Source of the DNA: Hymenopus coronatus
Lineage: Eukaryota; Arthropoda; Insecta; Mantodea; Hymenopodidae
DNA length: 64,000 nt
Direction of reading: 5' to 3'
NCBI GenBank assembly: GCA_030762935.1
Contig: CM060897.1
Location: 114,014,176-114,078,175 of the forward strand
This document shows positions 1 through 64,000 of the stretch, one piece after another; position 1 is the first letter of the stretch, and each line of letters begins with the position of its first letter. Made by a program: the position numbers and the translations under genes. The notes beneath the pieces are model-generated. The model made no database searches. It was not told the origin of the DNA and worked only from the letters and a program-made list of their open reading frames with translations.

Positions 1-57
1 TGTGTGTGCGTGTGTGTGCGTGTGTGTGCGTGTGTGTGCGTGTGTGTGCGTGCGTGC
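1..57. repeat. TG/TGCG microsatellite
   Basis: The window opens inside an alternating purine-pyrimidine tract of ten-base TGTGTGTGCG repeats. It abuts the first HU copy but no HU internal context is visible on its left, so its relation to that family is unclear. Confidence 0.95.
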
Positions 58-112
58 AGAACATGTAGGAAGGCATTTGAACGGAATACAGATATGCTTT
101 CCTTTACTTTAC

Positions 113-850
113 TTTTTACTTTCTCTACATAGTGTATAGAGAAGGTATTGCATCCCGTAAACATTGGGTGTCGAGGTTTCATCGGAAATACACTTTTTAG
201 GGTCCCTATAAAAAAAGTCCATGAACACAACTCTAGAACAAAAGTCGGTAAAATGCCCAAATTGGTATTTATGTTTAGCATCTTCCGAGGATGCGACACG
301 AAGATTTTGATAAATGTCCGTCCACTCCAAACTACCCTTTACATGGAAAAAAATTCCAAAAGTTTAATATGTGGCAATTTGATCATTGTTGAGATAACTT
401 TGAGAAAATTAAAGATATTCTCTTATCAAAATATAGATCTTCAATTTTATGTGAGTAGTCCTCTTCACTCTGGTCTGCTTTTGTATAACTAAACCATCAG
501 ATTCACATTTTGGTTGCAGAGCTAGCCGTTTCCGGTATATTCCTTGTTATTGGTTTTTGAGTTTTAAATGCTTTTCTCAAACAAGAGATCGTTCGTCATT
601 CTTTTGAATTACTCCGGACCTTGCAAAGAAACGAATTTCAATAACAATGGATAGGACAACTTTTAAAATATTTGACTATCGCTTTAGTATAGTGTATTCC
701 CTTAGTTCCTTTTTGCTTATTACGAACCAAGTAATGAGACTTCCATCTCGATTAGCATGGAGTATAACGAACAATACTTTTTGCAAGAAGTTTGTTTGCA
801 GAACTAGAGAAAGTGTTGTGAATGGAACAGATTTTTTTCTTTTAATTTTT
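113..850 (+). repeat. HU repeat copy, 5'-shortened head
   Basis: The copy starts with a reduced hairpin (ACTTTCTCTACATAGTGTAT then AGAGAAGGTATTGCA) and ends with AGAGAAAGTGTTGTGAATGGAACAGATTTTTTT. The usual landmarks appear in order: the 'ACGAAGATTTTGA' block, the 'CCTTTACATGGAA' block and the 3' T-run. ORFs across it are short and shared by other copies in other frames, so it is not a gene. Confidence 0.8.
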
Positions 851-1482
851 TGAAGTTTACAAAAGCCACTTAACCCTTTACAGTGCGATTATTTTCAACT
901 GAAATACATTTTTGAAGACCAAGGTATACGATGGACACTTGTGGCCTTAAAAAGTTGGTCTTGCCCGTCTTTTATTGGTAGCTCAGTTGTGTGAATTTCT
1001 AAAAAACTTAACATCGCTGATCTGGATTTCAACGAGGTTAACTTAGGCTGCAATTCTTGCTGCTGTGGTACTAAATGTGAGAAAAGAGGGATGGACCCAA
1101 TTAAAATAAACACCGATTCTCACATCCAAGTGTTGACTGGACCTCTGTAGCTGTAGCATAATAAATTTTGTAGCTGTGTTGAAAAAAGGTATAATTGAAA
1201 GAGTTTTTATTTTATATTTTCCCTATTTTAAGCTTTGGTAATATTAAATATAAAGAAAAGACCGAAATATAGACAGATCAAGGTAGAGAATTATTTAACG
1301 TTAAGCTCTCGAAGTCGGAAAGTTTCACCGATATACCTCGGAAAAAAACAAAAAACAAAAAAAAACAAAAATACAAAACAAAAAATGACGTCATATTGTG
1401 ATATATAGGTAAACTATTGGGAATATTAGTGTAAGATAAATATGTAAATAGGATTTTTTTTATTGTTTCCATTTATATAGCC
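851..1482. other. AT-rich stretch with no recognised feature
   Basis: No ORF with gene character, no tRNA-like block and no HU landmark was recognised. There are A-rich runs near 1340-1385. It may be unique spacer or very old repeat. Confidence 0.5.
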
Positions 1483-1735
1483 CCTTTAACATCTAAGGTC
1501 ATATCCGGGGCTTTGAATTTGAATCAACTGGTTATCTGTAGGCTTTTACGTTGGGTTGAAATCGTTTTATTTTCCTCAAATACATACATTCACTAACACA
1601 CATTTACTTGCAGATTGTCTGGATAGGGAGTAATTCTGGTTAAAGAATGAATTCCCGGCTGGGGCGGAAATCAATCCCAGGACCTCTGGGTGAGAAGTCA
1701 GCTCGCTGATCACACGACCACGGAGGCAGACTAAA
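1483..1735 (-). mobile_element. tRNA-derived SINE (family A)
   Basis: Read on the minus strand, the element starts near 1733 with a tRNA-like head: GTCTGCCTCCGTGGTCGTGT carries a box-A-like block, followed by a degenerate box B (GGGATTGATTTCC). A GC-rich segment containing CAGCCGGGAATTC and an unrelated AT-rich body follow. A more decayed relative lies at 58740-58855. The two share the 'GTCTGGATAGGGAGTAATTCTGG'-type stretch in diverged form. It is a retroposed pseudo-tRNA, not a working tRNA gene. Confidence 0.6.
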
Positions 1736-1834
1736 TAGATATTGTTTTAATGACGGTTACAGTATAGCAATGGGTTTTGGTAAAGCAGTATTATGATTGA
1801 CTGGTTCAAAGTCACGCTGTAGAGCGAAAAACAA

Positions 1835-2050
1835 AATGAAAAAGCATTTTATTTATGGACGCCCTTTAACGGCTGTGGTTCTCAGTATGTCAATCTATAC
1901 TGGGCGTGAAAGATCGCTTAATTTTGGTCAGAGGTCTCTCTCTATCAGGACTGAGGTTCTTTTACGTGCCGTAAATCTACAACACGGAACCAACAGCTGT
2001 ATTTTCCTTCCGAAAGAAGCCATACACGACCTTGGGTACGTAAAGTGGGG
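1835..2050 (-). mobile_element. SINE fragment (family B body, head missing)
   Basis: This stretch aligns by eye with the body of the complete SINE at 3079-3367. Shared blocks are TGGGCGTGAAAGA, CGCTTAATTTTG, TCTATCAGG and GTAAATCTACAACACGG. The tRNA-like head present at 3300-3367 is missing here, so it is a truncated or older copy. The ORF at 1797-2075 is only a reading frame through this repeat. Confidence 0.7.
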
Positions 2051-2333
2051 TAGAAACAAGCTTGCAATCTTTTGAGAATAGAATCGCTTGGGGGGACAGT
2101 TATTAGTTAGCTACGAAGGGGTGATGATGTAGCTCCGCTCCAGCCTTGCCAAGCGTGGATACCAGCAGGGTATTAACGAGATCTGCCCAACAGATGATTT
2201 TGCAACTTAGGTATGAAATACTATTACTTTCTAATGAATACACTTTAAATGGTGTGAAAACAGCGTTTGCTTTAATGGGAAGGTTCCTAGTATTCTCCTT
2301 GCCATAATTAAGTGTTAATCTAATATTCCCTCC

Positions 2334-2788
2334 GAGCTCACCTCCAGTGAGCATGGGTAAAGTTGACGTAATGCTCTCTCTGAGCTCACCTGTAGTCATG
2401 AACTTGGGTAAAGATGTAATGCTCCCTCTGAGCTCACCCCAGTCATGAGCATGGGTAATTTTGATGTAATACTCCCTCTGAGCTCACCTCCAGCCATGAG
2501 CATGGGTAAAGTTGATGAGCTCACCCCCAACCATGAGCATGGGTAAAGTTGATGACCTCACTCCCAGCCATGATCATGGGTAAAGTTGATGAGCTCACCC
2601 CCCAGCCATGAGCATGGGTAAAGTTGATGAGCTCACCCCCAGCCATGAGCATGGGTAAAGTTGATGAGCTCACCCCCAGCCATGAGCATAGGTAAAGTTG
2701 ATGAGCTCACCCCCAGCCATGAGCATGGGTCAAGTTGATGTAATGCTCCCTCTGAGCTCACCTCCAGTCATGAGCATGGGTAAAGTTA
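2334..2788. repeat. Minisatellite, 37-bp and ~50-bp units
   Basis: About eleven tandem units each begin GAGCTCACC and contain CATGAGCATGGGTAAAGTTG. Two lengths alternate in blocks: three longer units (~50 bp, with extra GTAATGCTCCCTCT), then six shorter ones (~37 bp), then another longer one and a partial unit. Most GAGCTC (SacI-like) sites are intact, so the array is young or homogenised. It does not overlap a gene. Confidence 0.95.
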
Positions 2789-3041
2789 TATTTTGTGGTT
2801 AATAATTAAGTGGCTCATGACAATATGGCATAATTGGGCTGGACAGGGTTAATACTTGAAAGTGTTACAAAAATTATAATATTGGCATTGAAAAATGCAA
2901 GTTGACCGATTTGCTCAAACACCACGATTTCGATTTTATTTATTTATTTTGTCCATGTCACGTTTACTGTAGTTACTATTTTGTTGACCAAACTAACGAT
3001 TTGACCAAGGATTTGATTTGACAATGTGAATGCAGCAAATT
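2789..3041. other. AT-rich spacer, nothing recognised
   Basis: Spacer between the minisatellite and the next HU copy, with no motif or ORF that could be supported. Confidence 0.5.
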
Positions 3042-3078
3042 TTTACTTTCTCTACACGTACTATGTACATAGTGTGTA

Positions 3079-3367
3079 AAAATGGAAATGGCGTGATATT
3101 TATGGAAGCCTTTTAACTACTGTGGTTCTCAGCGTTCCATTCTAAATTGGGCGTGAAAGACCGCTTAATTTTGATCAGAGGCCTCTCTATCAGGCTTGAG
3201 GTTCTTTTTAAGTGTCGTAAATCTACAACACGGGACCCACGGCTTTACTTCCCTTCTGAAGAAAGCCATGGTAAGGATTTTTACATCCGAAAAAATCCAT
3301 CGCCTTCCGCCGGGTTTGAACCTGCATCCTTGGTCAGTATGATAACCGCTACACCACAGAGAGCGAC
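3079..3367 (-). mobile_element. Complete tRNA-derived SINE (family B) with 12-bp TSD
   Basis: On the minus strand the element begins with a tRNA-like head: GTGGTGTAGCGGTTATCATA resembles box A and GGTTCAAACCC is a good box B (about 3312-3360). A non-tRNA body follows, ending in an AT-rich tail at 3079-3110. ACATAGTGTGTA occurs at 3067-3078 and again at 3368-3379, an exact 12-bp target-site duplication made from the HU head palindrome. This is typical of LINE-mobilised SINEs. ORFs over it (3147-3380, 3165-3425) are not genes. Confidence 0.88.
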
Positions 3368-3476
3368 ACATAGTGTGTAGAGAAGGTATTGCAGTCCACC
3401 CAAAAATGCAATACCGAGATTTCACCGGAAATATGTTTTAGTGTCCCTGTATAAAAAAACACATTTTCAAAAAAAG

Positions 3477-3506
3477 GTGTGTGTGTGTGTGTATGTGTGT
3501 GTGTGT
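3477..3506. repeat. (GT)n inside an HU copy
   Basis: A short GT tract at the standard internal position of the unit, just before the 'GTGAACAC..AACTC' block. Confidence 0.85.
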
Positions 3507-4252
3507 CCGTGTGAGTGAACACTAACTCCGAAACGAAAAGTCGTTAAAATACAAACTTGGTATTTAAGTTGGTAATCTTTCAGGGATGAGACACGAAGAT
3601 TTTGAGAAAAATATTCTCATCCGAAACTATCCTTTACATGGCACTTTTTTCGAAAGTTTTGATTTCCTCTGAAGTGGCTAACAATTTTGATTAAAATCGT
3701 ACACATTTTGACAGGTTAACATCTTTAATATGTCATGAATTTTTGGGGAATAGCTTCTGAAGACTACTTTATTCTAGATAAATTTTACGGAATTTTGCAT
3801 AACCAATAAAACCGTAAGAGGGAACCGTTATGGAGCATGTAAACACACAAAATTTATGCTATATACATATATATATATATTTTTTTTTTTTTTTGTTGGT
3901 GGAGTTGATCATTTGAGATATTACTTGTTTTTGGTTTTAGCTTTAAAAAATATACTTTTCCATTACGGGAATTTTAAGTTCCTTGTATGGACAGCAGTTG
4001 ACAGCCACATAGCAACCAGCTTTTGAATATCACTTTAACCTATGGAGCTCCCTTATTTTCCCTTCTACTTACAAGGAAGCAAGTAATAAAACTATTTCTG
4101 CCATTTCCCCCCTTCTCGATTAGCATGAAGTAAATAGAAGCATAAGATTTTTAACAATAATTTGTTGCAGAGATGTAGAAGAAATCAAGTGAATGGAAAA
4201 CATACGATTTTTTAAATTTAGGTCCCTCCAACTAAATCGAAAAAATACCTAC

Positions 4253-4477
4253 CCTCTTATAAGCAGTGACGGTAAGTATGCCAGTGGAGCAGATATCCTG
4301 AACATAATCGTTCATTCTTACTCCTAGTGGTAATGGGTAACGTCGGATGAACTCGCCTGGGACGACTCCATTTTCTTCCTTCTTCTTGCCTTCTACAATT
4401 ATGTATGGAGCACCATTGATGATGTCCGACCTAACGATGATATCTTCACGGTTGTAATCTCTTATATTTAGCTGTAC
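4253..4477 (-). CDS. Gene C exon 3: alpha-crystallin (Hsp20) domain of a small heat-shock protein
   Basis: This exon encodes 75 residues, starting VQLNIRDYNREDI and ending GILTVTAYKR, the core of an alpha-crystallin domain. Members form oligomeric ATP-independent chaperones that hold unfolded proteins. Visible family features are the 'V.L.I.DY..EDI.V' beta-2/3 strands, VEGKKKEENG, the EFIRRYPLP segment, and the G-I-L-T-V beta-8/9 signature near residues 66-70. The Arg that aligns with the dimer-interface Arg120 of human alphaB-crystallin is kept, unlike in genes A and B. A CAG acceptor lies at 4478-4480 and a GTAGGT donor at 4247-4252 (minus strand). Length and phase match the exons at 37319-37543 and 56135-56359 exactly. 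A longer open frame upstream to 4561 is intron. Confidence 0.9.
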
Positions 4478-4790
4478 CTGGAACGTACAAGTTAAACTGA
4501 AATTTTCGAAGAATAATAGAAATAAGTACCACAAAAAAGCTGTTAAGCTAGAAAAAGCCATGTGAAAAACATATCAAACTCTTAAAAAAGATCATTCTTT
4601 TATGTACGTCGAGATATTTATCCTAAGCATTAGCAGAACTGGTGTTATTACTAGATTATTTGTAAGCAGTAGTGATGTAAAATGATACATTAGACTAAAG
4701 TGATCATTTACGATACAAATTCGCGTCATTTGTCTGGGCGCTCTTCAACCTAAGGCTTATTGTGCTGTCTGTATCGTTTAGAAACAACGC
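4478..4790. other. Gene C intron, nothing recognised
   Basis: Intronic AT-rich DNA between the alpha-crystallin exon and the LINE fragment. It holds HU-like scraps (CTAGATTATTTG..AAGCAGTAG near 4650-4700) too degraded to delimit. Confidence 0.5.
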
Positions 4791-4794
4791 ACTA

Positions 4795-5085
4795 CACCTG
4801 CATCCCTTAAAAAGGAGTGTAGCCTTGTAATGGTTGTATAAACATTTTCCCAAAAGCTTTGCATCTCCCGAGAGCCAAAGCTTCGCAGGAGCATAAAATG
4901 TGCTGGGTTGTTTCAGTTTCCTTCCTGCTAAATCTGCATTTCAATTTACTCTGAAGCACCACAATTGTGCCGAGATGCTTTTACACAGAGGCATGTTCTG
5001 CGAGGAAAACAGCAATTGTTCTCAGCTGAGGTCTGCTACATTTTAGCAGGCTCTCTTGGCTCTTTCCTTACACAATCCTTTGATA
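4795..5085 (-). pseudogene. Non-LTR retrotransposon fragment (C-terminal zinc-knuckle tail)
   Basis: Minus-strand translation gives QLRTIAVFLAEHASV then, after a frame disruption, KCRFSRKETTQHILCSCEAL followed by GRCKAFGKMF. The C..C..HILC.CEALA arrangement is the familiar C-terminal cysteine-histidine tail of jockey/R1/I-type LINE polyproteins. Stops interrupt it and no reverse transcriptase core is visible, so it is a dead 3' remnant lying in a gene C intron next to a mariner relic. Confidence 0.7.
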
Positions 5086-5104
5086 AATAGTTCCCCCATG
5101 TACT

Positions 5105-5690
5105 AGGGCCGACTGACAAGTCCCGGGCCTCTCAATGAAAACAGCATTTAAAGTTTCTTTTTTGGTTTATTTCTCAGCATAATCTCCAGAAAGACTAATA
5201 CATTTGTTATATCGGTGTTCTAATTTAATTAAACCATCTCTGTAGTGCGATTTATCAAGGTCCTCAAAGTAGCTGTTTACCTTGTTGCTGTGAAATCTTC
5301 GTCATTCAAGAAAGTTTTAGAGGTTTGCGAACAGGTGCTAGTCATTGGGTGCTAGATCTGGCGTGGGATGGATATTCAAGCATTTCGAACTTTAATTTGC
5401 ACATTTTTCCCATTGCAATGACTGAACGATGGGCCGGATCATTGTCGTGATGAAACGAGATTTTTTTGTCCCAATGAGGTCTTTTTCTATTCACGTCATC
5501 ACTCAAACATTGCAGTGAGCAATAAAAGCAATTTCCTGTGCATCCAGAAAACACTCATTATAACCTTGTTAGCTGACAAAATTGACTAACTTTTGGGGGA
5601 GGGGGCGCAATCCACTGTTTTGACTGTATTTACTTTCTCGAGTGTAGTGATGTATCAGTTTCATCCATGGTAATAAGCAGTCTCAAAAAC
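5105..5690 (-). pseudogene. Mariner-type transposase remnant
   Basis: The minus strand encodes pieces of a mariner transposase in order: MDETD (near 5660), a VFWMHRK-like stretch where mariners have VFWD, HHDNDPAH (about 5439-5462), which is the second catalytic-Asp motif, then KLKFEMLEYPS. A frame-broken C-terminal part follows down to EARDLS near 5110-5140. Stop codons and frameshifts throughout show it is inactive. The 3' part near 5105-5135 (CCGGGACTTGTCAGTCGGCC on the minus strand) may be its terminal inverted repeat, but the partner end was not identified. Confidence 0.8.
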
Positions 5691-6335
5691 TTACTGGGAT
5701 TTTTACGGTAGAGCTCCACATTCACTCAATTTTTCCCACATAGCGAACGCTTTTAAAAGCGTTTAGTAAATTTAAGACACGTGACTCAACTATGATAACT
5801 ATGTCCGAGCAAAGTTAAGCGTTTTTTCCAATGGGGTGTTAAGAACAGCAGCGTTTAAAGGGCGTCCATAATTTGAATTTCTTTTCCAGAATGAAGAGGT
5901 ATTTATAGGCTCTTCTCAGAAAATTCAAGATATACATTTGTACGTGTTGAAAATATCTTAATACATGGTATTTTAATATAAATCGTTAGAGCCATTTTGA
6001 TAAAGTTATGTTTTTCTAAAAATGTTCATGTGAGAGGAAGTTGGGATAGGAATATTTTGTTTCAAATCCCCGTGTTGCATCCTAGTAAAATTCTGCATCT
6101 CTAATTGGTGAGAAATTGCCTTGTGATTGACATTCCTGCTGACACGTGGCTGTCTCGAAAGTAACATTGCAGATTCTAGATCAGTTTTAGATTTGACTAC
6201 CATTGTTCGATTGACCAACATGGCTGCCCATGCACAAGCAGACAGAAAGAACGGAAAATTGCACATTTCGCATTAGAAAGCAGAACCGATTTTCAGAAAG
6301 TCCATTTTTACCCCTTATTTTCATCCAGTTCATTT
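5691..6335. other. Gene C intron, mixed unassigned DNA
   Basis: Contains a short TTTAAAGGGCGTCCATAAT piece near 5856 that matches the 3' tail of SINE family B in inverted sense, and a weak HU scrap near 5890-6090. The rest is unassigned. The minus-strand frame 6006-6266 has no recognisable protein features. Confidence 0.4.
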
Positions 6336-6339
6336 ACAT

Positions 6340-6372
6340 ACACCTAACCTAACATAACGTAGCCTAACCTCG
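6340..6372. repeat. Degenerate ACCTAACCTAAC repeat
   Basis: A short cluster (ACACCTAACCTAACATAACG, then AGCCTAACCT) resembles degenerate copies of the insect telomeric pentamer CCTAA/TTAGG. Such short interstitial tracts are common, so only weak meaning is attached. Confidence 0.5.
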
Positions 6373-7179
6373 ACGAAATCTCGAAACCTGTCGTTCACCT
6401 GTCACGTAACCACGTTGTCTCCGTAACCAATAGGAAAAGCTCAGGAAGGAGCCTTAGTCTAAAACTGAACTAGAATCTACAATGTCGCTTCTCAAAACGC
6501 TGTTGCCATATTTATTCGCTGTTGGGCCGCAGCGCCATATGTTCCACAGCTTCCTCTGAAATTCCTCTTTCCTTGCATTTTCTATCACACTTCTCCTATA
6601 TTGAACTACTTCCTTCCCCATTTCTCACTAGTCAGTTCATCTATTCCTTTCAACATTGGGTCCTTACTTTGCTAAATCTAAAAAGTTTATTATTTCGGCT
6701 AACGTAACCTCAACTCGTTTATCACGGCTGTAAGACATTTCCAAATTAGTTATTCCTGATAGTTCTAGGACGAGAACAAGTGCAATGTTCGTGACGTATA
6801 AAACGCAGTGACGATTATAAATGTAAATCATTACGGAATCACCATGTATAACAACGGAACTTTTCACAAAATGAAATCCAGCAATTAGATAACAATCAGA
6901 TGCACGAGAACGCGCGCGTAAATTTCCACTGAACCCGTATGTGTTACAACGCCGATGACATGATGTATCTGGTGGTTTATGTATTCTTACACTACGATCG
7001 GTCAGCTACCTGACAAGACCCTGCCAGCAGACGACATATCACACAGGTGTCAATCATAAGGAAATTTCTCACCGACCTTAAGCAACGCCTTTAGCTATGC
7101 TGTAAACACACATCTGGGTTCTATAAGAAATGTATTTTCAGTTGAACCTCTGTATCGAATATTTGAGTGGATTACAATG
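6373..7179. other. Gene C intron, unassigned DNA with more CpG
   Basis: Nothing recognised. It is richer in CpG than its surroundings (for example CGAGAACGCGCGCG near 6905) and free of HU landmarks. Frames at 6522-6707 and 6664-6867 show no domain or splice support. Confidence 0.45.
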
Positions 7180-7226
7180 CTTTCGCTATACACTACATAC
7201 ATAGTACGTGTAGAGAATTGAAAATG
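7180..7226 (-). repeat. Isolated HU hairpin end
   Basis: GCTATACACTACATACATAG then TACGTGTAGAGAA is the HU palindromic head in reverse orientation with almost no adjoining body. Either a solitary end survived or the body has diverged. Confidence 0.6.
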
Positions 7227-7984
7227 TGTCTTCTTCAAACTATATCATGTTAAGTCATAAACATCTGCATAAATGTTTCATGCTGATAATCCTTTAGATG
7301 CAAACTAACATGGGAAATATGTCACAACCATGAAGGGAAGGAGCTTAGGGGTATAGCCAATTAGGGTAGAAGCAACTCAAAACTTGGCGTAATCATAGGT
7401 TTATTTTATCGGTTTGACGCCACGTTAACTCCAAGCAGTGTCTAGTTTAAGTCTTAAGGGGAGCAACCCTAAACTATCGAGTCTTACTTTGAAGCAGGCG
7501 TTGCCGTGTACGAGGAGTCTTGGACTGCATTGTTCGGACTTGGCGTATCTGAGAGTCGAAAAGATCGACGGGCAGCCCTCGCTCCAGAATGCGACTGTCT
7601 ATCCCCAATCGGCACTATCGCGGTAGCTTATATCGGTTCCATCTAACTCAATCCTAACGACGTCTGTTTCCTGAATGTGCTGAGCCGACGCCTTACTTGT
7701 GTGATTGTGCGGAAACACGTGATTGTTCCATGTTGTCTGGTGCTACATTGTTCTAGAAATTTCCATGGAAATAATGTCATTCAAAGAGTCCCTTGGGGCG
7801 ATCCTATGGAAGTCCTTTCACGAATAATCTTAAAGCCTCTCAAGTCTGAAAATGTAAAATATGAAACCGTTAGTATTTAGAGATGTGACAGGGCAATAAT
7901 AGTATTGTACTGTAAAGTAAAAGTGATCTTCCTACTCACACATGCGACAATATGCTAGGCTAAAGCGATAGTCCACACCTATGT
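7227..7984. other. Gene C intron, unassigned DNA
   Basis: Contains a comparatively GC-rich stretch (about 7430-7720) with open frames of 62 and 67 codons, but no recognisable domain, splice signals or repeat partner in the window. Confidence 0.4.
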
Positions 7985-9063
7985 GATGATGCTTACTCTT
8001 TTCTGATTACGAGCAAGAAAACTATTAAAGATATGACACGAGTAATGCACAATATCTGTAAAATTTATAGCATTATCAAGGTTCAGATGTGAATACTCCA
8101 CATAAAATATATTAAATTTTGTGCTATTAGAAAAGCAAACATTTGTTTCGTTACGTGTCCCCGTGTCCCATCCTTGGAAGTTGCTAAACGTAAATACCAA
8201 GTTTGGTATTTAACGGTCTTTTTGTTTTAGAGTTATCGTGCTCATAGATACACGGACTACTTTTTCTGAAAACCTGTGCTTCATTCACATACTTTTCTCT
8301 ATATCTCTGTTAGAAATTATTACTAACAAGATTATTATTCTATCTACTTTATGCTAATCAAGATAAACATTAGCAGAAACGGTCTTGCTACCTAGTTCCT
8401 TATAAGTAGGAGGGATGTAAGGGAATATACCAGGTTAAACCGACAGTCAAATACTTTAAAAGCAGCTTGCTATGAGATTGTAAACTGCTTCTTTGCGTGG
8501 CCAGGAGTTGACAAGTTCACTATGAAAAAAGTGAAAGTATTTTAAAACGAAACCAATAACAAGGAATATCTCAAAATTATAAATTTCACGGAGAAAAAAA
8601 AAAACTAAACACCAATGACCTAAATTGTGTTTAATCGATACCTACACATCTCTCTTACGGTGTACGGTGCAAAATTCATTCAGAATAATTGGGCTTTCAG
8701 AAGCTATTCCCAGAAAATGCAAGATATGAATTTAATTTTTCCCGTAAATCTCTCTAGTATTACATATTTTAATCAAAATCATTAGAACCATTTTTGAGAA
8801 AATGGCAGTTTTCGAATTTTTTCCATGTAAAGTGTAGTTTGGAGTGGGGAGAATTTCCTCAAACTCTCCGTATCGTATCCTTGGAAGATCCTGACCTTAA
8901 ATAACAAGTTTTGTATTTTACCATTTTTTTGTTTTTGGTTTTCGTGTTCAGACACATGGACTTTTTCTAATTTTTTTTTTGGATGCAGGGGTCCCTAAAA
9001 TTTAGGGTGAAATCTCAGTATCAAATTTTTGGGTGGTATGTACATAGGACGTGTAGAGAAATT
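7985..9063 (-). repeat. Two reverse HU copies, one truncated and one nearly full
   Basis: A truncated reverse unit (7985-8278) ends in a damaged TG region, immediately followed by a longer reverse unit that starts TCATTCACATACTTTTCTC near 8275 and ends in the palindromic end ACGTGTAGAGAAATTAAAAA at 9045-9063. They lie in the intron downstream of the gene C ATG exon, matching HU copies at the same place in genes B and A. Confidence 0.75.
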
Positions 9064-9199
9064 AAAAATGAAAGCAGGATGAAATAACGCAATCGAATGT
9101 GCTTAATGGCGAGCAGTAAACTTAGAAAACACAAAACTGTAAATTAATATTTTGTGGAACCGTCTTCACGAAAACATGTGCGAATATAAAGATATTTAC

Positions 9200-9343
9200 C
9201 TTGAACACCTCCTCTCGTTCTTCTAGAGAAAGATTGCAAACGCATCTCCTCTGCGGACTCGTAAAAGGGCTCTTTGGCAAGTTGTTTAGGTGGTGGTTTA
9301 AAAGAAAATGCCAGTGATCTTCGTTAACTCGTAGATGCGACAT
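9200..9343 (-). CDS. Gene C exon 2: N-terminal region of a small heat-shock protein
   Basis: The exon encodes 48 residues, MSHLRVNEDHWHFL onward to LEEREEVFK, the variable N-terminal arm that precedes the alpha-crystallin domain and drives oligomerisation in this family. The start is the ATG immediately after an acceptor (TTTCAG then A-ATG; exon edge 9344). The donor is AAG followed by GTAAATAT at 9199 and below. The same arrangement, including '..SPQR..' in the middle and E-V/M-F-K at the end, occurs at 40943-41125 and 61096-61260. The sequence between these anchors differs strongly from A and B. It splices in phase to V at 4477. With no terminal exon the known protein is 123 residues so far. 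Confidence 0.85.
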
Positions 9344-9479
9344 TCTGAAACAAAAATTGAATTTATCAAATGTTTGAAGCCATCTAGATATTAGGAATAT
9401 CAAAGAGATATGTGTACACATGTTACGCTTATATCTAGCAAGTTTTAGGATATAACAAAACCCATTAGCAAAAATAATC

Positions 9480-9882
9480 TGCTGTGTTCCATTCACACGA
9501 TTTTCTCTAAATGCTGTAACAAATTGTTAATAAGCATATTCTTCTACCTACTTTATGATAATTGATTAGGCACAAATGGTCTTTGCAAGTAGAAGGAAAA
9601 TAAAAGAATACACTGTGTAAAATTTTCGAAATTTTCCCCATGTAACGGATAGTTTAGGGTGGCGGAATTTCTCAAAATCTTCGGGTAGCATCCCTGGAAA
9701 ATACTAAACTGAAATCGACTTTTCGTTTTCGAGTTATCGCACGCGCACGCACACGCCTATTTCTAAAGATTTTCTTTTGTATACAGGGCACACTAAAATA
9801 TATTATCGAATTTTTTTGGATACAATACAATACCTTCTCTATACACTATGTACATAGTACGTGTAGATAAAGTAAAAATAAT
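9480..9882 (-). repeat. Reverse HU copy with internal deletion
   Basis: Begins TGTGTTCCATTCACACGATT and ends ACTATGTACATAGTACGTGT then AGATAAAGTAAAAA. At about 400 bp it has lost most of the middle. It lies just upstream of the gene C ATG exon, as equivalent copies do at 41221 (gene B) and 61345 (gene A). Confidence 0.75.
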
Positions 9883-10130
9883 ATGATGTAGAGAAAGTCA
9901 TGTGAATTGAACACATCTTTTTAGCTAATTATTATTAAAAGGAGTAATTTTCTGTCTACTTCATGCAAACCGGGATAAACATTAGCAAAAATGACTATTA
10001 CTTGCTTCCCTTCATTTAGAAGGGAAACAAGGGACTGCCTTAAACTAAACAAATCTGGTAGCTATGCGATTGAAATCTCCGCTTTCTTAGCCAGGATTTG
10101 ACAAATTCTCATATGTGAATAGTACAAATA

Positions 10131-10460
10131 TTTTAGACGGTGCCGTGGGCGAGCGGCTAGACCGCCCGGGTTCAATCCTTAACGCCCGCATGAGAAATTT
10201 GTGGTGGACGAAGCGGCGTCTGTGTGGGTTTTCTCCGAGTCTTCCGGTTTTCCCCACCTCTCATTCCAACAACTACTCCATTACCACCTTTCTAATCATC
10301 AATTTTGCTTACATTTCATATCATTCAGTTCCTCATGCCTGGCTAAGCGCTGACCCCTCGCAACAGGTTCTCCATTCTGTAGAACCGTGCCTTTGGCTCC
10401 CGACAGGCTTCTGACCTCTAGGCATTGGCTTGCAAGTGCTAGGGTGTCAGTGCTACAAAT
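10131..10460 (+). mobile_element. tRNA-derived SINE (family C) inside an HU copy
   Basis: The head GGTGCCGTGGGCGAGCGGCT and box-B-like GGGTTCAATCC (about 10170-10181) mark a tRNA-derived promoter with the anticodon arm shortened. A body typical of arthropod SINEs follows (GTGTGGGTTTTCTCCGAGTC then TTCCGGTTTTCCCC) and a C-rich tail. ACAAATA occurs on both sides (about 10121 and 10456), a possible short target duplication. The 99-codon frame at 10115-10414 is SINE sequence, not a gene. Confidence 0.75.
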
Positions 10461-10899
10461 ACCGAAAGGTTAAGCCGATTACGAACAACAAGGAACATGT
10501 CAGAAACGATCAGCTACACACATTCCGCGTGACAAATTATGTGCTTCAACCAGATGTACATTTTTGTGTATTATGTTTTTGTCTATGCCTTCTGGTTTAC
10601 CAATTATTGTGAAATTCAACAGAATTCATCTAGAGAAAAAAAAAAGGTCTTCAGATACTATTTCCAGAAACCAAGCTATACATTTTTTATAAATATCTTT
10701 AAAATTACGATATTTCAATAAAAATTTGTTAGAACCATTTGAGGAAATCAAAATTTTCGAACATTTATACCATATAAAGTGTAGTTTCAGTTAAAGAAAG
10801 TACCCGTTCCGGATCCTTGGGAAATGCTTTAACTTAAATACCAAGTCTGCTATTTAAGAGACTCTTCGTTTTTGAGCTTTGACGCAAACACATACAACC

Positions 10900-10944
10900 T
10901 TTTTTTTTTTTTTTTTTTTTTTTTCCTAAAAAGTTTTTTTTTTT
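10900..10944. repeat. T-homopolymer tract
   Basis: A run of about 24 T's, then CCTAAAAAG and another T-run, within an HU copy. It generates spurious Phe- or Lys-rich frames on the two strands. Confidence 0.9.
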
Positions 10945-11224
10945 TTCTTTTATTCGGAAGGATTTCAAAACGGTGTATTTCCGGCGACCTCTCGGCATTG
11001 AATTTTTGGGCGCAATACCAATATCTTTTCTATGCACTATGTACATGTTACGCGTAGAGAAAGCAATTAGAATACACCATTTGTGCAATTTGGAAGTTTA
11101 ATGTAGAAATAGTCATTTAACGTACACTAACTGCAAGATTTCCATGCACATTACCTTCCCAAACATGTATGCAATAGGTGAAGAGGGCATTGTGTACCAT
11201 ATTAAAACTCGAAAACTGGATTTC

Positions 11225-11625
11225 ATAAAAATATAGGTTTCGAGGAACCTGAATAAAAAAAGTGATATTTTGATAAACTTGCGCGCGCGTCTGTGTACGT
11301 GTGCGTGCGCGTGTAGCATAGCTCAACTGAAGTCTTATTAGATACCAAACTTTGTATTTTAACTTATTTTCCAGGGATGCGATCCGCAGATTAAAAAATA
11401 AGAAATCCCTCATCCATCTTCATGAAGGATGACTTTTGCACAACTGACAAATGTAAGATATAGACTAAAATTTTAACACAAAAAAATGTAGAGGTAGTTA
11501 AAACAGTTATAATACAACCATTTTTGCGAGGCTGCTTTTCTTAAATCGGAAGCCGTTAGTCGTGTTTCCTCTCCAGGTGAAGCAAGAGAACGGAATATCA
11601 AAGCCATTACAAAGCGACCAGCTTT
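11225..11625 (+). repeat. Truncated HU copy with CG/TG alternating tract
   Basis: Shows the TG-tract position (GCGCGCGCGTCTGTGTACGT at 11281), 'GATACCAAACTTTGTATTTTA' in hairpin form and CCAGGGATGCGATCCG, then decays into GCGACCAGCTTTAA near 11615. The head is missing. Confidence 0.6.
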
Positions 11626-12262
11626 AACATGATTATAAGATCCGTTATACATATATAAAAAGGAATTAGCAGTAAAATTTTATTCCAGTTAATGCAAGGT
11701 AAAAAATAGGTATTTTTAACAAATTTTATTGATGAATTAAAGATTATGTGAATGTAACATGAAGTTTTAACATCAGTTCGAGATTCTTTTTCACTTTGAA
11801 AGTTATGTAATAATTTTTTTAAAAGTAATATTTGGCAAATCAAAATGGTAAATTGTTTCTTTAGAGGTTCAACCAATAACTGTTAAAGGACGATGTGAGG
11901 TACTAAATGTTAAGCAGGGAATAATTTATAGGAATTAGCGAAGTAATTGGAAATATTTGCAAAATGTTGTAAGCTGTGTTAATATAAAAGTGCTAAATAG
12001 ATAATAAATGCACAATAGGCTTCAAACAGTAAATACTACATAACAAAGAAGCAGGAAACAAAAAATAATACAAATTTATAATATACTTTAAACACGATTC
12101 AGAAAGAAAATCCATCTTCTTAGCATCATTGTTACCTTTGAATATTTACTATACACTATGATACTCCAAGACTAATAAAGGTCCTTTTGTCCATTTAATG
12201 TACACTGCGAGAGAATTTAGACCAAAATCTCCGAAGAATTTGAAAATTGACTATCCCCCACC
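11626..12262. other. AT-rich spacer, nothing recognised
   Basis: No supported feature; intronic if gene C starts near 20-22 kb. The minus-strand frame 11607-11876 is low-complexity and has no domain. Confidence 0.5.
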
Positions 12263-12263
12263 A

Positions 12264-13038
12264 TTTTCTCTAGTATATAGGTGGAGAAGATATTGCACTC
12301 CACCCAAAACTTCAATACCAAGATTTCACTGAAAATGCAAGTTTTCAGGTCGTCTTCATCTTAAAAAGGGGGGCATTTTTAGAAGTATGTCCGTCTGGTG
12401 CGTGAATACGGCAACTCTAAATGAAAAAGAAGGTAAAATACCGAACTTTGTATTTTAGTTCAGTGTCTTCCAAGGATGCAACACAAAGGATCTTAAGAAA
12501 AATTGCTTCAAAAAATGCTAGAACATTTTGATTTTCTGAAAAAGGCTGTGATGGTTGTGGTTAAATTACCGTATATTAAAGATGTTTATGTGGGAAATAA
12601 AATATTTTTTTGGAATTAGCTTCTTAAGACTCTGTATGAATTTTGCTGCATATTACATACTAAACTGTAAGAAATAGACAATAAAACTTATCACAGAAAA
12701 AAAAATTATGTTGCTAAAGCACACTATTTGTCATTTGCACCTTTTTCGTGGAGTTAGCCATTTTAGAGATGATATTGATTTCAAAATGCTTACAACCGAT
12801 TTCTTACCGCTCCTGGCCACACAAAGAAACCAATTTAAACCACTCATTTTACAAGATTCAACTATCGCTTTAGCCTACTGTATTCCGATACTTACGTTCT
12901 ACTTAAAGGACCATATTTTCTATCATCTATTTAAATTTATTAGCAAAATGTTATGAGAAGCATCAGCTTTTGTAAGAATAATCTTTTGCAGAATAGCTAG
13001 AGAAAGTCATGTGAATGGAACATCTTGGATTTTTTTTT
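12264..13038 (+). repeat. HU repeat copy
   Basis: Head TTTTCTCTAGTATATAGGTG, then GAAGATATTGCACTCCACCC, through to GCTAGAGAAAGTCATGTGAA and a GGATTTTTTTTT end. About 90 bp are missing relative to a full unit. Confidence 0.8.
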
Positions 13039-14599
13039 AATTTATTTCCAAATTAATTTTGGAGCCCTTGCTTGAGGCTCCAGAATAATTTAGAAATCGT
13101 ACAATACACCTGTTTCCCAGCGTACTTATTATTTTATAAAACCAAGTTATTCTTAAAATTACATTCTCACATTTTCAAAATATTTTACGTGCATAAATTT
13201 ATTTAAATACCACTAAAATGTTCTAGAATATTCCGAATCATCGATTGTAATATTTCAAGCGAGAAAATCATCCTAAAACCAATAGAAATTCTTTCAACAA
13301 AATTTACGAAGAAAATCATTTTCAGAGATTGAATTTTCTAAATGAAATGATCATTATTCAGTAAATATCACCATGTAAACGTTTTGGTTTGGTTCAAAGA
13401 CCAATTAAAATAATTCCCACCAATGTTCACAAATTGAGTTACATTGACAATTTTGAATATGCACCATTTACATAAAATGGTAAATATCTTTCAAAACTTT
13501 GTCAAATTTGAATGAAATATGGATACAATGAAGAGACAGTAAAATGTTCATAAGTATTTATAAAAAATACATAATTGGGAATTTCAATTCCAGCCCCATA
13601 ACCAATACATAGTTTTTTCCCCCCTAGACAACTTTAATTTTGTATATTCTAATAATATTTTTAACAACTTTACAACAATGCTAATTTAGGGTTATTTCCA
13701 AAATATTTGCAATTATTAGGTCCTAGTGTGCTCATGTTGTTGCGATAGAAGAAATCTACGAAATTTTTCCTTTATAATTTACATCCTATCAGAATTAAAA
13801 TTACGTTCTGCATTTCCCAAATCTCCAATAATTTCCTCTTCATTTTAAATAACAACGAAGTTTGACTATTGCAGTCATATTTGGGACTTACCAGAAAGAA
13901 AATACAGTGCAAATAAGTAATCACCGTAACGCAGTAATTATGTGTAATGCAACTAAATTATAACCACTAAGGAGTAAAGAAATGTAATAGAAGCGCTTAT
14001 TATTCACGCAAAGCAAGAAATAGCAAGCACAATTTATTAGACATTTATAATTGCACAATTGCAGCAGAGACGATGTTGCAACTTCAGAATATTTAAAGGA
14101 CGTGTCCATCAAATTTATAAAACACCATAGTATGCAACATAGCTTGATGCAATTTATACCAGTTATTATACACAAGTTAATATTTCTTTAGCGTGGACGA
14201 AAATTCTAGTTGGGACGCTTTTTTAAATAATTGTAGTGCTTAAATTCATGGTTGCAATACAAATGAGCCACGTGATACACTTTCAAAATATTTACACAAA
14301 GAAATCCAATTTTGAGGTTCATGGTTTACAAATATATATAACATTTTCCATATTGTCCCTATTTAAAGTAGAAAAATTGTTACTTTTGTTAATTTTCAAA
14401 TTACCGATTTTTCAAAAATTAAATTTCTCAAAATTATAACCTATATAGTCATTTTATTTAAAGTGATTTTAAGAGGCAGTATTAACGTTTCGAAACCAAT
14501 TAGTGAAAATTGCATTGCGTGGAGCATTTCGGATATGGAGAAGTGTTGGAAAAAGGTTTGCAAGAAAAAAAAACTATGTCCTATTTTTTTTTTTTTATG
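13039..14599. other. AT-rich unique-looking DNA
   Basis: A 1.5-kb stretch free of HU landmarks, SINEs or credible ORFs. It may be ordinary intron of gene C. Frames at 13921-14175 and 14236-14439 lack domains. Confidence 0.5.
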
Positions 14600-14842
14600 T
14601 AACTTAACGTCCTTTAACCTGGTTGGTCATATCGGACGGTGAATGAATGAAATTGGTGAAATGATGCTCAAATGATCTCAGGGTCCATGGAGAGCTTAAA
14701 TTTACTCGACATTCGTCTTTTCAGGATAAGGGAAAACCCTGAAAAAAAAACCTTATCCGGGCAACTTATCCTTAGCGAGATTCGAACTCGCGACCTTTTG
14801 AATGTGAAGCAGACACGCTACCACCACACTACCCAGGCGGGG
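14600..14842 (-). mobile_element. tRNA-derived SINE (family D)
   Basis: On the minus strand a tRNA-like head begins near 14840 (CCCCGCCTGGGTAGTGTGGT, with GGTAGCGTG as box A) and has a strong box B, GAGTTCGAATCTC (about 14777-14790). The body contains GGATAAGTTGCCCGGATAAG and GACGTTAAGTTACATAAAAA, which ends at a T/A-rich tail near 14600. Of the SINEs here it has the best-kept tRNA part, but no complete cloverleaf acceptor stem, so it is not called a tRNA gene. Confidence 0.8.
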
Positions 14843-15199
14843 ATGTCCTAATTTATCAGTGTCTATTAATAAACATGTGCTTATTCATTTATAGCTTCAA
14901 TTAATTGATAGTTTAAAAACGCGACAAGAGGGGAAAAATATATTTTCCTAAAGTTTAGAATTCATATAAATTTATCACGAAAAATTTAATGCTTTAATGT
15001 TTCACGACTATTTGTCAAACTTCTAAAAGCGTATTACCTTAGATAGATCTGCAAATATGTCTACTTATAATATTCAATAAACTATTGTACAACATCAAGT
15101 TTAAGCAATTTTGTAAACCAGAATTCTCGACGCCGCGGGATGTCGCGGGTCAGGCGACCTTAAAAAAGTTCCCTTTCCGTTTCCTGTGTACAACGTAGA

Positions 15200-15770
15200 G
15201 CAGTGGTGGAACACTAAAATGCGGTCCACATCGAACATTTAGCGAAGAATTTTGTGGAAGAAAAAGTGTTACAAGGAGTTTTAACCATTTTCAGAAGTTA
15301 CAGCCGGAAACACCTGGCTAATTAATAAAAAAGAGCTTGAACAGTTCTGAATTGAGGGACATACTGAAAATGAACGCAGTGTTAGCTCCAGTTCGCAGTA
15401 TCCCTGAATGATCAAGCGCAAACCACTGCAGAAACTGCAGTCACAATGGAACTCTTCCCCATGTGCTTGGAAACTGTCCTCGGGGAGAACTGCTGAGAAA
15501 ACCATAAGATCCATCTTGGCAAACGCACTGCGTGAAACTGGACTAGAAGTTTACGAGGAAATCCAGTGCCTAGCTGATGTTAGTAGCAATTGCTGCATAG
15601 ACTTCATTGCGATAAATAGAAGAAAATCAGAAGCACAGATAATAGACCCGGCCATCCGTTTTGAACTGAATAAAAACCAACCTGAAGAGGTTACTCTGAA
15701 AAAGTAGAAAATATACGATCCCACCATACCATATTTTAAAGAAAAATAATCTCAAAAAAAATAACAATAG
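15200..15770 (+). pseudogene. Non-LTR retrotransposon 3' fragment, probable R2-type endonuclease region
   Basis: An open frame at 15408-15707 gives KTIRSILANALRETGLEVYE, then IDFIAINRRKSEAQIIDP and AIRFELNKNQ. After an in-frame TAG the same frame continues KIYDPTIPYF. From memory of the family this order (ALR..GLEVYEEV, R-I-D-F-I-A-I, V/I-DP-T/A-IRFE, IYDPTIPYF) is the C-terminal restriction-like endonuclease region of R2-type LINE proteins. The internal stop and lack of reverse transcriptase make it a dead fragment. Confidence in the exact clade is modest. Confidence 0.55.
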
Positions 15771-16526
15771 AAGGCATATTTTTCTGGATCCCGTGCAAAA
15801 ATTGCAAATATGTTTGTGAAATGGAGGGCAAAGTATAAAATTAACAGAAATATGAAACAGGCACCACGGAAAACATCATAAAACATTCCGTAGACATTTT
15901 TATGCTTTACACAGAACATAAAATATATTATGGTTTATAAATCGTGTAATTTTTGTAGTTTTTTTTATCTTTATTGTTATTACTTTTATTGCTATTGCAC
16001 ATTTTTTTTTATAATACTCTTAGTTACAATTTTTCCTCGTAGCTTAATTTTTATATAACTAATATAACCTGTGATAAAACATTTTTTTGTAATACTCGTT
16101 TATAGCATGTTTTGTTAAAAACCTTTAAATGTATATTATTCTGTGTCACTGGCAAACTCGTTTACGAGTCAGACTAATGAATAAATCAAATAAAAATTAT
16201 TTGTACATAGAACTGCTTACTAAACTCAGCTTTTCACAAAATGAGCTAATCGTAAAAAAAAGAATATTTAAAACTGAATAAAAGGTGATTTAAACACATA
16301 ATCAAGTCTGTAACAATACAAATAACTTAAAAGTTGAAACTGTATAAAACCCAACTTTAAAACAATTGTAAACTTCAAAATATGGAAATGGATCTTGTAT
16401 GAAATTGTATATTCAAATAAAATAAGTGTACATGTAATTTAAAGTTTTAAATATGACTCGTGAGGCATTAATAACACAAACATTCTCATTAAATGAATTA
16501 TTCGACTTATATTCTATAAAAAATAA
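15771..16526. other. AT-rich DNA, nothing recognised
   Basis: May include the LINE 3' untranslated part near its left edge. No ORF, tRNA-like block or HU landmark was supported. Confidence 0.5.
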
Positions 16527-17307
16527 AAAATCTGATGTTTCACTCACATACATTTTTTTACATCTCTGCAACAAATAAATGTTAAAAATCTTGTACTTCT
16601 ATTTACTTCATGCTACTCGAGTAAAAGTTAGCAGAAATAGTCTTATTACTTGCTTCCTTAAAAACAGAAGCGAAATAAGAGATTACATAGGGTAAAGTGA
16701 CGGTCAAAAGCTGATTGCTATGTGACTGAAGTTCCAAGCTTTTATGTGGACAGGAGTTGACAAATTCCTGTATGAGAAAATTGTGTGTTTTAAAGCTGAA
16801 ACCAAAAACAAAGAATATCTAAAAAAAAAAAAAAAAAAATAATCAACTGCACGAAAAAAGGTATATAACATAAATTGTATGTTTTAACTTTATATACACT
16901 TTTTTGCAGTAAGTTTTAGTCTATCTGTTACGATTTAGCAGTTGTGTAAAATTCCGTAAATTTCATCCAGAATAAAGTAATCATCAGAGGCTATTCCCAG
17001 AAAATTGAAGATATGCATTCTATTTGTCAGGTAAATATCTTTAATATACGATATTTTAATCAAAATCGTGAGAGCCATTTTTGAGAAACTCAAAATTTCC
17101 AAAAACAGGTCCATGTAAAGGGTAGCTTAAAATAGGGGGGAGGATTTTTCTCAAAATCCCCGTGTCGCATCCATGAAAATTGCTAAACTTAAAAAGTTTG
17201 GCATTTTACCGACTTTTGGTTTTTGAGTTATTGTGTCCACAGGCACAGGGGACTCTAAACATACTTTCCAGTGAAATTTCGGTATCGAAATCGGTGTAGA
17301 GAAAGCA
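16527..17307 (-). repeat. Reverse HU copy
   Basis: Starts AAAAAATCTGATGTTTCACT, continues TTTACATCTCTGCAACAAAT and ends GTGTAGAGAAAGCAAAA. The palindromic head is partly deleted. Confidence 0.85.
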
Positions 17308-17311
17308 AAAC

Positions 17312-18533
17312 GCATAGTAGGTAGAGAAGGTCTTTATTTTGCTCAAAAACTTGACACCGATATTGTACCGGAAATATATTTTTGGTACCCCCGAGTCTCT
17401 CTTTAATAAAATGGCCAGCGTGTGTGTACAGGACAACCCCAAAACGAATTCTTTTAAATACCAAACTAAGAATTTTAAGTTACCCTTTAAGAGTGGAATA
17501 ATTAACAACATTTCCAATTGTTCAAAAATGGCACTAACGATTTTTATTAAAAATACCGCATATTAAAGATAAAAAATAAACATCTTAAAATTTCAGGAAA
17601 TAGTTTCTGAAGTCCTCTTCATTTTTGAACGACTTTTGCACAAATGGTAAAGAGATGCATGAAAAATATAGACCTCGTCAAAAATCACAGTTTGCGAGTT
17701 TTATTTTTTTTTATAGATCTTATTGTTAAAAAAAAAAATATAGATATCTTAAAATTGAAACCAATAAATCTTATTCGTTTCTTTTACTATACTCCGGGCC
17801 ATGCAAAGAAGCGAATTTCAATAACAATTGCATAGCGTCAGTCAGCTTTTAAACATTCGACTATTCCTTTAGGACAGAGCATTCATTACCTTAGCTGCTT
17901 TTTTTTTTTTTTTTTAAGTTTCTCTATGTAGAACATAGAGAAAATCCGCGATTACGATAGCTCAAAAACGAACATTGGGTGAAATACTGAATTTGATATA
18001 CAAGTTTAGTATCTCCCAAAGATGAGACATGAAGATTTTGAAGAAAATTCCCTATCCCAATCTATCCTTTACATGGAAAAGGATCCGAAAATTTCGATTT
18101 TCTGAAAATTCGATCGATTTTTATTAAAATACCTTGTATTCAAGATGTTTACAGGGCAAATAAAATCTGCTGGATAAATTTCCCATTACTGGTAAACCGT
18201 AAGAGACACAAAATGTAATGCATAAAAGAATAGATCTCATTAAAACACACAATTTACGTCATACATTTTTTATCGTCGAGTTGACCATCTGGGATATTCC
18301 GTGTTATTGGTTTCAATTTTAAAAGGTCTTTCACATACGGCAAGGCGTCAACTCCTAGGAATGCAAAGGTACTCGACCAGCTTTCATAAGATTTGAGTAG
18401 TGCCATACTCAAAACAATTTCTGTTAATTATCTAGATTATCATGAAGTAGATAGAAGAATAAGATTTTGACAATACTTTTGTTACCAAGATGTAGAGAAC
18501 GTCATGTGATAGGAACACATAAGATTTTTTTTT
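17312..18533 (+). repeat. Two forward HU copies, both damaged
   Basis: The first (17312-17890) begins AGTAGGTAGAGAAGGTC and is cut before its 3' end. The second (17917-18533) begins AGTTTCTCTATGTAGAACAT after a T-run and ends AGATGTAGAGAACGTCATGT plus a T-run. Confidence 0.75.
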
Positions 18534-18789
18534 GCATTTAGCAAGACAACCTCAAGTAAAGCGCGATTATATTTATATACTGTAACAACTAATTAATTGT
18601 GTGTATTCATTTCTCTGAAAGGATACAAGTGGTATGATATTTATTTACTTCAATTTGATAAGGACTTGAAACTGGAACGAGTTGATCATGAAAATGTACC
18701 AGTAAGTGTAAACCAAGGGATACTAAAATATAGATATAACGTGCTACAGGCACGTAACTTTCTATACCTATACTGCAACAAAGGATTCT

Positions 18790-19460
18790 TACAAAAGAAG
18801 ATTTCTCTACTTCATGCTTATTAACATCAACGTTAGCAGAAATGATTTTATTACCATCTATAATATTTCCTTGTATAAAGGGAATGGAGAAATAACAGTA
18901 AGATAAAGCGATAATCTACGATTTTAAAGCCTGTCGCCATGCAATATTATTGAAATTCCGCCCTCTATGTTTGATTAGAATAAAGCAATACGTAAAAACG
19001 ACTTTATTTAATAAAATATTGAAAAAGTTAAATCTATAACAAGTAATATCTAGGAAATGGCTTAGCTTCAAACAAAAAATGTATGGCATCAAGCTGTGTA
19101 TTTTGACATGTTCTACTTTTTTTTTGTGCAATAGCTACATTTTTTGACTCTTGCGGTTTACTATGCAAACTTAAATTAAAATGAAGCTAACTTCTGAAGC
19201 ACTTTAAATAAATTCAAGTAATACATTGTACTAGTCATGTAAATATCTAATGTACGATATTTTTAACAGCTACTTTTGAGCAAACCGAAAAATCCTCCAT
19301 ATAAAGGGCAGTTTATGTTGGGAGGGGGGCCGCGGAAGTTTGCCTTAAAATCTCTTATTGCATTCCTAGTAGGTCATAATCTTAAACAACAACTATGGTA
19401 TTTTCGTACGTACATAGCGCTTGGTAGAGAAAGAAAATATAGCGTTGTCTGCAATTATAA
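18790..19460 (-). repeat. Degraded reverse HU copy
   Basis: TTTCTCTACTTCATGCTTAT marks its start. AGTAATATCTAGGAAATGGC and CCATATAAAGGGCAGTTTAT are diverged internal blocks, and it ends near TTGGTAGAGAAAGAAAATA at 19421-19440. Confidence 0.6.
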
Positions 19461-19680
19461 TGGCGTTTTATAACCCCTTAACTTTTTCAAAAAGTCTGTT
19501 TAATTTTATGTAGAAAAAACTAAATTTTATAGGAAGTTAGTTTTACATATAGGAATTTAAATTGTTATAAACACCTTTAAGCCTTGCAAGTACATAACTA
19601 AAGGTTTGTAGCAAATATCCTCAATATCTACTATGAAATATTCTATTCGTATTTCTACCCTGAAAAAAAAAAGTACTTAC

Positions 19681-19870
19681 CTAACGTATTGCAAATGCGA
19701 CAATTTAAGAACTCAAATTAGCTGTCTTTTCCTTGTATGTCCTCTCCGTGACTATTTGACTGTGCTTTGAGCTGCCCTCCAAAAACGCGAGGATAAACAG
19801 TGGGGAAGGGTGGTATTACCTCGCATTGAAGTCACCAATCAAATGTGCAAGCGAGTGGGAAATAACTTAT
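19681..19870 (-). promoter_or_regulatory. Candidate promoter and 5' exon P1 (TATA-less copy) of gene C
   Basis: Aligns with the gene B promoter at 44965-45175 and with P2 at 21780-22000. Shared blocks are the donor region (CGTTAG then GTAAGTACTT, donor at 19680 downward), the CATTGAAGTCACCA block and CAAATGTGCAAGCGA. The segment that holds the TATA box in the other two copies (about 20 bp around TTTATAT) is missing here, as is part of the AGTTGGAAATTGTC block. It may be an inactive duplicate or a TATA-less alternative start. No clear heat-shock element (GAAnnTTC) was seen. Confidence 0.5.
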
Positions 19871-19967
19871 TGAGAAGCTGGCAAAATAACATATTTGTTA
19901 TGCAATACTAGCACTAAAACTATCGTTTGTTTGTCCCTCCTAAATGCACATATGTAGCTGGAAGTTT

Positions 19968-19970
<3 letters not shown>

Positions 19971-20012
<42 letters not shown>
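19971..20012. repeat. (CA)n microsatellite
   Basis: An uninterrupted CA tract of about 42 bp upstream of P1, not within a clear HU copy. Confidence 0.95.
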
Positions 20013-20014
<2 letters not shown>

Positions 20015-20187
20015 GTGCTGAAAGCCCGCTCTATGGATAGAATATTAATTAAAACCAGTCTATACCTAGAATGACGCAAAAAATATTAAAATCCAAATTA
20101 ACTTTGTTCATTACCAAATTGTATGCGTTTCACAATGTTGATGTTACAAGAATTAGCTGTTTCAGGTTATTTGCTTAATTCAAACAG

Positions 20188-20958
20188 AAAAAATCCGAGG
20201 TGTTTTACACGACTTTCTCTACCTGTTCTGCCAGCAAAATATTCTAACAGAAAATTCTTGATCTACATCATGCTAATCGAGATAAACTTGAGCAGAAGTT
20301 TTCTTATTAATCAATAACTTCCTTATAAGTAGTAGGAATATAGGAGATATCCTAGGCTAAAGTGACAACAAATCCTTTTCAAGGTTCCTTGCTTATGTGG
20401 ATAATTGAAGCACAGTTTGTTTTGCAAGGCCCGCAGAAAAATAAACGAGATGAAACGAAAGGAGCCTTCTCGTTTGAGAAAAGTTGAGAAAACGAAACTA
20501 ATAACAAGGAATATCCAGGCAACTATCAACTCTACAAAAACAGGGTACATGACATAGAGTGCGTCATTTAACGAGATTTACGTGTTTTTGTGTAGCAAGT
20601 TTTTTACTATATCTTATTATTTTTAATGTAGACAACATTAATATACGATATTTTAATTAAAATAGATATTGTTGAGAAAACAATTTCCAAAACATTTTCC
20701 ACGTAAAGGTTGGTTTGGGGTGGAAGGATTTTCCTTAAAACCTCCGTGTCGCATTCTTAGAATGTACTAAGCTTAAATAAGTTTAATGTTCAAGAAACGT
20801 TTCTTTTTTGAGCTATACGCAGACGCATTAGCACTTTTTTTTTTCCTAAAAAAAAAAGCGCTTTTTAATTTCAGGGTCCTGCAAAGCATTTCCGGCGAGA
20901 TCTCGATATCGATTTTTTGGGTAGAATGCAATAGCACTAGGTAGAAAAATCAACTAAA
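20188..20958 (-). repeat. Reverse HU copy
   Basis: Runs from GTGTTTTACACGACTTTCTC through AACAAGGAATATCCAGGCAA to a reduced head at GCACTAGGTAGAAAAATC. Confidence 0.75.
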
Positions 20959-21057
20959 ACTTATCTATATGCAGCTTTATGTTTTTTAAAATGGTTTTAG
21001 TGCCTTTACAGCCCATTTAATCTACTACAGTTTATTTTGAATTTTCTTTCCAAAAAG

Positions 21058-21769
21058 TTCATTACTTGCATACTTGTAACTGGAAGGGAATATACTGGGC
21101 TAAACCGACATTAAAACGTTTTAAAATGTGGCTGCTACGATATTAAAATCAGTTTTTTTTGCGTGGCCAGGAGTAGCCAAGTTCCCGTGTAAGAAAACTT
21201 TTTTAGTATTTTAAAACTGACAACAACAAGAAGAAATATAATGAAAACGGACAAGTCCACGAAAAAAAAATGTATATAACTTAATTTGTGTGTTTTAAGA
21301 AGGTCTACATTTTCTGTGTAGTAAGTTGTTGTGTATCTCTTACGGTTTATCAGTTATGCAAAAATCAGAGAAACGCATCAAGAGTTAAGAGGCTTCAGAG
21401 GCTATTCCCAGTAAATTCAAAGAAACATTTTATTTTTCCATGAACACATCCTAAGTATAAGAGATGATATTTTAAAATCGTTTTTGACAAGATAAACTTT
21501 TTCGAACATTTCCCCATGTAAGGTGTATTTGGGTGTTGGGGATTTTCTTGAAAATCTTTGTGTCGCATCCTTGGAAGATAATAAACTTAAATATCAAGTG
21601 CGGTATTTAACGGACTTTTATTTTTTTTGAGATATGCTGTAAACAGACATTTTTCTAAAACTGTCATTTTAGTTTCACGGTGGGACCCTTAAACGTTTAT
21701 TTCCGGTAATATCTCGGAATCGATTTTTCCCCTATACATAATGTACATATTACCTGTATAGAAAGTAAA
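21058..21769 (-). repeat. Reverse HU copy abutting the P2 splice donor
   Basis: Starts truncated (TTACTTGCATACTTGTAACT) and ends ATGTACATATTACCTGTATA then GAAAGTAAAAA. The next ten bases are the P2 splice donor, so the element sits at the very start of that first intron. Confidence 0.75.
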
Positions 21770-21779
21770 AAGTACTAAC

Positions 21780-22005
21780 CTATTGCGATAACTTAGGAAC
21801 CTCGATTAACTGTTGTTTCTTCAACGTCCTTAGCACTAATGTTTTGTGGCTGCTCTATGAGCTGGCTTTATATACCTGTAGAAGCTGGCCTCCAACTGCG
21901 TGTGCAGATAAACAGAGAGGTAAGGTTCGCTCACCCCTCATTGAAGTCACCAGTTGGAAATTGTCAAATGTGCAAGCGACTGGGAAATAACTTGGCGAGA
22001 AGCTA
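21780..22005 (-). promoter_or_regulatory. Candidate promoter and 5' exon P2 of gene C
   Basis: On the minus strand a TATAAA box (21867-21872) precedes a short exon that ends at GCAATAG with donor GTTAGTACTT (21779 and below). Upstream are the shared blocks CATTGAAGTCACCAGTTGG and CAAATGTGCAAGCGACTGGG in forward spelling. It matches the gene B promoter closely and P1 less well. Transcription should start about 25-30 bp below the TATA box, giving a roughly 60-bp non-coding exon. Assignment to gene C is by position and strand only. Confidence 0.6.
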
Positions 22006-22339
22006 GCAAATATACACAGAGCTGTTTATGAGTATATGGTATATATAGAGCTTGAAGCTGTAAAGTTGTAAATAATATACACATTAGTATTGAAGCATAT
22101 ATGGGCAGAATATTAATTGAATCTCCGCAGTCTGTACTTAGAACGTAGTAAAACTTCGAAAGTAACTTCTTAATTGCCAAATTATTTACAAGATATCCAT
22201 CAGTTTATATACGTTAGCTGCTTTAGTTCACAGGACCTACGAAGAAGTGTTTTATTTACCACTAGTCTGTTGACATTTGTGTTGGTAATCATGTTATAGT
22301 TTTTAAGTACATTACTGTAGTTTAGAAATTTTAATTAGT

Positions 22340-23416
22340 TTTACTTTCTCTAGCCCGTATGTACTTGCAATGCACATAGTAGAAGTTATTGCATTCTATC
22401 AACATTTTGATGTCGAGTTTTCACCAGAAAAATATGATGTGAGGTCCCCTTGAGATTTTCTCAAAAATAGTTGTAACAATTTTGATTAAAATACCGTATA
22501 TTTAAGATATTCAAATAAATATATGGCAAATAAAATGTATATCTTGGATTTTCTGAAAATAGAACCTGAAAACCTCTTTATCCATGAATCAATTCATGGT
22601 CATACAATCAAAGAAACTTCAATCACATATAACCAGCTTTTAAAACACTCATCGTTTTAGCCTATGGTAGTCCCTATTTCTGCTAATTGTGCCAGAAGTA
22701 AATAGAAGAATAAGCTTTTTAACAATATCTAATTGCAGAGATGTAGAGAAATTCATGTGAATACAACGCATCAGATTTTTTTAAAAAGATGCGCATGTGT
22801 GAATTTGTGTGTGTGAATAGTATAGCACAAACATCTGAACTGTGCATTTCTCTACATCTCTGTTACAAATTATTGTTGAAAAACTGTTTCTTTTATCTAC
22901 TTCGTGTTAATTGGGATAATCATTAACATACATTATTTATTACTTCCTTTGTTGTAAGTAGGAGGGAAATAAGGAAGTGCACTAGCTAAAACGATAGTCA
23001 AATCTTAAAATTTGGCTGCCATGAGATTGAAATTCGTTTCTTTACATGAGCAGCAGTCGACAATTCCCATATGAGAAAACTTTTTAGGTATTTTAAAATT
23101 TAAACCAATAACAATAAATATCTTGAAAATGATAAATTTCACGGAAAAATTGTAAATGACATAAACTGTGTGTTTTGACGGGATCTACTCTTTCTGTTTT
23201 GTAAGCTTTTTCTATCTGTTGCGGTTTACCAGTTGTACAAAATTCAATAAAATTCACTCAGAATGAAAAGCTAATGAGAGGCTATTTCCAGAAAATTCAA
23301 AATGTGCATTTTATTTATCATTTAAATAACTTGAATATGCAGTATGTTAATCAAATACGTTGGAACCATTCTTGAAAGTCTAAATTTGCCATGTAAAAGG
23401 TAGTTAGGGGAAGAGT
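22340..23416. repeat. Forward and reverse HU fragments
   Basis: A forward copy (22340-22783) keeps its head and its 3' end but lacks the middle. A reverse copy (22838-23416) keeps the 3' and central blocks and stops at the CATGTAAAAGGTAGTT block. Confidence 0.75.
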
Positions 23417-23421
23417 TTTTT

Positions 23422-24279
23422 ACTTTCTCTATACGCACTATGTACATAGTGTATAAAGAAGATATTGCACTCCACAAAAATTCAATACCGAGATTTCAAC
23501 GGAAATATATGTTTTACGGTCCCCTGTATCCAAAAAAAGGATTTTCAGAAAAAGGACCGTGTGTGTGTCCGTGTGTACGCGCGTCTGTGAACACGATAAC
23601 TCGAAAACGAAAAGTAGGTAAAGTACCAAACTTGGTATTTAAGTTTAGTATCTTCCAGGGATGCGACACAAAAAATCCCCCCACCCCAAACTACCCTTCA
23701 CATGGAACTGTTTTCGAAAATTTTGATGTTCTAAAAAATGAGTTCTACGATTTTGATTAAATTATCATATATTAAAGATATTTTCCTGACAAATAAAATG
23801 TATATTTTGAATTTTCTGGGAATATCCTCTGAAGACTACTTTATTCTTGGTCAATTTTATGGAATTTTGCGTAACTGTTAAACCGTAAGAGATGGACAAA
23901 AACTTACCACACAACAAATGTAGAGCACTTTAAAACACTCAATTTATGTTATATACATCTTTTTCGTGGAGATGTATGTTTTGGAGATATTCCTTGTTTT
24001 TGGTTGCAGCTGTAAAAAACATACTTTTCTCATACAGGACTTTGTGAACTCGTGTCCAGAGAAACAAAGGAACTTCAATCACATAGTAACCAGCTTTTGA
24101 CCATCACTTTAACCTATGCTACTCCCTTATTTCGCTTCTACTTACAAGGAAGCAAGTAATAAGACTATTTAGCTAATTTTTTCTCGATTAGCAGGAAGTA
24201 AATAGAAGCATAAGCTTTTTACAATAATTTATTGTAGAGATGTAGAAAAAATCATTTGAATGCAACACATAAGATTTTT
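23422..24279 (+). repeat. Full HU copy, first of a head-to-tail pair
   Basis: A near-consensus unit of 858 bp. The head palindrome runs through ACTATGTACATAGTGTATAA, followed by TG-rich tract, hairpin ACCAAACTTGGT with flanks, CCTTCACATGGAA, CTGGGAATATCCTCTGAAGA and the 3' end TCATTTGAATGCAACACATA plus AGATTTTT. The next unit begins at the following base. The 106-codon frame at 23440-23760 is repeat sequence. Confidence 0.92.
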
Positions 24280-25146
24280 ACTTTCTCTATACGTACTATG
24301 TACATAGTGTATAGAGAAGGTATTGCACTCCACCCAAAAATTCGATACTGAGATTTCACCGGAAATATGTTTTAGGATCCCCAATATCCAAAAAAAAAGC
24401 ATTTACACAAAAAGGACGTGTGTGTGTATCCGTGTGTCCGTGTGGCAGTGTGTCTGTGAACACGATAACTCAAAAACGAAAAGTCGGTAAAATACCAAAC
24501 TTGGTATTTAAGTTTAGTATCTTCCAGGAATGCGACAGGAAGATTTTGAGAAAATCCCCCCACCCCGAAACCACCCTTTACATGGAACTTTTTTCGAAAT
24601 TTTTGATTTTCTCAAAAATGGCTTTAACGATTTTGATTAGAATTTTGTATATCAAACATATTTACCTGACAAATAAAATTTATATCTTGAATTTTCTAGG
24701 ACTAGCCTCTGAAGAGTAGTTTATTTTGAATGAATTTTACGGAATTTTGAATAACTGCTAAACCGTAAGAGATGGGCAAAAACTTACAAGACAAAAAATG
24801 TTGAGCACATTATGTTATATAATTTTTTTTCGTGGAGTTCGTCCTTTTTGAGACATTCCTTATTTTCGGTTTCTGCTATGAAAAACTTATATTTTTCTCA
24901 TACAGAAACTTGTCAACTCCGATCTATATAAACAAAGGAACTTCATTGACATAGCAACCAGATTTTGATTATCACTTTAACCTATGATAGTCCCTTATTT
25001 CGCTTCTACTTACAAGGAAGCACGTAATATGACTATTTCTGCTAATGTTTCCTGATTAGCATAAAGTAAATAGAAGTATAAGCTTTTTAAGAATAGTTTG
25101 TTGCAGGGATATAGAGAAAGTCATGTGAATGGTACACATCTGATTA
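24280..25146 (+). repeat. Full HU copy, second of a head-to-tail pair
   Basis: Starts ACTTTCTCTATACGTACTAT, ends AGAGAAAGTCATGTGAATGG then TACACATCTGATT; about 867 bp. It is one of the best copies for building a consensus. Confidence 0.92.
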
Positions 25147-26102
25147 TTTATTTTAGATCTGCGTGTGGCATCCTTGAATTATACTAAACTTAAATACCAA
25201 ATTTTACCCCTTTTCGTTTTTTAATTATCGTGTTTACGGACACACTCTCACGCACACACAGATTGCAGATTTTTTTATTTTTTGGATACAGGGAACCCTA
25301 AGACGTACATTTCCGGTGAAATCTCAGTATCGAATTTACAGCAATAGCTTCTCTATACACTATGTATATAGTACGTGTACATAGATAAAGTAAAAACGAA
25401 AATTCGGTTAAATAACAAAATGAAAATTGTAATTTAAGTTCAGCATTTTTTGAGGATGCAACACCAACATTTGCAGGAAAGTCTTCTCACCACAAACTAT
25501 CCTTTACGAGGAACATTTTATGAAAATTTTGTTTTTCTTAAAAATGGCTAACGATGGTGTTTAAAATACCGTATGTTTAAGGTATTTTTATGCCAAACGT
25601 AATGTATATGTTGAATATTATGGGAATAGCCTCTGAAGTTCTGTTTATTTTAATGAATTTTGCATAATTGGTGTGCCATAAGAGACAGACATCTTATTAC
25701 ACTAAAACTGTTGATCTCGTTTAAATACAGAATTGATGGCTAATACAGATTTTTTAGAGTTGATCGCTTCCAAGATGTTCATAGTCATTGGTTTCAATTT
25801 TAAAATACTTATACATTTTTCAAAGGGAAATTGTATTTCATTTTTATTTCTTCTAGTCAGCTAAGGGAATGGAATACCAATGCGTCACATAGCGACCAGC
25901 TCTTAATAGATTTCATTATCGCCTTAGCTTAATGTATTCCCTTATTCCCGTGTATTCATAAAAGGTAAGTATGAAGCGAAATGTATCTACAAATGTTATT
26001 ATCGGTATATATGAAGTACACAGAAATTTAAAATGTAGGTAAAGGTTGTGGTACTACGAGTATAAGCAGAAACATTGTGTATATGTAACACATCAGATTT
26101 TT
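25147..26102. repeat. Reverse HU 5' fragment joined to a forward HU body
   Basis: A reverse fragment carrying the TG region and head (25147-25396, ending GTACATAGATAAAGTAAAA) is followed directly by a headless forward copy (25397-26102), a tail-less inverted pair around one palindromic end. Confidence 0.7.
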
Positions 26103-26427
26103 ATGAGCATTGCCAGAAATCAAGATGTCCTTGGAGTATATTTCATAACTTAATAGCTCGAAATGTTCAGGAAAGCTTAAAGAATCACAAATTTAACATT
26201 CTGCACTAGATAAAAGTATATCTTTTGTATTAGTATAGTAATGTAATATTAAAAGTATAGGAAAAATATAATAAGCAGTGGAGAATTATTCATTATTACA
26301 TCAAATATATTTATTACGTGAAATAAATGTGCTATGATCTGAGTATATGCAAAAACCAATAAAAATATAACTTCATCTTTTGCAGTCTTCATGGAATGCA
26401 CAGGAATCTGTAAACTAATATAATTCT
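26103..26427. other. AT-rich spacer, nothing recognised
   Basis: Intergenic between gene C and gene B; no feature supported. Confidence 0.5.
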
Positions 26428-26625
26428 TGGAATAATTGTTTTTTCACACAAGCCGTGTTTAGGAAACACACGTCAGTTGAGGAATTCAATGCTATGCCGT
26501 TATGTTGCCACTTTAGCTCAGAGGCAGAGAAACCAGCTAGAGATCGGGAGATCCGTGGTTCAAATCCCGGTAATGGCATTGAATTTTTCAGGCTGACTAC
26601 CTATCCTAATATAATTCTGTTTTAT
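26428..26625 (+). mobile_element. SINE with tRNA-like core inside inverted flanks (family E)
   Basis: A tRNA-like core (about 26503-26577) has box A TTAGCTCAGAGG and box B GGTTCAAATCC, and its ends TGCCA and TGGCA can pair as an acceptor stem. Outside it, TTCAATGC on the left and GGCATTGAA on the right extend the pairing. Left flank CACACAAGCCGTGT (about 26446) is an inverted copy of ACACGGGTTGTGTG at about 49762. The second copy of the family lies at 49690-50070. Confidence 0.7.
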
Positions 26626-26662
26626 TATTTCGTAACATATATCTATTCATTCACTTTCTTTC

Positions 26663-26790
26663 TTCTTTTTGTACTTTCCCTACACGTACTTTACATACAG
26701 TAGCTAGAAAAGATATTGTATTTAACCAAAAATTCGTAGTCGAGAATTCACCGGAAGTAAATGCTTTGGGGATCCTCTAAATAAAACATT
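26663..26790 (+). repeat. HU head fragment
   Basis: TGTACTTTCCCTACACGTAC through GATCCTCTAAATAAAACATT: only the first 125 bp of a unit, joined to a reverse copy. Confidence 0.75.
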
Positions 26791-26791
26791 T

Positions 26792-27612
26792 GATGTGTTC
26801 TATTCACATGACTTTCTCTACATCTCTGCAACAAATTATTGTTACAAAGCTTATACTTACATTTACTTCATGCTAATCGAGAAAAAATTAGCAGAAATAG
26901 TCTTATTTCTTGTTTCCTTGTAGGAAATAAGGGAGTACCATAGGTTAAAGTGATAACCAAAAGCTGATTGCTATGTGACTGAAGTTCCTTTGTATGGGCA
27001 GAAGCTGACAAATTCCTGTATGAGAAAAGTATACGTTTTTTAAAGCTGAAACCAATAACAAGGAATACCTCAAAAAACGATGAAGTCTACGAAAAAAATG
27101 TACATAACATAAATTATGTGTTTTAACGTGTTCTCATTTTTTTGTGTGGTAAGTTTTGTCCATCCTTTACGTTTAGCAGTTATGAAAAATTCCGTAAAAT
27201 TCATCCAGAATAAGGTAATCTTCTGAGACTATTCCCAGAAAATTCAAGATATACATTTTGTTTGCCCAGTAAATATCTTTAATAGACGATATTTTAAGGA
27301 ACATCTTTGGAGTCATTTTTGAGAAAAACAAAATTTTAGAATCAAGTTCCAAAGGGTAGTTGGGGTGGGGGATTTTATTGAAAATGTTCGTGTCGCATCC
27401 TTGGAAGATACCAAACTTAAATTCCAAGTTTGGTATTCATGGGTGTTTTCGTTTTTGAGCTATGCTGTACAAAGACACACACACACGGAACTTTTTCTAA
27501 AAATGTTTCTTTTTGGATTCAGGGGGATCCAAAACACGTATTTCCCGTGAAATCTCGATATAGAATTATTGGGTGGAATGAAATAGCACGTATAGTGAAA
27601 GCAAAAGTAAAA
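26792..27612 (-). repeat. Reverse HU copy
   Basis: Starts TGTGTTCTATTCACATGACT and ends GCACGTATAGTGAAAGCAAA; the palindromic head is partly deleted. Frames at 27173-27427, 27365-27550 and 27430-27639 are reading frames through the repeat and recur in other copies. Confidence 0.85.
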
Positions 27613-27671
27613 ATAAACCATTTAGAGAAAGTATCTTAGAAAATTATTTTAAAACTTAAACAACAACAAAA

Positions 27672-27905
27672 ACTATGTCCAAAGTAATTAGCTCCACAAA
27701 AATGTATGACATAAAGTGCGTGCTAAAGAGATCTACATTTCTGTGTAGTAAGTTTTCGTCTATCTCTTACGGTTTACCAGTTATGCAAATATCATCCGGA
27801 ATGAAGAATTCTTCCGAAGGTATTCCCAAACAATTCAGATATACTTTTTATTTCTCATTTAAGTATATTTTATATGATATTTTAATAGAAACATTATAGG
27901 TAGCT
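27672..27905 (-). repeat. Reverse HU central fragment
   Basis: Carries TTAGCTCCACAAAAATGTAT, TCTCTTACGGTTTACCAGTT and GGTATTCCCAAACAATTCAG blocks only. Confidence 0.7.
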
Positions 27906-28425
27906 TTTATAAAATCAATAAGTTCGCTGTTAAAAGTTTCGAAGTATTTCACAAGACTATTTTGGTCTTTATATTACAATAAAGCACGCTATTTACATTG
28001 AAATGTAAAAAGAATGTTTTGTTTTCTTACATTTTTCATGTTTTATCGCAGTTTAACTTTGTGGTTAATGATTGGAAGGGATTTGGATTATCTGTATATG
28101 TGATCGTATAATGTGATATTCACAGGTATGTTACTTACCTGGAGAGCAGAAATATGTGACCAGAAAATCCAGTTACGTATATCTCCTGTAGTGGAGTAGT
28201 AGCGTTAGGTATCCATTATTAGTTGCTTCGAAATATGTGGGCAGGAAGGAATTCATAGTCCGACAATATTTATTGTTTAAAATATGTCAATCATGTAAAA
28301 AATAAAAAGAACGTTGCAACGTGATATTAAATTCTTACGGAACTTTAAAGTGATGTGTATAAATCCAGGGCCTCCTGGACATAAATAAGATATATTTAGT
28401 ACACTTCAAAGCTTTGTTAATTTTT
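27906..28425. other. Intergenic DNA, nothing supported
   Basis: No repeat landmark. A good-looking minus-strand donor (CTCCAG then GTAAGTAA near 28138) has no credible coding exon attached. Confidence 0.45.
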
Positions 28426-28556
28426 ACTTTCTCTACACGTAACATGTGAAGGTATTGCATTCCTCCCAAAAATTCGACACCAAAATTTCACCGGAATTAC
28501 ACGTTTTAGGGTCCTCTATATATAAAAGAAGCAGTTTTAGAAGAAAAAAAGAGTCT

Positions 28557-28596
<40 letters not shown>

Positions 28597-29266
28597 AACA
28601 CGAGGAGTCTGTAAAATATAAAACTTAGTATTTAAGTTTAGTATCTTCAAGGATGTGCACGAAGATTTTCAAGAAAATCCACTCCCAACTAAAAAAACTA
28701 GCTTTTATATGAAAACATTTTTAAAATTTTTCTTTTTCTCTAAAATGGCTCCGAAATTTGAATTAAAATAACGTGTATTTAAGATATTTGTATCAAAAAT
28801 AAAATTTATATTTTTAATTTTCTGGGAATAGCCTCTAATCTGGATGTTTCTTGCAGAATTTTGCATAACATTTAATCTGCAAGAGATAGAAAAAAATCTT
28901 ACTGCACAAAGAATGTAGATCTCGTTAAAAGACATAATTTATGTCATGTTTTTCTTGTAGATTTGACAGTTTTCGAGATATTCCTTATTTTATGTTTCAT
29001 TTGTAAGCCACTTAAAACTTTTCTCAAACGGAACCATACAAAGTGATCTGGCTCCAATTGTTTCGGTTAGCTACCAGCGTTTTAAAAGATTTGACTGTCG
29101 TCTTAGAATAACGTATTCCCTTATTTTTCTTCTACTAAGCAGGTAATAAGACTAATCCTACTAATTTTTAGCATGAATTAGATAAAAGAATAATCTTTTG
29201 TAAAGAAGAGTTTTTATATAGAACAGCTAGAGATAGTTATGTAAATGGAACACATTAGATTTTTTA
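28426..29266 (+). repeat. HU copy with expanded (TG)n
   Basis: Head ACTTTCTCTACACGTAACAT is shortened by loss of one palindrome arm. (TG)n occupies 28560-28593 at the usual internal place. It ends GCTAGAGATAGTTATGTAAA plus a T-run. Confidence 0.85.
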
Positions 29267-29299
29267 ACCATACAGTTATAATCTTTTACATTTGGGTAA

Positions 29300-29550
29300 G
29301 CATAATAGCTATTCTACTTTTTTCTTTAGTCGTGTTATATTAATGTAAAGCAGGCATTTTAATAAAGCATTTTCATCAAAACTATTGGGCTATTTTTGAA
29401 AAAGTTATAATTTTTGAACATTTTTCCACGTAAGGGGTAGTTGATGGTGGGTGGATTGACAAATTTTGCGTTGAATCCTTGGCAGATACTTAACTAAAAT
29501 ATCAAGTTAGACTTTTCAAGGGCTTTTGGTTTTGGAAATATGCTGCACAC

Positions 29551-29591
<41 letters not shown>

Positions 29592-29715
29592 TGGACATTG
29601 TTAGAAAAATGTCTACTTCTGGCGAGATCTTGTATGGAATTTTCGGGTGGAATGAAATACTTCTCTATCTACTATGTGCATTGTAGATGTTTGCTAGAGA
29701 AAGTAAAACAAGCTA
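29300..29715 (-). repeat. Reverse HU 5' part with (CA)n
   Basis: Only the 5' half of a unit remains, with (CA)n at 29553-29589 and head TCTATCTACTATGTGCATTG then TAGAGAAAGTAAAA. A frame at 29526-29822 through it is spurious. Confidence 0.8.
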
Positions 29716-29831
29716 ATGAATGTAGTACTCAAAGATATTTTTTTACATTTGTAATTGAAAACAGTGAGTGTATTCATATTTTGCAGTTAATTTTGCCATG
29801 TGAAACTTGCCATGATGCTTAATTCCTTTTT

Positions 29832-30656
29832 ACTTTCTCTACTTAGTACATGGGTAGAGAAGGTATTGTACTCCAGCTAAAACTTCGATACAATGTTTTC
29901 ACCGCATATATATTTTAAGTGTCTCCTTGTTTATAAATAAAGCTTTTTTTAGAATAAGGTCCGTGTATGTGTTTGTGAACACTATAACTCAAAATCTAAA
30001 AGTCAGTAAAATACCAAATTTGGTGTTTAAATTTAGTATCCTCCAAGGATGCGACACAATGATTTTGAGGTAAATTGCCCCACTCCAAACTACCCTTTTC
30101 TTGGAAAAAGATACGAAAATTATGTTTTCAAAAAGGATCTAACAATTTTGATTAAATGTCGTACATTGAAGGTACCTGCATAAAAATGTACATGTTGACT
30201 TTTCTTAGAATAGTCTCAGAAGAGCTCTTTTTCAGAATTAATTTTGCATAATGGTAGCCGATAAAAGATGAAAATATTGATCTCGTCAAAGCATACAATT
30301 TAATTATATTTACTTTCTTTTGTGGAGATAATAGTTTCCCCATGTTCCTCTTTATTGGTTCCAATTTTAAAATACTTTTACTTATCTCAGTAAGAAAATT
30401 TTCCGTGCTGCTTTTGTTTTACCAATGGTCAAACAAAGTCGAATTCTAATGACAATCTCATAGCGACAGATTTTAAAATATCCCAGTATCGCTTTAGCAT
30501 AGTGCATTCAATTAGTTTCCTTCTGATTATCTAGAATTAAGTATTAACACCCAGCTAATGATTATTTAGTTTGACATGCAGTAGAAAGAATAACAATAAT
30601 ATGTTGTAAGAAGTTGTTTTCAGAACAGCTAGAGAAAGCCATGCAAGTGAAACTAT
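29832..30656 (+). repeat. HU repeat copy
   Basis: Head ACTTTCTCTACTTAGTACAT, hairpin block, CTTTTCTTGGAAAAAGATAC and 3' end GCTAGAGAAAGCCATGCAAG are present; it is moderately diverged. Confidence 0.8.
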
Positions 30657-31047
30657 GAGCGTCTGTTTTAATGTTCTTTACCCCATGTAATTTTTCGCCA
30701 AAATTTAGATTGAAAGCATAATTGGCCATCGATGAAACGAATAAAAAGGAACCATAGTTAGTTTTAAACTTTGAAGAACATTTTTGCACCAATATGTTGC
30801 TAGAGGTTTTCTAAAATCCGCTCGATGCGTTTTTTAATTCATATTAATAGGTAATCAAGAAAACTGTTAGAATGTATTATTTAAAATGTACAGTTACAAA
30901 TTTTGACAGCGACTCGTCTTCTTATGTTACAGAATTCCAGCTAGTAAGAAGTTGCAAAATGAAAGGGTTTTAGAACAATTTGCCTGGGAAGAATTTGTAA
31001 ATTATTCTTTGCTGAGCCATAATAGAACAGCTGTCTCAAAGGATAAA
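30657..31047. other. Spacer, nothing recognised
   Basis: Intergenic spacer between forward and reverse HU copies, without ORF or repeat evidence. Confidence 0.45.
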
Positions 31048-31590
31048 ATATCTGTTCCATTCACACAACTTTCTCTAGCTGTTTCAAGGAAATAAGGGGA
31101 TACATTAGACTACAGCGATAGTCAGCTCTTTTAAACTCGTTGAAACAATCGAGAACTGCTTAGGTTTGCATGCTCTCGTTTGAGAAAAGTTCAGTAGTTT
31201 GAAACTGAAAGCGATGAAAGGAAACATCTTGAAAACAACTAATTCTACAAGAAAAACGTATATGACGTAAATGATGCGTTTCAACGAGATCTACATTTTT
31301 TGTGCAGCAAATTTTTATATACCTCAACGTTTAGCCGTTAAAATTCTGAAAAACTCATCCAGAATAGACACTTTCAGAGGCTATTCCAAGAAAATTAAAG
31401 GTATACAGGTTAGTTGCATGTAAATATCTTTAATATACGATATTTTAATTAAAATCATTAAGAGCCATTTTTGAGAAAATGAAACATTTCGGAAATTTTT
31501 CCATATAAAGGATAGTTGGGGGTAGCGGAATTTTCTTGAAAATTCTCGTATAGCATCCTTGTGATAAATACTAAGACTTTTCAATCATTT
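31048..31590 (-). repeat. Reverse HU copy lacking its head
   Basis: Starts CTGTTCCATTCACACAACTT and proceeds to GTATAGCATCCTTGTGATAA, where it stops before the TG tract and palindrome. Confidence 0.8.
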
Positions 31591-31949
31591 TGGAGGAAGT
31601 CACTTCTACTTGTCGTCCGGAACGATGTTCATTTGTGGATGTACGGTCACGTTTAAACTCTTTATCCAATTGTAAATTGTTGCAAACGCAAGAACAGATG
31701 TGCCACGAACATCATCCAACTGGGCTTTTAGTTTGTTTCGGTGTTTACCTTAAATAAACACGCCCCACTCACGCATATTTCTAAAGAAGCACAAAACTGT
31801 CGATTCAATCGCCTATGGTAACGAAACCACATGATAAATATAGCTGAAACTTCAACGATTATCTAGTAAGAGTCGGCGGTTACTAAATACAACTTTTTTT
31901 ATGGTACGAGTATAATTTCCTAGCATTTTTAAGGACCTATTTAACGTCC
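31591..31949. other. Unassigned block left of the segmental duplication
   Basis: A frame on the minus strand reads VRGTSVLAFATIYNWIK and could be decayed transposase, but no catalytic motif is visible, so no call is made. Confidence 0.35.
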
Positions 31950-32463
31950 GTTGTGTATGTAGTAATCAGCAGCCGTTTAGCATCTTGTTTCACTGCCCAC
32001 TCCTAGATCACAAAAGAATCTTAGATGCACATTCAAATTTATGTTATTATATTTGCCAACTCCAAAAGCTTTGCACGTTCTACTTATAAAACTTTATAGT
32101 ATGTTTCTAATATACACTGTTTATATTGTTTTCTTTTACCAGCACCAAACCTGTGCCTAATATTTATTTATTTATTTAATATTCAATTATAACTATAAAC
32201 TTCGGGTGAAATGTTTTATTCAAGAAATAAATAGTAAATAAATATAGGTACAGTTAAAATCAAGTGGAAAATCAGCAGATAGACTGATAACTTATTTTAC
32301 ATTTAACTACGTCAAATTCATGGGTAAGAATTCACAAGAATGTAAATAGGAAAATGAGGACCAAGATTAAATGTTAAGTAATGCTTTAAATTTTCCTATT
32401 TCAGAAAGGGATGGGAACAGGTAAAAATAAAAATAGGACTCATATTTACAAATTGGATAACAC

Positions 32464-32469
32464 TTTATT
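32464..32469 (-). terminator. Gene B polyadenylation signal
   Basis: AATAAA on the minus strand, 137 bp past the gene B stop codon; the same motif lies at the same relative place in gene A. Confidence 0.6.
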
Positions 32470-32605
32470 TAAAAATAGAGTATGAATTATAATATATATA
32501 TAATGTGTAATAGTCTTTAAAACAAGTTAGTGCAAATTTCTCCAATTAAAACAGTTTATAATCTTTAAAATCGTACTCCAAGGTAAAACAACGTTTTACA
32601 AACAA

Positions 32606-32698
32606 TTAATAATTCAAGATTGTTAAATTAACCAACTGGAGTTTACATGCCCTGCTATAAATTGGACCCGCTGCTTCCCTCATTGCTTCTGCAGAAAT
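32606..32698 (-). CDS. Gene B exon 4: C-terminal end of a small heat-shock protein
   Basis: Encodes 30 residues, ISAEAMREAAGPIYSRACKL then QLVNLTILNY, and a TAA stop at 32606-32608. Acceptor TTTTTTGCAG precedes ATTTCTGCAG, so there are two AGs ten bases apart. Only the first keeps the frame; the second would give K-Q and a stop. The tail lacks a clear I-x-I/V motif, which many metazoan family members use for oligomer contacts. Gene A has the same exon at 53393-53485. Conservation of length and stop between copies supports the call. Confidence 0.82.
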   Translation of the reverse strand: MSAEAMREAAGPIYSRACKLQLVNLTILNY

Positions 32699-32944
32699 CT
32701 GCAAAAAATAAACACACATGAATGTTAAAATGTGATGTGTCCCTTTTGTGAAAAAATCCATTTTATAACCTTACATTGTGTACTAAGAACTATAAGTCGA
32801 GAATGCGAGGCCCAGAGGGCCGAGTTTTCCCAAGCGTTGACAAGCAACTTACAGTTCGTGGTTAGCCAATTACCTTTTGGAATACTTGAAAAACCATAAA
32901 AACAAGCAGTTATAGATCATTATTTCAATATTTTATTTAACATT

Positions 32945-33620
32945 AAAAAAATCGAACGATTGCCATTCACATCTCTTTCTCTATATTTAACACATTATTG
33001 TCAATTGTAATCGAGGTAAATATTAGCAGATGTGCTCTTTTTTGTGTAAGCAGAAGGAAATTTTGGGAATATACTAAGCTAAAGTGACGTTAAAAATTGG
33101 TTGCCATGTGGATAAAATCAGTTTCTGCTTTACCAGGAGTTTCAGTATGTGAAAAGTATTTTAAAACTGAACCAAATAACAGTCAATATCTTAAAAATGG
33201 TCAGCTCTACGAAAAAAAAAAATAAAATGTAGAGGACAAATTGTGTGCTTTAACGTGATCTACAGTTTTTGTGCAGCAAACTTTTGTATCTTTCTTATGG
33301 TTACTAATTATACAAAATCCAGTAAAATGCATACAGAATATAGAGCTCTTCAGAGGATATTCCCAGAAAGTTCAAGATATACATTTTACTTGTCTTGCAC
33401 ACGTTATATATAAGAAGTTTTAATATAAATCGTTAGTCATTTGAGAAAATCTATATTTCAAAATTTTTCAATGAAAAAGGAAGTTTGTGGTGGAGAGATT
33501 TTCTTGAATGTTATATTTAGAGGATCTCAAAATAGGCATATCCGGTGAAAACTCGGTATCGCAATATAATACCTCTCTATACACTATGTACCTAGTAGGT
33601 ATGCGTCGAGAAAGAAAAAA
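32945..33620 (-). repeat. Reverse HU copy in gene B intron 3
   Basis: Starts TCGAACGATTGCCATTCACA and ends ACTATGTACCTAGTAGGTAT then GCGTCGAGAAAG; about 180 bp are missing near the TG region. Confidence 0.75.
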
Positions 33621-33829
33621 CGAATTCTCTATGTGAACAAACGAAAGGCTACATCTAAATTACATGGACAAAGCTCCACTGTTAGTATTAATGACCTCAC
33701 AAAATCTTACTCGAAGTACTTACAGTGCTTGTTGGCATGACAATAAGTGAATTACAAATTTAGCTTACATTACCAAATATGTTTTCAGAATTATTAATTT
33801 ACGTACCAAGTAATTCAAAAGAGTATTTT

Positions 33830-34500
33830 TTTTTTATTTGCTTGACAATCGAGAAACCAAGAGCGGAAATGATATTATTATGTCCTTAAAGGGAAACCAG
33901 ACTGTGTATTGGGCTGAAACAAAAGTAAAATCTCTTATAAGCTGGTCGCTAAGAGATTGAAATTAGGTTTTATTTGCTTGACCACCAGCGAAACAAAGGA
34001 ATGACGGCTTCTGATAGGTTTAAAATTTTAAAATTAAGACTAACAAGTAATACTTCAGAAACAGAAACATCACAAAAAATGTTTGGCATAAACTATGGTT
34101 TTAACGAGATCTATATTATTAATATTTTACTGTGTGGCAAGCTTTGCCCAACTCTTACAGTTTAACAATTATACAAAATTCCTCCATAATGAATTGAATT
34201 TCAGATGCTGCTTTTAGACACTTCAATGTATACATTTCATTTGGCATCATAACTTTAAAGATATGAAATGTTAATCTACAATGTTAGAGAATTTTCAAAA
34301 AATTATTCTTGTAAAGGGTAGTTTGGATTGAGAGATTTCTTTTAAAATCCCCGTGTTACGACCTTGAAGGAGTTTGAACTTAAATTTGGAATTTAATCTA
34401 TCTTTTAAGGTATTATGTTCCTGTACACACACAATCGGATTCAATTTTTTTGGAATGGACTACAGAAATTTCTCCACCTATAATGTAATTTTAAAGAAAT
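33830..34500 (-). repeat. Old reverse HU copy in gene B intron 3
   Basis: Diverged blocks are recognisable in order: TATAAGCTGGTCGCTAAGAG, TAACAAGTAATACTTCAGAA, CTCTTACAGTTTAACAATTA and TTGTAAAGGGTAGTTTGGAT. Ends are not sharply defined. Confidence 0.6.
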
Positions 34501-34736
34501 ACAAAAACAATCATAATATATTCTTATATTAAGACTTATTCAGATTAAGTTGCACGTTGTTTCAAGCCCGAAGGACAGAGATGCATTTTTTTCGGTCGTA
34601 GAAATATGAGCAAAATTAAGCCCATTTTTCAAGATAGTAATAGAATGCGACGCTGAAAACCACAACAGTCAAAGAAGATCCATAAATAACAAATTCAAAC
34701 CAGCATATTGTTTAAATATTTTTAAAAACTAAATTT

Positions 34737-35105
34737 GATATGTTCCATTCACATGACTTTTCTCTACAGCTTTGTTACATTGTTGAATTCGCTGTATCCT
34801 TCTATGTTAATCTAAGAAAAACTTTAGCACAACTAGTCCTATCACTAAGTTTCTTGCAAGTGAAAGAAAAATAAGGGAGTAAACGCACATCAACCAGCTT
34901 TTAAAATATTTGACCATTGTTTTAGCCTATGTATTCCCTAATGTCCCTACTACTTTCAAAGAAGCGAGCAATTAAGACCATTTCTGCTAATATATATCTC
35001 GATTAGCATGAAGTCGATAGAAGAAAATGCGTTGTAATAATAATTTGTTAAATATGTAGAGAAATTAACGAGACTGGAACAGCTGGACTTTTTTTTTTTT
35101 TTTTT
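34737..35105. repeat. Two HU 3' ends facing each other
   Basis: A reverse 3' end (TATGTTCCATTCACATGACT at 34740) runs into a forward 3' end (AACCAGCTTTTAAAATATTT to AAATATGTAGAGAAATTAAC near 35060), making a short inverted pair. Confidence 0.6.
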
Positions 35106-35209
35106 GGAAATACGGACTCAAAAACGGAAATTTCTTATCTTGAATGGAATGCAACAACCTTCTGTCTACTATGTAAAGTAAAAGGATTATTTCATTAACT
35201 GGTTCATAC

Positions 35210-35560
35210 TAATCAAGATAAACATTAGCAAAAATAGTTTACGGCTTAAGAGTTGTACAAAAGTCCTTCAGAATGAACAGATTTTCAGAGGCTATTCTCA
35301 AAAAAAATTAAGACAGATTTCATTGAAAAATGCCTTAAAAAGGTATTGCCTTAAAAAAATCACTGAACATTTTTGATAAAATCAAAAGTTGCAAAAAATG
35401 TTCTACGTTAAGTGTAGTAAGCCGTGTGGGGATATTCCTGAAAATCTCCCGTGTCGCATCTTTGGAAGATAATAAACTTAAGTATCCAAAATTAGTATTT
35501 ACCTGACTGAGTTTTTGGGGCACAGAAAGACTTTGGTTCAGTGAAAATTTACTGTAGAAT
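35210..35560 (-). repeat. Reverse HU remnant
   Basis: CAAGATAAACATTAGCAAAA, TTCAGAGGCTATTCTCAAAA and CCCGTGTCGCATCTTTGGAA blocks survive. The following ACAGAAAGACTTTGGTTCA segment also occurs at 54365 in the duplicate. Confidence 0.6.
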
Positions 35561-36066
35561 GGAGCAGTACGTGCTATTAAGAAACCGAACAGTTTTTGAG
35601 CAGCGAAGGCCAAAGAAAGGTAGATGGAACCAACAGAATCTTACCAACATGAGATTTTGAATTTCATGTTTACTATAGCAAACATAACAGATAAGTATGG
35701 ACACATTTATGTTTATAATTCATGTTATGTTGTAAAATAGCAAATTTTTAACAGCACAACTTTCTGCCGCAGAAATTTTGATCCAACGTTACATAACAGA
35801 TTTGGTAAAAAAAGAACTTTGCACTACGTTAGTAACTTTTAATTAAAACACAGCGCGTTGTCAGTGAAAATTTTCTGCAATGGAAATTATTTTTGAATGT
35901 TCCTTTGCACTTTATAATTATTAGTCTCTCTAATTTATAGAACTATGTGTTTAAGAATTTCTACACCAATTTTTTTTTCGTTTTAAATTTAAGAACAACG
36001 TTTATTTTATATCGTCACTATTATATATACTATTTTTTTTCTTAGCTGATAAATAATTGTAGTACG

Positions 36067-37278
36067 CTTACTTTTTCTAGTAGGTACATGTGCAATGTAC
36101 ATAATAGATAGAGAAGGATTTGCATTCCAGCCAAGTATTCGGTCGCGAGACCCCCTGAATAAAACAAAAATACAACAAAAAACTCTCATTTTTCGCAAAT
36201 GATCTCCGTGCAAGTGTGTGTGCGCGCATAGTAAACCATAAAAAAGGAAAAGAAAGAAAATTACGTTAAACACCAAACGTGGTATTTAAGTTTAGAATTC
36301 CCCCCCCCCCACCCCAAGGACGCCACACGAAAATTTTCAAGATAATCCTCCTACCCAAAGTACACATTAGATGGAAAAATATTCCAACATTTTTTCCCCA
36401 AAAATGACTATAGATTTTGATTAAAACAACGTGTATTAAAGATACTTACACGACAAAATGTAGCTCTTGAATTTCCCCAGGCATAGCCTATAAAGTTCTT
36501 TTCATTCTGAAAAGCTTTTGCTTATCTCAGAGAGGCGGAGGGGGAGAGGGGGGAGAGACCTACTGTACAAAATATGTAGATTTTGTGGAAACCTAATTTA
36601 TATCCTTTTATTGTTTTGTGGTGGACCTAACCGTTTCAGAGATATTCCTAACTGTGTATAGATTAAGAAGTTAAGTCATTTTTGCTTGAACATCAAAACA
36701 AAAACGAATAGCGACCTTCAAGTCGAACAGATCATAATTATGGGGAAAATGGAAAATATTTGAAATAGTCGGTTCTAATAGCAAAATTTCTGATGATCAG
36801 CATTCACATAACTTTCTCTACACCTCTTCTACATATTATTGTTAAAAATCTTATTCTATTTACTTCATACTAGTCGGGAAAAAAGAGCACAAATAGTCTT
36901 ATTACTTGCTTCTTTGCATTTAGAAAAAAATTTAGGGAATACATAGTCTAAAGTGCTCAACCCAATGAAAAATGGAGGAGAGATTCTTCGTCATTGGTTT
37001 CAACTTTAAAATACTTAAAACTTTTCACATGCGGGAATTTGTCAACTCCTGCCAATGCAAACAAACTGAATTTATCCACATGGTAACCAGCTTTTAAAAT
37101 ATTTGAATATCATTTTAGCCTAGTGTATTCCATAATTTCTCCGCCTACTTACAATAAAGCATTTCTGCTTATGTTTATCTCGATTAGCATGAAGTAGATA
37201 GAAGCACACAAGTTTTTAACAATAATTTGTTACAGAGATGTAGAGAAAGTCATGGGAATGAAACTTCAGATTTTTACT
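36067..37278 (+). repeat. Composite HU copy next to the gene B alpha-crystallin exon
   Basis: A forward head half (36067-36780), a reverse 3' piece (about 36797-36950) and a forward 3' half (36970-37278) lie together. The same three-part arrangement occurs at 54890-56092 in the duplicate, so it formed before the duplication. Its end at CAGATTTTTAC is about 40 bp from the exon. Confidence 0.75.
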
Positions 37279-37318
37279 ATCTAATTTCACCTTAAAGCAA
37301 GTAAAATATAATATATAC

Positions 37319-37543
37319 CTTCTTAACAGCAGAGACGGTAAGGATTCCAGAGGGGTAGACTTTTTTAACAAAGTCCTTCAGCTTTATTCCTTGTAGCATT
37401 GGCAGGCGATGGACCAACTCCTTCGGGACGATTCCATTCTCCTCTTTCTTCTTTCCTTCTATGACTAGATATTCGACGTTTCTGACAGTGACCGACTTAA
37501 TTTTTATCTCATCAGGCTGATATTCACTCAAGTAGATCTTCAC
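37319..37543 (-). CDS. Gene B exon 3: alpha-crystallin (Hsp20) domain
   Basis: Encodes 75 residues, VKIYLSEYQPDEIKIKSVTV through GILTVSAVKK. Alpha-crystallin domain features are the DEI-K strand, VEGKKKEENG before the beta-5/6 loop, ELVHRLPM, and the G-I-L-T-V strand. A His (protein residue 106) stands where human alphaB-crystallin has Arg120, and Leu111 replaces the usual Pro at the end of that strand. Acceptor CAG is 37544-37546; donor GTATAT starts at 37318. It differs from gene A at 10 of 75 residues by direct count. Joins in phase to MFK upstream and ISAE downstream. Confidence 0.92.
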
Positions 37544-37950
37544 CTGAAACCATCAACACATTTTAGCCACTTAACATTTTAGACGAATTAATTTAAAGAA
37601 ATAATTGAAATTTGTGTTTCATTTACAGACTATTCTACAACGAACTCTACTTACAAAAGATTATTCTTCCATCCACTTTTATATTAATAAATATGTATTA
37701 TCAGAAATGATATTACTTGCTTCCCTACAAATAGAAGGAAAATAAGGGAATACACTAGGCTAAAGCGATAGTTAAATCTTTTAAAAACTATTATTTTATT
37801 GAAAGTGGTTCTATCTATATGGCCAGGAGTAAAATAAAACAAACAAACAGAAATGAAAAATTAGTTCGAGAAATGTTTCAAGAGTTTAAAATTCGAAACA
37901 ACTAAGAAGAGCTCATGTAAATTGGAAACTTCAAAGAAAAAAAAAAAAAA

Positions 37951-38843
37951 ACCTGATATGCTCCATTCATACAACTTTCTCTAGCTGTCACACAAACAGC
38001 CTTCCTTACAAAAGATTTTTATACGACGCGCTAATAGATATAAACGTTAGCAGAAATTGTGCAGAAATTTTCTTATTAGCTCCTTCCTTGCAAGTAGAAC
38101 CGACATAAGGGAATACACTACGCTAAATCGATAGTCAAATCTTTTTAACAACTGGTCCTAGTGAAAGAACTGAAGTTGGGTTCGCTTAGCATGGCCTGCA
38201 GTAAAATAAAAGATGAAACGAAACGTCACTTCCGGTTTGGGAAGAGGCAAATAGTTTAAAATTGAAACCAATGAGAATGAATATCTCAGAAATAGTCAGC
38301 TCGACATAAAAATATTTATGTAGGACATAAATCATTTTTAACGATATATACCATTTTTGTGTAGCAAGTTTGTCTATCTCGTACAGTTTAATCGTTATAC
38401 AAAATTCTGCAAAACTCGTTGATAAAAAATAAAAAAATATGTCTTCGAAGCCAATTGCCAGAAAATTCAAAACATAAATTTCATTTGCGATATAAATATC
38501 TTTAAAATACGGTATTTCAATCAAAACCCTTGGAGGCACTTTTGAGATTTGTTTTTTTTTTTCCTATGTAAAGGGTAGTTTGTGGTGGGGAAATTTCTGT
38601 AAAATCATTGTGTCGAATTATTTGAAGGATGTTCAATCTAGATACCAAGTTTGTTTTTAAAGGCCTTTTCGTTTTTGAGGTATGCTTTCACCCACACACA
38701 TCTTTTTACTATAAATATTTTTCGGGCTCATGGGGACCTCAAAACACATTTTCTGTCAAATCTAGATACTTTTTGGGAAAAATATAGTACTTTCTCTCTC
38801 CGTTATGTATGTTTCACAGATGGTCTAGCTAGAGAAAGAAAAA
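37951..38843 (-). repeat. Reverse HU copy in gene B intron 2
   Basis: Starts CCTGATATGCTCCATTCATA and ends CAGATGGTCTAGCTAGAGAA AGAAAA. The TG region shows CACCCACACACA near 38690. Confidence 0.8.
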
Positions 38844-38847
38844 TACA

Positions 38848-39345
38848 CAACATAAATTTAATGTTTTTACGAAATATATATTTTTTATAAAGTAACCTTT
38901 TGCCCATCTCTCAGGTTAACCAATTATGTAAAAGTCATTCATAATGAAGAAGACTTCATAGGCAATTCCCAGAAAATTAAAGACAAAATATTTTATTTTT
39001 CATGTAAATATCTTTAATGAAGGCTATGTTAATAAGAATTATTAGAGCCATTTTCAAGGATATTAAAATCTTCGAAAAGTACGGAAGAAAAGTGTAGTTT
39101 TCTTGAAAATTCTCATTTCGTATCCTCGAAAGACATTTGGTATTTAACTAACTTTTACTTTGCGGTTTTTTTTAAGTTATGTTGTTTCAGACACACACGG
39201 ACACAGGGAGTTTTCGTTTTCTAAAAATACTTTGTTTATATAAGAGCACTAAAATCAGCATTTCTAATGAAATCTCCTTCTTTTAATTTTCCTGGTGTAA
39301 TGAAATATATTTTATACTTAAGTGCTAAGCAGAGAAAGCAAGTAT
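38848..39345 (-). repeat. Reverse HU copy lacking its 3' end
   Basis: Begins in the ACAACATAAATTTAATGTTT block directly after the preceding copy and ends AGTGCTAAGCAGAGAAAGCA; a same-orientation neighbour. Confidence 0.7.
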
Positions 39346-39808
39346 TTACTTTAAGAAAATAATTTACTAATCCAATTTTTGGGTTAAAATTGAAAATGGA
39401 ATAAAGGATGTGGGGTAAAGTATGCATGTTGATCTGAAAGATGTGTAAAACCCGAGATTAATCTACCCATAGTTTTTGAAGTTATGATTTCCCAAATAAA
39501 ATAGAAAATATTAAAGCTCTTTTACCGATATACTAACACTTACATGCAACGTGTAACCGTTTTTTTCCCCAACTTATATTACTAAAGATAAGATGAAATT
39601 CTGTTCAGAGGCTTAAAGTTCATTGGAACAAAGATCTAAATCGAATAAAAAGTCCAATAAATACAGAAAAAACAAAAAGAAAGTTCATTATGTAAACTAT
39701 GAAGCGAAATATATTCATCTGTAATAAGCATTCAAGTAGTGAAATTGACAAAAATAATGTACATTTTCCTTCTTTTTAAGTGGATTGAAATAGTTGTAAG
39801 GGTTACAA
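39346..39808. other. Duplicated intron sequence, no own feature
   Basis: The block around TTTTTGAAGTTATGATTTCC to ATGTACATTTTCC has a diverged counterpart near 59900-60200. It is otherwise featureless. Confidence 0.55.
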
Positions 39809-40646
39809 ATATCTCACGTGTTCAATTCACACGCCTTTTTCTATATCTGTAAAATAAATTATTGTTTAATAGCTTATTCTTTTATCTACTTGATAATCGA
39901 AGCTAAAGTAGCAGGAATTGTCTCATTACATGCTTCCTTGTAAGTATAAGGGAAATAAGGGAGTACACTTAAGACTAAAAGGCTAACAAAATCTCTTAAA
40001 AACTGGTTGCTATGCAATCCAAGCCCCTTTATTTGTATGGCCACAAGTTGACAAATTCCTGTATGAGAAAATCTGAGCATTTAAACTGAAAGCAATAACA
40101 ATGAATATTTCAGAAACCGTTGCCCATACACAAAGCATGATAAAAAAATCTACACCAAAAAATGTAGACGTTTAAACTCTTTAATTTGAGTCTCTTACGG
40201 TTTATCAACTATGCAAAACTCGTGCAGTATAAAGAGATTTTTACAGGTTATTCCTCAACATAATACATTTTATTTTTCCATTCAAATGTTTTTAGTATGC
40301 GGTATTTTCATCAAAGTTGTCAAGAGCCATTTTTGAGAAAATAAAAAATTGCCAAAAGTTTTTCCATCAAAAGGGTAGCTTGATGCGGGGAGATTTTCTT
40401 AAAAATCGCCATTTTGCATCTTTGGAAGATGCTAAATATCAACTTTAGTATTTAACGGACTTTTCGTTTTTGAGCTATGCTGCGCGCGCACACGCACACA
40501 CGCACGCGCACGCGCTTTTTCTAAAAATATTTTTTGATTCAAGAGTCGCAAAACATTCCCAGTGTAATTTCGTTACCGAATTTTTTGGGTGGATTCATTA
40601 CCTTCTCTATACATTGTGTATACATAGTACGTAAAGAGAAAGTAAA
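39809..40646 (-). repeat. Reverse HU copy with CG/CA tract
   Basis: Full-length order, from CACGTGTTCAATTCACACGC to ACATAGTACGTAAAGAGAAA GTAAAA. The TG region has become CGCGCGCACACGCACACACG (40482-40515). It matches the copy at 60208-60935. Confidence 0.85.
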
Positions 40647-40942
40647 AGCTGGAATCCTCTTGTGTAAAGTTTTATTATCCCAAAATGTTTTACTTCTTAT
40701 CAAATCTCTTGCAACTTCGGGATAGTTAAGTACGAAATGTTTCCAATAAAAATTCTATTTTTTAAACTGCCTGCTTTTAACAATTATGCAAACAAATACA
40801 TAAAGCAAAATTGAAATCGTAGCGAGAGAATGCCAGCGAATATGCTAGTGTATTCAGCGAGAAATGTACTTTTTACAAAGAAGAATAAACAAATATATTT
40901 TAGGGGAATTCATTTTCAAGAAAGCAAGCATATGGTATTTAC

Positions 40943-41125
40943 CTTGAACATCTCCGTTGGTTCTTCGACCAGCGTTGGTTCTTCGACAGGAGCATCACAA
41001 TAGCATTCTCTTTGTGGACTGGCAGCAAGGAGTGTTGAAAGAAGAGGAGGACGATTCCTAACGGTGCAGAAAGGTGTCGTTGATGAAGGATGCCAGGGAT
41101 CTCCAAGATATCGTGGATACGACAT
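40943..41125 (-). CDS. Gene B exon 2: N-terminal region of a small heat-shock protein
   Basis: Encodes 61 residues, MSYPRYLGDPWHPSSTTPFC through EEPTEMFK. This is the flexible N-terminal arm, with W11 and several prolines and aromatics as usual for the family, leading into the first strand of the alpha-crystallin domain. The ATG lies one base after the acceptor (GTTTCAG then A-ATG). Donor is AAG then GTAAATACC. Relative to gene A it carries six extra residues from a small tandem duplication (VEEPTLVEEPT). It splices in phase to VKIYL at 37543. Confidence 0.9.
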
Positions 41126-41220
41126 TCTGAAACATATTACACGGATTGCATAAAATCTTTGCAACACTTAACGAACATACAAACCTAGTTACCCACCAAC
41201 ATAGATATATCGCTAACGTT

Positions 41221-41769
41221 AAATCTCTGATGTGTCTCGTTTACATAACTTTCTCTAGCTGCTCTAAAAACAAAATACTTACAAAAGAGTGTTCTTCTGT
41301 CCACACCATGCTAATAAACATTAACAGAATGTTCTTATTACTTAAATCCTTATAAGTAGAAGGTAATGCGCAATGCTAAAGCGATAGTCAAATGTTTTAA
41401 GAGCTGTCCGTATGCGATTGTCATTGCAAATCGTTTCTTTGCTTGGCCAGGAGCCGAACAAAAGAACTAACGTTTCCTGTCTGAGAAAAGGACAGCTGAA
41501 ACCAATAACAAGGAATATCTCGAAACTATTACCGCCACAACAACAACGTAAAGAACATAAAATTGTGTCTTTTGGATATAAATAGCTTTAATGTGTGAAA
41601 TTTTAATGAATATCTGCGGAGCAAATTTTTAGAAATTCAAAATTTTCTAAAATATTTCCATGTAAAGGATAGCTTGTGGTGGGAGATTTTCTTTAAAATC
41701 TTCGTGCAAAATACCAAACTAGAAATCCAAGTCTGGTGTTTAAGACCCTTTTCAATTTTGAGCTATGGC

Positions 41770-41831
<62 letters not shown>

Positions 41832-41909
41832 GCGCGCGCGAATTTTTTGGGCGGAATACAATATCTTCCCTGTTCACTATGTACATTGTACATGGGGGCT
41901 AGAGAAAGT
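41221..41909 (-). repeat. Reverse HU copy with long (CA)n(CG)n
   Basis: Starts TGATGTGTCTCGTTTACATA, ends ACTATGTACATTGTACATGG then GGGCTAGAGAAAG. A tract of about 54 bp CA followed by 12 bp CG (41775-41841) fills the TG position. Frames through it (41674-42045, 41693-41914) are repeat artefacts. Confidence 0.85.
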
Positions 41910-42083
41910 ATCAAGCAAGTGTTGCAAGTTAAAGTGGTACAAAAGAAGTGAAAATGTTTTTACAATAAAAGAATTGTATTCTAAACTAAAGAAAATATAT
42001 AGCTTTTTTTCCCCATTTGGGGCATTTGAACTGCCAAATAACTGAACTCCTAGTAGAACACGCGCCACCTTATTTAAAAAAAA

Positions 42084-42785
42084 AAACTGATGTGTTCCAT
42101 TCACATGACTTTCTCTACACATCTGCAACAAATTATTGTTAAAAAGATTAGGCTTCTATTTACCTCGTGCTAATCGAGAAACAATTAGCAGAAATGTCCT
42201 TATTACTTGCTTCCTTGCAAGTGAAAGCGAAATAAGGGAATAGCATAGGTTAAAGTCGTAGCCAAAAGCTGGTTGCTATGTGAAAATTTACTTTGTTTGT
42301 ATACATAGACAGGAGTTGTCAAATTCTTGTATGAGAAAAGCAAGTTTTTCAAAGCTGAACCTAAAAACAGGGAACATCTTAAAAACGATCAACTCCACGA
42401 AAAAAATGTATATAACAAATTGTGTGTTTTAATTGCTCTACATTTTCTGTGTAGCAAGTTTTTGTCCATCTCTGTACGGTTTAGAGTTATATGCAAAATT
42501 ACGTAAAATCATCCAGAATAAAGTGTTCTTCGGAGGCTATTCCCAAAAAATTCAAAATATACATTTTATTTAGCAAACAAATATCTTAAATATCTTAAAT
42601 CGTTAGAGCCATTCTTAAGAAAAGTAAAAATTTTGAAACAAGCTCCATGTCAAGGGTAGTTTAGGGTGGGGGGATTTTTCTTTTGAAAATCTTCGTGTCG
42701 CAGAAGATGCGAAATATAAATACCAAGTTTGGGTTTTAACCATCTTTTCATTTTTGAGTTATGTTGCTAATATAACTTCTAATGC
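42084..42785 (-). repeat. Reverse HU copy in gene B intron 1
   Basis: Near-consensus 3' portion (CTGATGTGTTCCATTCACAT) through to the hairpin block; it breaks before the palindrome. No counterpart is obvious at 62365 in the duplicate, so it may have arrived after the duplication. Confidence 0.75.
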
Positions 42786-42789
42786 CCCA

Positions 42790-42960
42790 CATGATATATA
42801 TACCCAAAAATTTTGATACCGAGATTTCACATGTTTTAAAAACCCCTGAATCCAAAAAAAGAATTTATAGAAAAATGTGTGTGTGTATGGTGGGGGCAGC
42901 ATAACTCAAAAATTAAAAGATCGTTAAAACCCAAACTTGATATATATACCCTTTAAATAA
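42790..42960 (+). repeat. HU 5' fragment
   Basis: Carries TACCCAAAAATTTTGATACC, a TG tract and CGTTAAAACCCAAACTTGAT, then stops. Confidence 0.6.
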
Positions 42961-43022
42961 TTTGTTTCAAAAATTTTATACGCCCCTTAAATGTAAATCA
43001 AATAAAATGGTCATACGGTTTT

Positions 43023-43909
43023 AACTTTCGTTACACGTACTATTTACATAATATATGGGTAGGTATTGTAATGCACCCACAAATATAATGTTGAAAATTC
43101 ACCGGAAATTCATTTTGGGATACCCTGAATCAAATAAAAAAAAGTAATCATAAAATAAATAAAAAAAATCGATAAATTTTGTATGAGTCTTTGGGCACTG
43201 TAGCTCATAAACTAAAAGACCGTTGAATACCAAACTTTGTGTCTATGTTTGGGAATCTTCCAAGGATGCGACACGAAGCTTTTCAAGAAAATACCCCCAC
43301 TGCTCCACTATCCTTTACAAGGAAAATTCGAAAATTTTGATATTATAAAAAATGGTTGTAACAATTTCGATTAAAATATTTTATACTAAATATATTTACA
43401 TGTCAAATAAAATATATATTTTAGGTTTTCTGGGAATAGTATCTGAAGAAGTCGGAATTTTGTGTAACTGGTTAAGCGCAAGAGCTAGACAAAAACTTGC
43501 CAAACAAGAAATGTAGATCATATCAAAGCATACAATTTATGTCCTCCAAATTTTTGTTATAAAGGCAAGAGTTTCCGAGATAATTCTTGTAATCGTTTAC
43601 AACTGTAAAGTACTTATACTTTTCTCAGACAGGAAGAGTTGGCTTTTTTTTTTGTTCTACTCCTGGCCAAGCAAAGAAGTGATTTGCAATGACAATCGCA
43701 TAACGATAGCTTTTAAAACATTTTATTAGCACTTAAGTATAGCGCATTCCTTTAATTCCCTTCTGCTTATAAGCAACTAATTAATAAGAAGATGCTGCTA
43801 ATGTTTATCTCGATTTGAATGGTGTAGATAGAAGAAGAATCTTTTGTAGCAAGTTTGTTTGTAGAGAAGGTAGAGGAAGTCATGCTAGCGCAAGACAAGA
43901 TTTTTTTTT
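43023..43909 (+). repeat. HU copy shared by the duplicates
   Basis: Head ACTTTCGTTACACGTACTAT to GAGGAAGTCATGCTAGCGCA. The copy at 62432-63318 is its counterpart; both share GTTCTACTCCTGGCCA and the same unusual 3' flank. Confidence 0.8.
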
Positions 43910-44950
43910 AAAAATAATGCTCGAATTTTAGAAATAAATTACCAAATTATGAAAAATTTGTAATTTAGAACAACACGTAATATATTAATTTTGCCTACAA
44001 TAAGTAGTGTTTAACATAAAATAAATCAGGTGTAAACAAATTTTTTGTAAATATATTAGTGTAAAACCTGCATTTTGATGCCAGTGTTTTTAAAAATACA
44101 ACAAGAAGTAAACTTCCCTCCCCCCATTACAAAATTAAATTTAGAAATTAGCTTTTTTATTTAAATAACCATACAGGCCAGAGTTACTATGTATAGCAAA
44201 AATAACACTATTATTGCTCATAAGTAGTATACATTTCAAGTAGATAACCCTACATTCTCAGGGTTTTCCAAATTTGAAAAGATGCATTTTCACAAAGAAA
44301 GCCTCTTAACATTTCATTGAAATCCAATTTTTTTTATTTTTTTGTATTAGAAAGTTTCCATAGAGAAATCTGGGTTTAATGTACAATATGTATACCAAAT
44401 TATATACACACATTTGCACAAAGTTCCCGACATTATTCCGTTATGATTTACTCTTCCTCACAGCGTTATTTTATTTAAAAATAGCGTCATATCTAAGAAA
44501 AATATTTGTCTTAAAATATGGGAAATATACTTATTATTGTCTGACAATATCACAAATACAGGTCAATAAAAATGTCGATCTCGTTTTCTTACGCTGTAAT
44601 TTATAAGGAGGTAGCATTCATATAACATTGGAAAGTGTATCGTATGAAACAAGTTTAAAAATGAAATGTAATAATAAATTAGAACATTTTAAAAATTCTA
44701 ATGTTTAATTTTTGTTTAAAAGACCTTCAACGAATCTATAACTCTGCTAATCCTCTACTGCTCATTAGTATGAAAACCCTTGAGGCTCCGTTCCAGATAA
44801 CTGTTCACTTTAATGTCGGAAAAATTAATTTATTAGCAAGTTGGTCGTACAGATTTGACATTTAAATCACTACATAATACGCTTTAAAGATTGTACAGCT
44901 ATAACATCTACATAGCTTGCAGGGAACAATTCTATTTGTATTTCTACCCT
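43910..44950. other. Gene B promoter-proximal intron, duplicated
   Basis: Matches 63319-64000 over at least 690 bp (TTTGATGCCAGTG versus TTTGGATTCCAAT, and a conserved end CGCTGTAATTTATAAGGAGG). It has no ORF with features. Confidence 0.6.
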
Positions 44951-44964
44951 GAGAAAGTACTTAC

Positions 44965-45175
44965 TTAACGTATTGAAAATGCAACAAGTTAGGAGCCCAA
45001 TTAACTGTTGTTTCTCGTACGTCCTCTCCGCTAGTGTTTTTGGTTGCGCTACGAACTGGCTTTATATCCCTGCAGAGTCCGGCCTTCAGCAGCATGTGTA
45101 GATAAACAAAGGTTGTGTCACCACTCATTGAAGTCACCAGTTGGAGACAGTCAAATGTGCAAGCGACTGGGAAAG
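44965..45175 (-). promoter_or_regulatory. Gene B promoter and non-coding first exon (P3)
   Basis: A TATAAA box on the minus strand at 45061-45066 (context GGGATATAAAGCC) predicts a start near 45035. The exon would run to 44965 and ends CGTTAA followed by donor GTAAGTAC. Upstream blocks CATTGAAGTCACCAGTTGG and CAAATGTGCAAGCGACTGGG (forward spelling) are conserved in P1 and P2. Shared sequence at three places before the same gene family is the main evidence. No perfect heat-shock element is visible. Confidence 0.65.
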
Positions 45176-45421
45176 AGAGGGTGGAGAAACTATTACAATT
45201 GTTACCCATTCCTGTAATATAAACTATAGTTTGTCTGTCTGTCCTAGCAGTTTATATATGAGGTGTAGAGATAAATTAATTTACATCCTAGTCTTGAAAG
45301 TCAGGTGTAGAAACTGGACAATGTTTACAATGTCGCAAAAGTATTACATTCTAAAATAGCTTTATAAATTCCCAAAGTTTTTGCAGAGTATGTGTCGTTT
45401 TGACATAAACGGGCAGATTTT

Positions 45422-45561
45422 ACTTTCTCTGCACATACTATGTACATAATGTATAGAAGAGGTATTGCATTCCACCTAAATATTCGATACCAAAATTTCA
45501 TTGGAAGTACATGTTTCAGGCCCCTATATAAAAACATTTAAAAAAAAAAAAATCCGTGTGT

Positions 45562-45615
<54 letters not shown>

Positions 45616-46265
45616 ATTAACAAAATAACTCAAAAACGAAAAGTTGGTAAAATACCAAACTTGGCATAGAAGTTTAGTATCTTCCAAGGGTGCAACATAA
45701 AGATTTTGAGGGAAATCCCCCCCCCCCAATCTACCCTTTACATGGAAAAAAATTCGAAAATTTTGATTTACTCAAAAATGTCTGGTAAGATATTTGATTA
45801 AAATGTTAAAGATATTTACACGGCCAATATTCTATGAAAATCTCTTTATTCCTGATGAATTTTGTTTGATTTTTCATAATTAGTAAACCATAAGAGATAG
45901 ACAAAAACTTAATATAGAAATATGTAGATATCTTTGAAACAAAATTAATGTTATTTACATTTGTTGTGGAGTTCAAAATTTTTTAGGTGTTCCTTGTTTT
46001 TGGTTCCAGTTTTAAATTATTTAAAACTTTTCACATACGGGAATTTGTCAATTCCTGGTAACCCGAATAGACGAATTTCATCTAGCTTTTAGAAGATTTG
46101 ACTATCGTTTTAACGTAGTGTATTCCACTATTTCCTTCCTACTTACATGAAAACATTTCGCCTAATGTTTATCTCGATTAGCATGAAGTAAAAGAACACG
46201 TATTTAACAATAACTTGGTACAGAGATGTGGAGAAAGTCATGTGAATGGAACATATCAGATTTTT
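45422..46265 (+). repeat. Full HU copy, first of a head-to-tail pair
   Basis: Head ACTTTCTCTGCACATACTAT. The TG position holds (GT)n followed by (GA)n (45565-45613), the hairpin and all later blocks follow, and it ends TGTGAATGGAACATATCAGA plus TTTTT, with the next unit starting at 46266. Confidence 0.9.
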
Positions 46266-47140
46266 ACTTTCTCTACACACACTATGTACATAGTGTATAG
46301 AGAAGGTATTGCACTCCACCAAAAAATTCGATACCGAGATTTCACCGGAAATATATATTTTAGGGTCCCCTATATAAAAAAAAAGCATTTTCACAAAAAG
46401 GTCCGTGTGTGTGTGTGTCAGTGTGTCCATGTGTCTGTGAACACGATAAATCAAAAACGAAAAGTCGGTAAAATACTAAACTTGGTATTTAAGTTTAGTG
46501 TGTTCCAGGGATGCGACACAAAGATTTTGTGAAAAATCCCCCAACGCCAAACTACCCTTTACATGGAACTTTTTTCAAAAATTTGGATTTTCTCAAAAAT
46601 GGCCATAATAATTTTGATTAAAATATCATATATTAAAGATATATACCCGACAAACAAAATGTATATCCTGAATTTTCTGGGAATAGCCTCTGAAGCCTAC
46701 TTTATTCTGGACGAATTTTACGGAAAACTGCATAACTGCTAAACCATAAGACTTAGATAAAAACTTACTCACAAGAAATGTAGAGCACGTTAAAACACAC
46801 AATTTATGTTATGTACAGTCTTTTCGTGGAGTTGATCGTTTTTGAGATACTCCTTGTTTTTGATTTCAGCTATGAAAAACTTACTTTTCTCATATAGGAA
46901 TATGTCAACTACTTTCAATACAATCAAAGGAACTTGAGTCACATAGCAACCAGCTTTTGATTATCCTTTAACCTATGGTACTCCCTTATTTCGTTTCTAC
47001 TTGCAAGGAAGCAAGTAATAAGACAATTTTTGCTAACTTAATCTCGATTAGCATAAAGTAAATATAGGCATAATCTTTTTAACAATAATTTGTTACAGAA
47101 AGTAAAGGAAGTCGTATGAATGGAACACATCAGATTTTTT
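46266..47140 (+). repeat. Full HU copy, second of a head-to-tail pair
   Basis: A near-consensus copy of about 875 bp with intact palindromic head (ACTATGTACATAGTGTATAG) and internal AAATACTAAACTTGGTATTT hairpin. It ends CAGATTTTTT before unique sequence. The 105-codon frame 46215-46532 is repeat. Confidence 0.92.
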
Positions 47141-47749
47141 AAGTTCACAGCCACCTAAATGTGATTGTTGCAATCAAAAAGCAGAAAATGTATATTTATC
47201 ACTGCCATATTGCTCGTAGTTTTGGTAACCATGTTATTAGTGCACAATTTTTAAGGGCACGGACTTTGAAATGTTACGCATACAGTTTTGTATAAAATTG
47301 CTGGTATAGTTCAAATTCGGTTGCCACTGTTATAATATTATGATTTACGATGTTTTATTTGTTTCTATTTTAGGCCTAACATGTATTTAGGTTAACATAT
47401 GTTTGTAATAACACATCATGTTATTTTCTAACCATTTCACTACATGAACAAGGATAAAAACTAATTGAATAAATTTGAATAACGAAAGATTTAAAGGAAA
47501 TGCAGTTTTAATATCATAGTATTAACAAACCCCACTCATTAAACAGCTCACTAAATTGTTATTCCAAACAAAAAGTATAATTATTGATACACTAAAATTG
47601 TAATTGAACATATTAATGATATATTCATTTGAATATAATTAACTCTTTATATTCATACCATCGTTTCCGTAGGTTACCTTTCTGGATGATAGTGAAACAT
47701 GACCTGAGATTCTGTTTGTGTGCAACCGATACGATGATGTATAAATTTT
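47141..47749. other. Intergenic AT-rich DNA
   Basis: Unique-looking spacer between gene B's promoter side and gene A; nothing recognised. Confidence 0.5.
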
Positions 47750-48652
47750 ACTTTCTCTAGCACTTAAGTACAATGAGAAGGTATTGTATCCAACACAATT
47801 CGATACCGATATGTCACCGAAATCATATGCTTTGAGGTTCCCCTGAAGCCAAAAACGTAATTTTACTTTCCCTAAAATTAGATACTGCGATTTCACCGAA
47901 AATACATGTTTTGAGTCTCCCTGAATCCAAAAAAGCATGTTTAGAAAAATTTCCGTGTGTGCGTCTCTGGACAGCATAGCGGATAAACGAAAAGACCGTA
48001 AAATACCAAACTTGGTATTTAAGTTTGCTATCTTCCAAAGATAACACGAAGGTTTTCAAGAAAATCCCCTCACCCCAAACTACCCTTTACACTAATAAAA
48101 TTCGAAAATTACTACTCTGAAAAATAGCTCTAAAGGTTTCGAATAAAATCTATTATATTTATATGCCAAATAAAATGTATATTTAAATTTTCTGAGAATA
48201 GCCTCTAAAGACCCCTTTATTCTGGATTATTATTATTGAATTTTGTATAACTAGTAAACCGTAAGAGATAGACAAAACCCACCACACAAAAAATCTAGAT
48301 CACGATAAAACACACAATTTATGTTATATAAATTTTTTTTTCATGGAGTTGATCGTCTTTGAGATATTCCTTCTTTTTGGATTCAGCTTTGAAAAACTTA
48401 TACTTTTCTCATACAGGAATTTGTCAACTCCTGTCCATAGAAACAAAGTAACTCCAGTCACACAGCAACCAGCTGTTGACTATCACTTTAACCTGTGGTA
48501 CTTCCTTATTTCGCTTCTACTTACAAGAAAGCAAGTAATAAGACATTTTATGCTAATATTTTTCTCGATTAGCATGAAGTAAATAGAAACATAAGATTTT
48601 TAACAATAATTTGATTTGAGAAAGTCATATGAATGAAACACATCAGATTTTT
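47750..48652 (+). repeat. HU copy with duplicated 5' block
   Basis: The sequence TTTTACTTTCTCTAG..GATACCGATATGTCACCGAAAT..CCTGAAGCCAAAAACG is followed by a second, diverged version starting TTTTACTTTCCCTAAAATTA (47862). A 5' segment is therefore tandemly doubled before the normal body continues to the 3' end. Confidence 0.8.
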
Positions 48653-48654
48653 AA

Positions 48655-49316
48655 AAACATGTCTGTGGGCAGCATGATTCAAAAACTAAAATTGATTAAA
48701 TACCACATTTTGTATTTAGCTTCTGTATCTTTCAAGAATGCCACAAGAAGACTAACATGGAAAAATATTCGATTTGTTCTCAAACCTGGCTCAGTCAATT
48801 TTTATTACAGTATCGCATATTGAACATATATACATGACATATCAAATTTTCTGGGAAAAGCCTCTGAAATCCTCTTCATTCTGAATACATTTTACACAAC
48901 TGGCATACCTTAAAAAAACATGTAGGTCTCGTTAAAATAAGACAATTTATGCTATATAGTACATTTGTTTTTTAGGGTTACTTATTTCTAAGACATTCCC
49001 CATTATTCCTTCAATTTTAAAGAACCTAAACTTTTCTCAAACGGTAGGACCTCATACATTACACAATTCTGTTGTTTTACTCCTGGCCATCGACAGAGAA
49101 CCGAATTCCATTGAAAATCGCATAAGATTTGACTGTGGCTTTAGCCTAGCGTATTTCCTTATTTCTTTCCAATTTAAAAGGAACGTAGGAATAAGACCAT
49201 TCCTGGCAATGTCTATCTTGATGAAATGATGTAGATAAAAGCTCAATCTTTTGTAAGAATAGTTTATTTGCAAAAAAGACAGAGAAAGTCTGCGAATGTA
49301 ACACATCCAATTTTTT
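48655..49316 (+). repeat. Headless HU copy directly following another
   Basis: Begins in the TGGGCAGCATGATTCAAAAA block right after the previous unit's T-run and continues to AGACAGAGAAAGTCTGCGAA and a T-run. Confidence 0.75.
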
Positions 49317-49423
49317 CTGTTAATATTGCATGTGGAAATTTTCTAAAAACTTTCGTTCGATTTGGATGTTCAACATGTATGATAATTTGACGCAAAAAAA
49401 TCACATTAACTGGCATGCATGGA

Positions 49424-49433
49424 TGTGTGTGTG

Positions 49434-49479
<46 letters not shown>

Positions 49480-49499
49480 TGTGTGTGTTTATAGATGTG
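49424..49499. repeat. (GT)n(GA)n(GT)n compound microsatellite
   Basis: GT, then about 40 bp of GA, then GT, outside any recognised HU copy. Confidence 0.95.
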
Positions 49500-49689
49500 G
49501 GTAATGGCTAGGGGGTGTTTACTTTACATCCAAGAATGGCCAAATTTCCCAATTAGATAATTATCTATTTGGATATAAGTTTGGCTTCAAAGGATAGTGA
49601 CTCCATTAGATAATGAAAGATAAACAGTTTTAGTTATGGACGCTCTTTTTTTTATAGATTTAACGCACATTTTTACTACTGATGGCACC

Positions 49690-50070
49690 ACAGGGAATGA
49701 CATGCCGGCTACGGCATTGAATTTTTTAGTCTGACTCCACCTATCCAACTCCTGTCCTACACACGGGTTGTGTGAGAAAACAATTATTCAATACCAATTG
49801 ACCATAATAATTGGCTACACTATGAATTCTGGGTCTAAACTACTTACAACATTGTAAGTCGCCATTGGGGTTGTCATCTCAAAATAATTTGAGATCACCT
49901 TGTGGTTTACCGGAAAACATGCGAGTCAGTTGAGAAATTCAAAGCTATGCCGGCATGTTGCCATGGTAGCTTAGTGGCACTGCAACCGGCTAGAGATTGG
50001 GAGGTCCGTGGATCAAATCCCGGCTATAGCATTGAATTTTTCAGTCTGACTCCACCTATCCAATATGTCA
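49690..50070 (+). mobile_element. SINE family E, composite copy
   Basis: A tail segment (GGCATTGAATTTTTTAGTCT, then ACACGGGTTGTGTGAGAAAA at about 49761) precedes a second unit with tRNA-like core at about 49961-50033: box A GGTAGCTTAGTGG and box B GGATCAAATCC. A second GCATTGAATTTTTCAGTCTG tail follows at 50029. Both tail copies continue ACTCCACCTATCCAA. It is thus a tandem or dimeric arrangement of the family at 26428-26625. Confidence 0.7.
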
Positions 50071-50074
50071 TATA

Positions 50075-50352
50075 GGTGGTGTCCGAGGTATTCATTGTTA
50101 TTAGTTTCAGATTTAAAGCATAAAATGTTCTCACACGGTAAGTTGTAAACTCCTGGTCCTACATAGAAACGGACTTCAACCACATGGCAAGCCTAACGTA
50201 TTCCCTCATTTCCCTTCTACTTACAACTAAGCAAGCAAGATAATTTCTGCTATTGTTTATCTCAATTATCATAAAATAGGAGGAAGTAAATGCTTTTTAA
50301 CAATAATTTGTTACAGCGATGTAGAGAGTGTCATGCGAGTGAAACACCTTAC
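50075..50352 (+). repeat. HU 3' fragment
   Basis: Carries TTTCAGATTTAAAGCATAAA to GATGTAGAGAGTGTCATGCG; the 5' two-thirds are missing. Confidence 0.75.
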
Positions 50353-51084
50353 AACTTTGTTTATAAAAGAGCCTGGTTATTTGACTTTAAGCTTAGAGTT
50401 TATTTTATAACCACTTATATTTTTTTAAGATTTTCAACCAAGTAGCTCTATATATTTCTCTAATGAAGTACAGTAGATTATTCACTAAATGTACTTTAGG
50501 AAGATTATATTCTGGGTTAATTCGGCCCAGTAATTTATACTTTTTCTCAGCTAGAGCGCCGCATTTGAAGCTTATACGACATGTTTCTTTCTCTAAATTG
50601 GTAACCTATATAATGATCTTTTAAAGATTCTTATTACGTTTCCATAATCTACAATGTCCCATCAATAACCCTATTAGCAGTTTTCTGTGGGATCTGTCAA
50701 ATTTAAGTACATCTTCAGCTAATCATTTTGCAGATCCTTTTTTAACATGAGGTACATAAGCAGTTTTGTAATCATTCGTTGTAGTAGTATACCAGGTTTT
50801 GTAAATTTAAAATTTTAATGCAATTACAATTTTACCTACAATTTACATCCTATATTTTACGCTAGGAATAACCTTAAGAAGTATATTAAAACACATTGAA
50901 ACGAGTTGTGAATATGCAGCTCTAAAGGAACCACCATAAGAGAAATTATCCTTCCAATAGTTGAATGTCGCCCACGCTGTAAAAAATATCACACCCGACT
51001 TCTTATTCACTCAATTTATATGGGGACATTTTGTTTTTATTTTTAAATATGCAAGAAATAAAGATAGAGCGGATATTAATGTAT
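50353..51084. other. AT-rich spacer, nothing recognised
   Basis: Lies between the SINE/HU cluster and the duplication; no gene evidence. Confidence 0.5.
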
Positions 51085-51139
51085 AATATGTGGTAATCAA
51101 CTGTTGAGCATTCTTTCTTTCACTGCAAAGTCTTAGAGC

Positions 51140-52747
51140 CAGTTGTACAAACTCGGAATAAACCTGTTAGACGTTTTTCCATGGTTCTGTGCTAAATTGT
51201 TGTACGACAACGGAATAAAGAATATCAAGGGAATAAACACGGAATAACTTATTCCACGATTCCTTGCGGGGATAAGCCGTTATTTCGAGAACAGAGTATA
51301 AAAAGGAAAATGGCCGCTTGGATACTGGACACAATTTTGACCTATATTTGCCCAATATAAACGAATTTATTTATATGTTTTAAGGACATATCATGCCTAA
51401 ATACTATTTGTAGAGCCCGATAAATGAGCACGGCTATAATGAGATTAAAGTTGAGAAAGGATGTCGCAGACAGTGTTACAAGACATACGACAAGAAGATA
51501 GTTAAAATTGCATTTATAAAACATTAAAACCTACCTACAATATCATTATCAAAACACCTCTATTTTTATGGAAACAATAAACTTTAATCTAACCCAAGAT
51601 AAATATAAGTAGTGTAGTGCAGCAATTCACCAGCACAATGCACAGCGTTGTAAAGAGTGAGGTTACGTTTTATTGACGAAATACAAAGGATAGATTACTT
51701 CTAGGGCAATATTCTTCAAAACGTAACATAGCCACAAGTGTTAATGTTAGCGACATTCTGTACTATATTCAGATTTTGGAGGTTATGTGCAAGTTTAACA
51801 ACGATAACACTACAAGCTTTGTGACGTAGGGAGGAGATGCCCAGATTGAAAGTAGCCTTCAGAGCTCGTAAGTGTAAATATAAATTACAATAAATGTATA
51901 GTTTACAATAAATTTATAATTTGTCGTATTATATGCTGTAGGTTTAATACATTAGAAACAATTTTGTTTGAATAGAGAGTACCTTCCGTAAAATATTTTT
52001 TCGCTTTTATTGGTTTGGTTGACAGTTTCTAGCTGTTGTATTAAATACTGCCATTAGCAAAGTGCGAGCTGTAATGGGAACGGTTTAATTTATCTACTAT
52101 TGGACATAATCACCAATATTTCTGTTGGTTAATAATACCTGTATAGAAAATAAGTTTTTGCACTTGTTCTTGGTGTAACGACTCAATTATGCATATCTTA
52201 AGTTGGCAATACTAAAATGTAATTTTCAAAATTATATTACCAAGTATTTTAATGAATAAAATACAGAAACCACGTTAAGTACGTTAGCTGTTCTGAGCAC
52301 AGAAATGGAAAGATGTCATATCAGCACAATACAATTTTGCACCTAAGGTAGGATTTCATTCCCATACTCCTAACCAATCACAAGAAGTCAAAGTATATGT
52401 GCTTGTGTTTTGTAAAGTGTATAGCAATTCTGCATTCGATCACGCTTGTGAACATTCAAAATTGTTTCATAGTACCGTAAGTAGTTAAAATAAGAAATGA
52501 TATATATTTTAGGAACAGTTTACTGTGAAAACAATGCAAATTTTCAGAAAAATAAAGCAGTAATTGCGTATCAAGTTTGCCATGAATTGCTCGCAACATA
52601 GCCAACATTAGTTTTAAATCTACAAACAGTCGAATATATGTCTAAGGAATAAAATTGCATCGTACAACTAGGCACCACATTTATACCGTGAATAGTGTAT
52701 TCCAAGAATAGCAATTCCAAGATTTATTCCGATTTCATACAACCTAC
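51140..52747. mobile_element. 1.6-kb non-autonomous DNA transposon with TIRs and 9-bp TSD
   Basis: The left end reads CAGTTGTACAAACTCGGAAT then AA. The right end on the opposite strand reads GTAGGTTGTATGAAATCGGA then ATAA, so GTTGTA..A-TCGGAATAA is inverted at the two ends. TCTTAGAGC lies at 51131-51139 and again at 52748-52756. The paralogous locus near 32000 has a single TCCTAGATC between matching flanks, an empty site. Several GGAATAA motifs lie just inside the left end. No transposase-like frame was seen. The 9-bp duplication is compatible with a Mutator-like or related superfamily, but the class is not assigned. Confidence 0.8.
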
Positions 52748-53253
52748 TCTTAGAGCATTAAAGAAGAATCTTTGATGCACACTTAATTTTTGTGTTATTA
52801 GATTTGACAAACAAAGATATTAAGAACGAAATTCTGTCATAGAAAATTCCAAAATGTTTGCATTTTCTATTTATAACCATTCTTTTTGTAATATACATTA
52901 TCATGATTCATTTTACCAGCATGACCTGCACCCAACCTATGGCTTATATAGTTATTAAAATAAATGGAATTTACAGTATTAAATGCATATAACACATACC
53001 TTCCGATGAAAGATTTTTATGTATTTGAATATTCAATAAACAGATTAAAAACCAGTTATCAATAAATCTGCTGATATACATATAAACCTAATTTTAATTG
53101 TATTAAATTCATGGGAAAAAAGCACACACAAGAATGTAAATAGGAAACCTAGGACCAATGTCTCCATTAATGCATATTTTGTATTCTCCAGGTTTCAGAA
53201 AGGTATGGATTGGAACAGGTAAAAATAAGACTCGTTTACAAATAGGATAACAC

Positions 53254-53259
53254 TTTATT
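53254..53259 (-). terminator. Gene A polyadenylation signal
   Basis: AATAAA on the minus strand, 134 bp past the gene A stop and embedded in sequence matching the gene B 3' region. Confidence 0.6.
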
Positions 53260-53392
53260 TAAAAATTTAGTACGATTATAATAAATATAAAATGTTTAGT
53301 TGTCTTTGAAACAAGTTTGTACAATTTTTTCCAAGATAAAAGATGTTTATAATCCATAAAATCGTACTTCAAGGTAAAACAACGTTTAACCA

Positions 53393-53485
53393 TTAGTAAT
53401 TCAAGATTGTTGTATTAGACACCTGGAGGTTATATGGCCTGCCATAAACTGGGTTCACTGCTTCCTTCATTGCTTCTGCAGAAAT
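53393..53485 (-). CDS. Gene A exon 4: C-terminal end of a small heat-shock protein
   Basis: Encodes ISAEAMKEAVNPVYGRPYNL then QVSNTTILNY and a TAA stop (53393-53395). The double acceptor TTTGCAG / ATTTCTGCAG is the same as in gene B, with only the first AG keeping the frame. The middle of the tail (NPVYGRPYN versus GPIYSRACK) has changed more than its ends. No clear I-x-I/V oligomer motif is present. Its position relative to the poly(A) signal is conserved. Confidence 0.82.
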   Translation of the reverse strand: MSAEAMKEAVNPVYGRPYNLQVSNTTILNY

Positions 53486-53689
53486 CTGCAAAATTAAACA
53501 TACGTGAATGTTAAAATGTGATGTGTGCTGTTGCATTTTCTGCATATTATGCAACAATCCATTCTTAAAATATTAAATTGCGCAATATATAAACGACCAG
53601 CGGACACGTATTCACAATATGCATTCTCCATCTGATAAGCAACTTATAATTTGTGGTTAGCCAATAGTTTTTGAAATACTTAGTTCTTG

Positions 53690-54335
53690 TAGGTAGCATG
53701 TAAATAAGGGGATACACTAGGCTAAATTGACAGTCAAATGCTATAAAATGAGGTTGCTGGGGTTGAAATCCAATTCTTTGCGTGGTCAGGTGTCGTAGTT
53801 TTCTCATGCGGGAACTTGTCAAGTATTTTAAAACTGAAATCAATAAAATGGAGAATCTTAAAAACGGTCAATTCTTGGAAAACATGCTTATAACACAGAT
53901 TGAGCGTTTTAACGAGCTCAACATTTTTTTTGTTAAGAAAGTCTGTGCGCATCTCTTACGGTTTACCATTTATGCAAAATTACTTAAATTCATTCAGAAT
54001 GTCTTCAGAGACTATTGCCAGAAAATTCAAGATATATACATGTAAATATTTAATATGGATATTAAAATAAAAATCGTTAGCCATTTGAGAAAATCAAACT
54101 TTTCGAAACTTTCTCCATGTAAAGCGTAGTCGGGGTTGGGGGTATTTTCTTGAACATTTTCGTGTTGTATCTTTGGAAGATACTGATCTTAAATACCAAG
54201 TTTGGTGCTTAACGAAGTTTTCGATTTTGAGCCATTTTGACCACACATAACCCCCCCTTCTCCCCCCAGGAATTTTTTTTGGGGGTGGGGGTGAGGGAGT
54301 CTCCAAACATATTTCCGATCTAATCTTTAGTATGC
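53690..54335 (-). repeat. Reverse HU copy in gene A intron 3
   Basis: Starts headless at its 3' side (AAATAAGGGGATACACTAGG), keeps central blocks and the TACCAAGTTTGGTGCTTAAC hairpin remnant, and ends near AACATATTTCCGATCTAATC. Poly-C and poly-T runs replace the TG tract. Confidence 0.75.
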
Positions 54336-54889
54336 AAGTTTTGGCGTTTTTTTTTTTTTTTTGGGTAGCGAAAGACTTTGGTTCACAGCAAATTTACCTG
54401 TAGAAGGGAGCAGCACGTGCAATTAAGAAACCGTTTTCGAGCAGCGAAAGCAAAACAGACAAGACTGAACCAACGGATCTTAGCAGACGAGATTTGGGAT
54501 TTTAATTTATACTTCAGTAAATATTTACGGATAAGTATGGAAACATTTTTATACGTTTATAATTTATGTAAAGTTGTAAAAGACCAATTTTTAACACAGA
54601 TTTCAGCCATAGAAATTTTGATTCGAGTTTACACAACCGATTTGGTAAAAAGGAACTTTGCAAACGTTAGAAATGTTTAATTAAAACAAGAGTTGTCAGT
54701 GAAGATTTTGTTCAATGGAAATTTTTGGATGTTCCTTTACATTTTATAATTATTAGTTGTTCTTTTATTTTGTACTGCAAATTTCATTTTACCTCCATTT
54801 TAAATTTAAAAACAACATGTATTTTATATCTTGAGTATTATGTATACTAAATTTGTTTTTAGCTAATAAATAATGGTAGTACACTTACT

Positions 54890-56092
54890 TTCTCTAGTAT
54901 GTACATATTTGTAAGGTACAGAATAGAGGAGGATATGCATTCCAGCAAAGTATTCGGTAGTGAAATATCACCGGTAATATGTTTCGAGACCCCCCCTCTC
55001 CGAGTTAAAAAAAAATCTCACATCTTTCGCCAATGTGTGCGTGTACAGAAAAGCTTAAACATTTGAAATTACGTTAAATACCAAACTTGGTATTACAATT
55101 TGACATTTCCCCATGGACGCCAGACGAACAATTTCAAGAAAATCCTCCTACCCAAAGTATAGTTTGGATGGGAAAATGTTCGAACATTTTGTTTTTCCTC
55201 AAAAAAAAGAAAACCAACTTTTTTGATTAAAACACCGTATATTAAAGACATTTACACTATAAAATGTAACTCTTGAATTTCCCGGGAATAGCTTTCCCAA
55301 GTCCTCTTCATTCTGAAAACTTTTGCTTAACTGGTAACCATTAAGGAGGGGGGGAGAGAAAAACATAGCTTTTTACTGCACAAAAGATCTGGATTTTGTG
55401 AAAACCTAATTTATATCCTTTATATGTTCGTGGACGAGCTGTTTCCGAGATATTCCTAGCTGTGTATTGATTTAGAACTTAAGTCATCTTGATTTGACCA
55501 TCAAAACAAAAACCAATACAACTTTCGAGTCCAGCAAATCATATTTATGGGAAAATTATAAATATTTGAAACAGTGAATTCTAATAGGACAAAATCCGAT
55601 TTGCAGCATTCACATGCCTTTCTCTACATCTCTGCTGCAAGTTATTGTTAAAAAGTGTATTCTTCCATTTACCTCATGCTAATCGAAAAAAAAAAAAAAA
55701 AAAAAATGGCAGAAATGGTCTTGTAACTTTCTTTTCGGAAGTAGAAGGGAGATTGGGGGAATATATAGGCTAAAATGGTTAATCCAGGAAAAAACATTAG
55801 GAGATATTCCTTATTATTAATTTTAGCTTTAGAATAGTTAAAATTTTCACAAATTGGAATTTGTCAACTGATAATGCAAAGAAGCTAAATTCATCCACAT
55901 GGCAACCAGCTCATAAAAGAGTTAAGACTATTGTTTTAGCCTAGTGTATTATTTCCCCTTCTGCTTACAGAAAAGCATTTCTGCTTATGTTTATCTCGAT
56001 TAGCACGAAGTAGAATGAAGCATAAGTTTTTAACAATAATTTGTTACAGAGATGTAGAGAAAGTTCTGGGAATAACACACATTAGATTTTTA
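54890..56092 (+). repeat. Composite HU copy next to the gene A alpha-crystallin exon
   Basis: Counterpart of 36067-37278: forward head half, reverse 3' piece (about 55609-55770), and forward 3' half ending GATGTAGAGAAAGTTCTGGG and TTAGATTTTTATC about 45 bp from the exon. Confidence 0.75.
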
Positions 56093-56134
56093 TCATCTAG
56101 TTTCACCTTAAAGCAAGGACAATATAATATATAC

Positions 56135-56359
56135 CTTCTTAACAGCAGAGAGGGTAAGGATACCAGAGGGGTGGAGTTTCTTAACAAAATCTTTCAGCTT
56201 TACTCCTTGTGGCATTGGTAGGCGATGGACCAACTCATTCGGGACGATTCCATTCTCCTCTTTCTTCTTTCCTTCTATAACTAGATATGCGACGTTTCTG
56301 ACAATGACCGACTTTATTTTTATCTCGTCAGCCTGGTATTCTCTCAAGTAAATCTTCAC
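56135..56359 (-). CDS. Gene A exon 3: alpha-crystallin (Hsp20) domain
   Basis: Encodes 75 residues, VKIYLREYQADEIKIKSVIV through GILTLSAVKK. The domain features are those of gene B: DEI-K strand, VEGKKKEENG, ELVHRLPMP and the G-I-L-T strand. Protein residue 100 is His where alphaB-crystallin has Arg120; Pro105 at the end of that strand is kept, unlike in gene B. Acceptor CAG is 56360-56362 and the donor GTATAT begins at 56134. Spliced in phase 0 on both sides. Confidence 0.92.
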
Positions 56360-56467
56360 CTGAAACCATCCACACATTTTAGAGGAATTAATTTACAGAA
56401 ATAAATAGAATTTTGTGTTGCATTCACATGATTATCTATTCTCTAACGAAGTGTTCTTACAAAGTTA

Positions 56468-56794
56468 CATACATTTTGTTAGTCATTTAAGTAGCTTTGA
56501 TATAAGATATTTTAATCAAAATCATCATATGATTTTTTTTTAGAAAATACAAACCTTCGAAACTGTTCATGTAAAGGGTGGCTCGAGGCGAGGGGGGGGG
56601 TTCCTTCACAATCATTTTGTTACATCCCTGAAAGATACGACTTAAAATACCAAGTCTTGATCTTTTTCTTCTAATCTTTTTTTCGATACAGGGAACTGTA
56701 ATACGTGTATTTCCTTCAATCTGGCCATACAATATTTTATGTGTAGTGCAACACCATCTCTACCTGTGTACCATGTACTGTGTAGAAAAAGTAA
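56468..56794 (-). repeat. Reverse HU 5' fragment in gene A intron 2
   Basis: From TTAGTCATTTAAGTAGCTTT through CATGTAAAGGGTGGCTCGAG to ACTGTGTAGAAAAAGTAAAG. Only the head-side third remains. Confidence 0.65.
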
Positions 56795-57079
56795 AGCTTG
56801 TCACTTTTAACGCTTTTCTAAGCGCATTGAAATTTTCAAACAAACTTTTTAAAACTAAAAGGATGTGTTCATAATGGAGAATAACCACACGACACAATAG
56901 AATAGTCAATTTTGGGCAATGGAAATATATTATGTTTAGGGTTTATTAGAAGGAGAGTCCTTACAGCTAAGGAGGAGAGTGGAAATGCGGAATTTACCAC
57001 CTTTTTACTGAAACACATTGAACGATTCACTTCCATGTGACGAAGTTTGCATACAACGTTCCGACCTTCCTGCTTTTTT

Positions 57080-58632
57080 TATTTTTTATACAAGTACGAT
57101 GTACATAGAGAAGTATTCCATTGCTCAAAAAATTAGATCCGGATATTTCCCGGAAATTAAGTTTTGTGCATAAAAAAAAAACATTTTTAGAAAAAGATAT
57201 GGGGTGGGCCAGAGAAAGAAAACGATAACTCAAAAACGAAAAGTTGGTTAAGTACCAATCATGGTATTTAAATGTATATTTTCTAGAAATGACACACGAA
57301 GATTTGGAGGTGGGGGGCAATACCCCTCTACCCTAAACTAGCCTTAACGCGGGAAAAAATTCCTACATTTTAATTTTCTCAAAAATGGCTGTAACGATTT
57401 CGATTAAAATATTGTATATTAAAGATATTTACATGGTAAATAAAATTTACATTTTGAATTTTCTGGGAATAGCCTCCAAAAACCTCTTTATTCTGAACGA
57501 TTTTGTGCAGCTGGTAAACCGTAAGAGATATGCAAAAACTTGCCACACAAAAAATGTAGATCTCGTCAAAACATACAATTTATAAACATACGTTTTTTCG
57601 TGGAGTTTACCATTTCCGAGATATTCCCGTTATTGATTTCATTTAAAAGAGTGAAACTTTTCTCAAACCAAAATTTGTGAACTCTTAGACCATGCATAGA
57701 TTTTAGTCACGTAGCCAACTAGTTTCTTTCTCTACACGTACTATGTATATAGTTTACAGAGATTTCACCGGATTATGTTTTCGGGTCCCCTGTATCCAAA
57801 TAAGTACTTTCAAAGGTCCTTGTGAGTGTGTGTGTCTGAACATGATAATTCAAAAACAAAAAGTGTGCAAAATACCAAACTTGGTATTTGTTTAGCATTT
57901 TCCAGAGATGCGTTACGAAGATTGAGAAAAATCCTCCCACCCCAAACTACCCTTTACATAGAGCCATTTTTTTAGAAAATAAAAATTTTTGAAAAAAGTT
58001 CCAACGATTTTGATTAAAATATCGTATATTAAAGATATTTACCCGACAGATAAAATGCATATTTTGAATTTTCTGGGAATAGCCTCTGAAGACTACTTTA
58101 TTCAGAGTGAATTCTACGGAATTTTGCATAATTGCTAAAGCGTAAGAAATGGACAAAAGCTTACTATACAAAGAAATGTAGAGCACATTAAAACACAATT
58201 TATGCTGCATACATTTTTTCTTGGGGCTTATAGTTTTTGAGATATTCCTTATTTTTGGTTTCAGCTTTCAAAAATTTAACTTTTCTCATACAGGAATTTG
58301 TCAGCTCCTGGCCATACAAACAAAGGAACTTCAGTCACATAGCAACCAGCTTTTGACTATCACTTTAACCTAAGGTATTCTACTTACAAGGAAGTAAGTA
58401 ACAAGACTGTTGCATAGATGTGAGAAAGCCATGTGAATGGAATACATCAGATTTTTTTAAAGGATGCGACTATTGCTTTGTCCTAACGCATTCCATTATT
58501 TACCTTCTACTTACAAGCCATCGAGATAAACATTAGTAAAATCATCATAAAGTAGATAGAATAACCTTTTTTTGCGAAAATTAGTTGCAGTTATGTAGAG
58601 AAAGTCACGTGAATGAAACACATCAGATTTTC
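57080..58632 (+). repeat. Three successive forward HU copies in gene A intron 2
   Basis: The first (57080-57722) is cut near its 3' end, the second (57726-58458) starts with head TCTTTCTCTACACGTACTAT, and a third 3' fragment (58459-58632) follows. No equivalent cluster stands at the matching place in gene B, so copy number changed after duplication. Confidence 0.8.
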
Positions 58633-58739
58633 CTCTATTCCAACCTGAATAAACGCAATTTTAACATCTAAGCAATATTGGCGGTGTTGCTTCTGGAGCA
58701 GTTGCTCATAGCACATTTTCATTTGTTTATTAGTTGTAT

Positions 58740-58855
58740 TTATTAACTTTAAATACATACAGACTTTGGAGAGATGTCGGGATAATCTTGGTTAGAGCAA
58801 AACTAAACCCAGCCGAAAATCGTAGCCGGGACTCCACGCGCAATAAATAGCATTC
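58740..58855 (-). mobile_element. Decayed SINE fragment (family A)
   Basis: Shares with 1483-1735 the order CATACAGACTTTGGA, GGGATAATCTTGGTTAGAGC, and GCCGAAAATCGTAGCCGGGA. The tRNA-like head is largely gone. Confidence 0.55.
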
Positions 58856-58974
58856 AACGTCGTTCATATTATAAAACGATTATGTTATATTTACTATAAT
58901 TGTTAAATTTCAAGATATAAATAACCACAAACATGAACTATTTTACATTTTTCTATGAAATAGAACAGGGAAAA

Positions 58975-59280
58975 AATCGCTGTATTCCACTCACATGATT
59001 TTTCCCTACATATTCTGAAACAAACTATTCTTACAAATGTTATGCTTCTATCTAATTCATGCTAATAAATAAAAAAACATTCAAAGAAATTGTTTTATAC
59101 AGTCCCCTGCGAGTTAGAGGGAATTACTAAATTAAGTCCTCTTTACAAGGGCATGAGTAGAACAAAATAAACAGGAATGTCAAATTCATGTTTGAGAACA
59201 TTTTAGGCATTTTACAACTGAAACCATTAATAAGGAATATCTTAGAAATGAGCAATATCACAGAAGTCTTAATACGCAAA
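58975..59280 (-). repeat. Reverse HU 3' fragment
   Basis: ATTCCACTCACATGATTTTT to TAATAAGGAATATCTTAGAA; it stops before the central block. Confidence 0.7.
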
Positions 59281-60207
59281 GTCTGCAGCTATTTTTAGAC
59301 AGTTAAAATAGTACATAGTAAATATTTGACCCTCATTGATAAGCAGGTTTTCTTTCGAAACTTGGACCTACTGAAATCTAAAAATGTCTTAAAAATATAT
59401 ATTAGTTAGATAACAAGATTCTGCATAGGATAACATGTTCAAAATTGAATATTGTAACAATTGAATTAATATCTATAACAAGTTAATACTAGAAAATGAC
59501 GAAGCAAATGACAACATGTGTGCGTTAGATAGAGATAGATATCCCATTTAACCGTCTTGGATTAGATAAGCTATGGTAATTTTTTTCTGAAACTATAGAC
59601 TTAAATGATTGCAACATATCAATCACTACAATTCAATTAATTCATTGATGTACGTAAATTCAAATAGTTGTCCATTAAGTTTACAGCAAATGGTATGCTC
59701 GAGTCCCCGGATGATAACATTTTCTAAGTATTTCTATAAACGTGGATATCTATGTGCAGAAATTTCCTCCAGCGAGAACCCTTAACGAAGGCAATACTGT
59801 ATTATGTTCGCGGAATATATAAATATATATAGGTGTGGAGCCAATGTGCATTTTAATGGAGAATAATTATGTAAAGCTCTAATTTATTTGGTTAATACTT
59901 TTCCAAGTTAAGGTTTTCGAAATAAAATAGACAATTTTAAAGTTAATTTACAAATATAGAAAGAATTACGTGCAAAGTTGAATAATTTTTCCAACTTATA
60001 TTTATAAAGATTGGATGAAGTTCTGTTCTAAGGTTTTGAATTAATTACACGAAGGCAGTATTTTAATTCCAATAAAAATTCCAATAAATACAGAAAAATG
60101 CATTACACAACACATGACGTTAATTATATTCATCTGTAGTAAGCATTCATGTATTTTAATTGACAAAATCACCCTATGCTTAATTTTTAAGGATTGGTTG
60201 TTTAAAA
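59281..60207. other. Gene A intron, AT-rich
   Basis: No feature of its own; the right part (59900-60200) is the diverged partner of 39440-39800. Confidence 0.5.
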
Positions 60208-60935
60208 ATCTAATTCATTCTAATGACCTTCTCTACATCTTTAAATCAATTTGTTTAAATGCTTATTTTTCTGTCTACTTCACGCTAATACAGATAAAAT
60301 AAAATTAGCAGACATGGTCTTGTTACTCGCTTCCTTTAAGTAGAAGGCAGGAAGGGGAATGAAGTAACACGCCAGGCTAAAGCGACAGCTATATGATACA
60401 AGATGTTCTATTTGTATGGCCAGACATTTACAAATTCACCCATGAGAAAAGTTAAATATATTAAAACTGAAAGCAATAAGAAGAAATCTCGGACACCGTT
60501 ACCCCTACACAAAGCATGGCAAATTACAAGTTTTAACGAAATCTACATATTTGGTATACAAGTTTGTTTATCTCTTACGGTTTAACAGTTATGCAAAATT
60601 CATTCAGAATAAAGAGGTTTTAGGAGACTATTCGCCGACAATTCAAGATATACATTTTATTTTTTCCATTTAAATGTATTTAGTATGCGGTATTTTCATC
60701 AAAATCGTTAGTCATTGTTTATTTAAATCAAAATTAGCAAGTTTTTCCATCAAAAGTTTATTTGAATGTAGCATTTAACCACTCACAATTACTCACTTTG
60801 GTATTTACTGGACTCGTTTTTGAACCCCCCCCCCACACACACACAAACACTTTTTCTAAAAAAGTATTTTTTTTTGGATTAAAGGATCGCAAAGCTATTC
60901 TAGTAAAATCTCGCTATCGAAATCTTTTTTAATTG
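60208..60935 (-). repeat. Reverse HU copy, partner of 39809-40646
   Basis: From TTCTAATGACCTTCTCTACA through AGTATGCGGTATTTTCATCA, a block shared with the gene B copy, to the damaged head near 60920. A poly-C then CA tract (60827-60845) fills the TG position. Confidence 0.75.
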
Positions 60936-61095
60936 CCCAGTTTTAACAATTATGCAAACAAATGCATGAAGCAACATGAAAACGTATCGAGACGAGTGCT
61001 GGGGAATATCCGCGAGGAATGTAGTTATTACAAAAAAACAGACTGATATATTTTAGGGGAATACATTTTCATGAAAGCAAGCACATGTTATTTAC

Positions 61096-61260
61096 CTTGA
61101 AAACCTCCTTTGGTTCTTCGGCAGGAACATCACTATAGTAATCTCTTTGTGGACTGGCAGCAAGGAGTGTTGAAAGAAGAGGAGGATGATTCCTAACGGT
61201 GCAGAAAGATGTCGTTGATGAAGGATGCCAGGGATCTCCAAGATATCGTGGATAAGACAT
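61096..61260 (-). CDS. Gene A exon 2: N-terminal region of a small heat-shock protein
   Basis: Encodes 55 residues, MSYPRYLGDPWHPSSTTSFC through AEEPKEVFK. The first 35 residues are nearly the same as gene B; the acidic stretch before the splice site is six residues shorter. The ATG follows the acceptor (GTTTCAG then A-ATG; exon edge 61261) and the donor is AAG then GTAAATAAC. Forms the N-terminal arm of a 160-residue chaperone subunit after splicing to 56359. Confidence 0.9.
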
Positions 61261-61344
61261 TCTGAAACATGTCACACAGCTTGAATAAAAAGACTTTACC
61301 AAAATATCAACCTAGTTACGCACGACATAAGAGATATCGCTAAC

Positions 61345-62190
61345 GTTACCCTCGCACGACTTTCTCTAGCTGCTCTACAAACAAACTTCTTACAAAAGAT
61401 TTTTCTGTCTACACCATGCTACTCGAGATAACCATTAGCAGAGTGTTTACATTACTTAGTTCCTTATAAGTAGAAGGCAACTAAAGGAATGTGGTATGCT
61501 AAAGTGATAGTCAAATGTTTTAAAAGCTGCCGTTGTCATTGCAAATCGCTTCTTTGCTCCGACAGGAGTAGAACCAATAGAAAATGGACACTTCCTGTCT
61601 GAGACAAGGACGATTACGATTGAAACCAATAATAAGAAATATATCGGAAAAGGGTACCTCCAGAAAAAAAACCCGTAAAGGTCAAATTGTATGCTTTGGC
61701 GAGATTCCCCCCCCCCCCCCCGAGGCAAGTTTTAGTTTATCTCTTACTGTTTAGCAATTAAGCAAGATTTGGCTAAATTCATTTAGAATAAAGAGCTCTT
61801 CAGAGGCTATTCCCAGAAAATTAAAGATATACATTTTATTAATAGATTTAATATTGAGGATTTAAATCAATATGGTTAGCCATTTTTCAGAAATTCAAAA
61901 TTTTCGAACAATTTTCCATTTAAACAGTAACTTAAGGTGGGAGGGATTTTCTTGAAAATCTTTCGTGTCGCATCCTTGGAAAATACCAAAATACCAAACC
62001 TATATATCTTACGTTTTTTGAGCTATGGTGTTCACAGACGCACAAGCCCTTTTTCTAAAAAGTTTTTTTTAGTGCTGGGGGGAACTCAAACCGTATTTCC
62101 GGAGAAATCTCCGATATAAATTTTTTTGGGTGGAATAAAATACCTTCTCTGTCCAATATGTACATTGTACATGCAGGCTAAAAGAATGTA
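61345..62190 (-). repeat. Reverse HU copy upstream of the gene A ATG exon
   Basis: Partner of 41221-41909. Starts TCGCACGACTTTCTCTAGCT and ends CCAATATGTACATTGTACAT then GCAGGCTAAAAGAATG. Here the TG tract is almost gone, whereas the gene B partner has about 66 bp. Confidence 0.8.
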
Positions 62191-62431
62191 AAAAGCAAGT
62201 GTTGCGACTAAAAATCTATACAAAGGTAGTGAGAATGTCCTTTAGAAATAAAACGAATTTTATTCTTAACTAATGAAAAGATATAGCTTTTTTTCATTTG
62301 GCGCATTGGAACTACCCAACAACTGAACTCCTAGTAGAACACGCGCTAGCTTATTAATAAAACTGACCTAATTTAAACCTCGTTTTCTCGTAAACAGTTT
62401 TCTACACTTCAGATGCCGCACATGATATTTT

Positions 62432-63318
62432 TACTTTCTCTCGACGTACTATGTACATAGTGTATAGAGAAGGTATTGTATTGCACCCAAAATTTGATAC
62501 CAAGATTCACCGCAAATATATGTTTTGAGACTTCCTGTAATTTTTCTTTTTCCAGAAAAAGGTCCCCGTTTGCCTTTAGGCAGCATGGCCTCATAAACGC
62601 AAAGTCCGTTAAATATCAAACTTTGTATTTCAGTTCGGCATCTTCCAAGTATGCAACACGAAGATTTTCAAGAAACTCCCCCTCCATACCCTTTAATAGG
62701 ACAAGTTTTCCAAAATTTTGATTTCCTCCAACATTTTGATTTCCTCAAGAAGGCTAACGATTTCTATTGAAATATTGTATATTAAAATATTTACATGTCA
62801 AATATATATCTTGGGATTTTCTGCGAATAGCCTCTTAAGAAGTCTATTCTGGATGAACTATATTAAACTTTTGCATAAATGCTAAACCGAAAGAGATAGA
62901 CAAAATGTTGCCACACAACAAATTTAGATCTCATCAAAACCCACAATGTATGTCATCTACGTTTTTGTCGTGAATGTAACAGTTTCAGAGATATTCCTTG
63001 CAATTGTTCCCCCCCCCCAACTATAAAGTACTTATAGTTTTTTCAGATAGGAAATGTCAGTTTTTCTTTTGTTCTACTCCTGGCCAGGCAAAGAAGCGAT
63101 TTGCAATGACAATCGCATAACAACAGTTATTCATACATTTCACCAGCACCTTAGCATAGCGCAGTCCTTTAGTTCCCTTCTACTTATAAGGAACTAAGTA
63201 GAAGGAAGATTCTGGCAATGTGCATCTCGATTAGCATGGTGTAGAAAGAAGAATAAATTTTTGCAACAAGCTTGTTTGTAGAGAAGGTCATGCAAGTACA
63301 ACACAAAGCATTCTTTTT
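62432..63318 (+). repeat. HU copy, partner of 43023-43909
   Basis: Intact head (ACTATGTACATAGTGTATAG) to GTTTGTAGAGAAGGTCATGC; the internal TG tract is lost. Shares 3' flank with its gene B partner. Confidence 0.82.
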
Positions 63319-64000
63319 AAAATAATACTCGAATTTCAGCAGTAAATTACTAAATTATAAAAAAGCATTTTGAAGAGTACTTAAAGTATCAATTTTTCCT
63401 ACAGTAAGTATGCTCATTATAAAACAATCGTATGTAAAATGTATATTTGTAAATCTAGTAGTGTAAAACTTGTATTTGGATTCCAATATTTTTAAAAATT
63501 GTCACAAGAAGTAATTTCCGCCACCCCCATTGGAAAATTTAATTTGGAGATCAGCAATTTTTATTTAAATAACCATAAAGTTACGTTTAAATATAGCAAA
63601 AATAGCATTATTATTGCGGATAAATAGCATAAAATTAAACAAGAACCTATATTCTGTGTTTTTTTTTCCAAATTTGAAAAGTTGCATTTTCCTTATGGAT
63701 AGTCCCTTTAATATGTAATTGAAATCAACTTTTTATGTATCAGAAATTGTCTGGGTTTAATGTACAATATTTATGCCAAACTTATATGCACATACTTGTA
63801 AAATTTCCCGATATTATTCCATTCTGATTTACTCTTCCTCAGTGTAATTTTTTCTAAATATAGTGTCACATCTGAAAAAAAGATATATCTTGAAATTTGG
63901 GTACTATGTTTATTATTGTTCAACAATATCACAACTAAGTAGTTCAGAAATTTTCGATCGCGTTTCCTTACGCTGTAATTTATAAGGAGGTACAATTCAT
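63319..64000. other. Gene A first intron, duplicated sequence
   Basis: Partner of 43910-44620 with no other feature; the window ends before the predicted promoter. Confidence 0.6.

Follow-up and report, generated by a model that had tools for sequence, protein, structure and literature searches.

The repeat family described here, HU, is very probably a HINE family, i.e., a set of short derivatives of Helentrons that code for nothing and were presumably mobilized by the Rep/helicase/endonuclease which an autonomous Helentron encodes at another place in the genome. It was assigned to a known class (the non-autonomous Helentrons, with DINE-1 as type case) because its ends and landing sites match those of such elements; within that class it looks like a new family. 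Across the window (the whole 64-kb stretch of DNA analyzed) it amounts to a HINE load of 55%, built by several rounds of insertion, some of them into its own older copies. As HU is defined by its ends, its target rule and the relative ages of its copies, the family can be masked and dated.

Extent and composition of the family

An 865-column profile, trained on 36 long matches drawn from 12 seeds, was used with nhmmer and returned 76 HU fragments (36 plus, 40 minus) that cover 35,167 of 64,000 bases (54.9%) and span positions 115 to 63311. The same profile gave no matches at E≤1e-3 in the reversed window, and none in one first-order Markov sequence of window length. A sequence-only reading of this DNA had proposed that one family of several dozen copies, in both orientations, makes up about half of the window, and this was borne out. 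The order of blocks that it named recurs in the consensus, several of them with one or few changed bases; block AACCAGCTTTTGA is present, though interrupted by an inserted stretch. With a single copy (24267-25146) as blastn query, 96 pieces covering 24,510 bases were obtained. Copies other than those involved in nesting, pairing or duplication (see below) include the following.

115-835, plus: copy in two parts, 115-496 (model 1-457; nhmmer E 1.5e-57) and 501-835 (model 523-864; E 2.2e-53)
3042-4212, plus: copy (3042-3084, 3368-4212) with its 5' palindrome split by another repeat (profile, sequence)
8275-9066, minus: near full-length copy, model 1-855 (profile)
8158-8272, minus: remnant, model 123-236, adjoining the 3' end of 8275-9066 (profile)
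12265-13034, plus: copy, model 6-865 (profile)
16526-17307, minus: copy of the younger group, model 3-865 (profile, identity)
26784-27605, minus: full-length copy of the younger group (profile, identity)
26672-26790, plus: 5' part, model 3-124, adjoining 26784-27605; other half not found (profile)
28423-29264, plus: full-length copy (profile)
29829-30653, plus: copy, model 1-852 (profile)

Within the split palindrome of the 3042-4212 copy, 3097-3269 matches 1850-2023 at 83%. The mean pairwise identity of 34 long copies is only 0.65 (range 0.55-0.85), and most copies are therefore taken to be old. The number of fragments per model column is even (37-48) over columns 49-817 and falls alike at both ends (21 and 21); there is thus no retroelement-like loss from one end. 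The longest stop-free run in the consensus is 94 codons, which agrees with the earlier statement that HU has no coding frame and with the lack of coding capacity in HINE/DINE-1 elements. Two HU-borne stop-free stretches (24315-24716 and 46182-46529) matched no Pfam family at E≤0.1. Inside HU fragments, Tandem Repeats Finder reported dinucleotide runs and rows of two copies but nothing else, and no central array.

The DNA of the host window is animal-like. Pfam matches of other stretches in it (DUF3593, DUF3172, TNFR_16_TM and FANCI_HD1) were under curated cut-offs and were taken as chance, and four pieces taken from a mariner-looking stretch matched no Pfam family.

Ends and internal signals

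From 5' to 3', HU begins with a T-run, a 12-bp subterminal inverted repeat (subTIR) three bases in (from column 4), a partial inverted partner 15 bp on and a TG tract. The 3' part holds an inverted copy of the subTIR (columns 827-838 of 865, beginning 39 nt from the end), a weak hairpin, and CAGA with a T-run. The ends read TTTACTTTC and CAGATTTTT. Coordinates are given for the reference copy, 24277-25147.

24280-24292, plus: 5' subTIR ACTTTCTCTATAC, preceded by a T-run
24308-24321, plus: inverted partner TGTATAGAGAAGGT of the 5' subTIR, forming the head hairpin (DNA fold, z -4.3)
24418-24458, plus: TG-rich microsatellite tract (sequence)
24490-24509, plus: internal palindrome AAATACCAAACTTGGTATTT (conservation)
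25109-25121, plus: 3' subTIR, ATATAGAGAAAGT in this copy and ATGTAGAGAAAGT in the consensus (sequence)
25123-25139, plus: 3' hairpin ATGTG/CACAT, no stronger than shuffled sequence

HU was placed with Helentron-associated elements because it has T-runs at both ends and a 12-bp subTIR shared by head and tail. The sequence-only reading had overlooked this repeat; it correctly remarked that the strand it read has no poly(A) tail, but passed over the fact that T-runs stand at both ends. When the first 60 consensus bases are compared with the reverse-complemented last 60, they agree exactly over 12 bp, a length also attained by 1 of 1000 shuffles and by 1 of 1000 random window pairs. If one mismatch is allowed, the match grows to 14 bp (attained by 4 of 1000 shuffles and 2 of 1000 random pairs).

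These features were compared with those given for HINE/DINE-1 elements in the descriptions drawn from PMC4067079, PMC7492417 and PMC2374699. The first is a pair of subTIRs, identical over 11 bp or more, that lie 2-4 nt from the 5' end and roughly 38-60 bp from the 3' end, as found in HU. The 5' and 3' subTIR cores lie at the 99.4th and 98.9th percentiles of column identity, the 5' one perhaps helped by edge bias. Among the 27 of 62 elements that had both ends, within-copy subTIR matches were not significantly closer than between-copy ones (p 0.09 to 0.21). As a second feature, the 5' subTIR has an inverted repeat 3-22 bp away (DINE-1 type). This is also present in HU, where GTATAGAGAAGGTA pairs with the 5' stretch in the consensus with two mismatches over 14 positions, the two being separated by 15 nt; two copies were folded, with a head-hairpin z of -4.3 in one and -3.6 in the other, and the partner is at the 78th percentile of conservation. 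The third is a short palindrome lying 8-35 bp inside the 3' end. The HU hairpin ATGTG-7-CACAT is in the expected place, 9 nt from the end; it was equalled in 282 of 1000 shuffles, its DNA fold was not stronger than that of shuffled sequence, and its conservation is ordinary (71st percentile). A microsatellite in the 5' part is represented by the TG tract near consensus columns 138-150. No other 20-column stretch of HU is as well conserved as the internal palindrome. The descriptions further include T-rich sites without target duplication, no coding, and an autonomous Helentron with the same ends. No Rep/helicase domain was found in the 30 stop-free stretches scanned, out of 55 of at least 85 aa.

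Landing sites and nested insertions

T-runs of at least five bases stand at 28 of 37 HU 3' ends, against 10.4% of random positions, and T-runs of at least four at 24 of 31 5' ends, against 15.9%, both counts including the element's own T's. Runs of four or more T make up 8.7% of the consensus. Insertions into older HU copies were counted as nested where the insert was complete or nearly complete and both halves of the older copy were still present. There are four such cases, in each of which the older copy was cut in or beside a run of at least four T's, read on the element strand, with no duplication except of T's.

37613-39341, minus: first split copy, interrupted by 37947-38842
37947-38842, minus: its insert, full-length, at a T8 run of the split copy (profile and alignment)
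57078-58631, plus: second split copy, interrupted by 57723-58456
57723-58456, plus: its insert, younger, at a site reading GCTTTTAAAA in the consensus (alignment)
47747-49315, plus: third split copy, interrupted by 47870-48652
47870-48652, plus: its insert, younger, at a T-run, model 56-865, with the ACTTTCCC head just before (profile and alignment)
22843-25394, minus: fourth split copy, 5' part 25152-25394 and 3' part 22843-23418, interrupted by the dimer 23419-25147

Alignment at the cuts is clean in one case and ragged in three. A short T-only duplication may have formed; that aside, all four have T's on both sides and no target duplication, as described for HINE/DINE-1 elements. Three ‘double 3' end’ structures (34731-35092, 36789-37275 and 55591-56091) were first taken for a new derivative with inverted ends and were set aside. 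The latter two are one event, because their flanks are common on both sides and they occupy the same place in duplicated units. The plus copy to which they belong (36068-37275, duplicate 54885-56091) has an incomplete minus fragment and about 125 bp of other sequence between its halves; it was left out of the nested count, since what lies inserted in it is incomplete and has blurred edges.

Inverted repeats near both ends, the lack of coding and the presence of both orientations would also suit a MITE-like element derived from a cut-and-paste DNA transposon that has inverted ends, and DINE-1 has itself been called a MITE for similar reasons (PMC2374699). However, the outer edge of the 3' inverted repeat lies 27 nt inside the HU end, and the nested insertions show no duplication except of T's; HU thus has neither the terminal inverted repeats nor the fixed target duplication of such transposons, and this origin is unlikely. 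It is still less probable that HU is a retroposed piece of a SINE or LINE seen in reverse orientation, the 5' T-run being its A-tail. T-runs do stand at both ends and some sites resemble TTTT/AA, but there is no several-base duplication in the four nested cases and HU is not lost from one end. A SINE would also have a Pol III promoter of tRNA, 7SL or 5S origin, and no such Rfam match lies inside HU. No Rfam match there exceeds the gathering score; at E≤1 HU is overlapped only by a sub-threshold snR43 match (22672-22859), and two tRNA-like matches (26507-26578 and 49960-50031) fall outside HU fragments, in keeping with the earlier claim that there is no tRNA-like promoter.

Head-to-tail pairs and duplication of the locus

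Complete copies are joined head to tail at two places only among the 76 fragments (23419-25147 and 45419-47139).

23419-24279, plus: dimer unit 1, model 1-865 (profile)
24277-25147, plus: dimer unit 2, model 1-864, the reference copy (profile)
45419-46265, plus: second pair, first (older) unit (profile, identity)
46263-47139, plus: second pair, younger unit, joined at a shared T-run (profile, identity)

These joins would suit a satellite with units dispersed through recombination. Such an origin is highly improbable given that the fragments occur in both orientations, end at T-runs and are split by other copies, and that the two units of 45419-47139 share only 0.755 identity, against 0.84-0.85 between the second unit and copies 22 kb away. 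The sequence-only reading had offered a non-autonomous mobile element or a dispersed satellite; fixed ends, both orientations and older copies split at T-runs support the former, and the latter is not upheld. Penelope-like elements and retrozymes are ribozyme-bearing classes of retroelement. The head palindrome and the tandem pairs brought such an element into consideration; it was rejected, as Rfam reported no hammerhead at the gathering score or at E≤1.

The locus also carries an old tandem duplication of about 11-13 kb that includes HSP20-like exons. Protein searches with such exons returned no match.

39807-40646, minus: full-length copy, unit 1, in the same place as 60205-60926 in unit 2 (profile, identity)
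42081-42769, minus: younger copy, model 151-865; the duplicated unit lacks it at 62362 (identity)
43022-43905, plus: copy common to 62430-63311 (profile, identity)
61345-62181, minus: copy, model 6-852, unit 2, in the same place as 41226-41910 in unit 1 (profile)
62430-63311, plus: copy, model 1-861, common to 43022-43905 (profile, identity)

The density of HU in the window is probably due in part to HU-into-HU insertion and this duplication.

Proposed mechanism

A Helentron enzyme would recognize both subTIRs and the neighboring hairpins and nick the element strand, after which rolling-circle replication would copy HU, beginning at the 5' T-run and ending at the 3' CAGA-T-run. The single-stranded product would then insert between two T's of a T-rich strand, leaving no target duplication. 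Each copy would bring new T-runs that could serve as landing sites for later copies, and the tandem duplication would have doubled some older ones, both adding to the density. If the dimer 23419-25147 was inserted in one piece, it would be a fossil of rolling-circle read-through by a Helentron-type element. An extended version of the HINE reading, which is rather doubtful, makes HU self-nesting: its own T-runs and T-ended tail would be preferred sites and, with the dimer inserted as one unit (possibly by read-through), would have turned a gene-containing locus into one that is 55% a single element, the palindrome AAATACCAAACTTGGTATTT then being a further cis signal, one that the HINE descriptions compared here do not name.

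Comparison with known systems

A literature text search with HU sequence words found none, and a broader search found none among the matches listed; where Helentron was paired with arthropod groups, the term ‘Helentron’ was absent among the matches listed. Four patterns scanned against viral contigs were not found there.

Several traits are common to HU and the DINE-1/INE-1 elements of Drosophila described in PMC2374699 and PMC4067079: subTIRs of 12-13 bp, of which the 5' one sits at the end or close to it and the 3' one well inside; a partial inverted repeat next to the 5' subTIR; a first conserved block that holds a microsatellite; the lack of a significant open frame; a T-T site; and high copy number. 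Unlike HU, DINE-1 has a central tandem-repeat array, and its microsatellite is GTCY where that of HU is TG-rich; the likeness is one of layout. The well-kept palindrome of HU is absent from the DINE-1 descriptions in these two sources.

The HINEs of Metaseiulus occidentalis and Crassostrea gigas, as presented in PMC4067079 and PMC7492417, share with HU the order of 5' subTIR and 3' subTIR, followed by a palindrome (in HU by a hairpin no stronger than chance), and oligo-T sites without target duplication; those of C. gigas also share the inverted partner and the microsatellite. HU differs from both in lacking a satellite-like central array, and from those of M. occidentalis in having a separate inverted repeat, the subTIRs of the latter being palindromic themselves. 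A canonical Helitron was rejected, since the HU ends TTTACTTTC and CAGATTTTT have neither 5' TC nor 3' CTRR and HU lies in T-runs, whereas canonical Helitrons lie between A and T (PMC4067079). Tandem copies have been reported for Helitrons, and HU probably shares their rolling-circle chemistry.

Abundance of HU and the duplicated locus

The HU family was sought with a profile that started from 12 seeds and was rebuilt on 36 long matches, giving a model of 865 columns. One HU copy used as query recovered 96 pieces (24,510 bases) in the window, and the profile recovered 76 fragments covering 35,167 bases, or 54.9% of it. The profile returned zero fragments from the reversed window and zero from one Markov sequence. 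Both strands are occupied (36 fragments plus, 40 minus), and hand grouping, in which 13 groups of split copies were merged, reduced the fragments to 62 elements. HU accounts for 2,125 bases of the first 8 kb and for 5,827 bases of the richest 8 kb (24-32 kb).

HU fragments found by the profile search (window coordinates and strand)
115-496+, 501-835+, 3042-3084+, 3368-4212+, 4578-4704-, 5884-6096-, 7093-7217-, 7946-8125-, 8158-8272-, 8275-9066-
9475-9617-, 9619-9876-, 9885-9918+, 9913-10135-, 10481-11066-, 11162-11411+, 11418-11760+, 12265-13034+, 16526-17307-, 17313-17899+
17912-18529+, 18734-19404-, 20189-20616-, 20618-20933-, 21059-21769-, 22340-22450+, 22453-22583+, 22590-22780+, 22843-23418-, 23419-24279+
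24277-25147+, 25152-25394-, 25371-26102+, 26672-26790+, 26784-27605-, 27638-27926-, 28423-29264+, 29358-29707-, 29829-30653+, 31086-31574-
32947-33508-, 33510-33617-, 33803-34454-, 34731-34881-, 34875-35092+, 35239-35522-, 36068-36651+, 36789-36957-, 36978-37275+, 37613-37941-
37947-38842-, 38839-39341-, 39807-40646-, 41226-41574-, 41570-41910-, 42081-42769-, 42803-42945+, 43022-43905+, 45419-46265+, 46263-47139+
47747-47863+, 47870-48652+, 48660-49315+, 50076-50351+, 53675-54345-, 54885-55463+, 55591-55777-, 55800-56091+, 56467-56795-, 57078-57721+
57723-58456+, 58455-58631+, 58973-59261-, 60205-60926-, 61345-62181-, 62430-63311+

Positions 32014-44621 and 52764-64000 align collinearly over 7,143 columns at 74% identity and, judged from this alignment, are the two units of a tandem segmental duplication that extends beyond the window end. 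Several older HU copies were doubled by it, and independent insertions are therefore fewer than copies. The copies starting at 36068 and 54885 are mutual best matches (identity 0.74), as are 43022 and 62430 (0.76); 60205 has 39807 as its best match (0.69), not reciprocally. All three pairs predate the duplication, because their members occupy the same positions in both units.

The locus also carries exon-like frames resembling the HSP20 alpha-crystallin domain:
4235-4573, minus strand: passes the Pfam cut-off (21.1 bits against 20.8)
37295-37552, minus strand: in one duplication unit, below the cut-off (15.3)
56111-56392, minus strand: in the other unit, below the cut-off (16.3)

The first also matches small heat-shock proteins of known structure (best E 1.8e-5), and the three may be a family of small heat-shock genes arranged in tandem. 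Between the units, a 288-bp stretch that takes in almost the whole frame is 92% identical, against 74% overall, which suggests that the frame is under selection.

Ends and conserved signals of HU

The consensus starts with TTT-ACTTTCTCTACAC and ends with ATGTAGAGAAAGT-C-ATGTG-AATGGAA-CACAT-CAGATTTTT. The 5' repeat, ACTTTCTCTACA at column 4, recurs as a reverse complement that starts 39 nt before the 3' end. The two agree over 12 bases; 1 in 1000 shuffles does as well, as does 1 in 1000 random window pairs. The inverted partner of the 5' repeat sits 15 bases inward, so forming a head hairpin (fold z = -4.3 and -3.6 for the two 5' ends folded); two 3' ends folded likewise were no better than shuffles. 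A TG tract lies near column 140.

Conservation was measured as identity per column across the 76 fragments (mean 0.79) and ranked against equal-length stretches. The 5' core (0.92) and the tail CAGATTTTT (0.91) reach at least the 98.9th percentile, values that may be somewhat high because local alignment favours matches at extreme ends. The 3' core (0.90) and an internal palindrome, AAATACCAAACTTGGTATTT near column 183 (0.87 over 20 columns), lie further inward and also reach at least the 98.9th percentile; the inverted partner, at 0.82, stands at the 78th and the 3' hairpin, at 0.81, at the 71st. The 20-bp palindrome, seen at 24490-24509 and in other copies, is the best-kept 20-column stretch in HU.

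Insertion sites

A nested case was counted where a complete or nearly complete copy cuts another HU copy of which both halves are kept; a partial composite (36068-37275) and its duplicate were left out. Four cases were found:
N1: inserted HU 37947-38842, minus strand; host halves break at model columns 534/531
N2: inserted HU 57723-58456, plus strand; host halves break at 666/669
N3: inserted HU 47870-48652, plus strand; host halves break at 125/144
N4: inserted HU dimer 23419-25147, plus strand; minus-strand host halves break at 242/249

All four cuts lie in or beside a T run of at least 4 on the inserted element's strand. The consensus runs are T8 at 530 (N1), T4 at 669 (N2) and T5 at 123 (N3), and for N4 an A4 run (245-248) of the minus-strand host; T runs of at least 4 make up 8.7% of the consensus and A runs 9.4%. 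When the joined flanks were aligned to the consensus, cleanly in N2 and raggedly around the cut in N1, N3 and N4, no duplication of host bases other than T's was found in the four. With the element's own T's included, T runs of at least 5 occur at 28 of 37 3' ends (10.4% at random) and runs of at least 4 at 24 of 31 5' ends (15.9%).

One of the duplicated units contains copy 42081-42769 and the other lacks it; the 3' edge of this copy falls at an A-run, which is T on the element strand, and its 5' edge is poorly defined. Copy 26784-27605 (minus) adjoins, at an A-run, the 5' part of a plus-strand copy whose other half was not found.

Relative ages and head-to-tail pairs

The 34 long copies have a mean pairwise identity of 0.65. 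By identity, eight (16526, 23419, 24277, 26784, 42081, 46263, 47870 and 57723) form a younger group, the top three matches of each being at 0.80-0.85 and nearly always within it. The copies inserted in N2, N3 and N4 belong to this group; the one inserted in N1 is older (best match 0.69).

The two units of the head-to-tail pair 45419-47139 differ in divergence: the first stands further from every other copy (best match 0.76) than the second, which is 0.84-0.85 identical to 23419 and 24277. Such unequal divergence favours end-to-end insertion over a local duplication. Within dimer 23419-25147 the units resemble each other (0.84) as closely as they resemble 46263 (0.84-0.85), which fits two separate insertions as well as a single dimeric one.

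Other repeats

The following were also observed:
26472-26612 and 49925-50066: 84% identical, each with a tRNA-like Rfam match; probably a tRNA-derived SINE
1850-2023 and 3097-3269: a separate repeat, 83% identical, the second copy within an insertion splitting the head of an HU copy
2327-2740: minisatellite with 37-48 bp units containing GAGCTCACC
5100-5880: resembles a decayed mariner transposon, with no Pfam match for four stop-free pieces of it

Comparison with HINEs and DINE-1

HU is a new family in the sense that the sources searched gave no match; repeat libraries may hold a name for it. The window has 55 stop-free stretches that reach 85 aa or more, and Pfam comparison covered 30 of them. 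The definitions of HINEs (non-autonomous Helentrons) and of DINE-1, their type case, were those given in passages of PMC4067079, PMC7492417 and PMC2374699. The 3' hairpin of HU lies where a HINE would have its short 3' palindrome, but with ordinary conservation and a fold no better than that of shuffles. As far as those passages define them, HU resembles these elements in being non-coding, in inserting at T sites without target duplication other than of T's, in carrying a microsatellite, and in having subterminal inverted repeats with an inverted partner.
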